IMG/VR virus record: IMGVR_UViG_3300020183_006562
Span: 1 to 38,008 of that record
DNA from: a virus
Length of the DNA: 38,008 nucleotides
Strand: one strand, 5' to 3'
Made by a program: the position numbers and the translations under genes. The notes beneath the pieces are model-generated. The model was not told the DNA's origin. It did not search any database and saw only the letters and a program-made list of their open reading frames with translations. Positions 1 through 38,008 of this stretch are shown piece by piece. Position 1 is the stretch's first letter; each line of letters opens with the position of its first letter.

Positions 1-182
1 ACACTGACGCTCCACACCACACCCCAATAGGAGTAGGAGAAGAATATGATGGTGAATATGGTGCTCCACATCAGGCTCAGCACCACCAGCACCTGCAATC
101 TCACAGTCTTGGGCAGGGCCCTGAGGTCGTTCTGGCTGTCGTCAAACAACACCAGCCCCAGGTCATATAGTTTCTTTTTCAT
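1..182 (-). CDS. Small membrane protein, N-terminal part (runs off window)
   Basis: The minus strand from 182 encodes about 60 residues before the window edge. It begins MKKKLYDLGLVLFDDS, then a basic stretch (LPKTVRLQ), then a strongly hydrophobic segment at about residues 32-55 that is a probable membrane helix (LVVLSLMWSTIFTIIFF). It lies 10 bases downstream of the stop of the next small minus-strand gene, so the two are probably co-transcribed. I do not recognise the family. Its size and company suggest one of the small membrane proteins that marine T4-like phages carry in numbers. The start is the first ATG after the upstream stop, and no strong ribosome binding site is visible. Confidence 0.6.
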   Translation of the reverse strand, partial: MKKKLYDLGLVLFDDSQNDLRALPKTVRLQVLVVLSLMWSTIFTIIFFSYSYWGVVWSVS

Positions 183-192
183 TTTTGAAGTG

Positions 193-378
193 TTATGATT
201 TTCGTATGGGCCTTGATCTCAATTCCTCGAACCTGGCACGGAGTCCCTCGACGCTGATCAGCAATGGAGTGTAATTGTATTCGCCCGTGCGGCAGATGTT
301 CTCGATGTCCTGGTGCAATCGCTCGATCTGGCCCTGGATGTGGGCCATGGCGGCTGACTTATTCTTTCTAGCGATCAT
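193..378 (-). CDS. Small hypothetical protein, helical (61 aa)
   Basis: This is a charged, probably all-helical protein. The central part (HIQGQIERLHQDIENICR) has heptad-like spacing and could form a short coiled coil. The C terminus is basic (LRARFEELRSRPIRKS). Its start overlaps the end of the upstream membrane-protein gene by 11 bases, which suggests translational coupling. The family is not recognised. It is believed to be real because it lies in a tightly packed minus-strand series and its codon use matches its neighbours. Confidence 0.6.
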   Translation of the reverse strand: MIARKNKSAAMAHIQGQIERLHQDIENICRTGEYNYTPLLISVEGLRARFEELRSRPIRKS

Positions 379-574
379 TGCCGTGGTTCAGTAGGTTCTT
401 GATGGTCTGGATGCCCTCTTCCTGCATGGACGAGGTCCAGGTGCCCTGTGAGCTCCAGGTATGAGCCCGGTCCACCATCACGGCCCCTTGGTACACGGTG
501 TTGACAGTGATATGACCCGTCGTGCCGGCCTGTATCAGTGCCATCAGTCCTGTGATCATTCCTATAAAGTTCAT
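368..574 (-). CDS. Small membrane protein (68 aa)
   Basis: Starting from the ATG at 574 the protein begins MNFIGMITGLMALIQAG, a hydrophobic helix that could be a signal anchor. A soluble part of about 50 residues follows (VYQGAVMVDRAHTWSSQGTW and onwards). An in-frame ATG at 604 would add ten residues. I prefer 574 because a near-consensus late promoter (ATAAATT, then ATTAT) sits directly before it, in the geometry seen at other late genes here. The family is not recognised. The alternative frame over the same bases gives a polar peptide without a recognisable pattern and is treated as a shadow. Confidence 0.55.
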   Translation of the reverse strand: MNFIGMITGLMALIQAGTTGHITVNTVYQGAVMVDRAHTWSSQGTWTSSMQEEGIQTIKNLLNHGNDR

Positions 575-674
575 ATAATAATTTATTCGATTTACTCCAC
601 ACATATTATATGGTCTGGGCTAGAAATCAATTGGTAAAACCAGGTCGCTTGGTTAAGTGTTTGATTTTGAATGA

Positions 675-1151
675 TTATTTCTTTTTGGGCTTGATTATCT
701 TGCTCTTCTGGAATGCTTGTTTCTTCTTCAGCGATGTGCCCTTTTTCAGCTTCTTGGCTTTCTTGAGCGGAGCGGTGCCGCCATGTCTTCCAACCTGTAT
801 CGCAGACAGCCTCCTTGAAGCCCCGCCGGCCCGCATCGTTCTAGCTCTCTTGATCGCGGTCTGCTTGGCCACCCTCTGTCGCTTCTGGGCAATCTTGGCG
901 CCCTTGAGTGGTTGTAGTCTGGCGTTGCAGGTTCCTGGGTTGGCGACTATCCTGCCCTTTCTCGGGCCATCTGTGCATCTGAAACCCTGCTTCAGGCCCT
1001 TGCCCTTGACACGCCTCAATATCCTCTTGATGCCCTCCGCTATGGCCGAGCCCGCGGGCATGGCCACAATATCTTGTGGCACTAGATCTTGCGTCTGGGT
1101 TGGGTTGATAGAACTAGCTATCTTTGGACCCATGATTTCGGATATCTTCAT
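675..1151 (-). CDS. Highly basic conserved phage protein (158 aa)
   Basis: The protein begins MKISEIMGPKIASS and becomes very rich in Lys and Arg from about residue 40. The core reads KGLKQGFRCTDGPRKGRIV, followed by NPGTCNARLQPLKGAKIAQK and a lysine-rich tail ending KSKIIKPKKK. This style resembles conserved small basic proteins of marine T4-like phages, and a nucleic-acid-binding or head-associated role is possible but unproven. The ATG at 1151 is chosen over the in-frame ATG at 1199 because a TAAATAT late element lies four bases before it and MKIxEI is a common opening in these phages (the gene at 1345 begins MKIREI). The long plus-strand frame over the same bases is a shadow. Confidence 0.75.
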   Translation of the reverse strand: MKISEIMGPKIASSINPTQTQDLVPQDIVAMPAGSAIAEGIKRILRRVKGKGLKQGFRCTDGPRKGRIVANPGTCNARLQPLKGAKIAQKRQRVAKQTAIKRARTMRAGGASRRLSAIQVGRHGGTAPLKKAKKLKKGTSLKKKQAFQKSKIIKPKKK

Positions 1152-1155
1152 ATGA

Positions 1156-1163
1156 ATATTTAT
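1156..1163 (-). promoter_or_regulatory. T4-type late promoter element
   Basis: On the minus strand the sequence reads ATAAATAT, then TCAT, then the ATG at 1151. In T4 the late element spans about -13 to -6, so the predicted +1 is the A of the start codon. There is no Shine-Dalgarno sequence at a useful distance. Confidence 0.6.
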
Positions 1164-1333
1164 CGTGCACCTTAAGCCAAATGAAACCTTGCCGCACACA
1201 CCTTAAGCCGGTCATAAACGACCTAAAAAGTTTCGTGCGTGCCAGCTGAAAGCACCAGCGTCACGCGGAGATAAAGCAGTCTTTATCGGCGGCATCACAA
1301 CCTGCGAGCAGTGATCAACTCCGCGCGGGAGAG

Positions 1334-1340
1334 TAAATAC
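1334..1340 (+). promoter_or_regulatory. T4-type late promoter core
   Basis: TAAATAC is followed by AGTC and the ATG at 1345. The spacing places the predicted +1 at the start codon. Confidence 0.5.
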
Positions 1341-1344
1341 AGTC

Positions 1345-1584
1345 ATGAAGATCCGCGAAATATGCCTGCCGCAAGAGAACATAGGCCCCGCACCCAGCGG
1401 CGTTTGTAGCCGTCCCAAAGCCAGCCTGCCCGCATCGTGGGTATCATCATGCAAGAGCCAGGGGCGCATGAAGCGAACCGGCAACAGGCCGGAAAAGATA
1501 CATGGCCGCACCCAGACCGTGGGCGGAAAAAGAATCAAGGGCCGAAAATATGGCGGACCACTGCCAGATTACTCTGCCAAATAA
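1345..1584 (+). CDS. Small basic hypothetical protein (79 aa)
   Basis: The protein begins MKIREICLPQENIGPAPSG and ends with a basic, glycine-rich tail (KIHGRTQTVGGKRIKGRKYGG). It has three cysteines in the first half. A late-promoter core (TAAATAC, 1334-1340) is followed by four bases and then this ATG. The overlapping minus-strand frame of 108 codons has a composition typical of a shadow. The MKIREI opening resembles the start of the basic protein encoded at 675-1151. The function is unknown, and this is one of the less secure small genes. Confidence 0.5.
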   Translation: MKIREICLPQENIGPAPSGVCSRPKASLPASWVSSCKSQGRMKRTGNRPEKIHGRTQTVGGKRIKGRKYGGPLPDYSAK

Positions 1585-1597
1585 CAACCTCAACAAC

Positions 1598-1624
1598 CTT
1601 AATAGCGAGCCTAATAGCGAGCCA
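1598..1624 (+). repeat. Tandem TAATAGCGAGCC repeat before the dehydrogenase gene
   Basis: TAATAGCGAGCC occurs twice in direct succession. The second copy with its flanks (CCTAATAGCGAGCCA, 1610-1624) recurs exactly inside the 3' part of the following gene at 2625-2639. Whether this is a binding site, a recombination scar or chance is not known. Confidence 0.6.
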
Positions 1625-1626
1625 CG

Positions 1627-1633
1627 TAAATAT
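1627..1633 (+). promoter_or_regulatory. T4-type late promoter core
   Basis: GTAAATAT is followed by CACAC and the ATG at 1639. There is no Shine-Dalgarno sequence between or before them. Confidence 0.5.
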
Positions 1634-1638
1634 CACAC

Positions 1639-2772
1639 ATGAAGATAGCATTTGTGGGACTTGGTAAATTGGGCCAACCCTGTGCGGAGGCCACAGCGGA
1701 AAGAGGATTTGACGTCACGGGCTATGACACCAACAAGGCCAAGGTCAGTGGCAGGATACAGATCAAATTCTCACTGGCCGAGGCAGTGAAGGACCGAGAC
1801 ATCGTGTTCGTAGCGGTGCCCACGCCACACTCCGAGGGCTATGATGGAGGCACTCCCAGCAGTGATTTGCCGCCACGAGACTTTGACTACTCATATGTGA
1901 CTGACTGCCTGCGAGAATGCAATGAGCACATGGCAGAGTCCCAGTTGTTGGTGCTGATATCCACGGTGCTGCCGGGCACGATCAGGAGAGAATTGGCTCC
2001 CTTGGTCAGCCGCACCAATCTCATCTACAATCCATATCTGATAGCAATGGGCACGGTAAAGCAAGATTATCTTGACCCAGAGATGATCATGATAGGTACA
2101 CGGCACGGCGGTGGTGACAGTGGCATAGAGAGGCTACGGCTTTTCTACAGGGAACTCATGGGATTCAACGCCCGAACAGAGACAGGCACGTGGGAGGAAG
2201 TGGAGGCGATGAAGATATTTTACAACACATTCATCAGCACAAAACTGACATTGGTCAACATGATACAGGACGTGGCACGGAAATTAGGACACATCAACAC
2301 AGATGTGGTCACTCGAGCCCTAGCTCACAGCACCAAAAGAATCACCAGCCCCAGATACATGAAAGCCGGCATGGGAGACGGTGGTGCCTGCCATCCCAGA
2401 GATAACATAGCACTGAGATGGCTGTCAAAAGAGCTTGGGTTGGGTTATGATCTATTTGGTGCCATCATGTCTGCCCGAGAACAGCAGGCAGAGAACATGG
2501 CCCGGGAGATATTGCGGCACGGTCAAGTGATATATTTCACTTCCAACGCCTACAAGCCCGGCACAGACCTCGTGGATGGATCTTATTCATTATTGGTACA
2601 ACATTACATACAAAAACATCAAGGCCTAATAGCGAGCCAATTGGATGATTCCGTGCAAGTGATCGTGCGAGTACACGAGAGTGACGTATTTGTGGACGAT
2701 GGTCGATGTAAGGTTTTTGATACTTGGAGAACTTATCCGCCGGCGGCGAATGTTATATATTATGGCAAATGA
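1639..2772 (+). CDS. UDP-glucose/GDP-mannose dehydrogenase family protein
   Basis: This is an NAD-dependent nucleotide-sugar dehydrogenase, a family that oxidises the C6 alcohol of a UDP- or GDP-sugar to the uronic acid. The N-terminal Rossmann fold shows GLGKLG at residues 7-12, and VAVPTP at 59-63 is the usual family strand. The central dimerisation helix is EEVEAMKIFYNTFISTK (about 186-202). The catalytic cysteine is C251 in GDGGACHPRDN, matching the family pattern G-x-G-G-x-C-x-P-x-D. At 377 residues it is slightly shorter than typical cellular enzymes (about 390-440). It is preceded by a late promoter core and followed by a terminator. Uronic acid supply for a glycan is the likely role. 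The substrate cannot be read from the sequence. Confidence 0.88.
   Translation: MKIAFVGLGKLGQPCAEATAERGFDVTGYDTNKAKVSGRIQIKFSLAEAVKDRDIVFVAVPTPHSEGYDGGTPSSDLPPRDFDYSYVTDCLRECNEHMAESQLLVLISTVLPGTIRRELAPLVSRTNLIYNPYLIAMGTVKQDYLDPEMIMIGTRHGGGDSGIERLRLFYRELMGFNARTETGTWEEVEAMKIFYNTFISTKLTLVNMIQDVARKLGHINTDVVTRALAHSTKRITSPRYMKAGMGDGGACHPRDNIALRWLSKELGLGYDLFGAIMSAREQQAENMAREILRHGQVIYFTSNAYKPGTDLVDGSYSLLVQHYIQKHQGLIASQLDDSVQVIVRVHESDVFVDDGRCKVFDTWRTYPPAANVIYYGK
2625..2639 (+). repeat. Third copy of the CCTAATAGCGAGCCA repeat
   Basis: This is an exact 15-base match to 1610-1624, in the same orientation, lying inside the dehydrogenase coding sequence (encoding LIAS). The two copies bracket almost the whole gene. 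Confidence 0.55.
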
Positions 2773-2800
2773 AAAAGGGCGACACTGGGCCGCCCTCTTT
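2773..2800. terminator. Bidirectional intrinsic terminator between convergent genes
   Basis: A stem of GGGCG and CGCCC with a nine-base loop is flanked by an A-run on the left and CTCTTT on the right. Read on the minus strand it is a hairpin followed by TTTTTC, a good terminator for the gene at 2822-3208. On the plus strand the T-run is weaker. It sits directly after the dehydrogenase stop. Confidence 0.6.
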
Positions 2801-2821
2801 GCTATTTTAACGTCGATTCAA

Positions 2822-3208
2822 TTATGCGTTATAATTGATTACTTTTCTTCCTGATTTTCTCAATAAAGAAATTACGTTAGCTTTGATTGATAACGCAGAT
2901 GATTTAGGAGCAGTTCCCAAAACATTTACGTTAAAGTCAACACCTTTGGAAATCAGCTTGTTGGTCGCTGTCTTTCTCGCTGTGTTTCTCACGTTCAGAT
3001 TTTTGAACTTGATCTTTCCACCGTGAACTTCACCGTCCACCATGTAAGCAGATGCAGGTTCAGCGAACACGCCGATCTGTTTTGCTCTTGTTTTGAACTC
3101 TCTCGTGTAGATCACGAAGTTGCTAGTTCTTGACATAGTTTTCTCTTCCTTTGTAGTTTGAGAAGCAGAGCCAGTTTTTTTAGACTTACCAAATAAGTTA
3201 AAAAACAT
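2822..3208 (-). CDS. Hypothetical basic protein (128 aa)
   Basis: I do not recognise the family. The N terminus (MFFNLFGKSKKTGSASQ) looks like a linker. A compact domain with alternating hydrophobic residues follows from about residue 25 (MSRTSNFVIYTREFKTRAK), and then a basic C-terminal half with the repeated pattern KGVDFNVNVLGTAPKSSALS. An internal ATG at residue 25 is preceded by GGAAGAG and could be the true start, giving about 104 residues. The upstream sigma70-like promoter and the downstream bidirectional terminator make this a stand-alone unit. High Lys content and lack of Cys would suit a DNA-binding or virion protein, but nothing specific can be said. Confidence 0.65.
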   Translation of the reverse strand: MFFNLFGKSKKTGSASQTTKEEKTMSRTSNFVIYTREFKTRAKQIGVFAEPASAYMVDGEVHGGKIKFKNLNVRNTARKTATNKLISKGVDFNVNVLGTAPKSSALSIKANVISLLRKSGRKVINYNA

Positions 3209-3271
3209 CTTAGTCTTCTTTCTCGTTAGTTGTTAGTGCCATCGGAACATTCCGGCGACATATAAAAATAT

Positions 3272-3299
3272 ATTTTACACGAAATTTTTTAAAAGTCAA
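3272..3299 (-). promoter_or_regulatory. Sigma70-like promoter for the gene at 2822-3208
   Basis: On the minus strand TTGACT (3299-3294) and TAAAAT (3277-3272) are separated by 16 bases in a very AT-rich stretch. The predicted leader is about 57 bases. Confidence 0.5.
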
Positions 3300-3318
3300 C
3301 CGCTAAGATCTTGTTGTT

Positions 3319-3786
3319 CTATGCGTCTTCTTTGACATCTGGTATGTGGAACAGGTCCACGCCCTGCTCCAGCAACTGGTCCACTTCCTTCTCTGTGGGC
3401 GTGCCATAGAACCTGTCATCGCGATCACCCTTTTCCGCCCTGCGTACTTCTTTGACGAACTTGTTGCCCACGTTCTCGAAATTTTGCTCCACGTGACGGC
3501 GTATCTGCCTCAGTATCTCCTTGGCCCTGCTGGCCAGCATCATCTCCTTGCCCTGTATCTGCTGACGCATCTTCTTGATCTTGGCCTCCTTGTGCTGGGA
3601 TCTTTGCCCGCTCTTGTCGGTGCTTTTACCAACGCTGGGCGACATGATGTCTCGGTCCACGTGCCTGCTGTCGCACATGGGGCACACAATCATGCTGTTC
3701 TCCTGCTGCCTCTCGAACTCGGCTATGTTTGGAAACCATCCGTCGAATTGGTGCTTGTTGTCACACCGCAGTTGATACTTGATCAT
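3319..3786 (-). CDS. DUF1178 family protein
   Basis: The protein matches the DUF1178 layout. The N terminus MIKYQLRCDNKHQFDGWFPN is the family's characteristic opening. It continues with CPMC (C35, C38), which with C8 and H12 could form a zinc ribbon, then a variable charged linker, and a C-terminal helix-rich part (HVEQNFENVGNKFVKEVRRA and FYGTPTEKEVDQLLEQGVD) that also matches. The family is found mainly in alphaproteobacteria and has no firm function. Length (155 aa) is normal. It lies divergently from the small basic gene at 3846 and shares a palindromic promoter region with it. Acquisition from an alphaproteobacterial host is the simplest explanation. Confidence 0.85.
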   Translation of the reverse strand: MIKYQLRCDNKHQFDGWFPNIAEFERQQENSMIVCPMCDSRHVDRDIMSPSVGKSTDKSGQRSQHKEAKIKKMRQQIQGKEMMLASRAKEILRQIRRHVEQNFENVGNKFVKEVRRAEKGDRDDRFYGTPTEKEVDQLLEQGVDLFHIPDVKEDA

Positions 3787-3796
3787 GCTATTACTT

Positions 3797-3839
3797 ATTA
3801 TAAGAGCTGATTGACAGGTCTGTCAAACTGTGCTACATT
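3797..3839. promoter_or_regulatory. Divergent sigma70-like promoters sharing a palindromic -35
   Basis: The palindrome TTGACAGGTCTGTCAA (3811-3826) supplies TTGACA on both strands. On the plus strand TTGACA (3811-3816) is followed after 17 bases by TACATT (3834-3839), placing +1 at about the ATG at 3846. On the minus strand TTGACA (3826-3821) is followed after 18 bases by TATAAT (3802-3797), placing +1 about four bases before the ATG at 3786. One protein bound to the palindrome could control both genes. Confidence 0.65.
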
Positions 3840-3845
3840 GTGCTC

Positions 3846-4007
3846 ATGGCTAGAAAGATTGCAATGGGCGGCGGAGTGTTCGTGGCCAAGGAAGGCCGCA
3901 AGAAGACCACATCCGCGGGCAGGCCCTCCAAGCACACCAAGACTAGCTCAATGAACAAGCACCGAAAGAGATCCTTCAAGATCTACCGGGGGCAGGGGAG
4001 ACCATAA
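3846..4007 (+). CDS. Small basic protein (53 aa)
   Basis: The protein begins MARKIAMGGGVFVAKEGRKK, continues with SAGRPSKHTKTSSMNKHRKR and ends KIYRGQGRP. It is very basic and has no cysteine. Small proteins of this pattern, ending in a KxYRGQGR motif, occur in marine T4-like phages to my knowledge, and their function is not established. The stop overlaps the next start (TAATG), indicating translational coupling to the 303-residue protein downstream. The start is directly at the predicted +1 of the upstream sigma70-like promoter. Confidence 0.75.
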   Translation: MARKIAMGGGVFVAKEGRKKTTSAGRPSKHTKTSSMNKHRKRSFKIYRGQGRP

Positions 4008-4918
4008 TGCCACGAGTTTCATTGAAGAAAAAGAAACAGCTGATCGACAAGATCATACACGGCAACAGGAGATACAGATTCAGCATACAGAGATACGGTG
4101 GCGAGACCGTGGTGGGCACCATCACTCCCTATCAGTATCACTACTGGAAGGCCAGAGAGTCCGAACTCACAGACTATCTCATGGGGTTCGACAGAGAAAA
4201 TTACGAGAAGGAACACAACATACCTGAAGAGGCACGTTTTACGAAAGATTGGTATGAGAACGATGACGTGGCGCACACGAATGGCGCTCCCATCGAGTCA
4301 GGCAACTGCCTGCACATTGAAGAATTTGACCAGGACGGCTACGCCATCAAGGATGCCAAAGGAAACTACGTGTTCCGCGAACCCATAGAACTGGACGTTG
4401 ACACCAGACACAAGTTGGGCATTGAGTGTGTGGAGTCCGAAGATTGTGTGGACGTGGATCACCCAAATCTTGTAAACCAATATTATTTGTATGCATACAC
4501 CACCAACAAGGGTGGATGGACCACAGAGGGCATGATGGAGATTGATGGCGAACTGGATCTCAAAAAATTGAAATTGCACTATAGGATGATAGAGGATTCC
4601 AACATCTGCCATGCCATCAGCTATGCAGATGGAGAACCCATACAGCTGGAAGAGGACAGCACAGGCAAAGACCAACAGTGCCAGGTGAGAGAAGGCTACA
4701 TGGATGAGCACAGCATGAGCAAGAAACTGAAGAAAGAAATTGCAAGGGCCGAAGCAGAAGCGCCACAGCCGGACACAGACACTGTGGAAGAGTATGCACA
4801 GCCAGCACCATTGGATGTTCAGCTCAAATGGATAGAGGAGGCGGAGGCAGCCAAGGAAGCCAAAAAGAAAGCCAAGGCCAAAAAGAAGGCAAAGGCCAAG
4901 GGCAAGAAGAAAAAATGA
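4007..4918 (+). CDS. Conserved marine phage protein with Lys/Ala-rich tail (303 aa)
   Basis: An N-terminal basic segment (MPRVSLKKKKQLIDKIIHG) leads into IQRYGGETVVGTITPYQYHYW, a motif I associate with conserved hypothetical proteins of T4-like marine phages. The middle is acidic (ECVESEDCVDVDHPN) and contains aromatic-rich strands. The last 45 residues are a low-complexity Lys/Ala helix (AKKKAKAKKKAKAKGKKKK). The strong charge segregation suggests binding to nucleic acid or to another virion component through the tail. The gene is coupled by overlapping start and stop codons to both neighbours. The function is unknown. Confidence 0.75.
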   Translation: MPRVSLKKKKQLIDKIIHGNRRYRFSIQRYGGETVVGTITPYQYHYWKARESELTDYLMGFDRENYEKEHNIPEEARFTKDWYENDDVAHTNGAPIESGNCLHIEEFDQDGYAIKDAKGNYVFREPIELDVDTRHKLGIECVESEDCVDVDHPNLVNQYYLYAYTTNKGGWTTEGMMEIDGELDLKKLKLHYRMIEDSNICHAISYADGEPIQLEEDSTGKDQQCQVREGYMDEHSMSKKLKKEIARAEAEAPQPDTDTVEEYAQPAPLDVQLKWIEEAEAAKEAKKKAKAKKKAKAKGKKKK

Positions 4919-5088
4919 TCCAGGATCTTGAACAGGACACACTGACCAATGAGGAGCAGGCACTGGAGATACGGCGCCTAAAGTTCCGTGTGGGCAACCT
5001 GGAAGTGCAACTAGCGGATTATCAACAGATCATCACAGAACTCAACGACAGGCTGGCCAAACTAAACGCCACTAAAGATATTTCATAG
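4915..5088 (+). CDS. Short coiled-coil protein (57 aa)
   Basis: The start ATG overlaps the stop of the preceding gene (ATGA). The protein begins MIQDLEQDTLTNEEQ, then forms a clear heptad pattern (IRRLKFRVGNLEVQLADYQQ, then IITELNDRLAKL), so almost its whole length is predicted coiled coil. A longer frame with an upstream start would overlap the Lys/Ala tail of the previous gene and is rejected. The 3' end overlaps the convergent membrane-protein gene by 17 bases. A structural or chaperone-like role is possible. The family is not recognised. Confidence 0.7.
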   Translation: MIQDLEQDTLTNEEQALEIRRLKFRVGNLEVQLADYQQIITELNDRLAKLNATKDIS

Positions 5089-5530
5089 AAAAGAACACGG
5101 CGTCCCTGCGTCGCCTGAACTTCAGCACAAGGTCATAGTCATCATTGGTCGTGAACCATACGTTGCGTGGGCCACCCAATTTTTTCAATAGCTTTTGCTC
5201 GTCAATGTTGTGTGCCTGCTCCACTCGCTGCGGGGCCAGCACCCTAGTTCCCCACACCATGGGCCACCAGTGCAGCGGGTTCCATCCAAACTTCAGCACC
5301 ACGATCGCGGGCGGCAGCCAGAAAAACAGCGTCAAGGGTTCCATCCACCATGGCAGCCAGTTGCCCGCCAGCCAGTCCACGAAGTGCACCACGGCCCAAT
5401 ACAATGCCCATAATATGAAGAACGTACCTATGATGATGTAGACGTCATTCTCATCATCGTCATCATAGTCGTGATAGTGCCCCATGTATGGCGGATAGCG
5501 GTGATAATTTTTACCAAAGTGTGCGGGCAT
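5072..5530 (-). CDS. Two-helix membrane protein (152 aa)
   Basis: The N-terminal region is rich in His, Tyr and Asp (HYHDYDDDDEND). A first hydrophobic helix follows at about residues 30-56 (VYIIIGTFFILWALYWAVVH) and a second at about 63-83 (PLTLFFWLPPAIVVLKFGW). The C-terminal domain of about 65 residues is soluble and basic. The topology suggests an inner-membrane protein with two spans. The His/Asp-rich N terminus could bind metal, but this is only composition. A holin role is possible for a small phage membrane protein but not supported by any specific motif. The gene is convergent with the coiled-coil gene and shares 17 bases with it. Confidence 0.7.
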   Translation of the reverse strand: MPAHFGKNYHRYPPYMGHYHDYDDDDENDVYIIIGTFFILWALYWAVVHFVDWLAGNWLPWWMEPLTLFFWLPPAIVVLKFGWNPLHWWPMVWGTRVLAPQRVEQAHNIDEQKLLKKLGGPRNVWFTTNDDYDLVLKFRRRRDAVFFSMKYL

Positions 5531-5615
5531 GATACTATATTAATTATTAAAATGATGCTGTGTAGTGACTATTTTGATCGATGTGGGCACTGAAGTTCTA
5601 AGTAGTCGCCTTGGC

Positions 5616-6026
5616 CTATGGGGCAGTCTTGATTGGGTAGCTGCCCGCTGGATCAGCTGACTTGCTGCCAAACAGTCTCACAGCGTGGTAGGTGTAATAG
5701 GCTCTGAACCATCCCATGCCATCTTCTCTGCACAGCTTCCTCATGGTGTCGTCTGCCACCTTGCGGTATATCTTGGCGTCCAGCTTGCCCATTCGCATGC
5801 ATTGATATAGCGCGTCATGCACCAGGGCGCCTCTCATGAAATCCTTGGTGTCCATGGTGGGTCCGCTGGGTCCGTCCCAACTGTAACCCTTATAGATGGT
5901 AAGCATGCCATCTGTGTTCAGGTCAATGTAATCTGTGTCAACAGATTCGTTAAGGATATCCAGCTTTACTGTGTAGTCTTTTTCCAACTGATATTTGTAG
6001 CCTTCGCTATATGTGATGTAGTCCAT
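5616..6026 (-). CDS. DUF1353 family protein
   Basis: Two motifs identify the family: YSWDGPSGP at about residues 48-56 and MRGALVHDALYQCMR at about 64-78, where the HD pair is conserved and may bind a metal. The protein ends with a tyrosine-rich helix (WFRAYYTYHAVRLFG). DUF1353 proteins are common in phages and proteobacteria, with no established biochemical function, though their location often suggests a virion or lysis-associated role. Length (136 aa) is usual. The ATG at 6026 is preceded by CAGGAG at a good distance, and a late promoter core lies about 25 bases upstream. Confidence 0.85.
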   Translation of the reverse strand: MDYITYSEGYKYQLEKDYTVKLDILNESVDTDYIDLNTDGMLTIYKGYSWDGPSGPTMDTKDFMRGALVHDALYQCMRMGKLDAKIYRKVADDTMRKLCREDGMGWFRAYYTYHAVRLFGSKSADPAGSYPIKTAP

Positions 6027-6049
6027 AACTGCTCCTGTAAGATATAATT

Positions 6050-6057
6050 GTATTTAC
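6050..6057 (-). promoter_or_regulatory. T4-type late promoter for the DUF1353 gene
   Basis: The minus strand reads GTAAATAC, followed by about 23 bases that include CAGGAG before the ATG at 6026. This is a conventional leader with a Shine-Dalgarno sequence, unlike several other late genes here. Confidence 0.5.
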
Positions 6058-6113
6058 TCCATTATTTGGTATTTTGCCATAGACAACCGCTATAATCGTG
6101 CTATACTATGAGT

Positions 6114-6120
6114 TAAATAC
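6114..6120 (+). promoter_or_regulatory. T4-type late promoter core
   Basis: TTAAATAC is followed by CTAT and the ATG at 6125. The predicted +1 coincides with the start codon, and no Shine-Dalgarno sequence is present. Confidence 0.5.
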
Positions 6121-6124
6121 CTAT

Positions 6125-6427
6125 ATGCAAAAAAAAACTCGCAGCATCCTGGAAGAATTGAGCACATTGAGGGTCAACAAAGACCCAGAGAACTTTGTGG
6201 AGAGCAGGGCCAGCCACATCATTGATTCTTCGATCAATCTCATACACTATATCAGAGAAAATTTTGATCAGGAGACGGCATATCTGTTGGAAAAGAGATT
6301 CAATTCTGCCATAAAAAATTTAGATCCCACCAAATTCAGCAGGGGCGTCACCAAGATAAAAGAATCCAAAGAGATCAAGAACAGCCTCAGCCTCAAAGAT
6401 GGTGAACTCCGAGACGAGGATGAATAA
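6125..6427 (+). CDS. Conserved small helical phage protein (100 aa)
   Basis: The protein begins MQKKTRSILEELSTLRV and looks all-helical, with SRASHIIDSSINLIHYIREN in the middle and a charged C terminus (GELRDEDE). A GTG-initiated extension to 6098 is possible, but the ATG at 6125 fits the late promoter geometry. The stop codon shares one base with the start of the DUF6267-type gene, so the two are likely translated together. The same kind of small protein upstream of a DUF6267 gene is, to my recollection, typical of marine T4-like phages. The function is unknown. Confidence 0.7.
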   Translation: MQKKTRSILEELSTLRVNKDPENFVESRASHIIDSSINLIHYIRENFDQETAYLLEKRFNSAIKNLDPTKFSRGVTKIKESKEIKNSLSLKDGELRDEDE

Positions 6428-7641
6428 TGCTGATAGAGGAAGTACTACACGAGTTTAAGCGAACTCACCTGCAACACATAGAAGATATTATACTGACAGA
6501 TGGCCACTCCGGTGGCGAAGCCGTGATCAATTATTTCCAGGGCATATTGCAAACGCTGCAGGGATCTGCTGACCAACCCATCAACGTGTCGGTCAAATGG
6601 GACGGCGCCCCGGCCATCGTGTGCGGCATCAATCCCGAGAACGATCGGTGGTTCGTGGGCACCAAGGGCATATTCGCCAAGACGCCCAAGCTGAACTATA
6701 CAAAAGCAGACATCGCCCGCAATCACGGCACCGATGATCTGGGACAGAAATTATTGAAGTGCCTGGTGCATCTTCAAAAACTCAATATACAGGGCATCGT
6801 GCAGGGTGACTTTATGTTTGACAGGGACACCCTTAAAAGACAGAGCATGTCGGGAGAAAATTACATAACTTTCAGACCCAACACCATCACCTACGCAGTG
6901 CCTGAGAACAGTGACCTGGGCAAGCAAATAGCCGCGGCGCAAGTGGGTATCATATTCCATACTACCTACACAGGAGATGCCATAGCCAATCTAAAGGCCC
7001 AGTATGGCGCTGATGTGGAGTCTTTCAGTCGCACGCCAGATGTATGGTTTGACAATGCCACATATAAAAATGTCAGCGGTAATGCCAACTTCACAAGAGA
7101 AGAGCAACAGCAGTTCACGGCAGGCATAGAGCAATTGAAGTCATTGCTGGGCAAGGTGCCCACAAATCTTTCCGCAATGTTGGGAGTGAACCGGGACTTC
7201 CTGCCTTTCTTCATGCTGTTCATCAATGATCAGATCAGGCAGGGCAAGATACCCACGGATACCAATCAATATCTCAAAGATTTTGCTGAGTACTATCAGG
7301 GCAGGATGCAACAGCAGGCGTCGGGATTGAAAGCACAGAAAGCTCTGCAACTGAGACAGCAGAAGATGAAAGACATGCCTTTGTTCCTGAAACAGATGCA
7401 GCGGCCATTGGCTGCTATGATGGCATTCTACAAGGAGGTGATCGCACTCAAGAATCTCACACTGGCAAAATTGAACAAAGCCACCTCCATAGGCGCATTC
7501 GCACAGACTGACGCAGGGTTGGAAGTCACAGATCCAGAAGGTTTCGTGGCAGTGGGCACGGCCGGAGATGCAGTCAAGTTGGTGGATCGTTTGGGATTCA
7601 GCAGAAAGAACCTAACTGCGATCAACAAATTTAAATCTTAA
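6427..7641 (+). CDS. DUF6267-like protein with ligase-type KWDG motif
   Basis: The opening (LHEFKRTHLQHIEDIILTDG) and the block VSVKWDGAPAIVCG match a family of marine T4-like phage proteins listed as DUF6267. The motif K57-W-D-G resembles motif I (KxDG) of ATP-dependent DNA and RNA ligases, where the lysine is adenylated. GTKGIFAKTPK and IVQGDFMFD follow in the order expected for later nucleotidyltransferase motifs, then YITFRPNTITYAVP. A nucleotidyltransferase fold is therefore plausible but unproven. The C-terminal 150 residues are helical and unlike ligases. Length is 404 aa. The 3' end overlaps the convergent glycosyltransferase-like gene by 11 bases. Confidence 0.8.
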   Translation: MLIEEVLHEFKRTHLQHIEDIILTDGHSGGEAVINYFQGILQTLQGSADQPINVSVKWDGAPAIVCGINPENDRWFVGTKGIFAKTPKLNYTKADIARNHGTDDLGQKLLKCLVHLQKLNIQGIVQGDFMFDRDTLKRQSMSGENYITFRPNTITYAVPENSDLGKQIAAAQVGIIFHTTYTGDAIANLKAQYGADVESFSRTPDVWFDNATYKNVSGNANFTREEQQQFTAGIEQLKSLLGKVPTNLSAMLGVNRDFLPFFMLFINDQIRQGKIPTDTNQYLKDFAEYYQGRMQQQASGLKAQKALQLRQQKMKDMPLFLKQMQRPLAAMMAFYKEVIALKNLTLAKLNKATSIGAFAQTDAGLEVTDPEGFVAVGTAGDAVKLVDRLGFSRKNLTAINKFKS

Positions 7642-8725
7642 TCAAATCATTGAATAGAGATCTGCACACGTCTTGTGTGATGATAGATTTCAATATTTCT
7701 TTATCGGAAAAAATCTTCAAATTATGAGATCTAATATGCTTGGTGTCTGAATACAATTTTTCACTGTCTATATCCAACAGAGATCTGGCCAAGTTGGCTA
7801 TCTTGTTGCCCCTTTTGAAACAATCTTTTTCATCATCATAAGATTCGTCCCATACATCACTGAAAGTTTTAAATCCCATTTCTCGTAGACATTTTAGATA
7901 ACCTCGTTGTCCATACACTATGAAAGGTTGCTGGCAAATTATGGGTTTCCAGATCTTTTCTGTTAAAAAATAAGGATACCCACCCGAATTTGGATCATCT
8001 GCGAGAGTCTCTGTGACTAGGTTGATCTTGGAATGATTGTAAGGCAGGGTATATATTGTTTGGTCATATCCATAAAATGGATAATTGTGTTTGAATTCTG
8101 GAATTTCATATTCTGGGGGCAAGAGTTTATTAAAGTTTTCCATTCTATATGTAAATAGAGATTTTTTCAAAGCTCCAACAGCCATCATTTGATTGTATAA
8201 ATGAATCCTGTGTAGGCGAGGCACCTTGTTCAGATACAAAAAATCAAATGATTTGATCGAATGATCTATATTCAAAGAATCGATCAGTTTGTTGTTGATG
8301 TATTTGTCATACATCAGCCACCAAAAGAAAGATCGGCTGCCATGTAGCTCGCCATACAGAGCAGCTTTGGATTTTTTAAGAACTTGTTGAAAAAGTGCAA
8401 GAGTCTCCATATCCGCATTTTTATAATTATATCTTTCCCAAAGATTCGCAAACACAGGTATAAAATTTAATTTGTTGAGCACTGTGAGTTTCCTTGACAA
8501 ATCATCTTTATATTCTTGTCCCAATTTAAATCTCTTGACAAAATATGTGTCAAGCATGACATATTTGTGACTGTAGAGATCTAACGGCACAGATTCATGC
8601 TCAAAGTAATGATCGGACATCCTGAGGGATATGTGTGCGTGATCAAAATAGCTGAGATAGCCTCGAGTTTCTGGAATGTTGCCGGTGCTCATGGCATCGA
8701 GAATGATATAGGAGTTCTTCATCAT
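7631..8725 (-). CDS. Glycosyltransferase-like protein (GT10/exostosin-like C terminus)
   Basis: The C-terminal half carries LVTETLADD, then GGYPYFLTEKIWKPII, and QPFIVYGQRGYLKCLREMGF. This arrangement (T-E-K-x-W/F-K-P with a following P-F-x-V-x-G) resembles the donor-binding region of fucosyltransferase-like and exostosin-like enzymes found in phages. The N-terminal 200 residues are not recognised. The likely role is transfer of a sugar to a phage or host glycan, consistent with the nucleotide-sugar dehydrogenase in the same window. Two adjacent ATG codons (8725 and 8722) can start it. The second fits the late promoter spacing exactly. The gene is AT-rich compared with its neighbours, suggesting separate acquisition. 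Confidence 0.6.
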   Translation of the reverse strand: MMKNSYIILDAMSTGNIPETRGYLSYFDHAHISLRMSDHYFEHESVPLDLYSHKYVMLDTYFVKRFKLGQEYKDDLSRKLTVLNKLNFIPVFANLWERYNYKNADMETLALFQQVLKKSKAALYGELHGSRSFFWWLMYDKYINNKLIDSLNIDHSIKSFDFLYLNKVPRLHRIHLYNQMMAVGALKKSLFTYRMENFNKLLPPEYEIPEFKHNYPFYGYDQTIYTLPYNHSKINLVTETLADDPNSGGYPYFLTEKIWKPIICQQPFIVYGQRGYLKCLREMGFKTFSDVWDESYDDEKDCFKRGNKIANLARSLLDIDSEKLYSDTKHIRSHNLKIFSDKEILKSIITQDVCRSLFNDLIKI

Positions 8726-8727
8726 GA

Positions 8728-8740
8728 TATTTAATAAATA
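8728..8740. promoter_or_regulatory. Back-to-back divergent late promoters in one palindrome
   Basis: TATTTA-A-TAAATA is a perfect palindrome. On the plus strand TAAATA (8735-8740) plus CCATC leads to the ATG at 8746. On the minus strand TAAATA (8733-8728) plus TCATG leads to the ATG at 8722. Both distances are the same and place predicted +1 on the A of the start codon. Confidence 0.65.
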
Positions 8741-8745
8741 CCATC

Positions 8746-8886
8746 ATGCTAGAATGTTTGTGTGAACAATGCGCTTGTGAACATCATTGCGAGACCGAGT
8801 GTTTTGAATGCCTGGAGTGCGGCACCTGTGCCTGTGGTCACTGCGAGGAGCGGAAGCCCATCAAGGACAGCAATTATCCAATATAA
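8746..8886 (+). CDS. Cysteine-rich mini-protein, probable metal binder (46 aa)
   Basis: This short frame encodes MLECLCEQCACEHHCETECF followed by ECLECGTCACGHCEERKPIK and ends at 8886. It has 11 cysteines within residues 4-33 (C4, C6, C9, C11, C15, C19, C22, C25, C28, C30, C33) and three histidines, with CxC and CxxC spacings like metallothioneins. All else is acidic or basic. The ATG is placed exactly by the divergent late promoter. A role in zinc, iron or copper binding is inferred from composition. I do not recognise a named family. It could supply or hold metal for the iron enzymes encoded further along, but that is speculation. Confidence 0.65.
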   Translation: MLECLCEQCACEHHCETECFECLECGTCACGHCEERKPIKDSNYPI

Positions 8887-8911
8887 CACAGTAAAATTTA
8901 CCAACTACAGA

Positions 8912-8919
8912 TATAAATA
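8912..8919 (+). promoter_or_regulatory. Perfect T4-type late promoter (TATAAATA)
   Basis: TATAAATA is the full T4 late consensus. It precedes the gene at 8979 with a leader of about 54 bases that ends in an A-rich Shine-Dalgarno region (AAAAAAGGAGAAAA). Confidence 0.75.
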
Positions 8920-8978
8920 GATGCAACAGATCCACTGAGCGTGGATTTGCCATTTAACAGAGAAAAAAGGAGAAAAAA

Positions 8979-9290
8979 ATGGCTACAATAACTGACACAA
9001 GGTCAGCAGGCTCAATCGTTAACGGCTTAGGTGGTAGAACCACTATCGTTAACATAGCGAAAACAAACATCACATCTGCAGAATTAGGAACCATCCTAAC
9101 TGCATTGCAATCTGATGGATTTGCAATCGCTGGAGTTGCAACTGCGGACGGTTCAGCATTTGACACAGGAGTAACTGACAACGTGCAGGTTGCTCTACAA
9201 TCTACTGCTACCTACTCAGCAGTGGGCGCAAATGCTCACGGAGTAACCGGTGCTGTCACAACAGTGCTGTCTATCTTCAAAGACAAGTAA
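8979..9290 (+). CDS. Abundant small structural protein candidate (103 aa)
   Basis: The sequence is ITDTRSAGSIVNGLGGRTTI, then NIAKTNITSAELGTILTALQ, and a Gly/Ala/Thr/Val-rich C-terminal half. It has no Cys and few charged residues, like many capsid or tail decoration proteins. It has a perfect late promoter, a strong ribosome binding site (AAGGAG) and its own strong terminator, so it is probably made in large amounts as a single-gene late transcript. The exact virion role (head decoration or tail) is not shown. Length and composition would fit either. Confidence 0.75.
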   Translation: MATITDTRSAGSIVNGLGGRTTIVNIAKTNITSAELGTILTALQSDGFAIAGVATADGSAFDTGVTDNVQVALQSTATYSAVGANAHGVTGAVTTVLSIFKDK

Positions 9291-9320
9291 GGTTTAACAA
9301 GTTAAATCTTATCATGGGGA

Positions 9321-9350
9321 GGGTGAACATTTTTTGTTCACCCTTTCTTG
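9321..9350 (+). terminator. Strong intrinsic terminator
   Basis: A nine-base-pair stem (GGGTGAACA with TGTTCACCC) has a five-T loop and is followed by TTTCTTG and then TTTT. It lies 30 bases after the stop of the structural protein gene. Confidence 0.85.
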
Positions 9351-9374
9351 TTTTACAAGTAAATAATCTATTAT

Positions 9375-9830
9375 ATGCACACATATTCAATTACCACGCT
9401 GGTGGACATCACGGAGAACGGAGTGCTGCGGAACCAGTTTCCATTCACCACCAAGAGCGGCGAGCTGGTGCATGACGCCGCCACTCTCACAATGGCCCGC
9501 AACCAGCAGGCCAATTTCACCACGCTGATACAACTGCTGCAGATCAGGAGCAACATCACCTGGGACAACGTGCCCCAGCGGGTGACTGAACCGGTGGCCA
9601 ACTGGCGCTTTGGTTCGGCCTATGAGGGTCGGCACGCCATATGGCAGTTCCAGTGGCAGGTGGAGCAGCCCTCGGTGTATGAGTTCGACGGCGACGAGTG
9701 CGGTGGGCTGATTGAGGATTTCGACCAGGTGCCCATCATAAACTTCTGCAAGGAGACTGCCACCTTCGCCAGGAAGGTTTTTGACACACAGGACCCGCGC
9801 TACTTAAACACATACTTTATTAAGTTATAA
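9375..9830 (+). CDS. Conserved marine phage hypothetical protein (151 aa)
   Basis: The opening MHTYSITTLVDITENGVLRN is of a kind I associate with a conserved family in T4-like marine phages. The rest has WDNVPQRVTEPVANWRFGSA, then YEGRHAIWQFQWQVEQPSVY, and ends with FARKVFDTQDPRYLNTYFIKL. It is predicted mostly beta with conserved tryptophans. Function is unknown. A late-type core (GTAAATAA, 9359-9366) lies nine bases before the ATG and no Shine-Dalgarno sequence is visible. The high GC content matches the core phage genes rather than the accessory island. Confidence 0.75.
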   Translation: MHTYSITTLVDITENGVLRNQFPFTTKSGELVHDAATLTMARNQQANFTTLIQLLQIRSNITWDNVPQRVTEPVANWRFGSAYEGRHAIWQFQWQVEQPSVYEFDGDECGGLIEDFDQVPIINFCKETATFARKVFDTQDPRYLNTYFIKL

Positions 9831-9881
9831 TAACACCATAAATAATGTTACTCAAGGCACTCAAAGGCACAGCAGGAAGCA

Positions 9882-10184
9882 ATGGCAGATATACAGGCTC
9901 GGTTAAGAGAATTACAAACGCAGGTAGCGGAAATAAAACGAGAGTTGAGAATTTTAATGAGTGATTTAGAAAAAACAAATTTGGAAGCACACGTGGACCT
10001 TTGCGCGGAGAGGTACAAGGGCCTACACGACCGCCTTTCGGCCATAGAAGTCAGCCTCAAGAGATTAAGCGACGACATGCTTGAGGGACAGAAGAGCCAG
10101 AGCAAGACCCTGATAATGACCGCGGGCACCGTGGTGGCAGGACTATTGAGCACCATCGTAGTGGTATTGATGAAGATAAATTAA
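9882..10184 (+). CDS. Coiled-coil protein with C-terminal membrane anchor (100 aa)
   Basis: Residues 1-70 form a long amphipathic helix with heptads (IQARLRELQTQVAEIKRELR, then LHDRLSAIEVSLKRLSDDML). Residues 76-98 are one hydrophobic span (LIMTAGTVVAGLLSTIVVVL) ending in KIN. This layout is like XhlA-type lysis-associated proteins, which are membrane-anchored coiled coils working with holins and endolysins. A holin or spanin-like role is therefore possible. No endolysin is seen next to it. The start has CAGGAAG at a good distance, and ATAAATAA (9839-9846) about 40 bases upstream looks like its late promoter. Confidence 0.65.
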   Translation: MADIQARLRELQTQVAEIKRELRILMSDLEKTNLEAHVDLCAERYKGLHDRLSAIEVSLKRLSDDMLEGQKSQSKTLIMTAGTVVAGLLSTIVVVLMKIN

Positions 10185-10192
10185 TCCCCATA

Positions 10193-10417
10193 ATGTACGT
10201 AACAATATCTCGCCACGTGCGAGTATTTCTAATTGAGAAGCAACGCGAGTTCATTCGCAAGTGGCAGAACCGAGCAAATTTCCTGCAGAGTGAATTACCA
10301 GTTGAAGAGATCAGCATCGCCAAGACACTGGCAGACAAGGGCATCCTGGTAAGGAAAAAACTCGACACGGACACCCAGTACGCATTAAATAAGCACATAA
10401 AATTCACCAAAGAATAA
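10193..10417 (+). CDS. Small hypothetical protein (74 aa)
   Basis: A basic N-terminal helix (VRVFLIEKQREFIRKWQNRA) is followed by ISIAKTLADKGILVRKKLDT and DTQYALNKHIKFTKE. The second half looks like a helix-turn-helix or winged-helix fragment, because ADKGILVRKK resembles a recognition element, but this is only a pattern impression. It lies eight bases after the coiled-coil gene and two bases before the next gene, so it is part of a compact unit. The family is not recognised. Confidence 0.65.
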   Translation: MYVTISRHVRVFLIEKQREFIRKWQNRANFLQSELPVEEISIAKTLADKGILVRKKLDTDTQYALNKHIKFTKE

Positions 10418-10418
10418 T

Positions 10419-10913
10419 ATGCGTGATCGCGATGAACTGATAAGGCAGATCAAGGCCTACAAGCTGGAGGACAAGTTGCGGGCATTGGCTCGCAACAGCG
10501 AACAACAGCGACCATTCCGCCACCTGCCCAAGCAGTTCAGCAAGGGCATCCTGATCGGCAGCATCGCCATAGTGCCACGCAGAGCAGACGAGACCCGCTT
10601 CGTGTATGTGATAGCGGACATGGTGCAGGCCAAGATACTGCATGATGACATACACCTCAAACAGAGCGCCATATTGATAGCTCACTATCTGGCGGACGGC
10701 AAGACGGTGCCCGACAGAATCCTAGATCTTGACACGCAATTCGCCAGCAGACTGTTCGAGATAAAAAGCTTCAAGATTAAGTGGCGATCGGCCGAAAAAA
10801 TCAATGATGAAGCACAGGCGTTCATATATGAAAACAAATACATAGAAGCCAATCGCAAAGCCGATGAGCTCAAAGAAAATATCCAAATATTATTTGACAG
10901 CACTTTCAAATAA
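10419..10913 (+). CDS. Hypothetical protein (164 aa)
   Basis: The N terminus is helical and basic (DELIRQIKAYKLEDKLRALA). The middle has a small beta domain (FSKGILIGSIAIVPRRADET, then FVYVIADMVQAKILHDDIHL), and the C-terminal third is helical (INDEAQAFIYENKYIEANRK). I do not recognise the family. It is placed two bases after the preceding small gene and a few bases before the paralog array, all on the same strand. The first 100 codons are GC-rich like the core phage genes, while the 3' end becomes AT-rich towards the array. Confidence 0.65.
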   Translation: MRDRDELIRQIKAYKLEDKLRALARNSEQQRPFRHLPKQFSKGILIGSIAIVPRRADETRFVYVIADMVQAKILHDDIHLKQSAILIAHYLADGKTVPDRILDLDTQFASRLFEIKSFKIKWRSAEKINDEAQAFIYENKYIEANRKADELKENIQILFDSTFK

Positions 10914-10917
10914 ATAT
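10911..10917 (+). promoter_or_regulatory. T4-type late promoter core
   Basis: ATAAATAT (10910-10917) overlaps the stop of the previous gene and is followed by AAGTC and the ATG at 10923. No Shine-Dalgarno sequence is present. Confidence 0.5.
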
Positions 10918-10922
10918 AAGTC

Positions 10923-11417
10923 ATGTTAAGATCGGAGTGCGATAAACTCTACCATGGCAAATGTTCATGCGTAGCAAAACGAATTGAAAGATTGCCAGGA
11001 GAAGATCATTGGTGTGCCTCCCAGATCCATGAAGCCACCGTTATAGATTCCTATCTTTTACCCCCGGGCATCGAAAGATTTTACGGAAATAATAATTTTG
11101 ATGTTGCAAAGATATCAGGAGATTTCTTCAAACATATTGTGGAAGATGGCAAAGTACTCATAATGAAAGACACTAGAACTTTGAAAGATAACAGCGTCCG
11201 ATTGACAGTGTCGATGAAATGGCATAAAGAAGCAGATTTTTTACCAAGTTGGGTATGGATGATAGAATCTGGATACAATGCCAAAAGGGACCAATATAAC
11301 AAAGAAAACAATATTGTTTTTTCTAAACAGGTCATAACCAAAACCGCTAATTTTATTATCACGACAGGCCCTTACACCACAAACACTGATAATCCGCCCT
11401 ATCACGTCAATAAATAG
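10923..11417 (+). CDS. Paralog array member 1, hypothetical (164 aa)
   Basis: The N-terminal 45 residues have three cysteines and a histidine near each other (CDKLYHGKCSC), possibly a metal site. The C-terminal part (about 75-155) has KDTRTLKDNSVRLTVSMKWH, a tryptophan-rich turn, then AKRDQYNKENNIVFSKQV. This C-terminal pattern recurs in the gene at 11911 (ERDAYHLENNIDFTQTI) and more weakly in the gene at 11564, so the three appear to be diverged tandem copies. The repeated unit is about 90-100 residues. Function is unknown. A virion-surface or small structural role is likely given the late promoters. The gene is AT-rich. Confidence 0.65.
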   Translation: MLRSECDKLYHGKCSCVAKRIERLPGEDHWCASQIHEATVIDSYLLPPGIERFYGNNNFDVAKISGDFFKHIVEDGKVLIMKDTRTLKDNSVRLTVSMKWHKEADFLPSWVWMIESGYNAKRDQYNKENNIVFSKQVITKTANFIITTGPYTTNTDNPPYHVNK

Positions 11418-11528
11418 TGATTTAAACACTAAAACATCATAGATCAACACAATTTCTTTCATTAAAAAATACATATTTTAACGCCTAAAACAATGGGCAT
11501 ACACCATGGCATTATTTCAAGTAAAGCG

Positions 11529-11547
11529 ATAAATATTACGATAAATA
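11529..11547 (+). promoter_or_regulatory. Two tandem late promoter elements
   Basis: ATAAATAT (11529-11536) and ATAAATAA (11541-11548) occur 12 bases apart. The ATG at 11564 follows with GGAG at a suitable distance. Paired elements could raise expression or give two start points. Confidence 0.6.
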
Positions 11548-11563
11548 AATTTGGAGTTATAAA

Positions 11564-11893
11564 ATGCCAAAAATTAGAGTGAAAGAAATTGCGAAAATAC
11601 CAACAGGGACACCTCGTTTCCAAGATACCGTGCCAGCTCTTAGAAATGCTTTTCTTGCAAAAAAAGCTGAAGGAAAAGTGACACATCTACCTCAAGAGTG
11701 GGTGGATCACGGAGACGGCTTCACCACAGTCACCACAACCAGTATTTGGAACGATGTAAACGATTATGAGGCATTTAAAAACTGGGCTATAGAAAATTAT
11801 CATCATGCAAAATCTGAATATTACTATGCTGTCAGGAATCTCGCAAACGGAAAAGGTGTAACGACGGCAGTGACCGAAACAGAAGAAGATTAA
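11564..11893 (+). CDS. Paralog array member 2, hypothetical (109 aa)
   Basis: The opening is MPKIRVKEIAKIPTGTPRFQ. The middle has DHGDGFTTVTTTSIWNDVND, and the later helix AIENYHHAKSEYYYAVRNLA corresponds in position to the KRDQYNKENN helix of the first copy and the ERDAYHLENN helix of the third. It ends acidic (TETEED). Two late promoter elements and a GGAG ribosome site stand before it, and it is followed after 17 bases by a third copy with AAGGAGG. No known function can be assigned. Confidence 0.65.
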   Translation: MPKIRVKEIAKIPTGTPRFQDTVPALRNAFLAKKAEGKVTHLPQEWVDHGDGFTTVTTTSIWNDVNDYEAFKNWAIENYHHAKSEYYYAVRNLANGKGVTTAVTETEED

Positions 11894-11910
11894 TAAGGAG
11901 GAAAATTGAA

Positions 11911-12234
11911 ATGGCAAAAATATTAACACAAACAATGGACATACCTAAAAATACTGTGAGATGGTTTGTAAAAAAAGATCTAGAATCAGTAAATGGGCAA
12001 AAAATGTCTTTATCGACAGCGTTCAATACATATAGAAATCAAAAGAATTGTCAATTCAAAATGACCACACAAGAATTGCCAAATGGAAAAACAAGAGTAA
12101 TTTCCACCCATAGATACTCTACTCAGGCCGATGTTGATGGACACCTTGCTTTACTTGCTCCTTACGTGGCCGAAAGAGATGCTTATCATTTAGAAAATAA
12201 TATCGATTTCACGCAAACAATAACTGAAGAATAA
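11911..12234 (+). CDS. Paralog array member 3, hypothetical (107 aa)
   Basis: The protein begins MAKILTQTMDIPKNTVRWFV. Its middle shows TTQELPNGKTRVISTHRYST and the last helix is VAERDAYHLENNIDFTQTI. The strongest resemblance is to the first copy of the array: RDxYxxENNIxF is shared. The start has one of the best Shine-Dalgarno sequences in the window (AAGGAGG, about ten bases before the ATG), so it should be well translated. The end lies two bases before the probable virion or scaffold gene at 12237. The family is unknown. Confidence 0.65.
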   Translation: MAKILTQTMDIPKNTVRWFVKKDLESVNGQKMSLSTAFNTYRNQKNCQFKMTTQELPNGKTRVISTHRYSTQADVDGHLALLAPYVAERDAYHLENNIDFTQTITEE

Positions 12235-12236
12235 AA

Positions 12237-13088
12237 ATGAAAGCAACTGACCTATCTAAAAATATCACCACAGAAGGTCTGTTGGCCCAATTCGAGTCAA
12301 GATTTGGTCAGACCATGAACCTGCAAGGCTTGTCACAAGAGCAATTGGAAGACATGGCCAACATGGTCAGAACCAAGATACACGAGATCACCAACAATCA
12401 ACATTTTGGACAGGAACTGAAAGATGACAACTACCACAAGCACCAAATGATGTTGGACATCCTAAATCAGGCAGTGAGAGAAGCCGGTCAGGGCATCAAC
12501 ACACAAATTACTCCGCAGCAACAGAGCATCGCTAAGAAAATCCAGCAAGTGGCGGGATTGAAGGACACGGACAAGGATCAGATCATTGGTGCCATGGTGC
12601 AGAAAGAGACAGCAGTGCAAGAAGGCATAGAAAATCAATCAGAACTGATACTGGCGGCCAAGGACATGATGGACAAGGTTACATCATTCCTGGAAGATCT
12701 AGCCAAAATGAAAACTGAGAGCATGCTGGAATTGTCGGACAGGATCAGAGACGAGATGGGAGCGGACAAGGCAGACGGTTTCGCACAGAAAGTGAAGCCG
12801 GCGCTTGAAGCAGCAGAACAAACACTTACCAATACAAGAGCTGAATTAGATCAGGCCGTGAGGATACTCACAGGTGAAGAAACAGTTTCAGAACCAATGG
12901 GCATGGTTGACGAGCCATTAGATGCCACCGGCGATGACCTGGACACTTTAAACGCCCCGTCCTCAGATGAGTTCGCGGCCACTGACGCAAACGCAGGCGG
13001 AACCGAACCAGAAGGCAGACAGAAGAGAGAAAGCCGCGAGGTTTTTGAATCAAGCTCAAGGATATACTCCAAACTAGCTGGGAAGTAG
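12237..13088 (+). CDS. Probable virion or prohead protein (283 aa)
   Basis: The first 60 residues (LLAQFESRFGQTMNLQGLSQ, then EQLEDMANMVRTKIHEITN) and the block LAAKDMMDKVTSFLEDLAKM followed by KTESMLELSDRIRDEMGAD match the layout of a conserved structural family in T4-like marine phages. The protein is almost all helical and acidic, with a disordered Gly/Asp/Thr-rich stretch at 220-265 and a basic C terminus (RQKRESREVFESSSRIYSKL). Such features suit a scaffold or core protein, but the exact role is not established. Immediate neighbours on both sides are also late genes. Confidence 0.65.
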   Translation: MKATDLSKNITTEGLLAQFESRFGQTMNLQGLSQEQLEDMANMVRTKIHEITNNQHFGQELKDDNYHKHQMMLDILNQAVREAGQGINTQITPQQQSIAKKIQQVAGLKDTDKDQIIGAMVQKETAVQEGIENQSELILAAKDMMDKVTSFLEDLAKMKTESMLELSDRIRDEMGADKADGFAQKVKPALEAAEQTLTNTRAELDQAVRILTGEETVSEPMGMVDEPLDATGDDLDTLNAPSSDEFAATDANAGGTEPEGRQKRESREVFESSSRIYSKLAGK

Positions 13089-13093
13089 TCCCA

Positions 13094-13453
13094 ATGCGAT
13101 TCTCCGAATTCCTCAACAACACCAACAATGAACTGGAATCAGTGATAGTCAACACCCTGCAGAATCTCAGGGGAGACGCCGACGAGCAGGGACAAACGGC
13201 GGAGATCAGTTTTGGAGCGCTGTCGCAGATAATCCGGAACACGGGCTATCCCACCTTCAACTACAACCTGTTCAAGAGCATATATGACAAGGGCGCTGCG
13301 TTGAAGAACGTTGTGGCGGATTTCAATCAAGACAAGATCATACTCAACACAGAGAAGCAGGCAGAGAAAGATCCTGCAATGAACAAAGACAACATCGGCA
13401 GCACCGACACTGTGAAGAAAATGGCCAAGGCAGCCATGAAGAGAAGAAGTTAA
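13094..13453 (+). CDS. Conserved small phage protein (119 aa)
   Basis: The opening MRFSEFLNNTNNELESVIVN is followed by LRGDADEQGQTAEISFGALS and YPTFNYNLFKSIYDKGAALK, a pattern seen in conserved T4-like marine phage proteins. The C-terminal basic tail (VKKMAKAAMKRRS) may contact DNA. The start is preceded by GGAAG, ten bases upstream. It follows the putative virion or prohead gene by five bases, suggesting a joint transcript and joint function. Its end overlaps the convergent radical SAM gene by four bases. Confidence 0.7.
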   Translation: MRFSEFLNNTNNELESVIVNTLQNLRGDADEQGQTAEISFGALSQIIRNTGYPTFNYNLFKSIYDKGAALKNVVADFNQDKIILNTEKQAEKDPAMNKDNIGSTDTVKKMAKAAMKRRS

Positions 13454-14748
13454 ACTCTATCCAACCAGTCAGCCACAAGAGGAAATAGTTTTTTATAATC
13501 TGTTCCGCGTCTGCGATCTAACTCTTCTAAATAAATTTTAAATTGTTTTTGTCTCACGAAGTTGGGCTCGGCTTCTTCCATCTCTTTGGCTATACCATTC
13601 ATATAAATTTTATATTGCTCTTTTACAGAATCTTTGTAGCCTGCAACCATGGGATCGAATATGTCGACAGCCTTTCTCAATCCCAAAGATAACACTTTGT
13701 CTCCAAATATACCCGGATACAGATAAGGTCTCCCCGGCATTTCTTTTTGATTACATTTCATCATACTCCAATAAACCTGTTTGGTTTTGCTCCACTCGTT
13801 GATACGTTCAGCCAATTCTGGCATGGTTTGAGCACTGAGCAGTGAGAATGCACTATTGATGTTGTTAGTAAAAACAGTATTGTGAACCATCCAATCAAAG
13901 TTTTTTTTGAATAGATCTAATTTTAATCCGTTCCTAATATATTCTGCCTGAGGGCCCCAACAATCGATACTGCCGACAACATTAATTTTGTCCAGCCGTT
14001 TTTGCTCTACTAATTTTTGCAATCTCAACATCCAAGTTTTAAAACGTTCATGTTCAAGTGTGAGATTAGAAAAAAAGACCAATGTCAAGTCGGGCAAAGT
14101 TTTCTGTTCCAAATATTCAACCATTCTATATGTTTCTTTTTGTAGGAATGGTTCTCCTCCCAGTATCATTAATTTGTGTAAATTTTGTATATTGTTTTCA
14201 AACCATACAAACAATTTACCTGTGGCCTCCTCAATTCGATCATACAATTTAAAATTGTCACCTATTCTAACACCTTGTTGATCAAATAAACCAAAACGTT
14301 TTTCTTCAGCGTCGATACTAGAACTAAAATGTGCAGCACAATAGATACATTTAAGATTACAGGTATTGCCCCAGTATACTTCTAATTGTCTAGGAGTAAC
14401 TAAAACAGCATTTAGATCTGTATCCAACTCTGGAGGAGCAGTGGTACCTTCTAAATTTAAATGTATCATCCTGTCACTAATTCCACCATAATCTTCAATA
14501 TGTTTACAGTGTTCACATCCTCGACCAGGCCATTTTCCCGCCAACATTTGTTGTCTGGCTAAAACTTTTGCAGGTAAATTATGAAAATTAAAATTATTTC
14601 CCTCCATCTCTATAGGATCAAATTGTACCCTGTGACAAGAAGCAGATGCACCTTCAGTCAAATAAATCGTGGAATGAGTCCATTTCAGCTGGCAGGGCAG
14701 TCCTTTCTTGATAGGGAAAGGCTTTGGTGGCTGCTGTGATATTCCCAT
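13450..14748 (-). CDS. Radical SAM protein with twitch-type layout
   Basis: C130-N-L-K-C134-I-Y-C137 is the CxxxCxxC cluster that holds the 4Fe-4S centre for reductive cleavage of S-adenosylmethionine. GGEP (198-200) is the SAM-binding motif. Two additional cysteines at 78 and 81 (GCEHC) with C38 may form an auxiliary site as in twitch or SPASM proteins. The substrate is unknown. Related phage proteins are often found close to other modification enzymes. The length of 432 aa is full-size. The gene is AT-rich and stands alone on the minus strand between two plus-strand core blocks, which suggests insertion. The ends overlap the convergent neighbour by four bases. Confidence 0.85.
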   Translation of the reverse strand: MGISQQPPKPFPIKKGLPCQLKWTHSTIYLTEGASASCHRVQFDPIEMEGNNFNFHNLPAKVLARQQMLAGKWPGRGCEHCKHIEDYGGISDRMIHLNLEGTTAPPELDTDLNAVLVTPRQLEVYWGNTCNLKCIYCAAHFSSSIDAEEKRFGLFDQQGVRIGDNFKLYDRIEEATGKLFVWFENNIQNLHKLMILGGEPFLQKETYRMVEYLEQKTLPDLTLVFFSNLTLEHERFKTWMLRLQKLVEQKRLDKINVVGSIDCWGPQAEYIRNGLKLDLFKKNFDWMVHNTVFTNNINSAFSLLSAQTMPELAERINEWSKTKQVYWSMMKCNQKEMPGRPYLYPGIFGDKVLSLGLRKAVDIFDPMVAGYKDSVKEQYKIYMNGIAKEMEEAEPNFVRQKQFKIYLEELDRRRGTDYKKLFPLVADWLDRV

Positions 14749-14777
14749 TTGATCTAATCTCGTTTTTATAGTATAAT
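14749..14777 (+). promoter_or_regulatory. Sigma70-like promoter for the exonuclease gene
   Basis: TTGATC (14749-14754) and TATAAT (14772-14777) are separated by 17 bases. The expected +1 is at about 14784, next to the second in-frame ATG (14785) of the exonuclease gene, so an early, nearly leaderless transcript is predicted. Confidence 0.6.
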
Positions 14778-14778
14778 T

Positions 14779-15489
14779 ATGCTAATGAAATTCAATGACA
14801 GTATCCTCCTGGACAAAGGCATAGCCTACGTGGCCCGATACCCTTACAATGAATTAAGTCGTGCATCTCCAGAGGGCAAGAGGCACTATGTCACCCCAGA
14901 TGGACGCACGGTGCCATCCGTGACCACGATACTGAGCCAGACCAAGGACATGACTCATCTCAATGCATGGAAGAAACGAGTGGGAGAGCAAGAGGCACAG
15001 AGGATCGCCACAGAATCAGCCAACATAGGCACCGTGATGCATCGCAGTCTTGAAAAACATGTCAAAGGCGAAGCTCGCGTGCCCGGTTCCAATCTCATAC
15101 AGCAACAGGCCCATGCCATGGCCAATGTGATCATTGAGAACGGCTTGAGGGACGTCAGCGAGGTTTGGGGATCAGAGATCAATCTCTACTATCCCGAACT
15201 GTATGCTGGAACCACGGACTTGATAGGAGTGTACAAAGGTGCCCCCGCCATAATGGATTTCAAACAGGCCCGCAAATTGAAAAAGGCGGAGTGGGTGCAA
15301 GATTACTATCTGCAGTTGGTGGCCTATGCGGAGGCACACAATAAACTATTTGGCACACACATACGCAATGGCAGGGTCTTTATCTGCACACAAAACAATG
15401 AATTCCAGACTTTTGACATAGACAATTACGATCACTGGTTGGGCAAGTGGTTCGATAGGGTAGAGCAATATTACAAGTCCATCCTATAA
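14779..15489 (+). CDS. PD-(D/E)XK exonuclease (RecB/Cas4-like)
   Basis: The motifs of the RecB-type nuclease family appear in order: GTVMH with H88 (motif with the conserved His), a likely glutamate at E133 (SEINLY), AGTTDLIG with D147, MDFKQ with D160 and K162, and YLQLVAYAEA with Q179 and Y183. The length of 236 aa is typical for phage exonucleases of this class, which degrade DNA ends during host takeover, recombination or replication. The nearby sigma70-like promoter points to early transcription, in contrast to the late genes around. The second ATG at 14785 may be the real start, giving MKFNDSILLDKG. Confidence 0.88.
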   Translation: MLMKFNDSILLDKGIAYVARYPYNELSRASPEGKRHYVTPDGRTVPSVTTILSQTKDMTHLNAWKKRVGEQEAQRIATESANIGTVMHRSLEKHVKGEARVPGSNLIQQQAHAMANVIIENGLRDVSEVWGSEINLYYPELYAGTTDLIGVYKGAPAIMDFKQARKLKKAEWVQDYYLQLVAYAEAHNKLFGTHIRNGRVFICTQNNEFQTFDIDNYDHWLGKWFDRVEQYYKSIL

Positions 15490-15490
15490 C

Positions 15491-15498
15491 ATAAATAC
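15491..15498 (+). promoter_or_regulatory. T4-type late promoter for the tail fibre gene
   Basis: ATAAATAC is followed by about 24 bases that include TTTTAGGAG before the GTG at 15523. This is a conventional late leader. Confidence 0.65.
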
Positions 15499-15522
15499 TG
15501 TAAATTTTAGGAGCGATTCACA

Positions 15523-17130
15523 GTGCCCATAGTGCAAATATCAAGAATACAGCATAGGCGTGGCAGAGCCACGGATCTGCCTCAGCTGGCGGCCGGCGAG
15601 CTAGGCTGGGTCATAGACGAGCAGCGATTGTACATCGGCAATGGCACAGTGGCGGACGGTGCTCCAGCCGTGGGCAACACGGAAATTCTTACCGCGAACA
15701 GCACATCATTTTCCGATGCCGTGGCTTATGTCTACAAAGGATATCTGGGAGACGCCACCCCAATAATCACAGGAGATGGCATTGATGTAGTAAGGTCCCT
15801 GCAAGAAAGATTGGATGATTACGTCTCTGTCAAAGCATTTGGGGCAGTGGGAAATGGCAGTGCCAATGACACAGCAGCGATTCAAAGAGCACTGAACGAA
15901 TTATACTGCGACACTGACAGAACTGATGTGAGATCTAGAAGATTGCTATTTTTTCCGGCCGGACAATACAACATAGTTGGACCAATATACATTCCACCAC
16001 ACGCTCAGTTAGCAGGCGAAGGCTCTGACAAGACGGTGATCTATCAATCGGGTGGTAACTCTGCCGTGGTCAAGATGCAGGACAGTCTGAAACAACAGGG
16101 AGTCAACATAGGAAACTCCAGCGCCACAGTGCCCACAAACATCAACATTGAAAATATCACGTTCAAAAATGGAGAGGCCTATGCGGGCTTTGAGATAGAG
16201 CGAGCATCCAACATCAGATTCAATAATTGCAAGTTTCAAGGCACTTATGCAGCGGGTGGTGCAGATGTTGCCAACAGCAAAGGAGTCACGGTGATCAGCA
16301 CCACTTCGTTGCCTTGTTCTAACGTGGCTTTTGACAGCTGCCAGTTCACCAAGTTCGCAAGATTGGTTGATTTCAGCTATGACGCGACCAGTGTAAAATT
16401 CATCAACTGTGATTTCTCTATAGGTTATTACGGTGTGATCATAGGAGAACAATTGGACGGTTCGACGAATGGTCTTACTTTAGGTCCTAAAGATGTCAAG
16501 ATATTGTCCAGTCAATTCGCCAACATTAAAACCAATGCCATATTGGTCAAGGGATCCAGCGTTGGAGCAGACGTCGGAGTGGGAGAAGTTGGAAATATCG
16601 TCAGCTTCAATAATTTTTTCGCCAGCACCGTGGGAACCAATAATGAAGGCGTCAACAGCCTTAACACCTATCCTGCCATTCAATTTGACACCGATGAGTG
16701 CGTGAGCGAATTGGATTATTTTGAACTTTCCCAAAAAAGGAGTACCGCATTCAAACCAATAGCAGAAGTTCAAGGGATCGGTATCAACAGCAGACAGATT
16801 AAGCAGATCACATTGGCCGATGGCAATACTTCAGCGATCACCACAGGCATCACACTGCCGGCACTTGAGGGGAAATCCATACGTATAGAATACAAGATCG
16901 AAAGAGGCGTACAATTTAGAGTGGGAGTATTGACCGTAAACGCTAGCACCAATTATGTTTCCTTCAATGATGACTTTGAAGAGAGCAACGGAGACATGGG
17001 AGTTGTGTTGACGGCTGTGATGGACAATTTAGACGCCACCGCTGGCAACGAATCAGTTACCATCAAATACACCACCACAGTGATCAGCGCCGATGCCACA
17101 ATGGATTATAGAGTTATTGAAATAGTCTAA
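15523..17130 (+). CDS. Tail fibre/spike with beta-helix (pectate-lyase superfamily) domain
   Basis: The start is GTG with TAGGAG upstream. Residues 1-50 (QISRIQHRRGRATDLPQLAA, then GELGWVIDEQRLYIGNG) are the N-terminal attachment module found on phage tail fibres and the Mtd-type receptor-binding proteins. From about residue 100, VSVKAFGAVGNGSANDTAAI followed by QRALNEL is the hallmark of the pectate-lyase superfamily beta-helix. Repeated rungs such as NIRFNNCKFQG, NVAFDSCQFTK and SVKFINCDFSI follow. The C-terminal 150 residues are likely a trimerising receptor-binding region. The protein probably binds and perhaps cleaves surface glycan. The enzymatic residues are not obvious. Confidence 0.85.
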   Translation: MPIVQISRIQHRRGRATDLPQLAAGELGWVIDEQRLYIGNGTVADGAPAVGNTEILTANSTSFSDAVAYVYKGYLGDATPIITGDGIDVVRSLQERLDDYVSVKAFGAVGNGSANDTAAIQRALNELYCDTDRTDVRSRRLLFFPAGQYNIVGPIYIPPHAQLAGEGSDKTVIYQSGGNSAVVKMQDSLKQQGVNIGNSSATVPTNINIENITFKNGEAYAGFEIERASNIRFNNCKFQGTYAAGGADVANSKGVTVISTTSLPCSNVAFDSCQFTKFARLVDFSYDATSVKFINCDFSIGYYGVIIGEQLDGSTNGLTLGPKDVKILSSQFANIKTNAILVKGSSVGADVGVGEVGNIVSFNNFFASTVGTNNEGVNSLNTYPAIQFDTDECVSELDYFELSQKRSTAFKPIAEVQGIGINSRQIKQITLADGNTSAITTGITLPALEGKSIRIEYKIERGVQFRVGVLTVNASTNYVSFNDDFEESNGDMGVVLTAVMDNLDATAGNESVTIKYTTTVISADATMDYRVIEIV

Positions 17131-17214
17131 TTCTTATCAAAAAAATAATAGATCTTTTCAGAAAAATACCTTTTGGATTACCGCACGTTGCATTTTTAAT
17201 TTATTTCTTACCAA

Positions 17215-17243
17215 TAGACAACAAGACCTTTTGGCTGTATAAT
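17215..17243 (+). promoter_or_regulatory. Sigma70-like promoter upstream of nrdA
   Basis: TAGACA (17215-17220) and TATAAT (17238-17243) are separated by 17 bases. The leader to the ATG at 17290 is about 40 bases. The 159-base gap between the tail fibre and nrdA genes is otherwise AT-rich and shows no other feature. Confidence 0.6.
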
Positions 17244-17289
17244 CAAGAAATAATTCAATTAACACATTAATAAATTTTTTTAGCTAAAT

Positions 17290-19692
17290 ATGCGTAGTCA
17301 AACAATAGCAAAATCAGACACAAAAACAAAAACAGTCATGCCAGGCACCACAACCACTATCAGAGTCAAGAAGAGAGACGGTCGACTGGAGCCATTGGAC
17401 ATCAACAAGATACATTTTGTCGTGGAGGAGGCCTGTGAGAACTTGCCCGGCGTGTCAGCTTCACAGATCGAGATGAACGCAAACATACAGTTCTATGATG
17501 GCATGAGCTCCAAGGACATACAACACATACTGGTCAGGTCAGCCAATGATCTCATCAGCCTGGAAAGCCCCAATTACCAGTACGCGGCCTCCAGATTGCT
17601 GAGCTATGACATACGCAAGGAGGCGCATGGCCAGTACGAGTACACCCCATTGCTGAAATTGATACTGAGGAACATAAGACTGGGAGTGTATGACAAGGCC
17701 ATCGTGGACAAGTATAACATGACAGAGATCAAGAAGCTCAACACATGGATAAGGAGAGACAGGGATCTCAACTTCACCTATGCTGGATTGAGGCAGATAG
17801 TGGACAAATATCTGGTGCAGGACAGGAGCTCGGGCCAGTTGTATGAGACACCACAAGACATGTACATGATGATTGCAGCCACCCTGTTCGCCAACTACCC
17901 AAAAAACCGAAGGATGACCTATGTCAAAAGATACTACGACGCTATATCAACGCACAAGATCAATATTCCAACACCTGTCATGGCGGGCGTTAGAACTCCT
18001 ATCCGTCAGTTTGCTAGCTGCGTGCTTGTTGACAGCGATGACACTCTCCCTAGCATTTTCAGCAGCGACATGGCTATTGGTTACTATGTGGCGAGGCGCG
18101 CGGGCATTGGCATCAATGCTGGCAGGATCAGGGGCATCAACTCCAAGATAAGAGGTGGCGAGGTACAGCACACAGGAGTGATCCCGTTCCTCAAAAAATT
18201 CGAGAGCACCGTTAGATGCTGCACGCAGAACGGAGTGAGGGGTGGCAACGCCACTGTGCATTTCCCCATCTGGCACTCGGAGATAGAAGACATAATGGTG
18301 TTGAAGAACAACAAGGGCACAGAGGACAATCGAGTGAGGAGAATGGACTACAGCATACAGATCAGCAAATTGTTCTATGAAAGATTTATTAGAGAGCAAA
18401 ACATCACATTATTCTCACCACATGACGTGCCCGGACTCTATGACGCATTTGGCACGGATGACTTCGACGAATTGTACGAGAAATTTGAACAAGATGAAAG
18501 TATTCCCAAGAAGACCATACCAGCACAGGAACTGTTCTTTGATCTGCTGAAGGAGCGAGCAGAGACGGGAAGGATATATCTAATGAATTTGGATCACTGC
18601 AACTCTCACTCGTCGTTCAAAGACAAGGTCTACATGAGCAATCTCTGCCAGGAGATCACGCTGCCCACAAGGCCCATACAGCACATAGATGATCACAATG
18701 GCGAGATCGCACTGTGCATATTGAGTGCCATCAACGTGGGAGCCATAAATGATCTCAGTGAACTGGAATCCGTGTGCGATCTGGCTGTCAGAGCGCTGGA
18801 TGAGGTGATAGATTATCAGGACTACCCTGTGAAAGCTGCAGAAGTGAGCACCAGGGCAAGGCGTTCCTTGGGCATAGGCTACATCGGATTGGCGCATTAC
18901 CTCGCCAAGCTGGACCTAAAATATGACAATCCCAAGGCATGGGAAGCGGTGGACAGGCTATCAGAAGCATTCCAATACTATCTGTTGCGAGCCAGTTGCA
19001 CTTTGGCGGAGGAAAAAGGCAAATGTGCGGGGTTCGACAAGACCAAATATGCAGACGGACAGTTGCCCATCGATCACTACAAGAAAGAAATCGACGAGAT
19101 AGTGCCGCACAAGACGAGGATGGCCTGGGAGTCGCTGAGGAAAGATATTGCCAAATTTGGATTGAGGCACAGCACATTGTCAGCACAGATGCCATCAGAA
19201 AGTTCAAGCGTGGTCAGCAACGAGACCAATGGAATAGAGCCTCCACGCGCCATACTCAGCGTGAAGAAGAGCAAGAAGGGACCACTGAAACAGATAGTTC
19301 CTGGCTACCCAAAATTAAAAAATTCATATACCCTGCTGTGGGAGCAGAAGAGCAATGAAGGTTATATCAAGATCGTGGCCATGATGCAGAAGTATTTCGA
19401 CCAGGCCATATCCGGCAACTGGAGCTACAATCCTCTCAACTATGACAACAACGAAGTGCCACTGAGCGTTATGGCCACCGACATGCTGACCGCATACAAG
19501 TATGGATGGAAGACATCCTATTACCAGAACACCTATGACTTCAAGGGCGAGGAGGAGGACCTGCAGCCATCGGGCATAGATCCCATAGACGTCAAGCAGG
19601 ACGGGGAGGACGTCGAGCTGCAATTGGTCAATGGTGACGCGAAAATAACGCAGGCAGTTGAGGATGATGACTGCGAGGCCTGTAAGATATAA
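17290..19692 (+). CDS. nrdA: Ribonucleoside-diphosphate reductase alpha subunit, class Ia
   Basis: The enzyme reduces ribonucleoside diphosphates to deoxy forms, supplying DNA precursors. An N-terminal ATP-cone (KRDGRLEPLDINKIHFVVEE, about 28-47) is present for allosteric control. The catalytic cysteines are C244 (FASCVLV), C453 in NLCQE with N451 and E455, and C476 (IALCILS). The C-terminal pair is in CEACKI, the swinging arm that is re-reduced by thioredoxin or glutaredoxin. The length of 800 aa is within the class Ia range. It is followed by nrdB, 41 bases downstream, with a separate promoter. All motifs expected for a working enzyme are present. Confidence 0.97.
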   Translation: MRSQTIAKSDTKTKTVMPGTTTTIRVKKRDGRLEPLDINKIHFVVEEACENLPGVSASQIEMNANIQFYDGMSSKDIQHILVRSANDLISLESPNYQYAASRLLSYDIRKEAHGQYEYTPLLKLILRNIRLGVYDKAIVDKYNMTEIKKLNTWIRRDRDLNFTYAGLRQIVDKYLVQDRSSGQLYETPQDMYMMIAATLFANYPKNRRMTYVKRYYDAISTHKINIPTPVMAGVRTPIRQFASCVLVDSDDTLPSIFSSDMAIGYYVARRAGIGINAGRIRGINSKIRGGEVQHTGVIPFLKKFESTVRCCTQNGVRGGNATVHFPIWHSEIEDIMVLKNNKGTEDNRVRRMDYSIQISKLFYERFIREQNITLFSPHDVPGLYDAFGTDDFDELYEKFEQDESIPKKTIPAQELFFDLLKERAETGRIYLMNLDHCNSHSSFKDKVYMSNLCQEITLPTRPIQHIDDHNGEIALCILSAINVGAINDLSELESVCDLAVRALDEVIDYQDYPVKAAEVSTRARRSLGIGYIGLAHYLAKLDLKYDNPKAWEAVDRLSEAFQYYLLRASCTLAEEKGKCAGFDKTKYADGQLPIDHYKKEIDEIVPHKTRMAWESLRKDIAKFGLRHSTLSAQMPSESSSVVSNETNGIEPPRAILSVKKSKKGPLKQIVPGYPKLKNSYTLLWEQKSNEGYIKIVAMMQKYFDQAISGNWSYNPLNYDNNEVPLSVMATDMLTAYKYGWKTSYYQNTYDFKGEEEDLQPSGIDPIDVKQDGEDVELQLVNGDAKITQAVEDDDCEACKI

Positions 19693-19693
19693 A

Positions 19694-19721
19694 TTGACAA
19701 AATAATTAAATATAGTACAAT
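19694..19721 (+). promoter_or_regulatory. Sigma70-like promoter for nrdB
   Basis: TTGACA (19694-19699) and TACAAT (19716-19721) are 16 bases apart, with a predicted +1 about six bases before the ATG at 19734. It lies entirely between nrdA and nrdB, so nrdB can be transcribed alone. Confidence 0.65.
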
Positions 19722-19733
19722 TTTTTTAATACT

Positions 19734-20834
19734 ATGACCAAAACTGTTTTCAATAGAAACGAAGTGGACTGGAGCAACGAGCCCATGTTCTTTGGGGAGG
19801 ACCAATCCGTGCAGAGATATGACGTGTTCAAGCACCCGCAGTTCGACAAGCTGAACCAGACCATGCTGGGCTATTTCTGGAGGCCGGAAGAAGTCAGCCT
19901 GCAGAAGGATCGATCCGACTATGCCAACTTCAGGCCGGAGCAGAAACACATTTTCACATCAAATCTAAAATATCAGACCTTGCTGGACTCGGTGCAGGGC
20001 CGCGGACCATGCCTGAACTTCCTGCCCTACTGCAGCAACCCCGAACTGGAAGGCTGCATTGTGACCTGGGATTTCTTCGAGACCATACACAGCAGGGCCT
20101 ACACGCACATCATGAAGAACGTATATGCCGATCCATCTGAGGTTTTCGACACCATACTCAATGACAAGGAGATATTGAAACGGGCAGTGTCGGTCACAGA
20201 GAACTATGACTCATTTGGAGAGATGGCACTGCAATACACAGTCAATGGCAAGGGTGACGTGGACGAGTTGAAGAAACAATTATATCTCGCCATGATCAAT
20301 GTGAACCTGTTGGAAGGTCTGCGATTCTACGTATCATTCGCCTGCACGTTCGCTTTTGGAGAACTGAAACTGATGGAGGGCTCCGCCAAGATTCTTTCGC
20401 TGATCGCCAGAGACGAGGCCACGCATCTTAATCTCACCACACACGTGATCAAGGCCTGGCAAAAAGGAGATGACCGAGACATGACGCGAGTGATGAAAGG
20501 CCAGGACAAGAAAGTGATCGACATGTTCCACAAGTGCGTGGAGGAAGAAAAGGCCTGGGCCAAGCATCTGTTCCGCGATGGTTCCATCATAGGATTGAAT
20601 GAAAAATTGCTGGGACAGTATGTGGAATACATAGCCAACAAGAGATTGAAAGCGTTGGGATTCGACCCAGAATTTGACATACCCGGCAACCAGAACCCGC
20701 TGCCATGGACGCAGCATTGGCTGAGCAGCAGGGGAATGCAGGTGGCCCCACAGGAAACCGAAGTGGAGAGCTACATCGTGGGTGGCATCAAGCAGGACGT
20801 CAAGAAAGACGCGTTCAAGAAATTTAAGTTATAA
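19734..20834 (+). CDS. nrdB: Ribonucleoside-diphosphate reductase beta subunit, class Ia
   Basis: This is the diiron and tyrosyl-radical subunit that works with NrdA. The metal ligands can be read: D85, E116 and H119 (FFETIHSRAYTHI), E194 (LLEGLRFYV), E228 and H231 (RDEATHLNL). The radical tyrosine is Y123 in SRAY. The C terminus KKFKL resembles the hydrophobic tail that docks on NrdA. The length of 366 aa is normal. A short predicted leader and AT-rich promoter precede it. It is followed by the PAAR gene, whose late promoter lies 20 bases downstream of the stop, so the transition is from early nucleotide metabolism to late structural genes. Confidence 0.97.
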   Translation: MTKTVFNRNEVDWSNEPMFFGEDQSVQRYDVFKHPQFDKLNQTMLGYFWRPEEVSLQKDRSDYANFRPEQKHIFTSNLKYQTLLDSVQGRGPCLNFLPYCSNPELEGCIVTWDFFETIHSRAYTHIMKNVYADPSEVFDTILNDKEILKRAVSVTENYDSFGEMALQYTVNGKGDVDELKKQLYLAMINVNLLEGLRFYVSFACTFAFGELKLMEGSAKILSLIARDEATHLNLTTHVIKAWQKGDDRDMTRVMKGQDKKVIDMFHKCVEEEKAWAKHLFRDGSIIGLNEKLLGQYVEYIANKRLKALGFDPEFDIPGNQNPLPWTQHWLSSRGMQVAPQETEVESYIVGGIKQDVKKDAFKKFKL

Positions 20835-20853
20835 CAGCACATTATTACAGGCC

Positions 20854-20861
20854 ATAAATAC
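20854..20861 (+). promoter_or_regulatory. T4-type late promoter before the PAAR gene
   Basis: ATAAATAC is followed by TGGC and the ATG at 20866, placing the predicted +1 on the start codon. No Shine-Dalgarno sequence is seen. Confidence 0.6.
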
Positions 20862-20865
20862 TGGC

Positions 20866-21153
20866 ATGCCAGCAGTAGCTAGAGTAGGAGACGCAGAAGC
20901 AATTCATTGCTCAAGGCCCAGGAGGGCACAAGGATTTGGTACGGTATTTGCCAACGGCATACGTATGAGTGGCGTCGGACATAAAAATACTGTGCACCTT
21001 CTACCGTGTGGCAGAAGATGTTGCCCCCACACAGCTTCTCTTCGCAGAGGATCTCCAAATGTCTATGCGGAGGGCATAGCCATTGGCAGGGTTGGTGACC
21101 CTACCTGCACTCGTGTGATACAGGGTTCGGAAAATGTTTTTGCGAACGGTTAG
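20866..21153 (+). CDS. PAAR-motif spike-tip protein (95 aa)
   Basis: MPAVARVGD opens the protein, and the repeated elements TVFANGIRMSGVGHKN and NVYAEGIAIGRVGDPT are PAAR-type beta repeats. C and H residues (IHC, LPCGRRCCPHTA, PTC) are placed to bind one zinc at the tip. PAAR proteins cap the tail-spike of contractile tails (gp5.4 in T4) and help pierce the outer membrane. An upstream in-frame extension of 28 residues would overlap nrdB and is rejected in favour of the ATG next to the late promoter. It is followed by a large probable baseplate gene after two bases. Confidence 0.85.
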   Translation: MPAVARVGDAEAIHCSRPRRAQGFGTVFANGIRMSGVGHKNTVHLLPCGRRCCPHTASLRRGSPNVYAEGIAIGRVGDPTCTRVIQGSENVFANG

Positions 21154-21155
21154 TC

Positions 21156-22514
21156 ATGCCTGTCAATAAAGGACTTACATCGATCACCACAACCCAGCCA
21201 AATTTCACCAATAAATTAGTGCAGGACAACATAGATGCGGCCAATATTGGCTTCGCGACAAAGAACAAATCTTTATCAAAGAAATTAGATCAAAGCACCG
21301 TGTTGACAGATACTCAGAAAGATTCTGCCAAGGCCTCTATGAACGTGCTGCCATACCTCAGCGTTGGCAGGTACCTTGAGGACCTGGAGGTCCACACATC
21401 AAATATAATTGCCGGCACTCTGTTTCCTGCGGAGACAATACCCGTGACTGGCACAGTGGAGTCGATTGGAGGGTCTGGTGGAGCCAGCTTGCAAATTTTG
21501 GATTCAACAGGAGCAGAGTTGAAGGTGATTCATGGCAATGATCCCACGGCCACACAACAGGTGACTCTGCAATCGGACAGCCATTCAAACAACAACCCCT
21601 TGACATTTTTGGAATACCTTGGAGAGGTGCAGGCAATACAAGACCTACACAGGACGTTATACGGCACCGATGCAAGCACTAGCGGGAAAGGAGTGGACGA
21701 TTTCTTTGGCACGCTGAGGGGCATCACTAATGATCATTTAGTCAATGTCAAAAGTTCTCTACAAACCATCACGGCAGCTTCCTTAGGCGCAGACACGGCC
21801 TATCAAACCGCCACGCAAAATCTCATTGATTTCGTCGATTCACTGGAGGACAGCACCTATTATGACGAAAGCTCGTTCAACAGCCTTTTAAGCGCCTTTG
21901 AAGCTTCGGCAAACAATCTTGACTCCGCGCTGTCTGCGTCAGAATTTCAGGGGGTTAAGACCTCTTTGATAAACGCACAGCAAGAGATATCCCAAAAGAT
22001 TACAACTGAATACAGCAATCTAGTGTCGATCAAGTCATACAGCGATTCTCTCACACACATAATGTCCTACGCTGGACTAGCCACCAGCAACAAAATGAAT
22101 GACCTGATATCCAAGTCGGCAGAGAGCGATGTTTGGAAAGATTATTTTGATAACTACCAAACAAGACTAGGACAAATAAATCCATTGTTCGACATAGAGT
22201 CCGACAGCAGCGAAGAAGCACAGATCAATGCTGCGCTGAAAAGAAAAAATCTTCCCGACGTGGGCACTTATCTGGACACAGACTCTGTGGCCATTAAAGC
22301 TCTGAGAGACACGAGAATCAAAACTAGGCTGGGAGACAGCGGCAAGACCACAGAACAGATCATTCAAGAGAGCTGCGTGTTGTTAGGTATTAATATTAAC
22401 GGCAAAGATGTCTATGCGCAGAGCAAGAGTTTGTTAGCGAACATGGATAACCATGACAGAGAAATCGTGAAGCAAGAGATTTTATTGCACAGGCAGGCCA
22501 GCACCAATTCTTAA
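21156..22514 (+). CDS. Probable baseplate or tail structural protein (452 aa)
   Basis: The family is not recognised. The protein is mostly helical and Ser/Thr/Asn-rich, with a first part (TTTQPNFTNKLVQDNIDAAN) and a beta segment at about 88-130 (AGTLFPAETIPVTGTVESIG, then GGASLQILDS). Long helical stretches follow to the C terminus (QEILLHRQASTNS). It has one cysteine and no signal peptide. The position two bases after the PAAR gene indicates co-expression with the spike tip, so a baseplate or hub role is likely. It has no enzymatic motif. The gene ends three bases before the convergent PP-loop gene. Confidence 0.65.
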   Translation: MPVNKGLTSITTTQPNFTNKLVQDNIDAANIGFATKNKSLSKKLDQSTVLTDTQKDSAKASMNVLPYLSVGRYLEDLEVHTSNIIAGTLFPAETIPVTGTVESIGGSGGASLQILDSTGAELKVIHGNDPTATQQVTLQSDSHSNNNPLTFLEYLGEVQAIQDLHRTLYGTDASTSGKGVDDFFGTLRGITNDHLVNVKSSLQTITAASLGADTAYQTATQNLIDFVDSLEDSTYYDESSFNSLLSAFEASANNLDSALSASEFQGVKTSLINAQQEISQKITTEYSNLVSIKSYSDSLTHIMSYAGLATSNKMNDLISKSAESDVWKDYFDNYQTRLGQINPLFDIESDSSEEAQINAALKRKNLPDVGTYLDTDSVAIKALRDTRIKTRLGDSGKTTEQIIQESCVLLGININGKDVYAQSKSLLANMDNHDREIVKQEILLHRQASTNS

Positions 22515-22516
22515 GT

Positions 22517-23707
22517 TTAAATTTTGTAATCTTTACTTTTAATTTTAATTGGCCCATTAAATATATTTTCATCTTGGAACCAATTTTTCCAATGTTTTTT
22601 TTCATCATTGAAAAGAGACTTATACATCATACGGTGTTCTTCGCTGCCAGGCAAATCTGAGTCATAATACCATAAATCTCTGTTGCCCCAAAATGTTGAT
22701 ATTTCTTTTTTGTTATAGTATTTTTCATCATTTATAAAAATTTTTGGATAAATCAATTTTTTAAAAGGTTCATAATCCCATACTCGAAAACTTATTTGTC
22801 CTGGCTGTTTTTTATTGAGTATTGTGAATTCTTTCATACCGTATAATTTTTCAACAACACCATTAACTTTTTCAATAAAAAATTTTTTTGCTAGATGTGC
22901 CTGTTTTATCAAAATTTTGGCACATGTCTCGGTTGGGGCCCAATAAAAAAATTCCAGAGTATCTCTATTATTTTTATGAAGTATTTGTCGTATTGGTGTC
23001 ATATGTCCCTGAGCATACGAATCAAAAAAATTGTGTATCCACATATTTTCTTTATAAACGTGTCTTGGCATCACGGAGTCAACTCCATGCAAGGTACATA
23101 ACGTTTTTTCCTTTTTTAATACTTTCTGCCAATCATCTATATACTCATACATCACATCTAGGGCTAATCTGTTGACACTTAAACGAGGACCAAACAAATA
23201 GATAGGCTCAAGGTTCAAATTAAGATCCCTTATAATTTTAGGCCAATTACAGATAATGTCACCATAATCAAATCTCCTAATTTTGATTTGTGGATATTGC
23301 TGTTCGATTTGAGCAAGTTTTTTCCATGTAAAATCTTTTAATTCATGATATTGATGACCTGTCGTATCGTATCTACTAAAGAACACGCATATCTCATCGG
23401 GATATATGCCATTGTCTAAAAAAGCACGAAGCATGTTAGTGCTGTCAAATCCTCCACTGTAATAGATCACAATGTAATCATATTGCTCTCTCAATTCTTC
23501 AGCTCTTTTTTTATATAATTGATCCAATGTTGCCGTGGGTTCTTTCGACCAGTCGAACTGAGAAAAAAATTTATCATTATATATCCATTGTATCGGTTTG
23601 TATGGGTGTGGATTTTTTTGATAATAATCCATTAACTGATAGATGCTATAAGTTTTGAAATTTCCAAATTGGTAGTATCCGTATTGATCTATGTTGGGCT
23701 GATTCAT
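22517..23707 (-). CDS. PP-loop ATPase (asparagine-synthase-like), paralog A
   Basis: The PP-loop YYSGGFDST (S84-S89) binds ATP pyrophosphate in the AsnB, QueC and GMP-synthase superfamily, which adenylates a carboxylate or carbonyl. The N-terminal 75 residues (YGYYQFGNFKTYSIYQLMDY, then WIYNDKFFSQFDW, and LYKKRAEELREQYDYIV) are shared with three other genes here. There is no glutaminase domain as in AsnB, so ammonia or another amine must come from elsewhere. Further family motifs are FFYWAPTETCAKILIKQAH and WGNRDLWYYDS. A late-like TAAATAT core precedes the start (nine bases). It is a close paralog of the gene at 34112, including DNA-level blocks. The substrate is unknown. Confidence 0.8.
   Translation of the reverse strand: MNQPNIDQYGYYQFGNFKTYSIYQLMDYYQKNPHPYKPIQWIYNDKFFSQFDWSKEPTATLDQLYKKRAEELREQYDYIVIYYSGGFDSTNMLRAFLDNGIYPDEICVFFSRYDTTGHQYHELKDFTWKKLAQIEQQYPQIKIRRFDYGDIICNWPKIIRDLNLNLEPIYLFGPRLSVNRLALDVMYEYIDDWQKVLKKEKTLCTLHGVDSVMPRHVYKENMWIHNFFDSYAQGHMTPIRQILHKNNRDTLEFFYWAPTETCAKILIKQAHLAKKFFIEKVNGVVEKLYGMKEFTILNKKQPGQISFRVWDYEPFKKLIYPKIFINDEKYYNKKEISTFWGNRDLWYYDSDLPGSEEHRMMYKSLFNDEKKHWKNWFQDENIFNGPIKIKSKDYKI
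22881..22966. repeat. Near-identical DNA block shared with 34470-34555
   Basis: In paralog A this 86-base block differs from 34470-34555 in paralog D at only four positions by my reading. A second block, 23388-23518, is also highly similar to 34989-35119. The sequence between them is more diverged. Confidence 0.7.
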
Positions 23708-23783
23708 ATAAAAAAATATTTAGTGCTTGGTTTTACATATCAAATTTTTATTTTGGTAATCATTTTATGCATAACTAGATAAA

Positions 23784-24842
23784 ATGACTCAATTGGATCT
23801 GCGTTGGAATTTTAGAACATCGGAACAGGATAAACATTTTTTTTGGAAGGGTGTGAAATGTTTGGGAATGTTAGCAGACCTAGCGTCGGGTCACTGCCAC
23901 GTGCCCTATCCTCCCAACGATAATATTTTTGTTATTGGAGATGATCTTAAACAAATTTTCTATAATGCCTGTCCTCACAAATATTCACAATTATATAAAT
24001 CTTCCTGTGATGTCAAAGATAGAATTGTATGTCCTGTACATCGATGGTCCTTTGATCAACAAGGAAACTTTTTAGCCGGAAGAGGGTTTACCCCTTCGAC
24101 AGATAAAAATCTTGTTAGGTCAACGGCATTCAAATGGCAGGGACTTATCATGACCGGCAACAGTGATTGGATTGACAGCATCAATGATAAACTCAAACAA
24201 GATCTGACACGTTTTCAAGGAAAGAACTATAGAGTATGGAAGAGAGAAACCATCGTGTCTGACTATGATTGGAAGATATTTTATGAAATCTTTCTAGATC
24301 TATATCACGTGAGATCCTGCCATCCAAGTCTGAGAAGCGTGGTTGATGTCAACAACTATCAATACGCCTTTGGCGACGGTTGGAGTTGCCAGCATGCCTA
24401 TCTAAATGAAGTCAGAGCAACGACCACAAAGAAGACCGAAGATTGGCTAGAGGCCTGTGAGCGATTGAGATTACTGGATGATTCATTCAAACTGCTTTGG
24501 TTGGCTCTGTACCCAAATGTCATGCTGGAGGCATACCCCGGATGCAATGTTATAAGCCAGGTGTATCCTTTAAGTCCAGGACGGCACGCAAATACAGTGG
24601 AATTTTATTTCGATGAAAATATTTTAAAAGAGTGTCCGGAATTTGCTCAGCTGACCTACGATTTCTGGATGGAAACTGCTGTTGAGGATGAGCAGATCAG
24701 CAGATTAATGCAGGTTGGCAGAAGCAATCTTTTGAGAGATATAGAAAAGGTCCAAGAATTTAATCATCCAATCGAAGAGATGGCAAACGCACACTGGTTC
24801 AAATGGATGAAAGAAAAAGAATTATCACACAAACCAACTTAA
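23784..24842 (+). CDS. Rieske non-heme iron oxygenase, alpha-subunit type
   Basis: The Rieske 2Fe-2S motif is complete: C63-P-H65, 17 residues, C83-P-V-H86. The mononuclear iron site of ring-hydroxylating oxygenases is also present (D172-L-Y-H175-V-R-S-C-H180, preceded by DWKIFYEIFL), with acidic residues near 308 (ETAVEDEQISR) where the third ligand lies in the family. The length of 352 aa fits a full alpha-type subunit. Such enzymes insert oxygen into, or demethylate, small organic substrates using electrons from a ferredoxin or reductase, which is not encoded nearby. The substrate is unknown. It is the first gene of a four-gene unit with a second Rieske, a PP-loop and a small protein. Confidence 0.9.
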   Translation: MTQLDLRWNFRTSEQDKHFFWKGVKCLGMLADLASGHCHVPYPPNDNIFVIGDDLKQIFYNACPHKYSQLYKSSCDVKDRIVCPVHRWSFDQQGNFLAGRGFTPSTDKNLVRSTAFKWQGLIMTGNSDWIDSINDKLKQDLTRFQGKNYRVWKRETIVSDYDWKIFYEIFLDLYHVRSCHPSLRSVVDVNNYQYAFGDGWSCQHAYLNEVRATTTKKTEDWLEACERLRLLDDSFKLLWLALYPNVMLEAYPGCNVISQVYPLSPGRHANTVEFYFDENILKECPEFAQLTYDFWMETAVEDEQISRLMQVGRSNLLRDIEKVQEFNHPIEEMANAHWFKWMKEKELSHKPT

Positions 24843-24849
24843 TAAATAT
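24842..24849 (+). promoter_or_regulatory. Late promoter core before the second Rieske gene
   Basis: ATAAATAT lies at 24842-24849, just after the upstream stop, and eight bases before the ATG at 24858. It could start transcription within the unit. Confidence 0.4.
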
Positions 24850-24857
24850 TTTACATC

Positions 24858-25733
24858 ATGTTTCTAGGCCACATCAACGATTTACGAGACAACGAATGGA
24901 AAGTTTTACCACACCTAAAACGTTGGACCTTGCATCGTAATAACGGAAAATATTCTTTGCTAAGCAACGTCTGTCCACACCAAGGATCCTTGCTTAAAGG
25001 CATGCAAGGAAAGAACGCTCGCCTCTGCCCATATCATGGATGGAGTTTTGATAATAAGGGAAATCCCATGGGTTCGGGAACCACAGATTATTGGTGCAAG
25101 AATGAACATCCTTTAGACACCAGAGATGTTTTCATATGGAATAATTTTGTATTTTCTGAGCATCCAGATCTACCGGAATATGATTTTTTGAATACAGAAC
25201 ATCTCACATTAGGCAGCTTCAGAATTGATACTGTCAAGGCCAATTACAAAAACATTTACAGTATCTTTTTAGATATAGATCACCTACCGGTGGTACACCC
25301 AAAGGTATATGATCAATTGCAGACCAGTCAGGTGGAATGGTCCATAAGAGAAAAAAGCAATATTCAACTGGCCCCTAATAACCGCCAGTACGAGAGCGAC
25401 TACACCAAATCCATGTTCTTGGAAGACAGAGAAAGAAAGTATGGAGCGGCATGGTTCGCAGTCTATCCCTACACCACTGTGGAATATTTTCCGGGAGCCT
25501 GGATCAATTGTGTGTTTCTCCCAATGTCAGATAACGAGACGGCAATATCCGTGTATCAATACAGAGATACGAGATATTCAGAAGAGAATTGGCGATTGAA
25601 TCTAGAAATTTGGGAAAAGGCCTGGGAACAAGACAACGAACAGGCAACATTGATCGACCCAATATTCAAACCAACCCTGCTGGAACCCGCCAAAGCACAC
25701 TATCTAGAATGGATCAACAAGAATGGATGCTGA
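24858..25733 (+). CDS. Rieske non-heme iron oxygenase, second copy
   Basis: The Rieske centre reads C39-P-H41, 15 residues, C57-P-Y-H60. The catalytic iron site is FLDIDHLPVVHP, with H142 and H147 and the bridging acid D139. The length of 291 aa is shorter than the first copy (352). It has a distinct sequence rather than being a recent duplicate, so the two may form a hetero-oligomer or act on successive substrates. The 3' end overlaps the PP-loop gene by 11 bases, which links oxygenation with the adenylating step. No reductase or ferredoxin is seen beside it. Confidence 0.9.
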   Translation: MFLGHINDLRDNEWKVLPHLKRWTLHRNNGKYSLLSNVCPHQGSLLKGMQGKNARLCPYHGWSFDNKGNPMGSGTTDYWCKNEHPLDTRDVFIWNNFVFSEHPDLPEYDFLNTEHLTLGSFRIDTVKANYKNIYSIFLDIDHLPVVHPKVYDQLQTSQVEWSIREKSNIQLAPNNRQYESDYTKSMFLEDRERKYGAAWFAVYPYTTVEYFPGAWINCVFLPMSDNETAISVYQYRDTRYSEENWRLNLEIWEKAWEQDNEQATLIDPIFKPTLLEPAKAHYLEWINKNGC

Positions 25734-26655
25734 CTGGAAGCAAGGCAGTTTTTGTAAAGATGGATGGATTTCCTATCGTTGGAATCGCACGCCCGAGAAT
25801 CCCTACCCCAAGCACGACTTTGAAATTTTTTTCAATCCGCCAGCCCCAACAAAATTGTTATCAATGGAGGAAGCGGCGATCAAAACTGTAGAAGATATCC
25901 TGCAGCAATACAGAGATAAAAAAATATTCCTAGCAATGAGTGGAGGCATAGATTCCGAATATATTGCTGAAATACTTCGCAAAATGCAAATAAGTTTTAC
26001 TCCTATTATTGTACATGTTGAACAATATAATCAAGTAGATTATCAATGGGCACACAAATGGTGTGATAAGAATGATACTAAGGCAATAGTGTATGAATTG
26101 TCCTTATCTCAATATATGTTACATAGCATCAATCGCTGCATAAAGTATTACACAAGAAGAGCACAAGCGGCTTCAATCATAGAAGTAAGTGCAAATATAG
26201 CAAGAGAAAATAACGGAGTGTTGATTGCAGGGTGTGGTACTCATGAATTATATATACCAGATCCTATTATGTCTTTAGAGGCTCAAGATTTAACTTTGAA
26301 AAATAAAATAGGCTACGTTTTTAATGAAACAGATTTAATTAAACATTTTGTTGCCCCTGATATGCCTACAATGTTTTATAATTGGTCTCCCGAAATTACA
26401 CTTGCTTACATACATGCGAGAAATCCAAAACTTACTACAGAAGAAAACAGGGTAAAACTTTTTGGATGTGAGTATCGCCCTAAATATGGAGTAATCACGA
26501 CCAGTTGGAAAAAAAATCCCGTTGATGCCAAAAATCCCTATTACAAAAGCATTGTGTATGTGGGATCTCTTCATTCAGGGCTAGGGTCTTCCGATTCATA
26601 CTATCTGGGTACGACCGAAAATCTTATGAAAATATTGAAACATGAAAACATTTGA
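25723..26655 (+). CDS. PP-loop ATPase, divergent type (paralog E)
   Basis: The PP-loop is AMSGGIDSEY (S73-S78), followed by a nucleotide-binding strand-helix pattern (FTPIIVHVEQYN). Unlike the four minus-strand paralogs it lacks the YGYY-type N-terminal module and the later FYW and GxRDxW motifs, so it is a distant member closer in style to AsnB C-terminal domains or QueC-like enzymes. A cysteine-containing stretch, VLIAGCGTHELYIPDP, may hold an active-site residue. It overlaps the second Rieske gene by 11 bases at the start and the small gene at 26642 by 14 at the end, so it belongs to one unit. The substrate is unknown. Confidence 0.8.
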   Translation: MDADWKQGSFCKDGWISYRWNRTPENPYPKHDFEIFFNPPAPTKLLSMEEAAIKTVEDILQQYRDKKIFLAMSGGIDSEYIAEILRKMQISFTPIIVHVEQYNQVDYQWAHKWCDKNDTKAIVYELSLSQYMLHSINRCIKYYTRRAQAASIIEVSANIARENNGVLIAGCGTHELYIPDPIMSLEAQDLTLKNKIGYVFNETDLIKHFVAPDMPTMFYNWSPEITLAYIHARNPKLTTEENRVKLFGCEYRPKYGVITTSWKKNPVDAKNPYYKSIVYVGSLHSGLGSSDSYYLGTTENLMKILKHENI

Positions 26656-27010
26656 ATTTCTTCATTTTGACTTTAAAATTTATCCTTACAATCCAAAAGA
26701 TAATAATACTTCTTATATTGTAATAAAATTCAATAACAATATTATTTTGGAAGAACCTGTAAAACATTATGAAAAAATATTCAAGGTCTATTTTAATCAA
26801 GAATGTGCATTTCAAAAACATCAACTGAGTATTTTTAGTAAAAATAACCATTGTGAATTAGAAGTAAAAGATTTTCTATTAATGGGGGGAAAATTTGATA
26901 ATCTAGAACAAGAACAGTTAAAATCTTATAAAGATAATGGTATATATACCTTTGAATTTGAATCCCCTTATGCCTATTATTTTTTAAAACGTTTTAAATT
27001 AAATTTCTAA
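26642..27010 (+). CDS. Small AT-rich hypothetical protein (122 aa)
   Basis: The protein is rich in Phe, Lys, Asn and Tyr (FEFLHFDFKIYPYNPKDN, then YIVIKFNNNIILEEPVKHYE) and looks beta-strand rich. It has no conserved motif that I recognise. The start overlaps the PP-loop gene by 14 bases. The end overlaps the convergent PP-loop gene at 26999 by 12 bases. It may be a partner or substrate carrier of the Rieske and PP-loop enzymes, but that is inferred only from position. It is among the most AT-rich genes in the window. Confidence 0.6.
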   Translation: MKTFEFLHFDFKIYPYNPKDNNTSYIVIKFNNNIILEEPVKHYEKIFKVYFNQECAFQKHQLSIFSKNNHCELEVKDFLLMGGKFDNLEQEQLKSYKDNGIYTFEFESPYAYYFLKRFKLNF

Positions 27011-28279
27011 ATAATGCCTTTCTGAACAAAATACATCTATACTAAGATTTCTAAAATCAACAGAAGAAGGCACTTTGGATCTTATATGTTCAGGTAGTGC
27101 AGGTACATTTTTAGTAAAATTATTACGATGCCATTTAAAGTTATGAAAACCCCATAAATCAAATTTTTTGTAAATGCTCTTTATGGCACCAATGAACCTA
27201 GTTTGATCATCGGCTCTGTGTGCTTCCCACCACCAGCGATCTCTTGGGCCAAATATATATCCTATGTTTTTTCCTACTGTAAATGTGCCTTCTTTCCAAT
27301 CGGGATAAATTAATCGATTCAATCCATCTGGTGTCAAATAATACATTTTATTATTAATTTTTGTTGCTGGTCTTCGATATGAATAAGGCACATATTCACC
27401 ATTATAACCAAGTACCCAGTTGTAAGGATCGCTGGTCAGATATCTGGAGTCTAAGTCTTCTTTGGGCGGATTTCTTAGATAATTTTTTACTATATGACCT
27501 TGTCTGGCAAGGATGTCTATTGAATCTGTAGACCAATAAAAAAATTCATCATTGTCTTCTTTTCTATTCATCATTTGTATTCTAGGACCAACACCGTTGC
27601 CATCGATAATATCAAAAAATTCTATATAATATTTGTTTTCTGTCTCGTCATACATCACAGGAGGTTTGTCGGCCCCCCAAACAAAACATAGTTTTTTTCC
27701 ACTGGCGATGATTTTTGCCCAATCAGAAATTTTTTCTCTTACATAGGTGCGAGCAAGTTGGTGAGGACCAAATGAATGATTAGATTTATATATAAAATCA
27801 AATTTGTTGTGATCTTCATTAAAAACCGATTTAATAATGGGGGTGAGATCAACCAGTCGATGTTTGGTATTTGGCATCACATTTAAAAATTCTTGTGTCT
27901 GCGGTATGGCTACTGTCTTAACTTCTATGTTTAGATAGCTGTCCCAGGTCTTCTCTCCCTCATGGGCATGGAATTGAGCGATTTCGTCCACGTGTAGGTT
28001 GTTTTCTCGAAAAGTGTTTAAGACTGTAAAACTATCCACTCCGCCACTGTACCAAATTACGATGTAATCATATTTCTTTCGTATCTGTTCTGCTCTTTGC
28101 TTGTAGAGTTTTTTCAAATTCTCCTGTGTGTCTATGTGCCATGGATGTTTGGAAAACACGTCATCATTAAAGATCCACTTGACGGGAGTACGAACTAGAT
28201 GTGCATATTCAAGTGCTTCAATTTTGCTGTAGGTTTTTAAACTGCCTACCAGATAATACCCAAAGTGATCTTTGTTCAT
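26999..28279 (-). CDS. PP-loop ATPase, paralog B
   Basis: The layout matches the other minus-strand copies: FGYYLVGSLKTYSKIEALEY, WIFNDDVFSKHPWH, LYKQRAEQIRKKYDYIVIW, and the PP-loop YSGGVDS (S78-S83). Later motifs are KLCFVWGADKP, FFYWSTDSIDILARQGH and FGPRDRWWWEA. The true start is taken as the ATG at 28279, because the two residues further upstream need a TTG. It is not closely similar to copies A and D at DNA level. It stands downstream of the transporter genes on the same strand, separated from them by a strong hairpin, and could be a part of that unit or independent. Confidence 0.8.
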   Translation of the reverse strand: MNKDHFGYYLVGSLKTYSKIEALEYAHLVRTPVKWIFNDDVFSKHPWHIDTQENLKKLYKQRAEQIRKKYDYIVIWYSGGVDSFTVLNTFRENNLHVDEIAQFHAHEGEKTWDSYLNIEVKTVAIPQTQEFLNVMPNTKHRLVDLTPIIKSVFNEDHNKFDFIYKSNHSFGPHQLARTYVREKISDWAKIIASGKKLCFVWGADKPPVMYDETENKYYIEFFDIIDGNGVGPRIQMMNRKEDNDEFFYWSTDSIDILARQGHIVKNYLRNPPKEDLDSRYLTSDPYNWVLGYNGEYVPYSYRRPATKINNKMYYLTPDGLNRLIYPDWKEGTFTVGKNIGYIFGPRDRWWWEAHRADDQTRFIGAIKSIYKKFDLWGFHNFKWHRNNFTKNVPALPEHIRSKVPSSVDFRNLSIDVFCSERHYLEI

Positions 28280-28327
28280 AAACAAAATTACTTATAATTT
28301 TAAAGGGAGACTGTGATTTATTTGTAG

Positions 28328-28354
28328 ATCATAGGCGTGTGACACGCCTATGAT
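28328..28354. terminator. Perfect long palindrome, terminator or processing hairpin
   Basis: A 13-base arm beginning ATCATAGGCG pairs perfectly with its complement around a single G (28328-28340 with 28342-28354). It folds as a stable hairpin directly after the transporter operon stop. The T-run on either side is weak, so it may act as a processing or stabilising element as much as a terminator. Confidence 0.55.
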
Positions 28355-28366
28355 ATTTGTATGGAA

Positions 28367-29218
28367 TTAATTGTATGTGCCGTAACGTCTTGCGGTGGCA
28401 ACAAATTTATCAACATCCACCTTGCCTGGTGCAATTTTACTGCCAACCATGTCTTGCTGAATCATTGTTTTTTCAAAATCTTTTTGTAATGATTTTTGTA
28501 ATTTATCCACTTGTTCTGAAGATAGGTTCTTCGCAAACACCATCATACCTAATTTGTAATCATTAAGATCACTTTTCTCAACAAAGGAGCTCAATGTTTT
28601 TTGTCCATATTTCGTATCTCCGGTGGTATACAGACAGTCAATGGAACCTGCCTTGATTGCCGTGCTGGCGTTTCCTGTTGCTGTATAGGCAACGTCTATT
28701 TCTTTGTTGAGCAATCCTGTAACTGCAGCGGACGAGCTATCATAGGTCACGTCGGTGAACTTTATGCCCATCTTGTTCTTATTCAACTCGTCTCTGATGG
28801 TTCCTCCCGGATTGAATTTATTATTGCCCAATTTATAGGTTCTGTTTGATTCTAGCTTCGTACCTTTCAGCACACACACTTCATAAGGCGCATAGGTTAC
28901 TGCTATCGGTGCCGCTTTTTCAAAATTGATTATGCAATTTTGCTTGGTGACATTTGTGTTCTTGATCATACTATCTGACCATACGATGGCAACCGGTCCC
29001 TTGGCATTTTCAAAATAGTCAACTGCTTCACCACAACTGTTTTTTTGTGTGGCAGTGATCTCAAAGCCTGCTGATTTAGACAAATCTATCACAGCGTTGG
29101 CAACAACACCCTGTGGTCCTTTCAGTGTGGAGGTTGGTACTATCTCAACTTTCTGTGCCATGGCTACATTACAAGATAATATAAACAAGCCCAATAAAAG
29201 TATTGTAATTTTTTTCAT
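28367..29218 (-). CDS. TctC-type periplasmic solute-binding protein, copy 2
   Basis: A cleavable signal peptide is clear (MKKITILLLGLFILSCNVAMA, cut before QKVEIVPT). The mature part follows the Bug/TctC family pattern of tripartite tricarboxylate transporters: KGPQGVVANAVIDL, NSCGEAVDYF, LNKEIDVAYTATG and CLYTTGDTKYGQKTLS. Four cysteines are conserved with the second copy at 30542 (in SCGEAV, NCIINF, VCVLKG and DCLYTT), suggesting two disulfides. The length of 283 aa is slightly short (usual about 300-330). It lies 18 bases after a TctA-type gene, and the start has AAGGAATA upstream. The ligand, normally a carboxylate, is unknown. Confidence 0.75.
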   Translation of the reverse strand: MKKITILLLGLFILSCNVAMAQKVEIVPTSTLKGPQGVVANAVIDLSKSAGFEITATQKNSCGEAVDYFENAKGPVAIVWSDSMIKNTNVTKQNCIINFEKAAPIAVTYAPYEVCVLKGTKLESNRTYKLGNNKFNPGGTIRDELNKNKMGIKFTDVTYDSSSAAVTGLLNKEIDVAYTATGNASTAIKAGSIDCLYTTGDTKYGQKTLSSFVEKSDLNDYKLGMMVFAKNLSSEQVDKLQKSLQKDFEKTMIQQDMVGSKIAPGKVDVDKFVATARRYGTYN

Positions 29219-29236
29219 AGTTTATTCCTTATTAAG

Positions 29237-30529
29237 TCAGTTAAAATAAATTTGTATTACTCTGAGGGTTGTGTTATATATCTCGTCAGTGAGCAGTAAA
29301 CCCACAACCACAGTTAACAAATCTACCTGATATTTATAGAACAGGTAACTCACTGGTAAAAATATTGAGCAATGAATTAATAGATATTTTATATCATATG
29401 AGTTGGCGAAATAGAAAACAGCAAGGCTGGTAAAAAATAATGAGTATGTGACTAATCTTTTTTGAATCAATTTTACAAGTGCAACGTAATATCTTTGATT
29501 TACTGATGTGGCCAACATATAGTAAATTATTCCGCTTATCAATAGACACCCAATAATGATATAGACTGTTGTTTGATCTTTCACAAAAGAAAATGTTAAA
29601 TTAAATTTTTGGAAATATTGTACCAAGACTAGTTCAGAAGCTGTGAGAGGCACGCCAAACACTAGCAATGGCAACCACCCAATGATCGCTGCACTATTAT
29701 TGCTAGTTTCGCTAGCAGTGATCTTTTTTAAAGTGTTGCTCTTTCTAAATTTTTCAAAAGCATATGAAACATAACTGCTTATAGTTGAACCCAGCTGTGG
29801 TACCAATCCCACAACACAGCCAAAAATACTATGTATTGAGATATTACCTAGATATTTTCTGATATTAAAATTTTTAATGTTTCTGTCTACCTTAGTATTT
29901 TGTATGGTTGCACCATTATACCATAACAGTTGGGAGATAAAAATTATTATTAATATCAGCTGATTATTAAAATAGTAGATTGGGGTTGTGGGCAAATAAT
30001 TCCTGGCCATAGTAGCCAACTCTGGATAGAAATTGATAAACGTTGCAGCAAGTAATAAAAAAATATTCATAAAAAACTTTCGTTTGCTGAATATCGCCAT
30101 GAAAACTAATACATAAAAAATAAAAATTTTCAACAAGATAGGGAAATGTATATGTTTTGATACATCGCCGTAGAGTATGAAAAATAATATAATGCAGGAA
30201 ACCACAGTAGCAATTAAACTACCCAAATTGGTCAGCATCACTGCGGTGAACATGTCCCGTGTCTTTAAATTATTGATCTCGATCAGTGTGGGATATGAGC
30301 TGGACTCCCCTGGTATTCTAAGATAAAGCACTGCTATACTGCCAAAGAACTGTGATCCCATCCTCGATATGATTCCATATAATACTATGCATAATGGATC
30401 AAGCGGAACCAAAGGAAGAAATAGAATGAACCCTAAAATTATAGTGATTCCCGGAATCAGTCCAACGACCATGCCAGATAACAAGCCAATAAAGACCGCC
30501 TGTATAATAGGAATTATTTCAAGGACCAT
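29237..30529 (-). CDS. TctA-type membrane permease, copy 2
   Basis: The large membrane subunit of a tripartite tricarboxylate transporter is recognised by VFIGLLSGMVVGLIPGITII followed by LGFILFLPLV in the N-terminal half, and by the second-half element GLVPQLGSTISSYVSYAFEK and ASETSNNSAAIIGWLPLLVF. These resemble the two TctA hallmark regions. About ten hydrophobic spans are visible. The length of 430 aa is shorter than the usual about 500. No TctB gene is seen. The sequence is more AT-rich than the first copy. It follows the TctC-like gene at 30542 by 12 bases in one transcriptional direction. Confidence 0.75.
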   Translation of the reverse strand: MVLEIIPIIQAVFIGLLSGMVVGLIPGITIILGFILFLPLVPLDPLCIVLYGIISRMGSQFFGSIAVLYLRIPGESSSYPTLIEINNLKTRDMFTAVMLTNLGSLIATVVSCIILFFILYGDVSKHIHFPILLKIFIFYVLVFMAIFSKRKFFMNIFLLLAATFINFYPELATMARNYLPTTPIYYFNNQLILIIIFISQLLWYNGATIQNTKVDRNIKNFNIRKYLGNISIHSIFGCVVGLVPQLGSTISSYVSYAFEKFRKSNTLKKITASETSNNSAAIIGWLPLLVFGVPLTASELVLVQYFQKFNLTFSFVKDQTTVYIIIGCLLISGIIYYMLATSVNQRYYVALVKLIQKRLVTYSLFFTSLAVFYFANSYDIKYLLIHCSIFLPVSYLFYKYQVDLLTVVVGLLLTDEIYNTTLRVIQIYFN

Positions 30530-30541
30530 TTTATTATGATG

Positions 30542-31408
30542 CTAGTCAAGATGTTCAGCAGATTTCGCTCTCTTTATAAATTCTGAAATTTGATCTTTGG
30601 ATGGAGAAACCGTGGTGACGTCGATACTTTGTAAGAACAATTTTTCTGCCAGCGGTTGTATTGACTCCAAAAGTTTTTTTTCATCCGCGGCAGTTAAATT
30701 CTTCACGGCGAACATAAACGAAACGCTTTCGTTATTGACGAACGAATCTCTGCCTGTGAATTCTTTAAGAGGTTTCTGTTGGAATCTCGAGGAACCTGTG
30801 CTGTACGGGCAGGAGATAGCTCCCCTCTTTATCGATTCCGCTGCCACGCTCAGGGACAGCAGACCCACATCTATGTCTTTGTTCACCAGTGCCTGTAAGA
30901 CTTCATCGCTGCTGTTGAAGAGCACGTGCTTGAACTGCGCTACCAACACGTTGTCGTTCATTTCTTTGGTGATGGCGTTGTAGGGGCTGAATCTGACGAC
31001 ACCCAATGTGGCCACCCTGTTAGTAGGTATACTGTTGCCGTGCTTGGTGCACACTTCCTGCGTGGCGTGTGTGATAAACATAATTTTTGCCGAATCAAAA
31101 TCGTCCACCATGCAGTCTTGGTTGGATAGCCTGGACAGACGATACTGATTATGAGATATAAGAATTGCGGCCGGTGTGCGATCATTCTTGAATTTTTGCA
31201 CAGCGCTGCCGCAGTTCACACTGTGTATGGGGTTGATCTTGATGTTGCTTGGTTGTGCCAGCGCCGCCACTTGATTTGTGATAATCACGCTAGGGCCCTT
31301 GCTGGTGAGATAAGTTTGTATTTCAGTGGCTCTCAGTGAAGATGACACTGTCAACAAAGACACAATAAAAATTATGATAAGCGGCATGGTTTTAAAAATA
31401 TTTAACAT
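30542..31408 (-). CDS. TctC-type periplasmic solute-binding protein, copy 1
   Basis: A signal peptide precedes the mature start at about residue 28 (IIIFIVSLLTVSSSLRA, then TEIQTYLTSK). NCGSAVQKF, QDCMVDDF, EVCTKHGNS and ISCPYSTGSSRFQQKPL match the four-cysteine layout of the second copy at 28367. The ribosome site is very good (AAGGGG). It lies 12 bases downstream of the first TctA-type gene and 12 before the second, in a strict alternation of permease and binding protein. It is 288 aa long. The GC content is clearly higher than that of the second pair, so the two pairs do not look like a recent exact duplication. Confidence 0.75.
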   Translation of the reverse strand: MLNIFKTMPLIIIFIVSLLTVSSSLRATEIQTYLTSKGPSVIITNQVAALAQPSNIKINPIHSVNCGSAVQKFKNDRTPAAILISHNQYRLSRLSNQDCMVDDFDSAKIMFITHATQEVCTKHGNSIPTNRVATLGVVRFSPYNAITKEMNDNVLVAQFKHVLFNSSDEVLQALVNKDIDVGLLSLSVAAESIKRGAISCPYSTGSSRFQQKPLKEFTGRDSFVNNESVSFMFAVKNLTAADEKKLLESIQPLAEKLFLQSIDVTTVSPSKDQISEFIKRAKSAEHLD

Positions 31409-31420
31409 AGTTCATCCCCT

Positions 31421-32698
31421 TCAAAAATAAATTTGGTATAGCTGCATGAATGTAAAAAATATTTGATTGCTTAACAACAGACCCACAGTGATTACCAATA
31501 GGCTGGTGCCCAATCTATGAAATAACCAACCCAATGGTGCAAACACCAGCAGGTGCATCAACACCATGTCAAGCCCAAAATTATTCATACTGGCATAGGT
31601 GAGCAGGCTGAGCAATATCACCGCAGCACTGAACAGGGGATTGGTTATGAATCTGCTCAGCGCAAAGTAGAAGGTGCGATTGGTTTCAAGCGCTATCAAA
31701 AAATATAGTATGGCCGCCAGCAGGCACAGCAACATGGCCACGAGCACGTTTTTAAGCTCTAGCAGTGTTTGGATCGCGAATCCGTACTGATTGAAATGTT
31801 GTAGGAAGACAATTTCTATCGAAGTGATAGGCATTCCGAACACCAGCAATGGCAGCCAGTTAGACACCACGGCCGAGTTATTTGATGTTTCAGAAGCGGC
31901 CACTCTTGACAAGGACATCTTTCCACGCAGCTTCTCGATGCCGTAGCTAGCGTAACTGGCAACTGTGGCCCCTATTATCGGTATCAGGCCAAGGCACATA
32001 CCAAGAATGCTGTGTCCTATAAATTTTTTATACCATTTGTTAAGTTTCAGGGACTTGGTCCTGCTCACGTTTGCCGTGGTCACCTTCTTGACCGATAAGG
32101 CATTTATCAAGAAGTAAGATGAAAATAAAACTATCAATGAATACAGAGGGTCAAAGTAAAATATGGTCAGTCCAATCTTGACGTTGGCGGCAATATCGCT
32201 GTAATTGGCAAAGAAAACTATGATCGCGAAGCCCAGCAGGTTCCATACTATTTTTTTAAAAGGATAGAACAGCGCCAAGCCCAGTAGCAAGGCAAAAATT
32301 GTTGCCCTTACGTAGATAGGCAACACAACATAGGAAAATAATCCTGTAGGCAAGAGTACCATGACCAATGCCAGGGCAAGTGCTGTGGCGAATAAACTGC
32401 CATGCGTGGTTATTTCCACTGCCTTGTAGATTTTTTGTGGCGTGTTAAAGTGTTTGGCCTCCATGAGAACAGGAAAGCTGCTGGTTTCCCCGGACATCCG
32501 GTAATAGAGTGCGGCCTGGCTGCCAAAAAATTGCGATCCGATGCAGACAGTCATGGCGAATATCAACAGGCTGACAGGGTCATTGGAAACCAGTGGCAGC
32601 AATATTAGAAACCCTAATGTGGGAGTAACGCTGGGCATCAGTCCCACAAATACTCCGCCCAACAATCCTATCAACATGGCCAAAATATTTTCAATCAT
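31421..32698 (-). CDS. TctA-type membrane permease, copy 1
   Basis: The N-terminal hallmark is LIGLLGGVFVGLMPSVTPTL, and the C-half hallmark is GLIPIIGATVASYASYGIEK followed by VAASETSNNSAVVSNWLPLL. This reads like the family pattern of a gated loop with Gly, Pro and the paired Asn residues. The length of 425 aa is about 15 percent shorter than typical TctA. The ATG overlaps the stop of the upstream PP-loop gene (ATGA), which indicates translational coupling between a carboxylate-type transporter and a PP-loop ATPase. TctA normally needs TctB and TctC. TctC-like genes are adjacent, but no TctB-like small four-helix protein is found. Confidence 0.8.
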   Translation of the reverse strand: MIENILAMLIGLLGGVFVGLMPSVTPTLGFLILLPLVSNDPVSLLIFAMTVCIGSQFFGSQAALYYRMSGETSSFPVLMEAKHFNTPQKIYKAVEITTHGSLFATALALALVMVLLPTGLFSYVVLPIYVRATIFALLLGLALFYPFKKIVWNLLGFAIIVFFANYSDIAANVKIGLTIFYFDPLYSLIVLFSSYFLINALSVKKVTTANVSRTKSLKLNKWYKKFIGHSILGMCLGLIPIIGATVASYASYGIEKLRGKMSLSRVAASETSNNSAVVSNWLPLLVFGMPITSIEIVFLQHFNQYGFAIQTLLELKNVLVAMLLCLLAAILYFLIALETNRTFYFALSRFITNPLFSAAVILLSLLTYASMNNFGLDMVLMHLLVFAPLGWLFHRLGTSLLVITVGLLLSNQIFFTFMQLYQIYF

Positions 32699-33792
32699 AA
32701 GATGTAGTCCTTTGAAAGAGATCCTATCAGTCCTTTTTCATGAACACCATCGTTGAACCAGTTTTTTGGCAGTTCACACAGAGACTGATATATCTTCATT
32801 ATCTTGTGTCTGCTGTCAGTGTTGCTGTCATATAGCCACTGATCCCTGCTACCAAAAACATTTGATTGAGGTCTCCATGTGTAATATAGGTTTTCCTCAC
32901 ACTGGGGATAGACGATTCTTTGGGCGGGTACGTAGTCATGGTCCAGAACTGTGCCCAGATCTAAATTCTTGCGATTTTTAAAATGGCTGTTGATCAATCC
33001 TTTGTTGGACGACCAAAAATTTTTGAGCAACTGGGCCTGTTTGATTACTAGCTCTGGACAGCTCGGACTCCAATAGAACCATTCCACCCCGCTGTCCTGG
33101 ATGATTGGCCTGTTGGTATTGCCGATATCTGAAAAATTAAAGATAAACTTATCGTCTTTGAAACGCAGGCGTGGTTTCTCATGACCATACATGATTCCCA
33201 CATCAGACTCTCGATATTTTTTTGGCAGTTTTGATTTGATAAAAGATCTGCTGAGAGAATTGGGGGCTATGTATCCAGGTATGTAATACAAATACTCATC
33301 ATAGAGCTGTTCAATGATATTGAGAGACAAGTCTGTTAGATCTAATCTAATTAATTCTGTTTGTGGCACCAATGGCAAAAGTCTTTGTAGTCGCGGCCAT
33401 GTCTGTAATTGCCATTCCTGGTTGATGTCTGATTCTTTATTATCATGATCCACAGAGTAATAGAAACACACAACCGCGTCTAGATATATGTTGTTGTTTA
33501 CAAAAGTTTTTAAGATGTTGTTCGAATCAAATCCACCGCTGTATAGCAACACTAGATGTTTATATTGTGCCCGTAATTGCTCGGCTCTTTTTCTGTAAAG
33601 ATTGTTAATATCTACTTTGATCTCTTTTTTCCAGTCATATGATGAGAATATTTCATCGTGGAAATGATAAGAAGGTGAACCTTTGTATCTCTGTGCTAAT
33701 TCTAGCGCTTCGATTTTGCTGAAAGTTTCAACGATCTGTTGATTATGATTTACTCTATAGAAACCGTATTTTTTATCTACATAAAACATCAT
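32695..33792 (-). CDS. PP-loop ATPase, paralog C, first gene of the transporter unit
   Basis: PP-loop LYSGGFDSNN (S85-S90) is preceded by the same module as copies A, B and D (KYGFYRVNHN, FSKIEALELAQRYK, FHDEIFSSYDWKKE, LYRKRAEQLRAQYKHLVL). Later motifs are GIMYGHEKPRL, WFYWSPSCPELVIKQAQ and FGSRDQWLYDS. The gene stops inside the start of the TctA-type permease, so the two proteins are probably made together. A sigma70-like promoter with a palindrome over its -10 lies upstream. Possible function: activation of the imported carboxylate. The substrate is unknown. Confidence 0.8.
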   Translation of the reverse strand: MMFYVDKKYGFYRVNHNQQIVETFSKIEALELAQRYKGSPSYHFHDEIFSSYDWKKEIKVDINNLYRKRAEQLRAQYKHLVLLYSGGFDSNNILKTFVNNNIYLDAVVCFYYSVDHDNKESDINQEWQLQTWPRLQRLLPLVPQTELIRLDLTDLSLNIIEQLYDEYLYYIPGYIAPNSLSRSFIKSKLPKKYRESDVGIMYGHEKPRLRFKDDKFIFNFSDIGNTNRPIIQDSGVEWFYWSPSCPELVIKQAQLLKNFWSSNKGLINSHFKNRKNLDLGTVLDHDYVPAQRIVYPQCEENLYYTWRPQSNVFGSRDQWLYDSNTDSRHKIMKIYQSLCELPKNWFNDGVHEKGLIGSLSKDYIL

Positions 33793-33841
33793 GATGGTCC
33801 ATGGTATTAGTGCTTGTGTCTACACACTCACGGACGGCGTT

Positions 33842-33877
33842 CTGTAGCATACTACAGTAAAGACATCATGCTGTCAA
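33842..33877 (-). promoter_or_regulatory. Sigma70-like promoter with palindromic operator at the -10
   Basis: On the minus strand TTGACA (33877-33872) and TAGTAT (33854-33849) are separated by 17 bases. The -10 lies inside CTGTAGCATACTACAG (33842-33857), a perfect six-base inverted repeat around four bases. The leader to the ATG at 33792 is about 50 bases. It should drive the PP-loop and transporter unit. Confidence 0.65.
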
Positions 33878-33890
33878 GCGTCGATGAAAT

Positions 33891-33943
33891 CCGACGTCGG
33901 GTATGACCGGCGTTGCAGATGTATTTAATTGATTTCAAATCAA
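33891..33943. promoter_or_regulatory. Two further palindromes in the control region
   Basis: CCGACGTCGG (33891-33900) is a perfect ten-base palindrome just upstream of the -35. TTGATTTCAAATCAA (33929-33943) is a perfect seven-base inverted repeat around C. A TAAATAC late-type core lies on the minus strand at 33921-33927. The rest of the 319-base gap between 33793 and 34111 holds the promoter, the tRNA gene and its upstream region. Confidence 0.5.
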
Positions 33944-33977
33944 ATAAAATTTTTCTAGACTTTTTACCACTTCATGT

Positions 33978-33983
33978 TATACT
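33978..33983 (+). promoter_or_regulatory. Possible -10 element for the tRNA gene
   Basis: TATACT (33978-33983) lies seven bases before the first tRNA base. Seventeen bases upstream is CTAGAC, a weak -35. The tRNA may have its own promoter. Confidence 0.35.
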
Positions 33984-33990
33984 TCAATAT

Positions 33991-34067
33991 GCACCCGTAG
34001 CTCAACTGGATAGAGCGCCTGACTTCGGATCAGGAGGTTGAGGGTTCGAGTCCTTCTGGGTGCACCA
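33991..34067 (+). tRNA. tRNA-Arg (anticodon UCG)
   Basis: The 77-base gene folds as a full cloverleaf. The acceptor arm GCACCCG pairs with TGGGTGC, followed by A and an encoded CCA. The D arm is GCTC/GAGC. The anticodon stem is CCTGA/TCAGG with the loop CTTCGGA, giving anticodon UCG (reads CGA and perhaps other CGN codons). The T arm is GAGGG/CCTTC with loop TTCGAGT. It is the only tRNA in the window. Confidence 0.95.
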
Positions 34068-34111
34068 AATAAGCAGTAGTATGAAGTATCTATATAAGAA
34101 CAATTAATAAT

Positions 34112-35299
34112 CTAAATTATATAATTTTTACTTCTAATTTTTTCATGACCTTTAGATATGTCACTGTCGTAGAAAAATCTTCTCCAATGACTTTTTTCCT
34201 TCTCAAAATGGGAAAGATGTATAGCTTTCCAATGTTCTTTCGCATTAGGCAAGGTTGAATTATAATACCATTGATCAACATTACCTATGGTAGCATTGTA
34301 TTCTTTATGTTTATAAAATTGTTCGTCACCACCACATAGTCTCGGATATATTATTTTTTTAAAGGATTCAATATTTTGATCAAATCTCATCATGATTGAC
34401 GGTCTTTTACTAATATATCCATGTACATTAATTAATTCTTGAAATTTTCCTTTCGACATTTCTGTATAAAATTTTTTTGCTAGATGTGCCTGTTTTATCA
34501 AAATTTTGGCACAAGTTGCGGTTGGGGCCCAATAAAAAAATTCCAGAGTGTCTCTGTCGCTCTTATTAGTCATCTGTCGAATTGGGCTCATATGACCATA
34601 CACATCCACATCATTAAAATTATGTGTAAATTCTTTCGTTAGAAAATTATATCTTAATTGCACAGCATCAACCGCAAAAACAGTACATAACTTTTTTTTA
34701 TCTTTTAATAACCGTTTCCAATCATCCAGCCATTCATATAATGTATCTGAAACCAATCGATGAATACTTAACCGTGGCCCCCAATAATAGATAGGATCTA
34801 AATTTAAATTTAAATAATCATTTGTGTCTTTAACAATTTTAGGCCAATTACAAACAAGATCGGCATTGTCAATTCTTCTAATTTTGATTTGGGGATATTG
34901 TTTTTTAATCTCCTCAAGTTTTTTCCAAGTTTTCCATTTTCCTTCGATATATCTATGACTGACAGTATCAAATCTGCTGTCAATTCTGCATATCTCATCT
35001 GGGTATATGCCATCGTCTAAAAAAGCATAGAGCATGTTAGTGCTGTCAAATCCTCCGCTATAATATAGTACAACGTAATCATATTGCTCTCTTAATTCTT
35101 CAGCTCTTTTTTTATATAAATCCTTTAAAGAGTCTACAGGTTCTCGAGCCCAGTCAAATTGAGAAAAAAAATTGTCATTGTATATCCATTTATAAGGTTG
35201 AGGATCTTTACCATAGTAGTCCATCATTTGATGCCTGCTATATGTTTTAAGATCACCTATTTGATAATAACCATACCTATCCATAAATGATGGTTGCAT
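34112..35299 (-). CDS. PP-loop ATPase, paralog D
   Basis: The module YGYYQIGDLKTYSRHQMMDY, then WIYNDNFFSQFDW and LYKKRAEELREQYDYVVLYY leads to the PP-loop SGGFDS (81-86). KKLCTVFAVDAV, FFYWAPTATCAKILIKQAH and IGNVDQWYYNS follow. It is very similar to paralog A, with long DNA blocks almost identical, so a recent duplication or gene conversion is likely. It is the last gene of the unit starting with the DUF3050 gene and follows the SDR gene by six bases. This couples an adenylating enzyme with two oxygenases and a reductase. The substrate is unknown. Confidence 0.8.
   Translation of the reverse strand: MQPSFMDRYGYYQIGDLKTYSRHQMMDYYGKDPQPYKWIYNDNFFSQFDWAREPVDSLKDLYKKRAEELREQYDYVVLYYSGGFDSTNMLYAFLDDGIYPDEICRIDSRFDTVSHRYIEGKWKTWKKLEEIKKQYPQIKIRRIDNADLVCNWPKIVKDTNDYLNLNLDPIYYWGPRLSIHRLVSDTLYEWLDDWKRLLKDKKKLCTVFAVDAVQLRYNFLTKEFTHNFNDVDVYGHMSPIRQMTNKSDRDTLEFFYWAPTATCAKILIKQAHLAKKFYTEMSKGKFQELINVHGYISKRPSIMMRFDQNIESFKKIIYPRLCGGDEQFYKHKEYNATIGNVDQWYYNSTLPNAKEHWKAIHLSHFEKEKSHWRRFFYDSDISKGHEKIRSKNYII
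34470..34555. repeat. Near-identical DNA block shared with 22881-22966
   Basis: This is the partner of the block in paralog A. It encodes the FFYWAPTATCAKILIKQAH region of paralog D. Confidence 0.7.
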
Positions 35300-35305
35300 A
35301 AAAAA

Positions 35306-35848
35306 TTATTTTATTGGATTGATTGCTATACCAATTTGTTGTATTCTAAACTTTTTTTGATCTAGGCAATAAATCAGGAAATCAGCAATGTCTGAAGGAT
35401 CTACTTTGCTACCGGACCAATGAGACATGCGTTCGGTGTCAGTGGCACAGGGTTTAAATAAAATTATGTGAGGCCAAGGATCTTTGTTCCAAAGAAATTC
35501 GCAGGCGTCATCCAATGCCAATTTCTCATTACGATATTTAGGATCTCTATTTTTGACGTCCCATCTCATGGTGATGCTGCTGCCCATATTAGCGATAATT
35601 TTTTGCTGTCCTCTCCAACTTTCTTGCAATTTAAATAAAAGATCTACTTGTGAAAATCCAGAGTGTGCGTTATTAATGAACAGATCGCAATTTTTTACTT
35701 GTTGAATAATTTTATCTTGTGTAGATTCATCGCCGATGTCCCATCCTTCACTGACATTGAAATCAATTATCTCATGACCTTTTTCTTTAAATTTTTTCTT
35801 TATTGAGTATCCGATTCCTCTAGAGGATCCTGTGATAGCTATTTTCAT
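35306..35848 (-). CDS. Short-chain dehydrogenase/reductase (SDR)
   Basis: TGSSRGIG (6-13) is the nucleotide-binding glycine motif. NNAH at 59-62 takes the place of the usual NNAG. A serine at 90 or 91 and Y105-x-x-x-K109 (KYRNEK) form the catalytic set. The length of 180 aa is shorter than the usual 240-260, so the substrate-binding part is reduced, but the active-site residues are retained. The reaction would be NAD(P)-dependent reduction of a ketone or oxidation of an alcohol. The start overlaps the stop of the upstream 2OG oxygenase by four bases (ATGA), so it is part of a biosynthetic-type unit. Confidence 0.82.
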   Translation of the reverse strand: MKIAITGSSRGIGYSIKKKFKEKGHEIIDFNVSEGWDIGDESTQDKIIQQVKNCDLFINNAHSGFSQVDLLFKLQESWRGQQKIIANMGSSITMRWDVKNRDPKYRNEKLALDDACEFLWNKDPWPHIILFKPCATDTERMSHWSGSKVDPSDIADFLIYCLDQKKFRIQQIGIAINPIK

Positions 35849-36435
35849 AACAAATCGCTAGGAATAGTTCTGTCAAAACTAATTTGTAGATTGAGTCTCA
35901 AACATTTTACGTTTTCAGTGCTGTGTAATATGCGTGTGTTAGTCAAATACCAAATGTTTGCAGGACCTTTGACACTATCAACAAGTTCCAATGACTCATA
36001 ATCACCACACTGGGTGGCACGCTCTCTGATTAATTCTTGTCCTTTTTCTTTCCAGAAAGCAAGTTCTGCTTCCTCACCACCAGTACGTAAGTTGTACATG
36101 AGCACATAGTCTCTAGTAAAATCCGTGTGTGCTCCTGTGCTGGGAGAACCTTCAGCGAAACCACTACCATGACAGTACATTAGGCTAGAATTTTGATAAT
36201 CTGCTGTGATATTTTCTTTAATCCATGAATCAAATACACTTTGGAATGGTTGCTCCACTCTACGCATATTTCTCAGTGCAGGACCGTTATATCCCTTCCA
36301 GTTGATTAATTCCCTTTTGCCCATTGTAGAAGTATTATTTGATTCAGGTTTCAAATCAAAATTAATTAAATCTATTAATTCTTGGGGAGGGTGCGGTAGA
36401 TTGTTATAAAGTTTGAATGTGAATGGTTTGTTCAT
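35845..36435 (-). CDS. Fe(II)/2-oxoglutarate oxygenase-like protein, copy 1
   Basis: The iron triad is H103-x-D105 (GAHTDFTRD) and H171 (ILHSTENVKCLR), with R180 as the 2-oxoglutarate-binding arginine. The surrounding pattern FTRDYVLMYNLRTGG is shared with the next gene upstream, so they are paralogs. The length of 196 aa is typical for small hydroxylases of this fold. The substrate is unknown: it could be a free amino acid, a peptide side chain or a nucleotide. It overlaps the SDR gene by four bases and lies eight bases after the second oxygenase gene. Confidence 0.8.
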   Translation of the reverse strand: MNKPFTFKLYNNLPHPPQELIDLINFDLKPESNNTSTMGKRELINWKGYNGPALRNMRRVEQPFQSVFDSWIKENITADYQNSSLMYCHGSGFAEGSPSTGAHTDFTRDYVLMYNLRTGGEEAELAFWKEKGQELIRERATQCGDYESLELVDSVKGPANIWYLTNTRILHSTENVKCLRLNLQISFDRTIPSDLL

Positions 36436-36443
36436 AGTTACTC

Positions 36444-37016
36444 CTAGTTAAACCAAATGTTATTGTTGATGCTGACTTGAAAACTCACACGTACTTTTTC
36501 AATGTTTTCAACTCCGTGCAGACACATGGCATTCAACAAGACCCATTTACGGAGAGGAAATTTTATTCTCTCCAACACACGAAGTTTGCTGAAATCATTA
36601 CACACTGCTTGACGTTGTGTGCGAATGATAGGTTGTCCTATTTCTTCATAGAACACAGTTTCTGTTTCCGGTCCTCCAGCGTCTAACAAATATAATAAAG
36701 TGAAATCTCTAGTTAAATCTGTGTGCGGGCCTTGATGTGTACCAAATCTGCCGTTGGTGAAACTCACACCGCAATCAAAGCCTTCCGGATGTATGTTTTC
36801 ATGTACCCAATCATAAAATTCTTTGTTGATGTCCATTCGAGTCTGATAGGTGACCGATTTTATCTCACCGTTGATGATAAGTTTGCGACTCTTGTAGGCA
36901 TCTGAGAGATTGTCCTCAGGACGATCGGTATCAGCATATTTCAGTGACTCAAGGGCCGATGTTATAAACTTTTCGGGAACATCAGGTAAATTTTTCAATA
37001 TCACGTGTGTGAACAT
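36444..37016 (-). CDS. Fe(II)/2-oxoglutarate oxygenase-like protein, copy 2
   Basis: The triad is H98-x-D100 (GPHTDLTRD) and H167 (CLHGVENIEKVR), with R176 as the probable 2-oxoglutarate ligand. HTD-x-TRD, the following hydrophobic strand and the GG turn are shared with copy 1, but the rest differs, so the two may perform successive hydroxylations. The length is 190 aa. It lies between the DUF3050 gene (11 bases upstream) and copy 1 (eight bases downstream) in one transcription unit. Confidence 0.8.
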   Translation of the reverse strand: MFTHVILKNLPDVPEKFITSALESLKYADTDRPEDNLSDAYKSRKLIINGEIKSVTYQTRMDINKEFYDWVHENIHPEGFDCGVSFTNGRFGTHQGPHTDLTRDFTLLYLLDAGGPETETVFYEEIGQPIIRTQRQAVCNDFSKLRVLERIKFPLRKWVLLNAMCLHGVENIEKVRVSFQVSINNNIWFN

Positions 37017-37027
37017 TATTAGTACCT

Positions 37028-37786
37028 TTATAATTTATGTATCAGCAATCTCACACTGTCCCAGAATGCTATCTTGTCATCTATGGCCTTGTGTGCGGCT
37101 TGTTGGGACAACCGTATTTTGCTACCATCGTTGTTGCAGAATGTGTCCACCAATATTATGGAAGCCGGACCGTGATCACCACTGTCCACTTCTATGTGTC
37201 GATTAAGCCAGGCATAAAATTTTGGAGCTTCCTGCTCTGTGATACCTAAACGTTTAACCATGTTCATGTACATGCCGGGGATGACAGTTTCCCTACCAAA
37301 TGCAAAAGCAGAAGCAATAACACACGGCTCTTCGGTGTTAATAAATCCAAAAGTGCTTTCCATAAATGCTCGACTGGCTGCTGGTACAACTTCCATTGAT
37401 TCGAACAATCCCTTGACTGTAACATTACGAACGAAATCCAATACAGGTTGTGGATCAGCACCAATCTCTCGCATGGCCTCGATATAGAGATCAAAATGAC
37501 TGACGTAGCGATCTCCAAACTGATCGCTTTCTTCGTCGAGTATGATTGAATTAATTAATCTAGCACAGCCGTTTTTTGTGTATTGCGAAGCGAACCACGG
37601 CACCGTGCTGGGAGCCACTAGCTGTTGTAATTTTTTAACCAAGCTCATGAAATCCCAAACACAGTAGACATGATGCTCCATAAAAATGGCCAACTGTTCT
37701 CGAGTGGTGATCACGTCTGTGGTCAATAGGGGATGATTTTCCAAACGTTGTTGATGTTCTCGTATGCGATCTAGATCCAATTTCAT
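37028..37786 (-). CDS. DUF3050 family protein (heme-oxygenase-like fold)
   Basis: The motif EHHVYCVWDFMSLVKKLQ (37-54), then LINSIILDEESDQF (78-90), SHFDLYIEAM (96-105), FGRETVIPGMY and RHIEVDSGDHGPAS match DUF3050, a family of the heme-oxygenase-like fold. The acidic and histidine residues (E37, H38 or H39, E85, E86, D88, H97, and the HIEVDSGDH block) are placed to bind a metal centre, as in the diiron oxidases of this fold. The length of 252 aa is normal. It is the first gene of the unit with the two 2OG oxygenases, the SDR and the PP-loop gene. The function is presumably oxidative, with unknown substrate. Confidence 0.82.
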   Translation of the reverse strand: MKLDLDRIREHQQRLENHPLLTTDVITTREQLAIFMEHHVYCVWDFMSLVKKLQQLVAPSTVPWFASQYTKNGCARLINSIILDEESDQFGDRYVSHFDLYIEAMREIGADPQPVLDFVRNVTVKGLFESMEVVPAASRAFMESTFGFINTEEPCVIASAFAFGRETVIPGMYMNMVKRLGITEQEAPKFYAWLNRHIEVDSGDHGPASIILVDTFCNNDGSKIRLSQQAAHKAIDDKIAFWDSVRLLIHKL

Positions 37787-37845
37787 AAGTTTTAGAGATG
37801 TGAATCTTCCTTTATCAATACTTATTTCTGATGAAATTTGGTTTT

Positions 37846-38008
37846 TTATTCTTGGTCGCAGGGAATTGAACGATAGGGCATGGGTTTACCATTTGTATCG
37901 CACACCAGTTCGCCATCCACGGCGCCGGATAGATATCGGCCCTTGCCCACTGAGGTGCCCACGTACATCACTGCCTTGAGCTCCTTGCCCTGGTAATATT
38001 TTTTGCTC
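37846..38008 (-). CDS. Conserved small phage protein, C-terminal part (runs off window)
   Basis: The visible 53 residues read SKKYYQGKELKAVMYVGTSV, then GKGRYLSGAVDGELVCDTNG and KPMPYRSIPCDQE. This is a small beta-rich domain with two cysteines. The sequence style (YVGTSVGKGRYLSGAVDG) is like a conserved hypothetical protein of marine T4-like phages. It lies 59 bases upstream of the DUF3050 gene on the same strand. The start is outside the window. Function is unknown. Confidence 0.65.
   Translation of the reverse strand, partial: SKKYYQGKELKAVMYVGTSVGKGRYLSGAVDGELVCDTNGKPMPYRSIPCDQE

Follow-up and report, generated by a model that had tools for sequence, protein, structure and literature searches.

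A candidate phage-specific family of glutaminase-less PP-loop proteins recurs beside solute-binding protein genes in uncultured viral contigs

Why would a phage carry five PP-loop ATPase genes among oxygenases and membrane transporters? The question is raised by an island in a 38,008-nt viral sequence (IMG/VR record IMGVR_UViG_3300020183_006562, positions 1 to 38,008), analysed here over its whole length and referred to as the window. The SGGxDS signature occurs exactly five times in its six reading frames, whereas 200 first-order Markov shuffles gave 0.045 on average, and the five genes that carry it lie where the initial annotation had placed them. Four encode paralogs of a family that we term PPL: PPL 22517 (22517..23707, minus strand, 396 aa, SGGFDS at residue 84), PPL 26999 (26999..28285, minus, 428 aa), PPL 32695 (32695..33792, minus, 365 aa) and PPL 34112 (34112..35299, minus, 395 aa). 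The fifth, PPb (25723..26655, plus, 310 aa), is divergent and forms a separate subfamily, sharing with PPL the PP-loop and a YNWSPE motif equivalent to the FYWxP motif of the paralogs.

The proposed paralogy of the four was borne out by homology over most of their length at 28-57% identity: PPL 22517 and PPL 34112 are 57% identical, and PPL 26999 and PPL 32695 are each 28-29% identical to PPL 34112. The three motifs first described as common to them hold in approximate form, with KTYSK replaced by ETFSK in PPL 32695, FYWxP by FYWST in PPL 26999, and GxRDxWxY by GNVDQWYY in PPL 34112 and GPRDRWWW in PPL 26999. The copy nearest the family consensus is PPL 26999 (profile E = 5.9e-110), whose closest relatives sit in other viral contigs; a small ORF (26642..27010, plus) with no Pfam family above cut-off overlaps the 3' end of its gene.

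Neither Pfam, NCBIfam nor PHROG offered a curated family for PPL, and a sequence-profile search of the PDB gave chance-level matches only. For the AlphaFold model of PPL 34112 (pLDDT 88.6, pTM 0.91), the best structural match was asparagine synthetase (Z = 10.5, 281 residues, rmsd 5.4), and asparagine, beta-lactam and carbapenam synthetases stood among the top PDB matches, with 250-288 residues aligned at Z = 10.5 to 8.0; a Z near 10 is evidence of fold and not of reaction. The PPb model (pLDDT 76) returned the same synthetase families at Z = 14.1 to 12.3, with human asparagine synthetase as the best match (Z = 14.1, rmsd 4.5 over 263 residues). In the PPL and PPb rankings alike, the first places go to asparagine and beta-lactam synthetases. 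The models thus support an asparagine-synthetase-type ATP-pyrophosphatase fold for PPL and PPb, which the phage proteins would share with AsnB and the beta-lactam and carbapenam synthetases over nearly the whole chain, together with SGGxDS, a second acidic motif and a conserved C-terminal lysine. In contrast to this predicted structural likeness, sequence similarity to those enzymes is below the Pfam cut-off or undetectable. The NH3-dependent NAD synthetase NadE, an amide-forming ATP-pyrophosphatase that needs no glutaminase, was matched by the PPb profile (3.6e-10) and not by that of PPL; however, the match spans only about 120 residues in the PP-loop region, and the fold match of PPb to NadE is weaker than that to asparagine synthetase.

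This ranking bears on the possibility that the proteins modify RNA or nucleobases, as do the PP-loop enzymes TilS, TtcA, TtuA and QueC. Weak PHROG matches to QueC-like and PAPS-reductase families point that way, as does a tRNA-Arg gene (TCG anticodon; 33991..34067, plus; ARAGORN and Rfam RF00005, 66.6 bits) located within the island between two cassettes. Against it, LarE, NcsA, TilS and PAPS-reductase structures, though present among the structural matches of PPL, all ranked below asparagine synthetase, and the recurring partners of PPL are solute-binding proteins and not RNA enzymes. Thiolases, QueC and PAPS reductase require conserved cysteines, to bind Fe-S or Zn or for catalysis, whereas PPL has none, the highest alignment column reaching 31% Cys. 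The sulfur-transfer enzyme LarE was not far behind the synthetases in the PPL list (Z = 7.7); the conserved Cys that serves LarE as sulfur donor has no counterpart in PPL, but some LarE proteins use an Fe-S cluster. We consider a tRNA-modifying role of the PP-loop proteins unlikely, and base or RNA modification at large the least probable of the readings weighed here.

The PP-loop and several other positions are preserved across the family. Among 61 PPL members, the Ser, Gly, Gly and Asp of the PP-loop are present in at least 60 and the final Ser in 59; Asp85 is invariant (61/61), the second acidic position is always Asp or Glu (61/61), and a C-terminal Lys or Arg is found in 59. At the position of the GEGxDE-type motif of asparagine synthetase, which we take to be its counterpart, the phage proteins instead carry GxDKP, assigned by position, with its Lys in 59/61 members; some members of the related PPd family retain a GEGGDQ-like form. 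PPL 26999 has an intact GxDKP motif. PPL 22517 and PPL 34112 depart from it, and the activity of these two copies may therefore differ from that of the others.

Unlike AsnB and its relatives, the phage PP-loop proteins have no glutaminase domain, as the initial annotation had stated: none was matched in the window proteins by Pfam, NCBIfam or PHROG, and a cysteine at position 2 occurs in 0/61 PPL and 0/34 PPb members. Nor was a separate glutaminase gene detected: none of 21 viral records (38-357 kb, some of them fragments) contained GATase_6, while the same search was positive in 14/14 control genomes.

Relatives of PPL were found at more than 140 loci in uncultured viral contigs, with up to five PP-loop copies per contig. 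At the protein level, the 50,697 phage records of INPHARED contain no relative of PPL, PPb or PPd, and PPL matched no isolated phage; the initial annotation had likewise known of no described phage system with this gene set. The genomes of 84,980 bacterial and archaeal species, scanned twice, gave no relative either, the scans relying on short conserved patterns that distant kin can escape. Profile alignment with hhalign joined PPL to PPb, PPc and PPd at 96-97%, and PPb to PPc at 99%. On the basis of these comparisons, we propose that PPL is a phage-specific ATP-pyrophosphatase family with PPb, PPc and PPd as its relatives. The open-access literature yielded no description of phage modules combining PP-loop, TctC and DctP proteins; most subscription papers lie outside that coverage.

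The partners named for the PP-loop genes were recovered with evidence of differing kinds: the two Rieske oxygenases, both TctA permeases and the DUF3050 protein by Pfam, the second TctC by paralogy and the 2OG oxygenases by their HxD...H triad, whereas the first TctC and the SDR scored below cut-off. PPL 22517 adjoins Rieske non-haem iron oxygenases 1 (23784..24842, plus; PF00848 E = 6e-19, PF00355 E = 1e-7) and 2 (24858..25733, plus; PF00355 E = 5e-9, PF00848 E = 4e-7), with both domains above curated cut-offs in each.

The second block holds TctC-type solute-binding protein 1 (28367..29218, minus; PF03401 E = 0.0026), TctA 1 (29237..30529, minus; PF01970 E = 1e-35 over nearly the whole model), a divergent TctC 2 (30542..31408, minus; 31% identical to TctC 1) and TctA 2 (31421..32698, minus; PF01970 E = 4e-36), whose gene overlaps that of PPL 32695 by 4 bases. 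As in tripartite tricarboxylate transporters, the TctA domains are full-length and both binding proteins have hydrophobic N-termini, that of TctC 1 being typical of a signal peptide. Unlike in those transporters, no TctB was recognised in the window island, the window TctC copies are very divergent, and phage TctC outside the window usually comes without TctA. The window transporters may therefore depend on the host, which could supply TctB. A TctA scan starting from the window gave no match. In the portions of the report on SUP05 viral contigs covered here, tctA, a 2OG oxygenase and dsrC are given as auxiliary genes of marine viral contigs, the first two in common with our island, and a PP-loop synthetase cassette is not described in those portions (PMC4164917).

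In the third block, PPL 34112 stands with a short SDR-like Rossmann protein (35306..35848, minus, 180 aa; weak adh_short and 3-ketoacyl-reductase matches), 2OG-Fe(II)-oxygenase-like proteins 1 (35845..36435, minus) and 2 (36444..37016, minus), and a DUF3050 haem-oxygenase-like di-iron protein (37028..37786, minus; full-length PF11251 match at E = 7e-72, residues 15-245; PDB 9vwb, E = 1e-47). The 2OG-like proteins matched no Pfam model and no PDB sequence; their HxD...H...R pattern is preserved in 18 relatives, with H98, D100 and H167 invariant and R176 in at least 90% of the 18 alignment rows. The DUF3050 protein belongs to the same Pfam family as MgoB of the mgo operon and shares its haem-oxygenase-like di-iron fold (PMC4520260, PMC3298696), whereas the phage has neither an NRPS nor an AurF-type N-oxygenase as partner. 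An assignment as N-oxygenase by analogy with PvfB was dropped, MgoB being the DUF3050 protein and MgoC the AurF-type N-oxygenase in the mgo paper. The window also encodes a UDP-glucose/GDP-mannose dehydrogenase. It contains no Rfam riboswitch that could name a ligand, and promoter-like sites are not more frequent than in shuffles.

The three blocks had been read as parts of one linked pathway. This reading is not supported: they are separate cassettes, each occurring alone in another uncultured phage. Contig L005 carries PPL with two adjoining Rieske genes (89% and 95% identical to Rieske 1 and 2; PPL 22517 and its counterpart 87% identical, dN 0.07, dS 0.56). L026 carries PPL with TctA/TctC twice, in the order PPL-TctA-TctC-TctA-TctC seen in the window (88% identity for PPL 32695, 80% each for TctA 2 and TctC 1). 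L165 carries DUF3050-2OG-2OG-SDR-PPL in the same gene order (83% for DUF3050, 80% and 74% for 2OG proteins 1 and 2, 78% for the SDR). For most cassette genes, dN/dS was about 0.1-0.15 in pairs with estimable dS, which shows purifying selection on the cassettes.

Such separate occurrence is also what would be seen if PP-loop genes, transporters and oxygenases were independently useful auxiliary genes gathered at a variable site beside nrdAB, with no common pathway. In addition to the dispersal of the three blocks, the related phages L005 and L006 differ in content at the same nrdAB-flanked site, the G+C of the island is below that of most of the window, and a permutation test gave no significant linkage with PPL for Rieske, TctA, desaturase or radical-SAM genes. 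The neighbourhood of PPL is nevertheless non-random across unrelated phages: a TctC-type gene lies at most two genes from PPL in 31/56 contig groups (permutation mean 11.4), a nitronate-monooxygenase-like gene in 14 (mean 4.6) and DUF2061 in 8 (mean 2.5). The two conditions that the initial annotation had set for its own refutation, random neighbourhoods and the structure of a tRNA- or base-modification enzyme, both turned out in its favour. Linkages of TctC and the nitronate-monooxygenase-like gene with PPL, and of DctP with PPd, stand far above chance, and the reverse searches from the partner agree; starting from TctC, a PP-loop gene was at most two genes away in 11/11 and 34/47 groups, and among 80 DctP loci PPd accompanied 55 and PPL 21. 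Moreover, TctC neighbours are scattered over the whole PPL tree (58/122 rows), and L165 and L026 keep cassette order. On the other hand, numerous PPL genes lack a neighbouring binding protein. We regard unconnected cargo as a rather doubtful account.

The contigs added several elements beyond the initial annotation: the deep association of PPL with TctC, a nitronate-monooxygenase-like partner, a DctP without signal peptide and additional PP-loop families. In one recurrent unit, PPL is joined by a secreted TctC and by a DctP that has lost its signal peptide; larger phages supplement this with the nitronate-monooxygenase-like protein, with Rieske enzymes and desaturases, and with the additional PP-loop families. 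The phage DctP proteins show strong homology to TRAP binding proteins (4p47, E = 8e-42) and keep the invariant arginines of that fold. Unlike TRAP DctP, they lack a signal peptide, a hydrophobic N-terminus being encoded by only 1% of the 67 closed genes of this phage type, and no DctP is present in the window. The few INPHARED matches (21-26% identity) were rejected as members of the phage type, since their contigs are mostly short and unannotated, one record is bacterial, and the proteins resemble ordinary cellular DctP.

A binding protein that keeps the arginines of its fold but has no export signal might serve anti-defence or signalling, with signal-less DctP above all sequestering a small molecule that the PP-loop enzymes make or inactivate. 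We judge this very unlikely: in searches other than PADLOC, none of the recurring neighbours was recognised as a defence gene, DctP is absent from many cassettes, the window's included, and the oxygenase sets appear metabolic. Somewhat less improbable, but still unlikely, is that oxygenases and amide-forming enzymes modify lipids or glycans of the host envelope or virion, for exclusion or adsorption. The larger clusters do include fatty-acid-desaturase, fatty-acid-hydroxylase, AMP-ligase, SDR and GNAT genes, and the sugar-nucleotide dehydrogenase of the window would suit such a role; however, the families recurring beside PPL include no recognised glycosyltransferase or acyl-carrier gene, and its recurring partners are solute-binding proteins.

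We favour, at roughly even odds, the reading that the island comprises exchangeable phage metabolic cassettes, built around PPL and its relatives, whose products together would capture an acid, adenylate it, join it to ammonia or an amine and carry out oxidation. The scheme that we infer, its substrates, order of steps and benefit to the phage included, would run as follows. TctC, with TctA where phage-encoded, would capture an extracellular organic acid and import it; PPL would use ATP to convert the carboxylate to an acyl-AMP; AMP would be displaced by an amine; and Rieske, 2OG, DUF3050 and similar oxygenases would oxidise substrate or product. Binding of carboxylates is what TctC- and DctP-type proteins are mainly known for, which suits a carboxylate-activating enzyme. 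Since a glutaminase was found neither in the enzyme nor in the phage records tested, the donor would be free ammonia or the amine of the same or another molecule. The original idea of amide formation is plausible, and the acid acted on probably differs between PPL copies that have different partners.

More tentatively, a phage-only system is possible in which a PP-loop synthetase and secreted TctC work with a signal-less cytoplasmic DctP, which would hold the captured or newly made acid, towards an amide-type product, with Rieske, desaturase and radical-SAM steps added in larger clusters. If so, phages would be carriers of real small-molecule pathways. Phages are known for single host-like metabolic genes, whereas none of the bacterial genomes searched yielded the enzyme families described here. 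The binding proteins are concrete test objects, as their ligands would point to the substrates, and it is puzzling in itself that dozens of phages maintain a solute-binding protein that has lost its export signal. If the proposed chemistry is right, these cassettes would represent a viral small-molecule chemistry that is widespread among uncultured aquatic phages and for which no host counterpart has been described.

The five PP-loop genes that the initial annotation reported at 22517, 25723, 26999, 32695 and 34112 are all present, and SGGxDS occurs five times in the six frames of the window against 0.045 times in shuffled sequence. Four of the proteins form one family (PPL), and the fifth, at 25723, has to be assigned to a second (PPb). 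PPL has no family match in Pfam, NCBIfam or PHROG. Its AlphaFold model, built from a 61-member alignment (mean pLDDT 88.6, pTM 0.91), found asparagine synthetases as top PDB matches (Z 10.5 over 281 residues), with beta-lactam synthetase at Z 9.5 and carbapenam synthetase at Z 8.0; NAD synthetases and LarE ranked lower. The PPb model (34 sequences, pLDDT 76) matched the same structural families more strongly (Z 14.1). Structure prediction, which had been proposed as a check, thus places both models closest to asparagine-synthetase-type folds. In hhalign comparisons (96-99%), PPL, PPb and two further PP-loop families, PPc and PPd, proved mutually related.

The proposed lack of a glutaminase domain was borne out. 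The segment N-terminal to the PP-loop is too short for that of asparagine synthetase, and several alignments of the PPL and PPb models begin only at about residue 71-118 of the synthetases. A catalytic glutaminase is absent: no member of the four families has Cys2, and a search of 21 viral records, 38-357 kb long, found no separate GATase_6 gene (control genomes, 14/14 positive). PPL also has no conserved cysteine, which counts against a tRNA thiolase, QueC or PAPS reductase. The copies at 22517 and 34112 deviate from the near-invariant GxDKP motif, and the activity of both may therefore differ. These two paralogs, whose proteins are only 57% identical, share DNA patches of 81-90% identity (22870-23036/34459-34625 and 23387-23518/34988-35119), possibly reflecting gene conversion.

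Two partly overlapping pattern sets retrieved 81 and 143 PPL-encoding stretches from IMG/VR, with one to five copies per record and the largest records reaching 357 kb. Terminase was matched solidly in seven long records and more weakly in an eighth. No PPL was detected in 84,980 prokaryote genomes by two pattern scans, or in 50,697 phage records. As far as pattern searches can tell, PPL is a family of uncultured phages. A structure search of viral models agrees, its best matches being uncharacterised proteins from uncultured Caudovirales.

To examine its neighbourhood, genes around 80 PPL loci were clustered into families, named by Pfam matches of representatives and by profiles built here, and near-identical contigs were merged into 56 groups. 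The neighbourhood is not random, which is what the initial annotation's gene-neighbourhood check was to decide: no further than two genes from PPL, 31/56 groups had a TctC-type binding protein (11.4 by random placement), 14 a nitronate-monooxygenase-like FMN protein (NMO; 4.6) and 8 a DUF2061 protein (2.5). Linkage of 2OG oxygenases and DctP was weaker (p about 0.013), and that of Rieske, TctA, desaturase and radical SAM genes was not significant in this test. Since the loci had been selected for PPL, partner-first searches were run, over viral fragments and partly overlapping locus sets. TctC-first scans placed a PP-loop gene no more than two genes away in 11/11 and 34/47 groups, and DctP equally close in 31/47; a DctP-first scan, counting loci with near-identical contigs unmerged, found PPd in 55/80 and PPL in 21/80. 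In a FastTree tree of 122 PPL sequences, which has some long branches and was read for neighbour spread rather than fine topology, TctC neighbours were distributed across every main branch.

A larger recurrent cluster in the second, partly overlapping PPL set combines NMO, PPc, PPL, DUF2061 or TctC, Rieske, PPb, fatty-acid desaturase and hydroxylase, and radical SAM genes. In large viral contigs, a long run of NMO-like, PPL, DUF2061, Rieske, PPb, desaturase and PPb genes (L069:9024-15493; L059:9156-15571; L177; L183) has the look of a small-molecule gene cluster. A protein of ~241 residues, C25, with a possible 2OG/cupin HxD motif and no Pfam match, recurs beside TctC and PPL (L079:6918-7643; L083:8007-8810; L186).

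TRAP solute-binding proteins usually act outside the cytoplasmic membrane. The phage DctP is a strong homolog of these (E 8e-42 to 4p47), with 436 relatives in viral contigs by pattern scan and none in the window. By a hydrophobicity rule, rather than a trained signal-peptide predictor, 1% of 67 distinct DctP genes with a closed 5' end encode any hydrophobic segment ahead of the first strand motif, compared with 95% of 78 phage TctC proteins. Phage DctP thus appears, from its N-terminal sequence, to be retained in the cytoplasm. The order DUF2061, signal-less DctP and one or two PPd copies recurs (L129:5705-9312; L113:5336-8942; L117:5474-7988); in L129, from a T4-like phage, UvsX and DnaB genes lie next to it.

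The window is a complete 38-kb IMG/VR virus record and probably a piece of a larger genome. Ribonucleotide reductase genes, recognised by their sequence and order, place it among T4-like aquatic phages, as do a PAAR protein, a virion-structural match and a protein with DUF6267. The DUF6267 protein is closest to Pelagibacter phage HTVC008M (40% identity), then to cyanophages and Methylophilales phages. A UDP-glucose/GDP-mannose dehydrogenase family protein lies at 1639-2772. A radical-SAM protein is encoded outside the island on the opposite strand (13450-14748); several phages with PPL carry multiple copies of related genes, whose proximity to PPL is not significant. G+C drops from about 0.42-0.52 to 0.33-0.43 at ~22 kb, where the island begins. 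A strong 12-bp hairpin between the genes at 26999 and 28367 (28328-28354) is terminator-like on the plus strand, and a plus-strand tRNA-Arg (TCG; 33991-34067) between two minus-strand cassettes is a possible recombination landmark.

The three blocks had been read as one linked island. Each was found separately in other viral contigs: L005 carries a PPL 87% identical to the copy at 22517, together with counterparts of both Rieske proteins (89 and 95%), likewise beside nrdAB; L026 keeps the order PPL-TctA-TctC-TctA-TctC (61-88% identity); and L165 keeps DUF3050-2OG-2OG-SDR-PPL (63-83%). MgoB (PMC3298696) belongs to DUF3050, a family of haem-oxygenase-like di-iron proteins (PMC4520260). At the same nrdAB-flanked site, L006 has different content (2OG, NMO, PPL). 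A single pathway across the blocks is therefore not supported, and the data instead support a site that collects PPL-centred cassettes. In most cassette gene pairs with measurable dS, dN/dS was about 0.1-0.15, synonymous change far exceeding non-synonymous change; the genes are therefore maintained.

Enzymes of this fold use ATP to activate a carboxylate, after which a nitrogen nucleophile displaces AMP, as is established for asparagine, NAD, beta-lactam and carbapenam synthetases; for TctC and DctP proteins, carboxylates are the best-known ligands. What the analysis shows is homology, fold, the missing glutaminase, selection and linkage, whereas the reaction, its substrate, the sequence of steps and any benefit to the phage are inferred. 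On the simplest reading, an organic acid would be captured by the binding proteins and adenylated by the PP-loop enzyme, an amide would form with free ammonia or an amine, and the oxygenases would tailor substrate or product.

Follow-up and report, generated by a model that had tools for sequence, protein, structure and literature searches.

The window analysed here, i.e., the whole stretch of 38,008 bases of one IMG/VR record, carries on its minus strand a row of five genes in which a PP-loop gene is followed by two pairs of a TctA-type permease and a TctC-type binding protein, and we see an even chance that this row is a phage importer of a small organic anion together with an enzyme that uses the imported compound. 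The five-gene feature itself is real, conserved and under selection. The analysis shows what the genes are and that they are spaced as in an operon, with no TctB in the record; it also shows that TctA and TctC were duplicated as a unit, that selection is purifying and that the arrangement recurs in many phages. A preliminary description of this DNA had proposed the TctA and TctC identities, the missing TctB, an old duplication and the linkage to the PP-loop gene, all of which stand, while the import and the shared substrate that it also proposed keep their conditional character. The direction of transport is something we infer, import being supported by the anatomy of the row.

The record comes from an uncultivated virus, is classed as linear and is probably a fragment. 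Since its NrdA is about 70% identical to that of T4-like cyanophages (which is not proof of a cyanobacterial host), and several of the encoded proteins have matches among the PHROG families for tail, virion and DNA metabolism, the window is phage DNA, the phage being, judging from these similarities, probably of a T4-like kind. The row and the elements next to it are as follows.

32695-33792, minus strand: PP-loop gene (N-type ATP pyrophosphatase), first in the row, with an SGGFDS motif; same place in related loci L001 and L010
31421-32698, minus strand: TctA1, short permease of 425 aa (PF01970, E 4e-36), of the short viral clade
30542-31408, minus strand: TctC1, four-cysteine binding protein of 288 aa with a signal-like N-terminus, predicted to be exported
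29237-30529, minus strand: TctA2, short permease of 430 aa (PF01970, E 1e-35)
28367-29218, minus strand: TctC2, four-cysteine binding protein of 283 aa, predicted to be exported, with Foldseek matches to TctC/Bug proteins
28328-28354, no strand: perfect 12-bp inverted repeat just past TctC2, from a consensus scan and not in itself evidence of function
26999-28285, minus strand: further PP-loop gene of the same family, past the hairpin
34112-35299, minus strand: further PP-loop gene of the same family, upstream of the row
22517-23707, minus strand: further PP-loop gene of the same family
25723-26655, plus strand: divergent PP-loop gene (Asn_synthase and NAD_synthase Pfam matches at E 0.00036 and 0.0018, below cut-offs)

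The coordinates given in the preliminary description for both TctA and both TctC genes were all correct. In the order of transcription (PP-loop, TctA1, TctC1, TctA2, TctC2) the spacings are -4, 12, 12 and 18 bases, and the four-base overlap between the first permease and the PP-loop gene at 32695, already described earlier, is real and present in L001 too. The five genes look like a single transcription unit, for which the inverted repeat is a possible transcription stop, and promoter-like matches did not exceed chance expectation. Elsewhere in the window, a tail-spike-like protein (15523-17130, plus strand) has an N-terminal Mtd_N domain (major tropism determinant), and a tRNA-Arg (tcg) lies at 33991-34067 on the plus strand, opposite to and between two PP-loop genes. 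Two adjacent genes for Rieske-type ring-hydroxylating oxygenases are found at 23784-24842 and 24858-25733 (plus strand), a relative of the first of them also lying near the cassette of L001, and a DUF3050 protein (E 7e-72) is encoded at 37028-37786 on the minus strand, upstream of the PP-loop/transporter region.

The GC content of the two TctA-TctC pairs differs (45%/45% vs. 34%/40%), as had been noticed before, and the accompanying claim that they are not recent copies agrees with an old duplication. L001 and L002, which come from two samples and are nearly identical to each other, keep the same five-gene order and the four-base overlap, and their proteins are 61–88% identical to the window orthologues; in L010 there is one set only, a PP-loop gene followed by TctA and TctC. 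Because L010 joins the second copies and not the first in both the TctA tree and the TctC tree, the TctA-TctC pair was, on these trees, most likely duplicated as a unit before the phages of the window, L001 and L010 diverged. Purifying selection on the cassette is strong: among orthologues of related phages dN/dS is 0.08 for the PP-loop gene and 0.056 for TctC2, while for TctA1 and TctC1 dN is 0.13 and dS is saturated.

It is extremely improbable that we are looking at host contamination, a chimeric assembly or decaying genes, although IMG/VR records are uncultivated fragments and among the few TctA matches in GenBank phages are a contig of bacterial origin and short entries that are unannotated or unverified. 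The window encodes a phage NrdA and members of PHROG families for tail and virion, the cassettes of L001 and L010 likewise sit in phage records that have nrdB close by, and the reading frames are intact and under purifying selection. Furthermore, T4-type portal genes occur on 12 of 50 related records (down to E 1e-184; the remainder are mostly short fragments), which supports the phage nature of these records, and on these grounds contamination and decay were rejected. Two long marine records (L154 and L158, 165–171 kb) both show a large-terminase match with several in-frame stops, perhaps an inserted intron.

Both permeases match PF01970 over nearly the full model, about 96 bits above the cut-off, and TctA2 is 35% identical to TctA1. 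Thus the expected TctA profile was recovered for both copies, while for the binding proteins the corresponding check was only partly borne out, with TctC2 matching PF03401 below the cut-off (E 0.0026) and TctC1 giving no Pfam match, PF03401 included. The statement that the TctAs are 70–80 residues shorter than typical holds, since bacterial comparators have 496–505 aa; in the annotated ones the gene order is tctC-tctB-tctA and TctA has 501–504 aa. The short viral TctAs (419–469 aa) are truncated mainly at their ends, by ~39 C-terminal residues and a short piece at the N-terminus, but they retain the glycine/proline motifs and the signature E-N-N, with G11, G15, G19, P22, P69-G70, G233, P240, E270, N273, N274, P283 and P290 conserved in at least 30 of 32. 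In TctA the motif G-Hy3-G-Hy3-G-Hy2-P-G-Hy-G is repeated in TM1 and TM7 (PMC5812351); its glycines and proline are mostly present here, and the terminal G-Hy-G is altered in the window copies. The AlphaFold model of TctA was poor (about 12 transmembrane helices are typical of the permease of a tripartite tricarboxylate transporter, TTT). In trees with few bacterial sequences sampled, the short TctAs cluster together, separate both from bacterial TctAs and from the canonical ones of two other phages (support 1.000 in the smaller tree). All 32 stay together in the larger tree as well, where re-rooting removed the support value, and they constitute a distinct putative transporter subfamily. A scan of 84,980 prokaryote genomes with one or two short motifs found no relatives, and because of the use of such motifs this absence is suggestive only.

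The fold predicted for TctC2 by an AlphaFold model from six phage sequences (pLDDT 86) is that of TctC/Bug proteins, the best Foldseek matches in the PDB being Bug27, Polaromonas TctC, BugD, MatC and TphC at 12–18% identity, with E down to 4e-12. TctC1 is about 30% identical to TctC2, and both begin with signal-like N-terminal segments, which together with the TctC2 fold point to the exported solute-binding protein of a TTT system. Four cysteines are common to the TctCs of the window, L001, L010, L106 and L107 and absent from the other aligned TctCs; the TctC partners in marine short-TctA groups have two cysteines only.

As the preliminary description had it, no TctB is seen: PF07331 found no match in the 38,008-base record, which is a fragment, TctB also being poorly conserved, and a purpose-built profile gave no match in any of 30 short-TctA clusters. 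Two other phage records do hold TctB material, namely a full TctB in a canonical TctB-TctA pair (L103, 7970-8419) and a 63-aa TctB-like frame between TctC and TctA (L104, about 8158-8345), and therefore TTT parts seem, from such gene content, to have been acquired by phages separately, more than once. Since TctB is a subunit of the characterised TTT systems (PMC5812351), and in view of these two phage records, the phage TctA-TctC might borrow a host TctB and so make a true tripartite TTT with one subunit supplied by the host. We consider this unlikely, as TctB is missing from all 30 clusters and the C-terminal segment has been lost in the same TctA clade, a combination that hints at a permease adapted to do without it; archaeal TctAs are also described without TctB in the account of Winnen et al. 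2003 given in PMC5812351. A TctB-less phage TctA-TctC would very probably work like a TTT system.

N-type ATP pyrophosphatases such as AsnB, NadE and GuaA activate a carboxylate or carbonyl substrate with ATP. The PP-loop protein of the row carries SGGFDS, of which S, G, G and D are invariant in 11 aligned family members, and this is the SGGxDS motif of that superfamily. None of the described subfamilies (AsnB, NadE, QueC, ThiI, CysH) was matched, the best Pfam hit among the 11 members being QueC at E 0.014, and the PDB gave no match; as the family is without a characterised relative, its chemistry rests on the motif, from which we infer adenylation. The window has three further genes of this family and one divergent PP-loop gene. 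The 84,980 prokaryote genomes, scanned by one or two short motifs, gave no relatives of this family either, again a suggestive result only, and the family would so far be virus-specific.

The partnership is not peculiar to the window, a possibility that was rejected since the same genes are found together in many phage loci. A search of IMG/VR with the PP-loop family gave 80 loci, 61 after removal of near-duplicates, and a TctC gene is present in 25 of these 61. Of 33 TctC genes, 20 have a PP-loop gene as their immediate same-strand neighbour, against 7.0 expected for a random gene of the same locus (P 2e-7). In L091 the genes alternate as PP-loop, TctC, PP-loop, TctC with short overlaps, and in L028 the order is TctC, PP-loop, TctC. 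With a TctC motif, by a different method but with some records shared with the former search, 26 loci in 18 clusters were obtained, the PP-loop family being nearby in 16 clusters and adjacent in 11. The third search, with the short TctA, returned 78 loci with 81 full-length TctA genes in 30 clusters, where TctC follows in 27 and a PP-loop gene is found in the covered flanks of 14. Whichever of the three genes the search starts from, the proposed linkage of transporter and PP-loop gene thus reappears in many divergent phages. A mirror-tree comparison of PP-loop proteins with adjacent TctCs (r 0.37, P 0.0004) ignores shared phage ancestry and carries little weight. Among 50,697 GenBank phage records, searches for TctA, TctC and PP-loop found no clear member.

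Other genes accompany these cassettes. DctP, a second and unrelated carboxylate-binding family (TRAP-type), lies near PP-loop and TctA-TctC genes in 13 clusters, for example in L034 (7121-8077), L048 (8197-9144), L077 (1497-2453), L083 (2843-3775), L091 (9583-10548) and L106 (3904-4845), among others. In these 13 clusters no phage DctP has a signal peptide, nor is there a hydrophobic stretch in frame upstream of it, although the phage TctCs do carry such a signal; judged by their N-termini, the DctPs appear to be a periplasmic type of receptor that stays in the cytoplasm. AMP-binding ligase domains near cassettes (L001, 2789-4873, fused to a methyltransferase; L104, 2407-3348) would be a second type of acid-activating enzyme. 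The PP-loop neighbours in the 61 viral loci include nitronate monooxygenase-like proteins (9/139), methyltransferases, fatty-acid desaturases, TauD and BKACE, neighbourhoods which appear to resemble small-molecule pathways.

A reading that we hold less probable than the preferred one takes the transporter genes as ordinary auxiliary uptake genes: the phage would increase the supply of a carbon, energy or cofactor precursor for general metabolism, and the PP-loop gene would simply lie in the same island, its enzyme acting on some unrelated substrate. Other metabolic genes are plentiful in the region (the Rieske oxygenases and DUF3050), Bug27 and Bug69 are described as binding quinolinate, an NAD precursor (PMC11452294), and about half of the short-TctA clusters, large marine groups included, have no PP-loop gene within 6 kb, so that the transporter either works without it or the gene lies elsewhere. 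Against such an accidental neighbourhood speak the linkage reached from three independent starting genes, the frequent short overlaps and the fact that the PP-loop gene may stand before or after the transporter genes.

In most PP-loop phages TctC is present and TctA is absent, and a host permease would be needed there. Since bacterial orphan TctCs have been proposed as sensory (PMC5994714), these TctCs without a permease lend something to the idea that the proteins serve sensing, blocking of host transporters or exclusion of other phages instead of import. It seems highly improbable for the row, as the transport signature residues of TctA are conserved and TctA and TctC were kept together and duplicated as a unit.

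Turning back to an importer with a linked enzyme, the diverged TctC1 and TctC2 would be exported to the periplasm and capture their ligands there, and the cognate short TctAs would move these inward by ion-driven secondary transport without a TctB of the phage's own. The PP-loop enzyme would probably activate the imported acid with ATP, after which amidation, ligation or some other modification of the activated acid for the phage could follow, transporter and enzyme presumably sharing a substrate. In TTT systems the receptors are binding proteins for organic anions, and ions are believed to drive the permease (PMC5812351); the imported anion would most likely be a carboxylate. Capture and import followed by cytoplasmic activation is the simplest account, for which the DctP genes nearby also speak, and its main weak point is the large marine group of short-TctA phages in whose covered flanks there is no PP-loop gene. 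To hypothesize further, and tentatively, the two-part phage family (short TctA and four-cysteine TctC, no TctB) with the virus-only PP-loop enzyme, and leaderless DctP in relatives, may form an import-and-activate route in which each PP-loop/TctC pair is tuned to its own ligand.

With the TTT system (TctCBA; TC 2.A.80) the row shares the PF01970 permease, the TctC/Bug fold and the permease signature residues, but it differs in having no TctB, the order TctA-TctC instead of TctC-TctB-TctA, a permease about 75 residues shorter, a four-cysteine TctC, a viral genome and the overlap with a PP-loop gene; by its gene content it would fall outside a strict TTT definition, TctB not having been found in the record. 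A lone tctA domain match on SUP05 viral contigs was proposed as an auxiliary metabolic gene with its role unassigned (Roux et al. 2014, PMC4164917; taken up again by a review of 2019, PMC6359870), which likewise is a TctA domain on phage DNA; in contrast, we describe a conserved, duplicated and enzyme-linked TctA-TctC cassette that dozens of phage clusters share. Orphan Bug/TctC proteins of Bordetella and Rhodoplanes (PMC5812351, PMC5994714) have no permease of their own, as in most PP-loop phages, but the phage proteins are encoded beside a virus-specific PP-loop gene and the window copies have permeases. Archaeal TctA homologues also do without TctB, although in the description by Winnen et al. 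2003, as relayed in PMC5812351, they are without TctC as well. In openly licensed full-text literature, phage TctA-TctC operons, TctB-less viral TctAs and the PP-loop link are unreported.

A two-subunit importer with a linked ATP-using enzyme in many phage lineages would be a common and undescribed viral metabolic strategy, and would bear on the necessity of TctB in transporter biology. The pairing with TctC also predicts that the substrate of the PP-loop enzyme is the TctC ligand or its derivative. To our knowledge, phages that alter host nutrient uptake mostly supply single parts. Cyanophage PstS, a phage-encoded periplasmic phosphate-binding protein, alters host uptake by serving the ABC transporter of the host, whereas the phage of the window also brings a permease and a linked enzyme.
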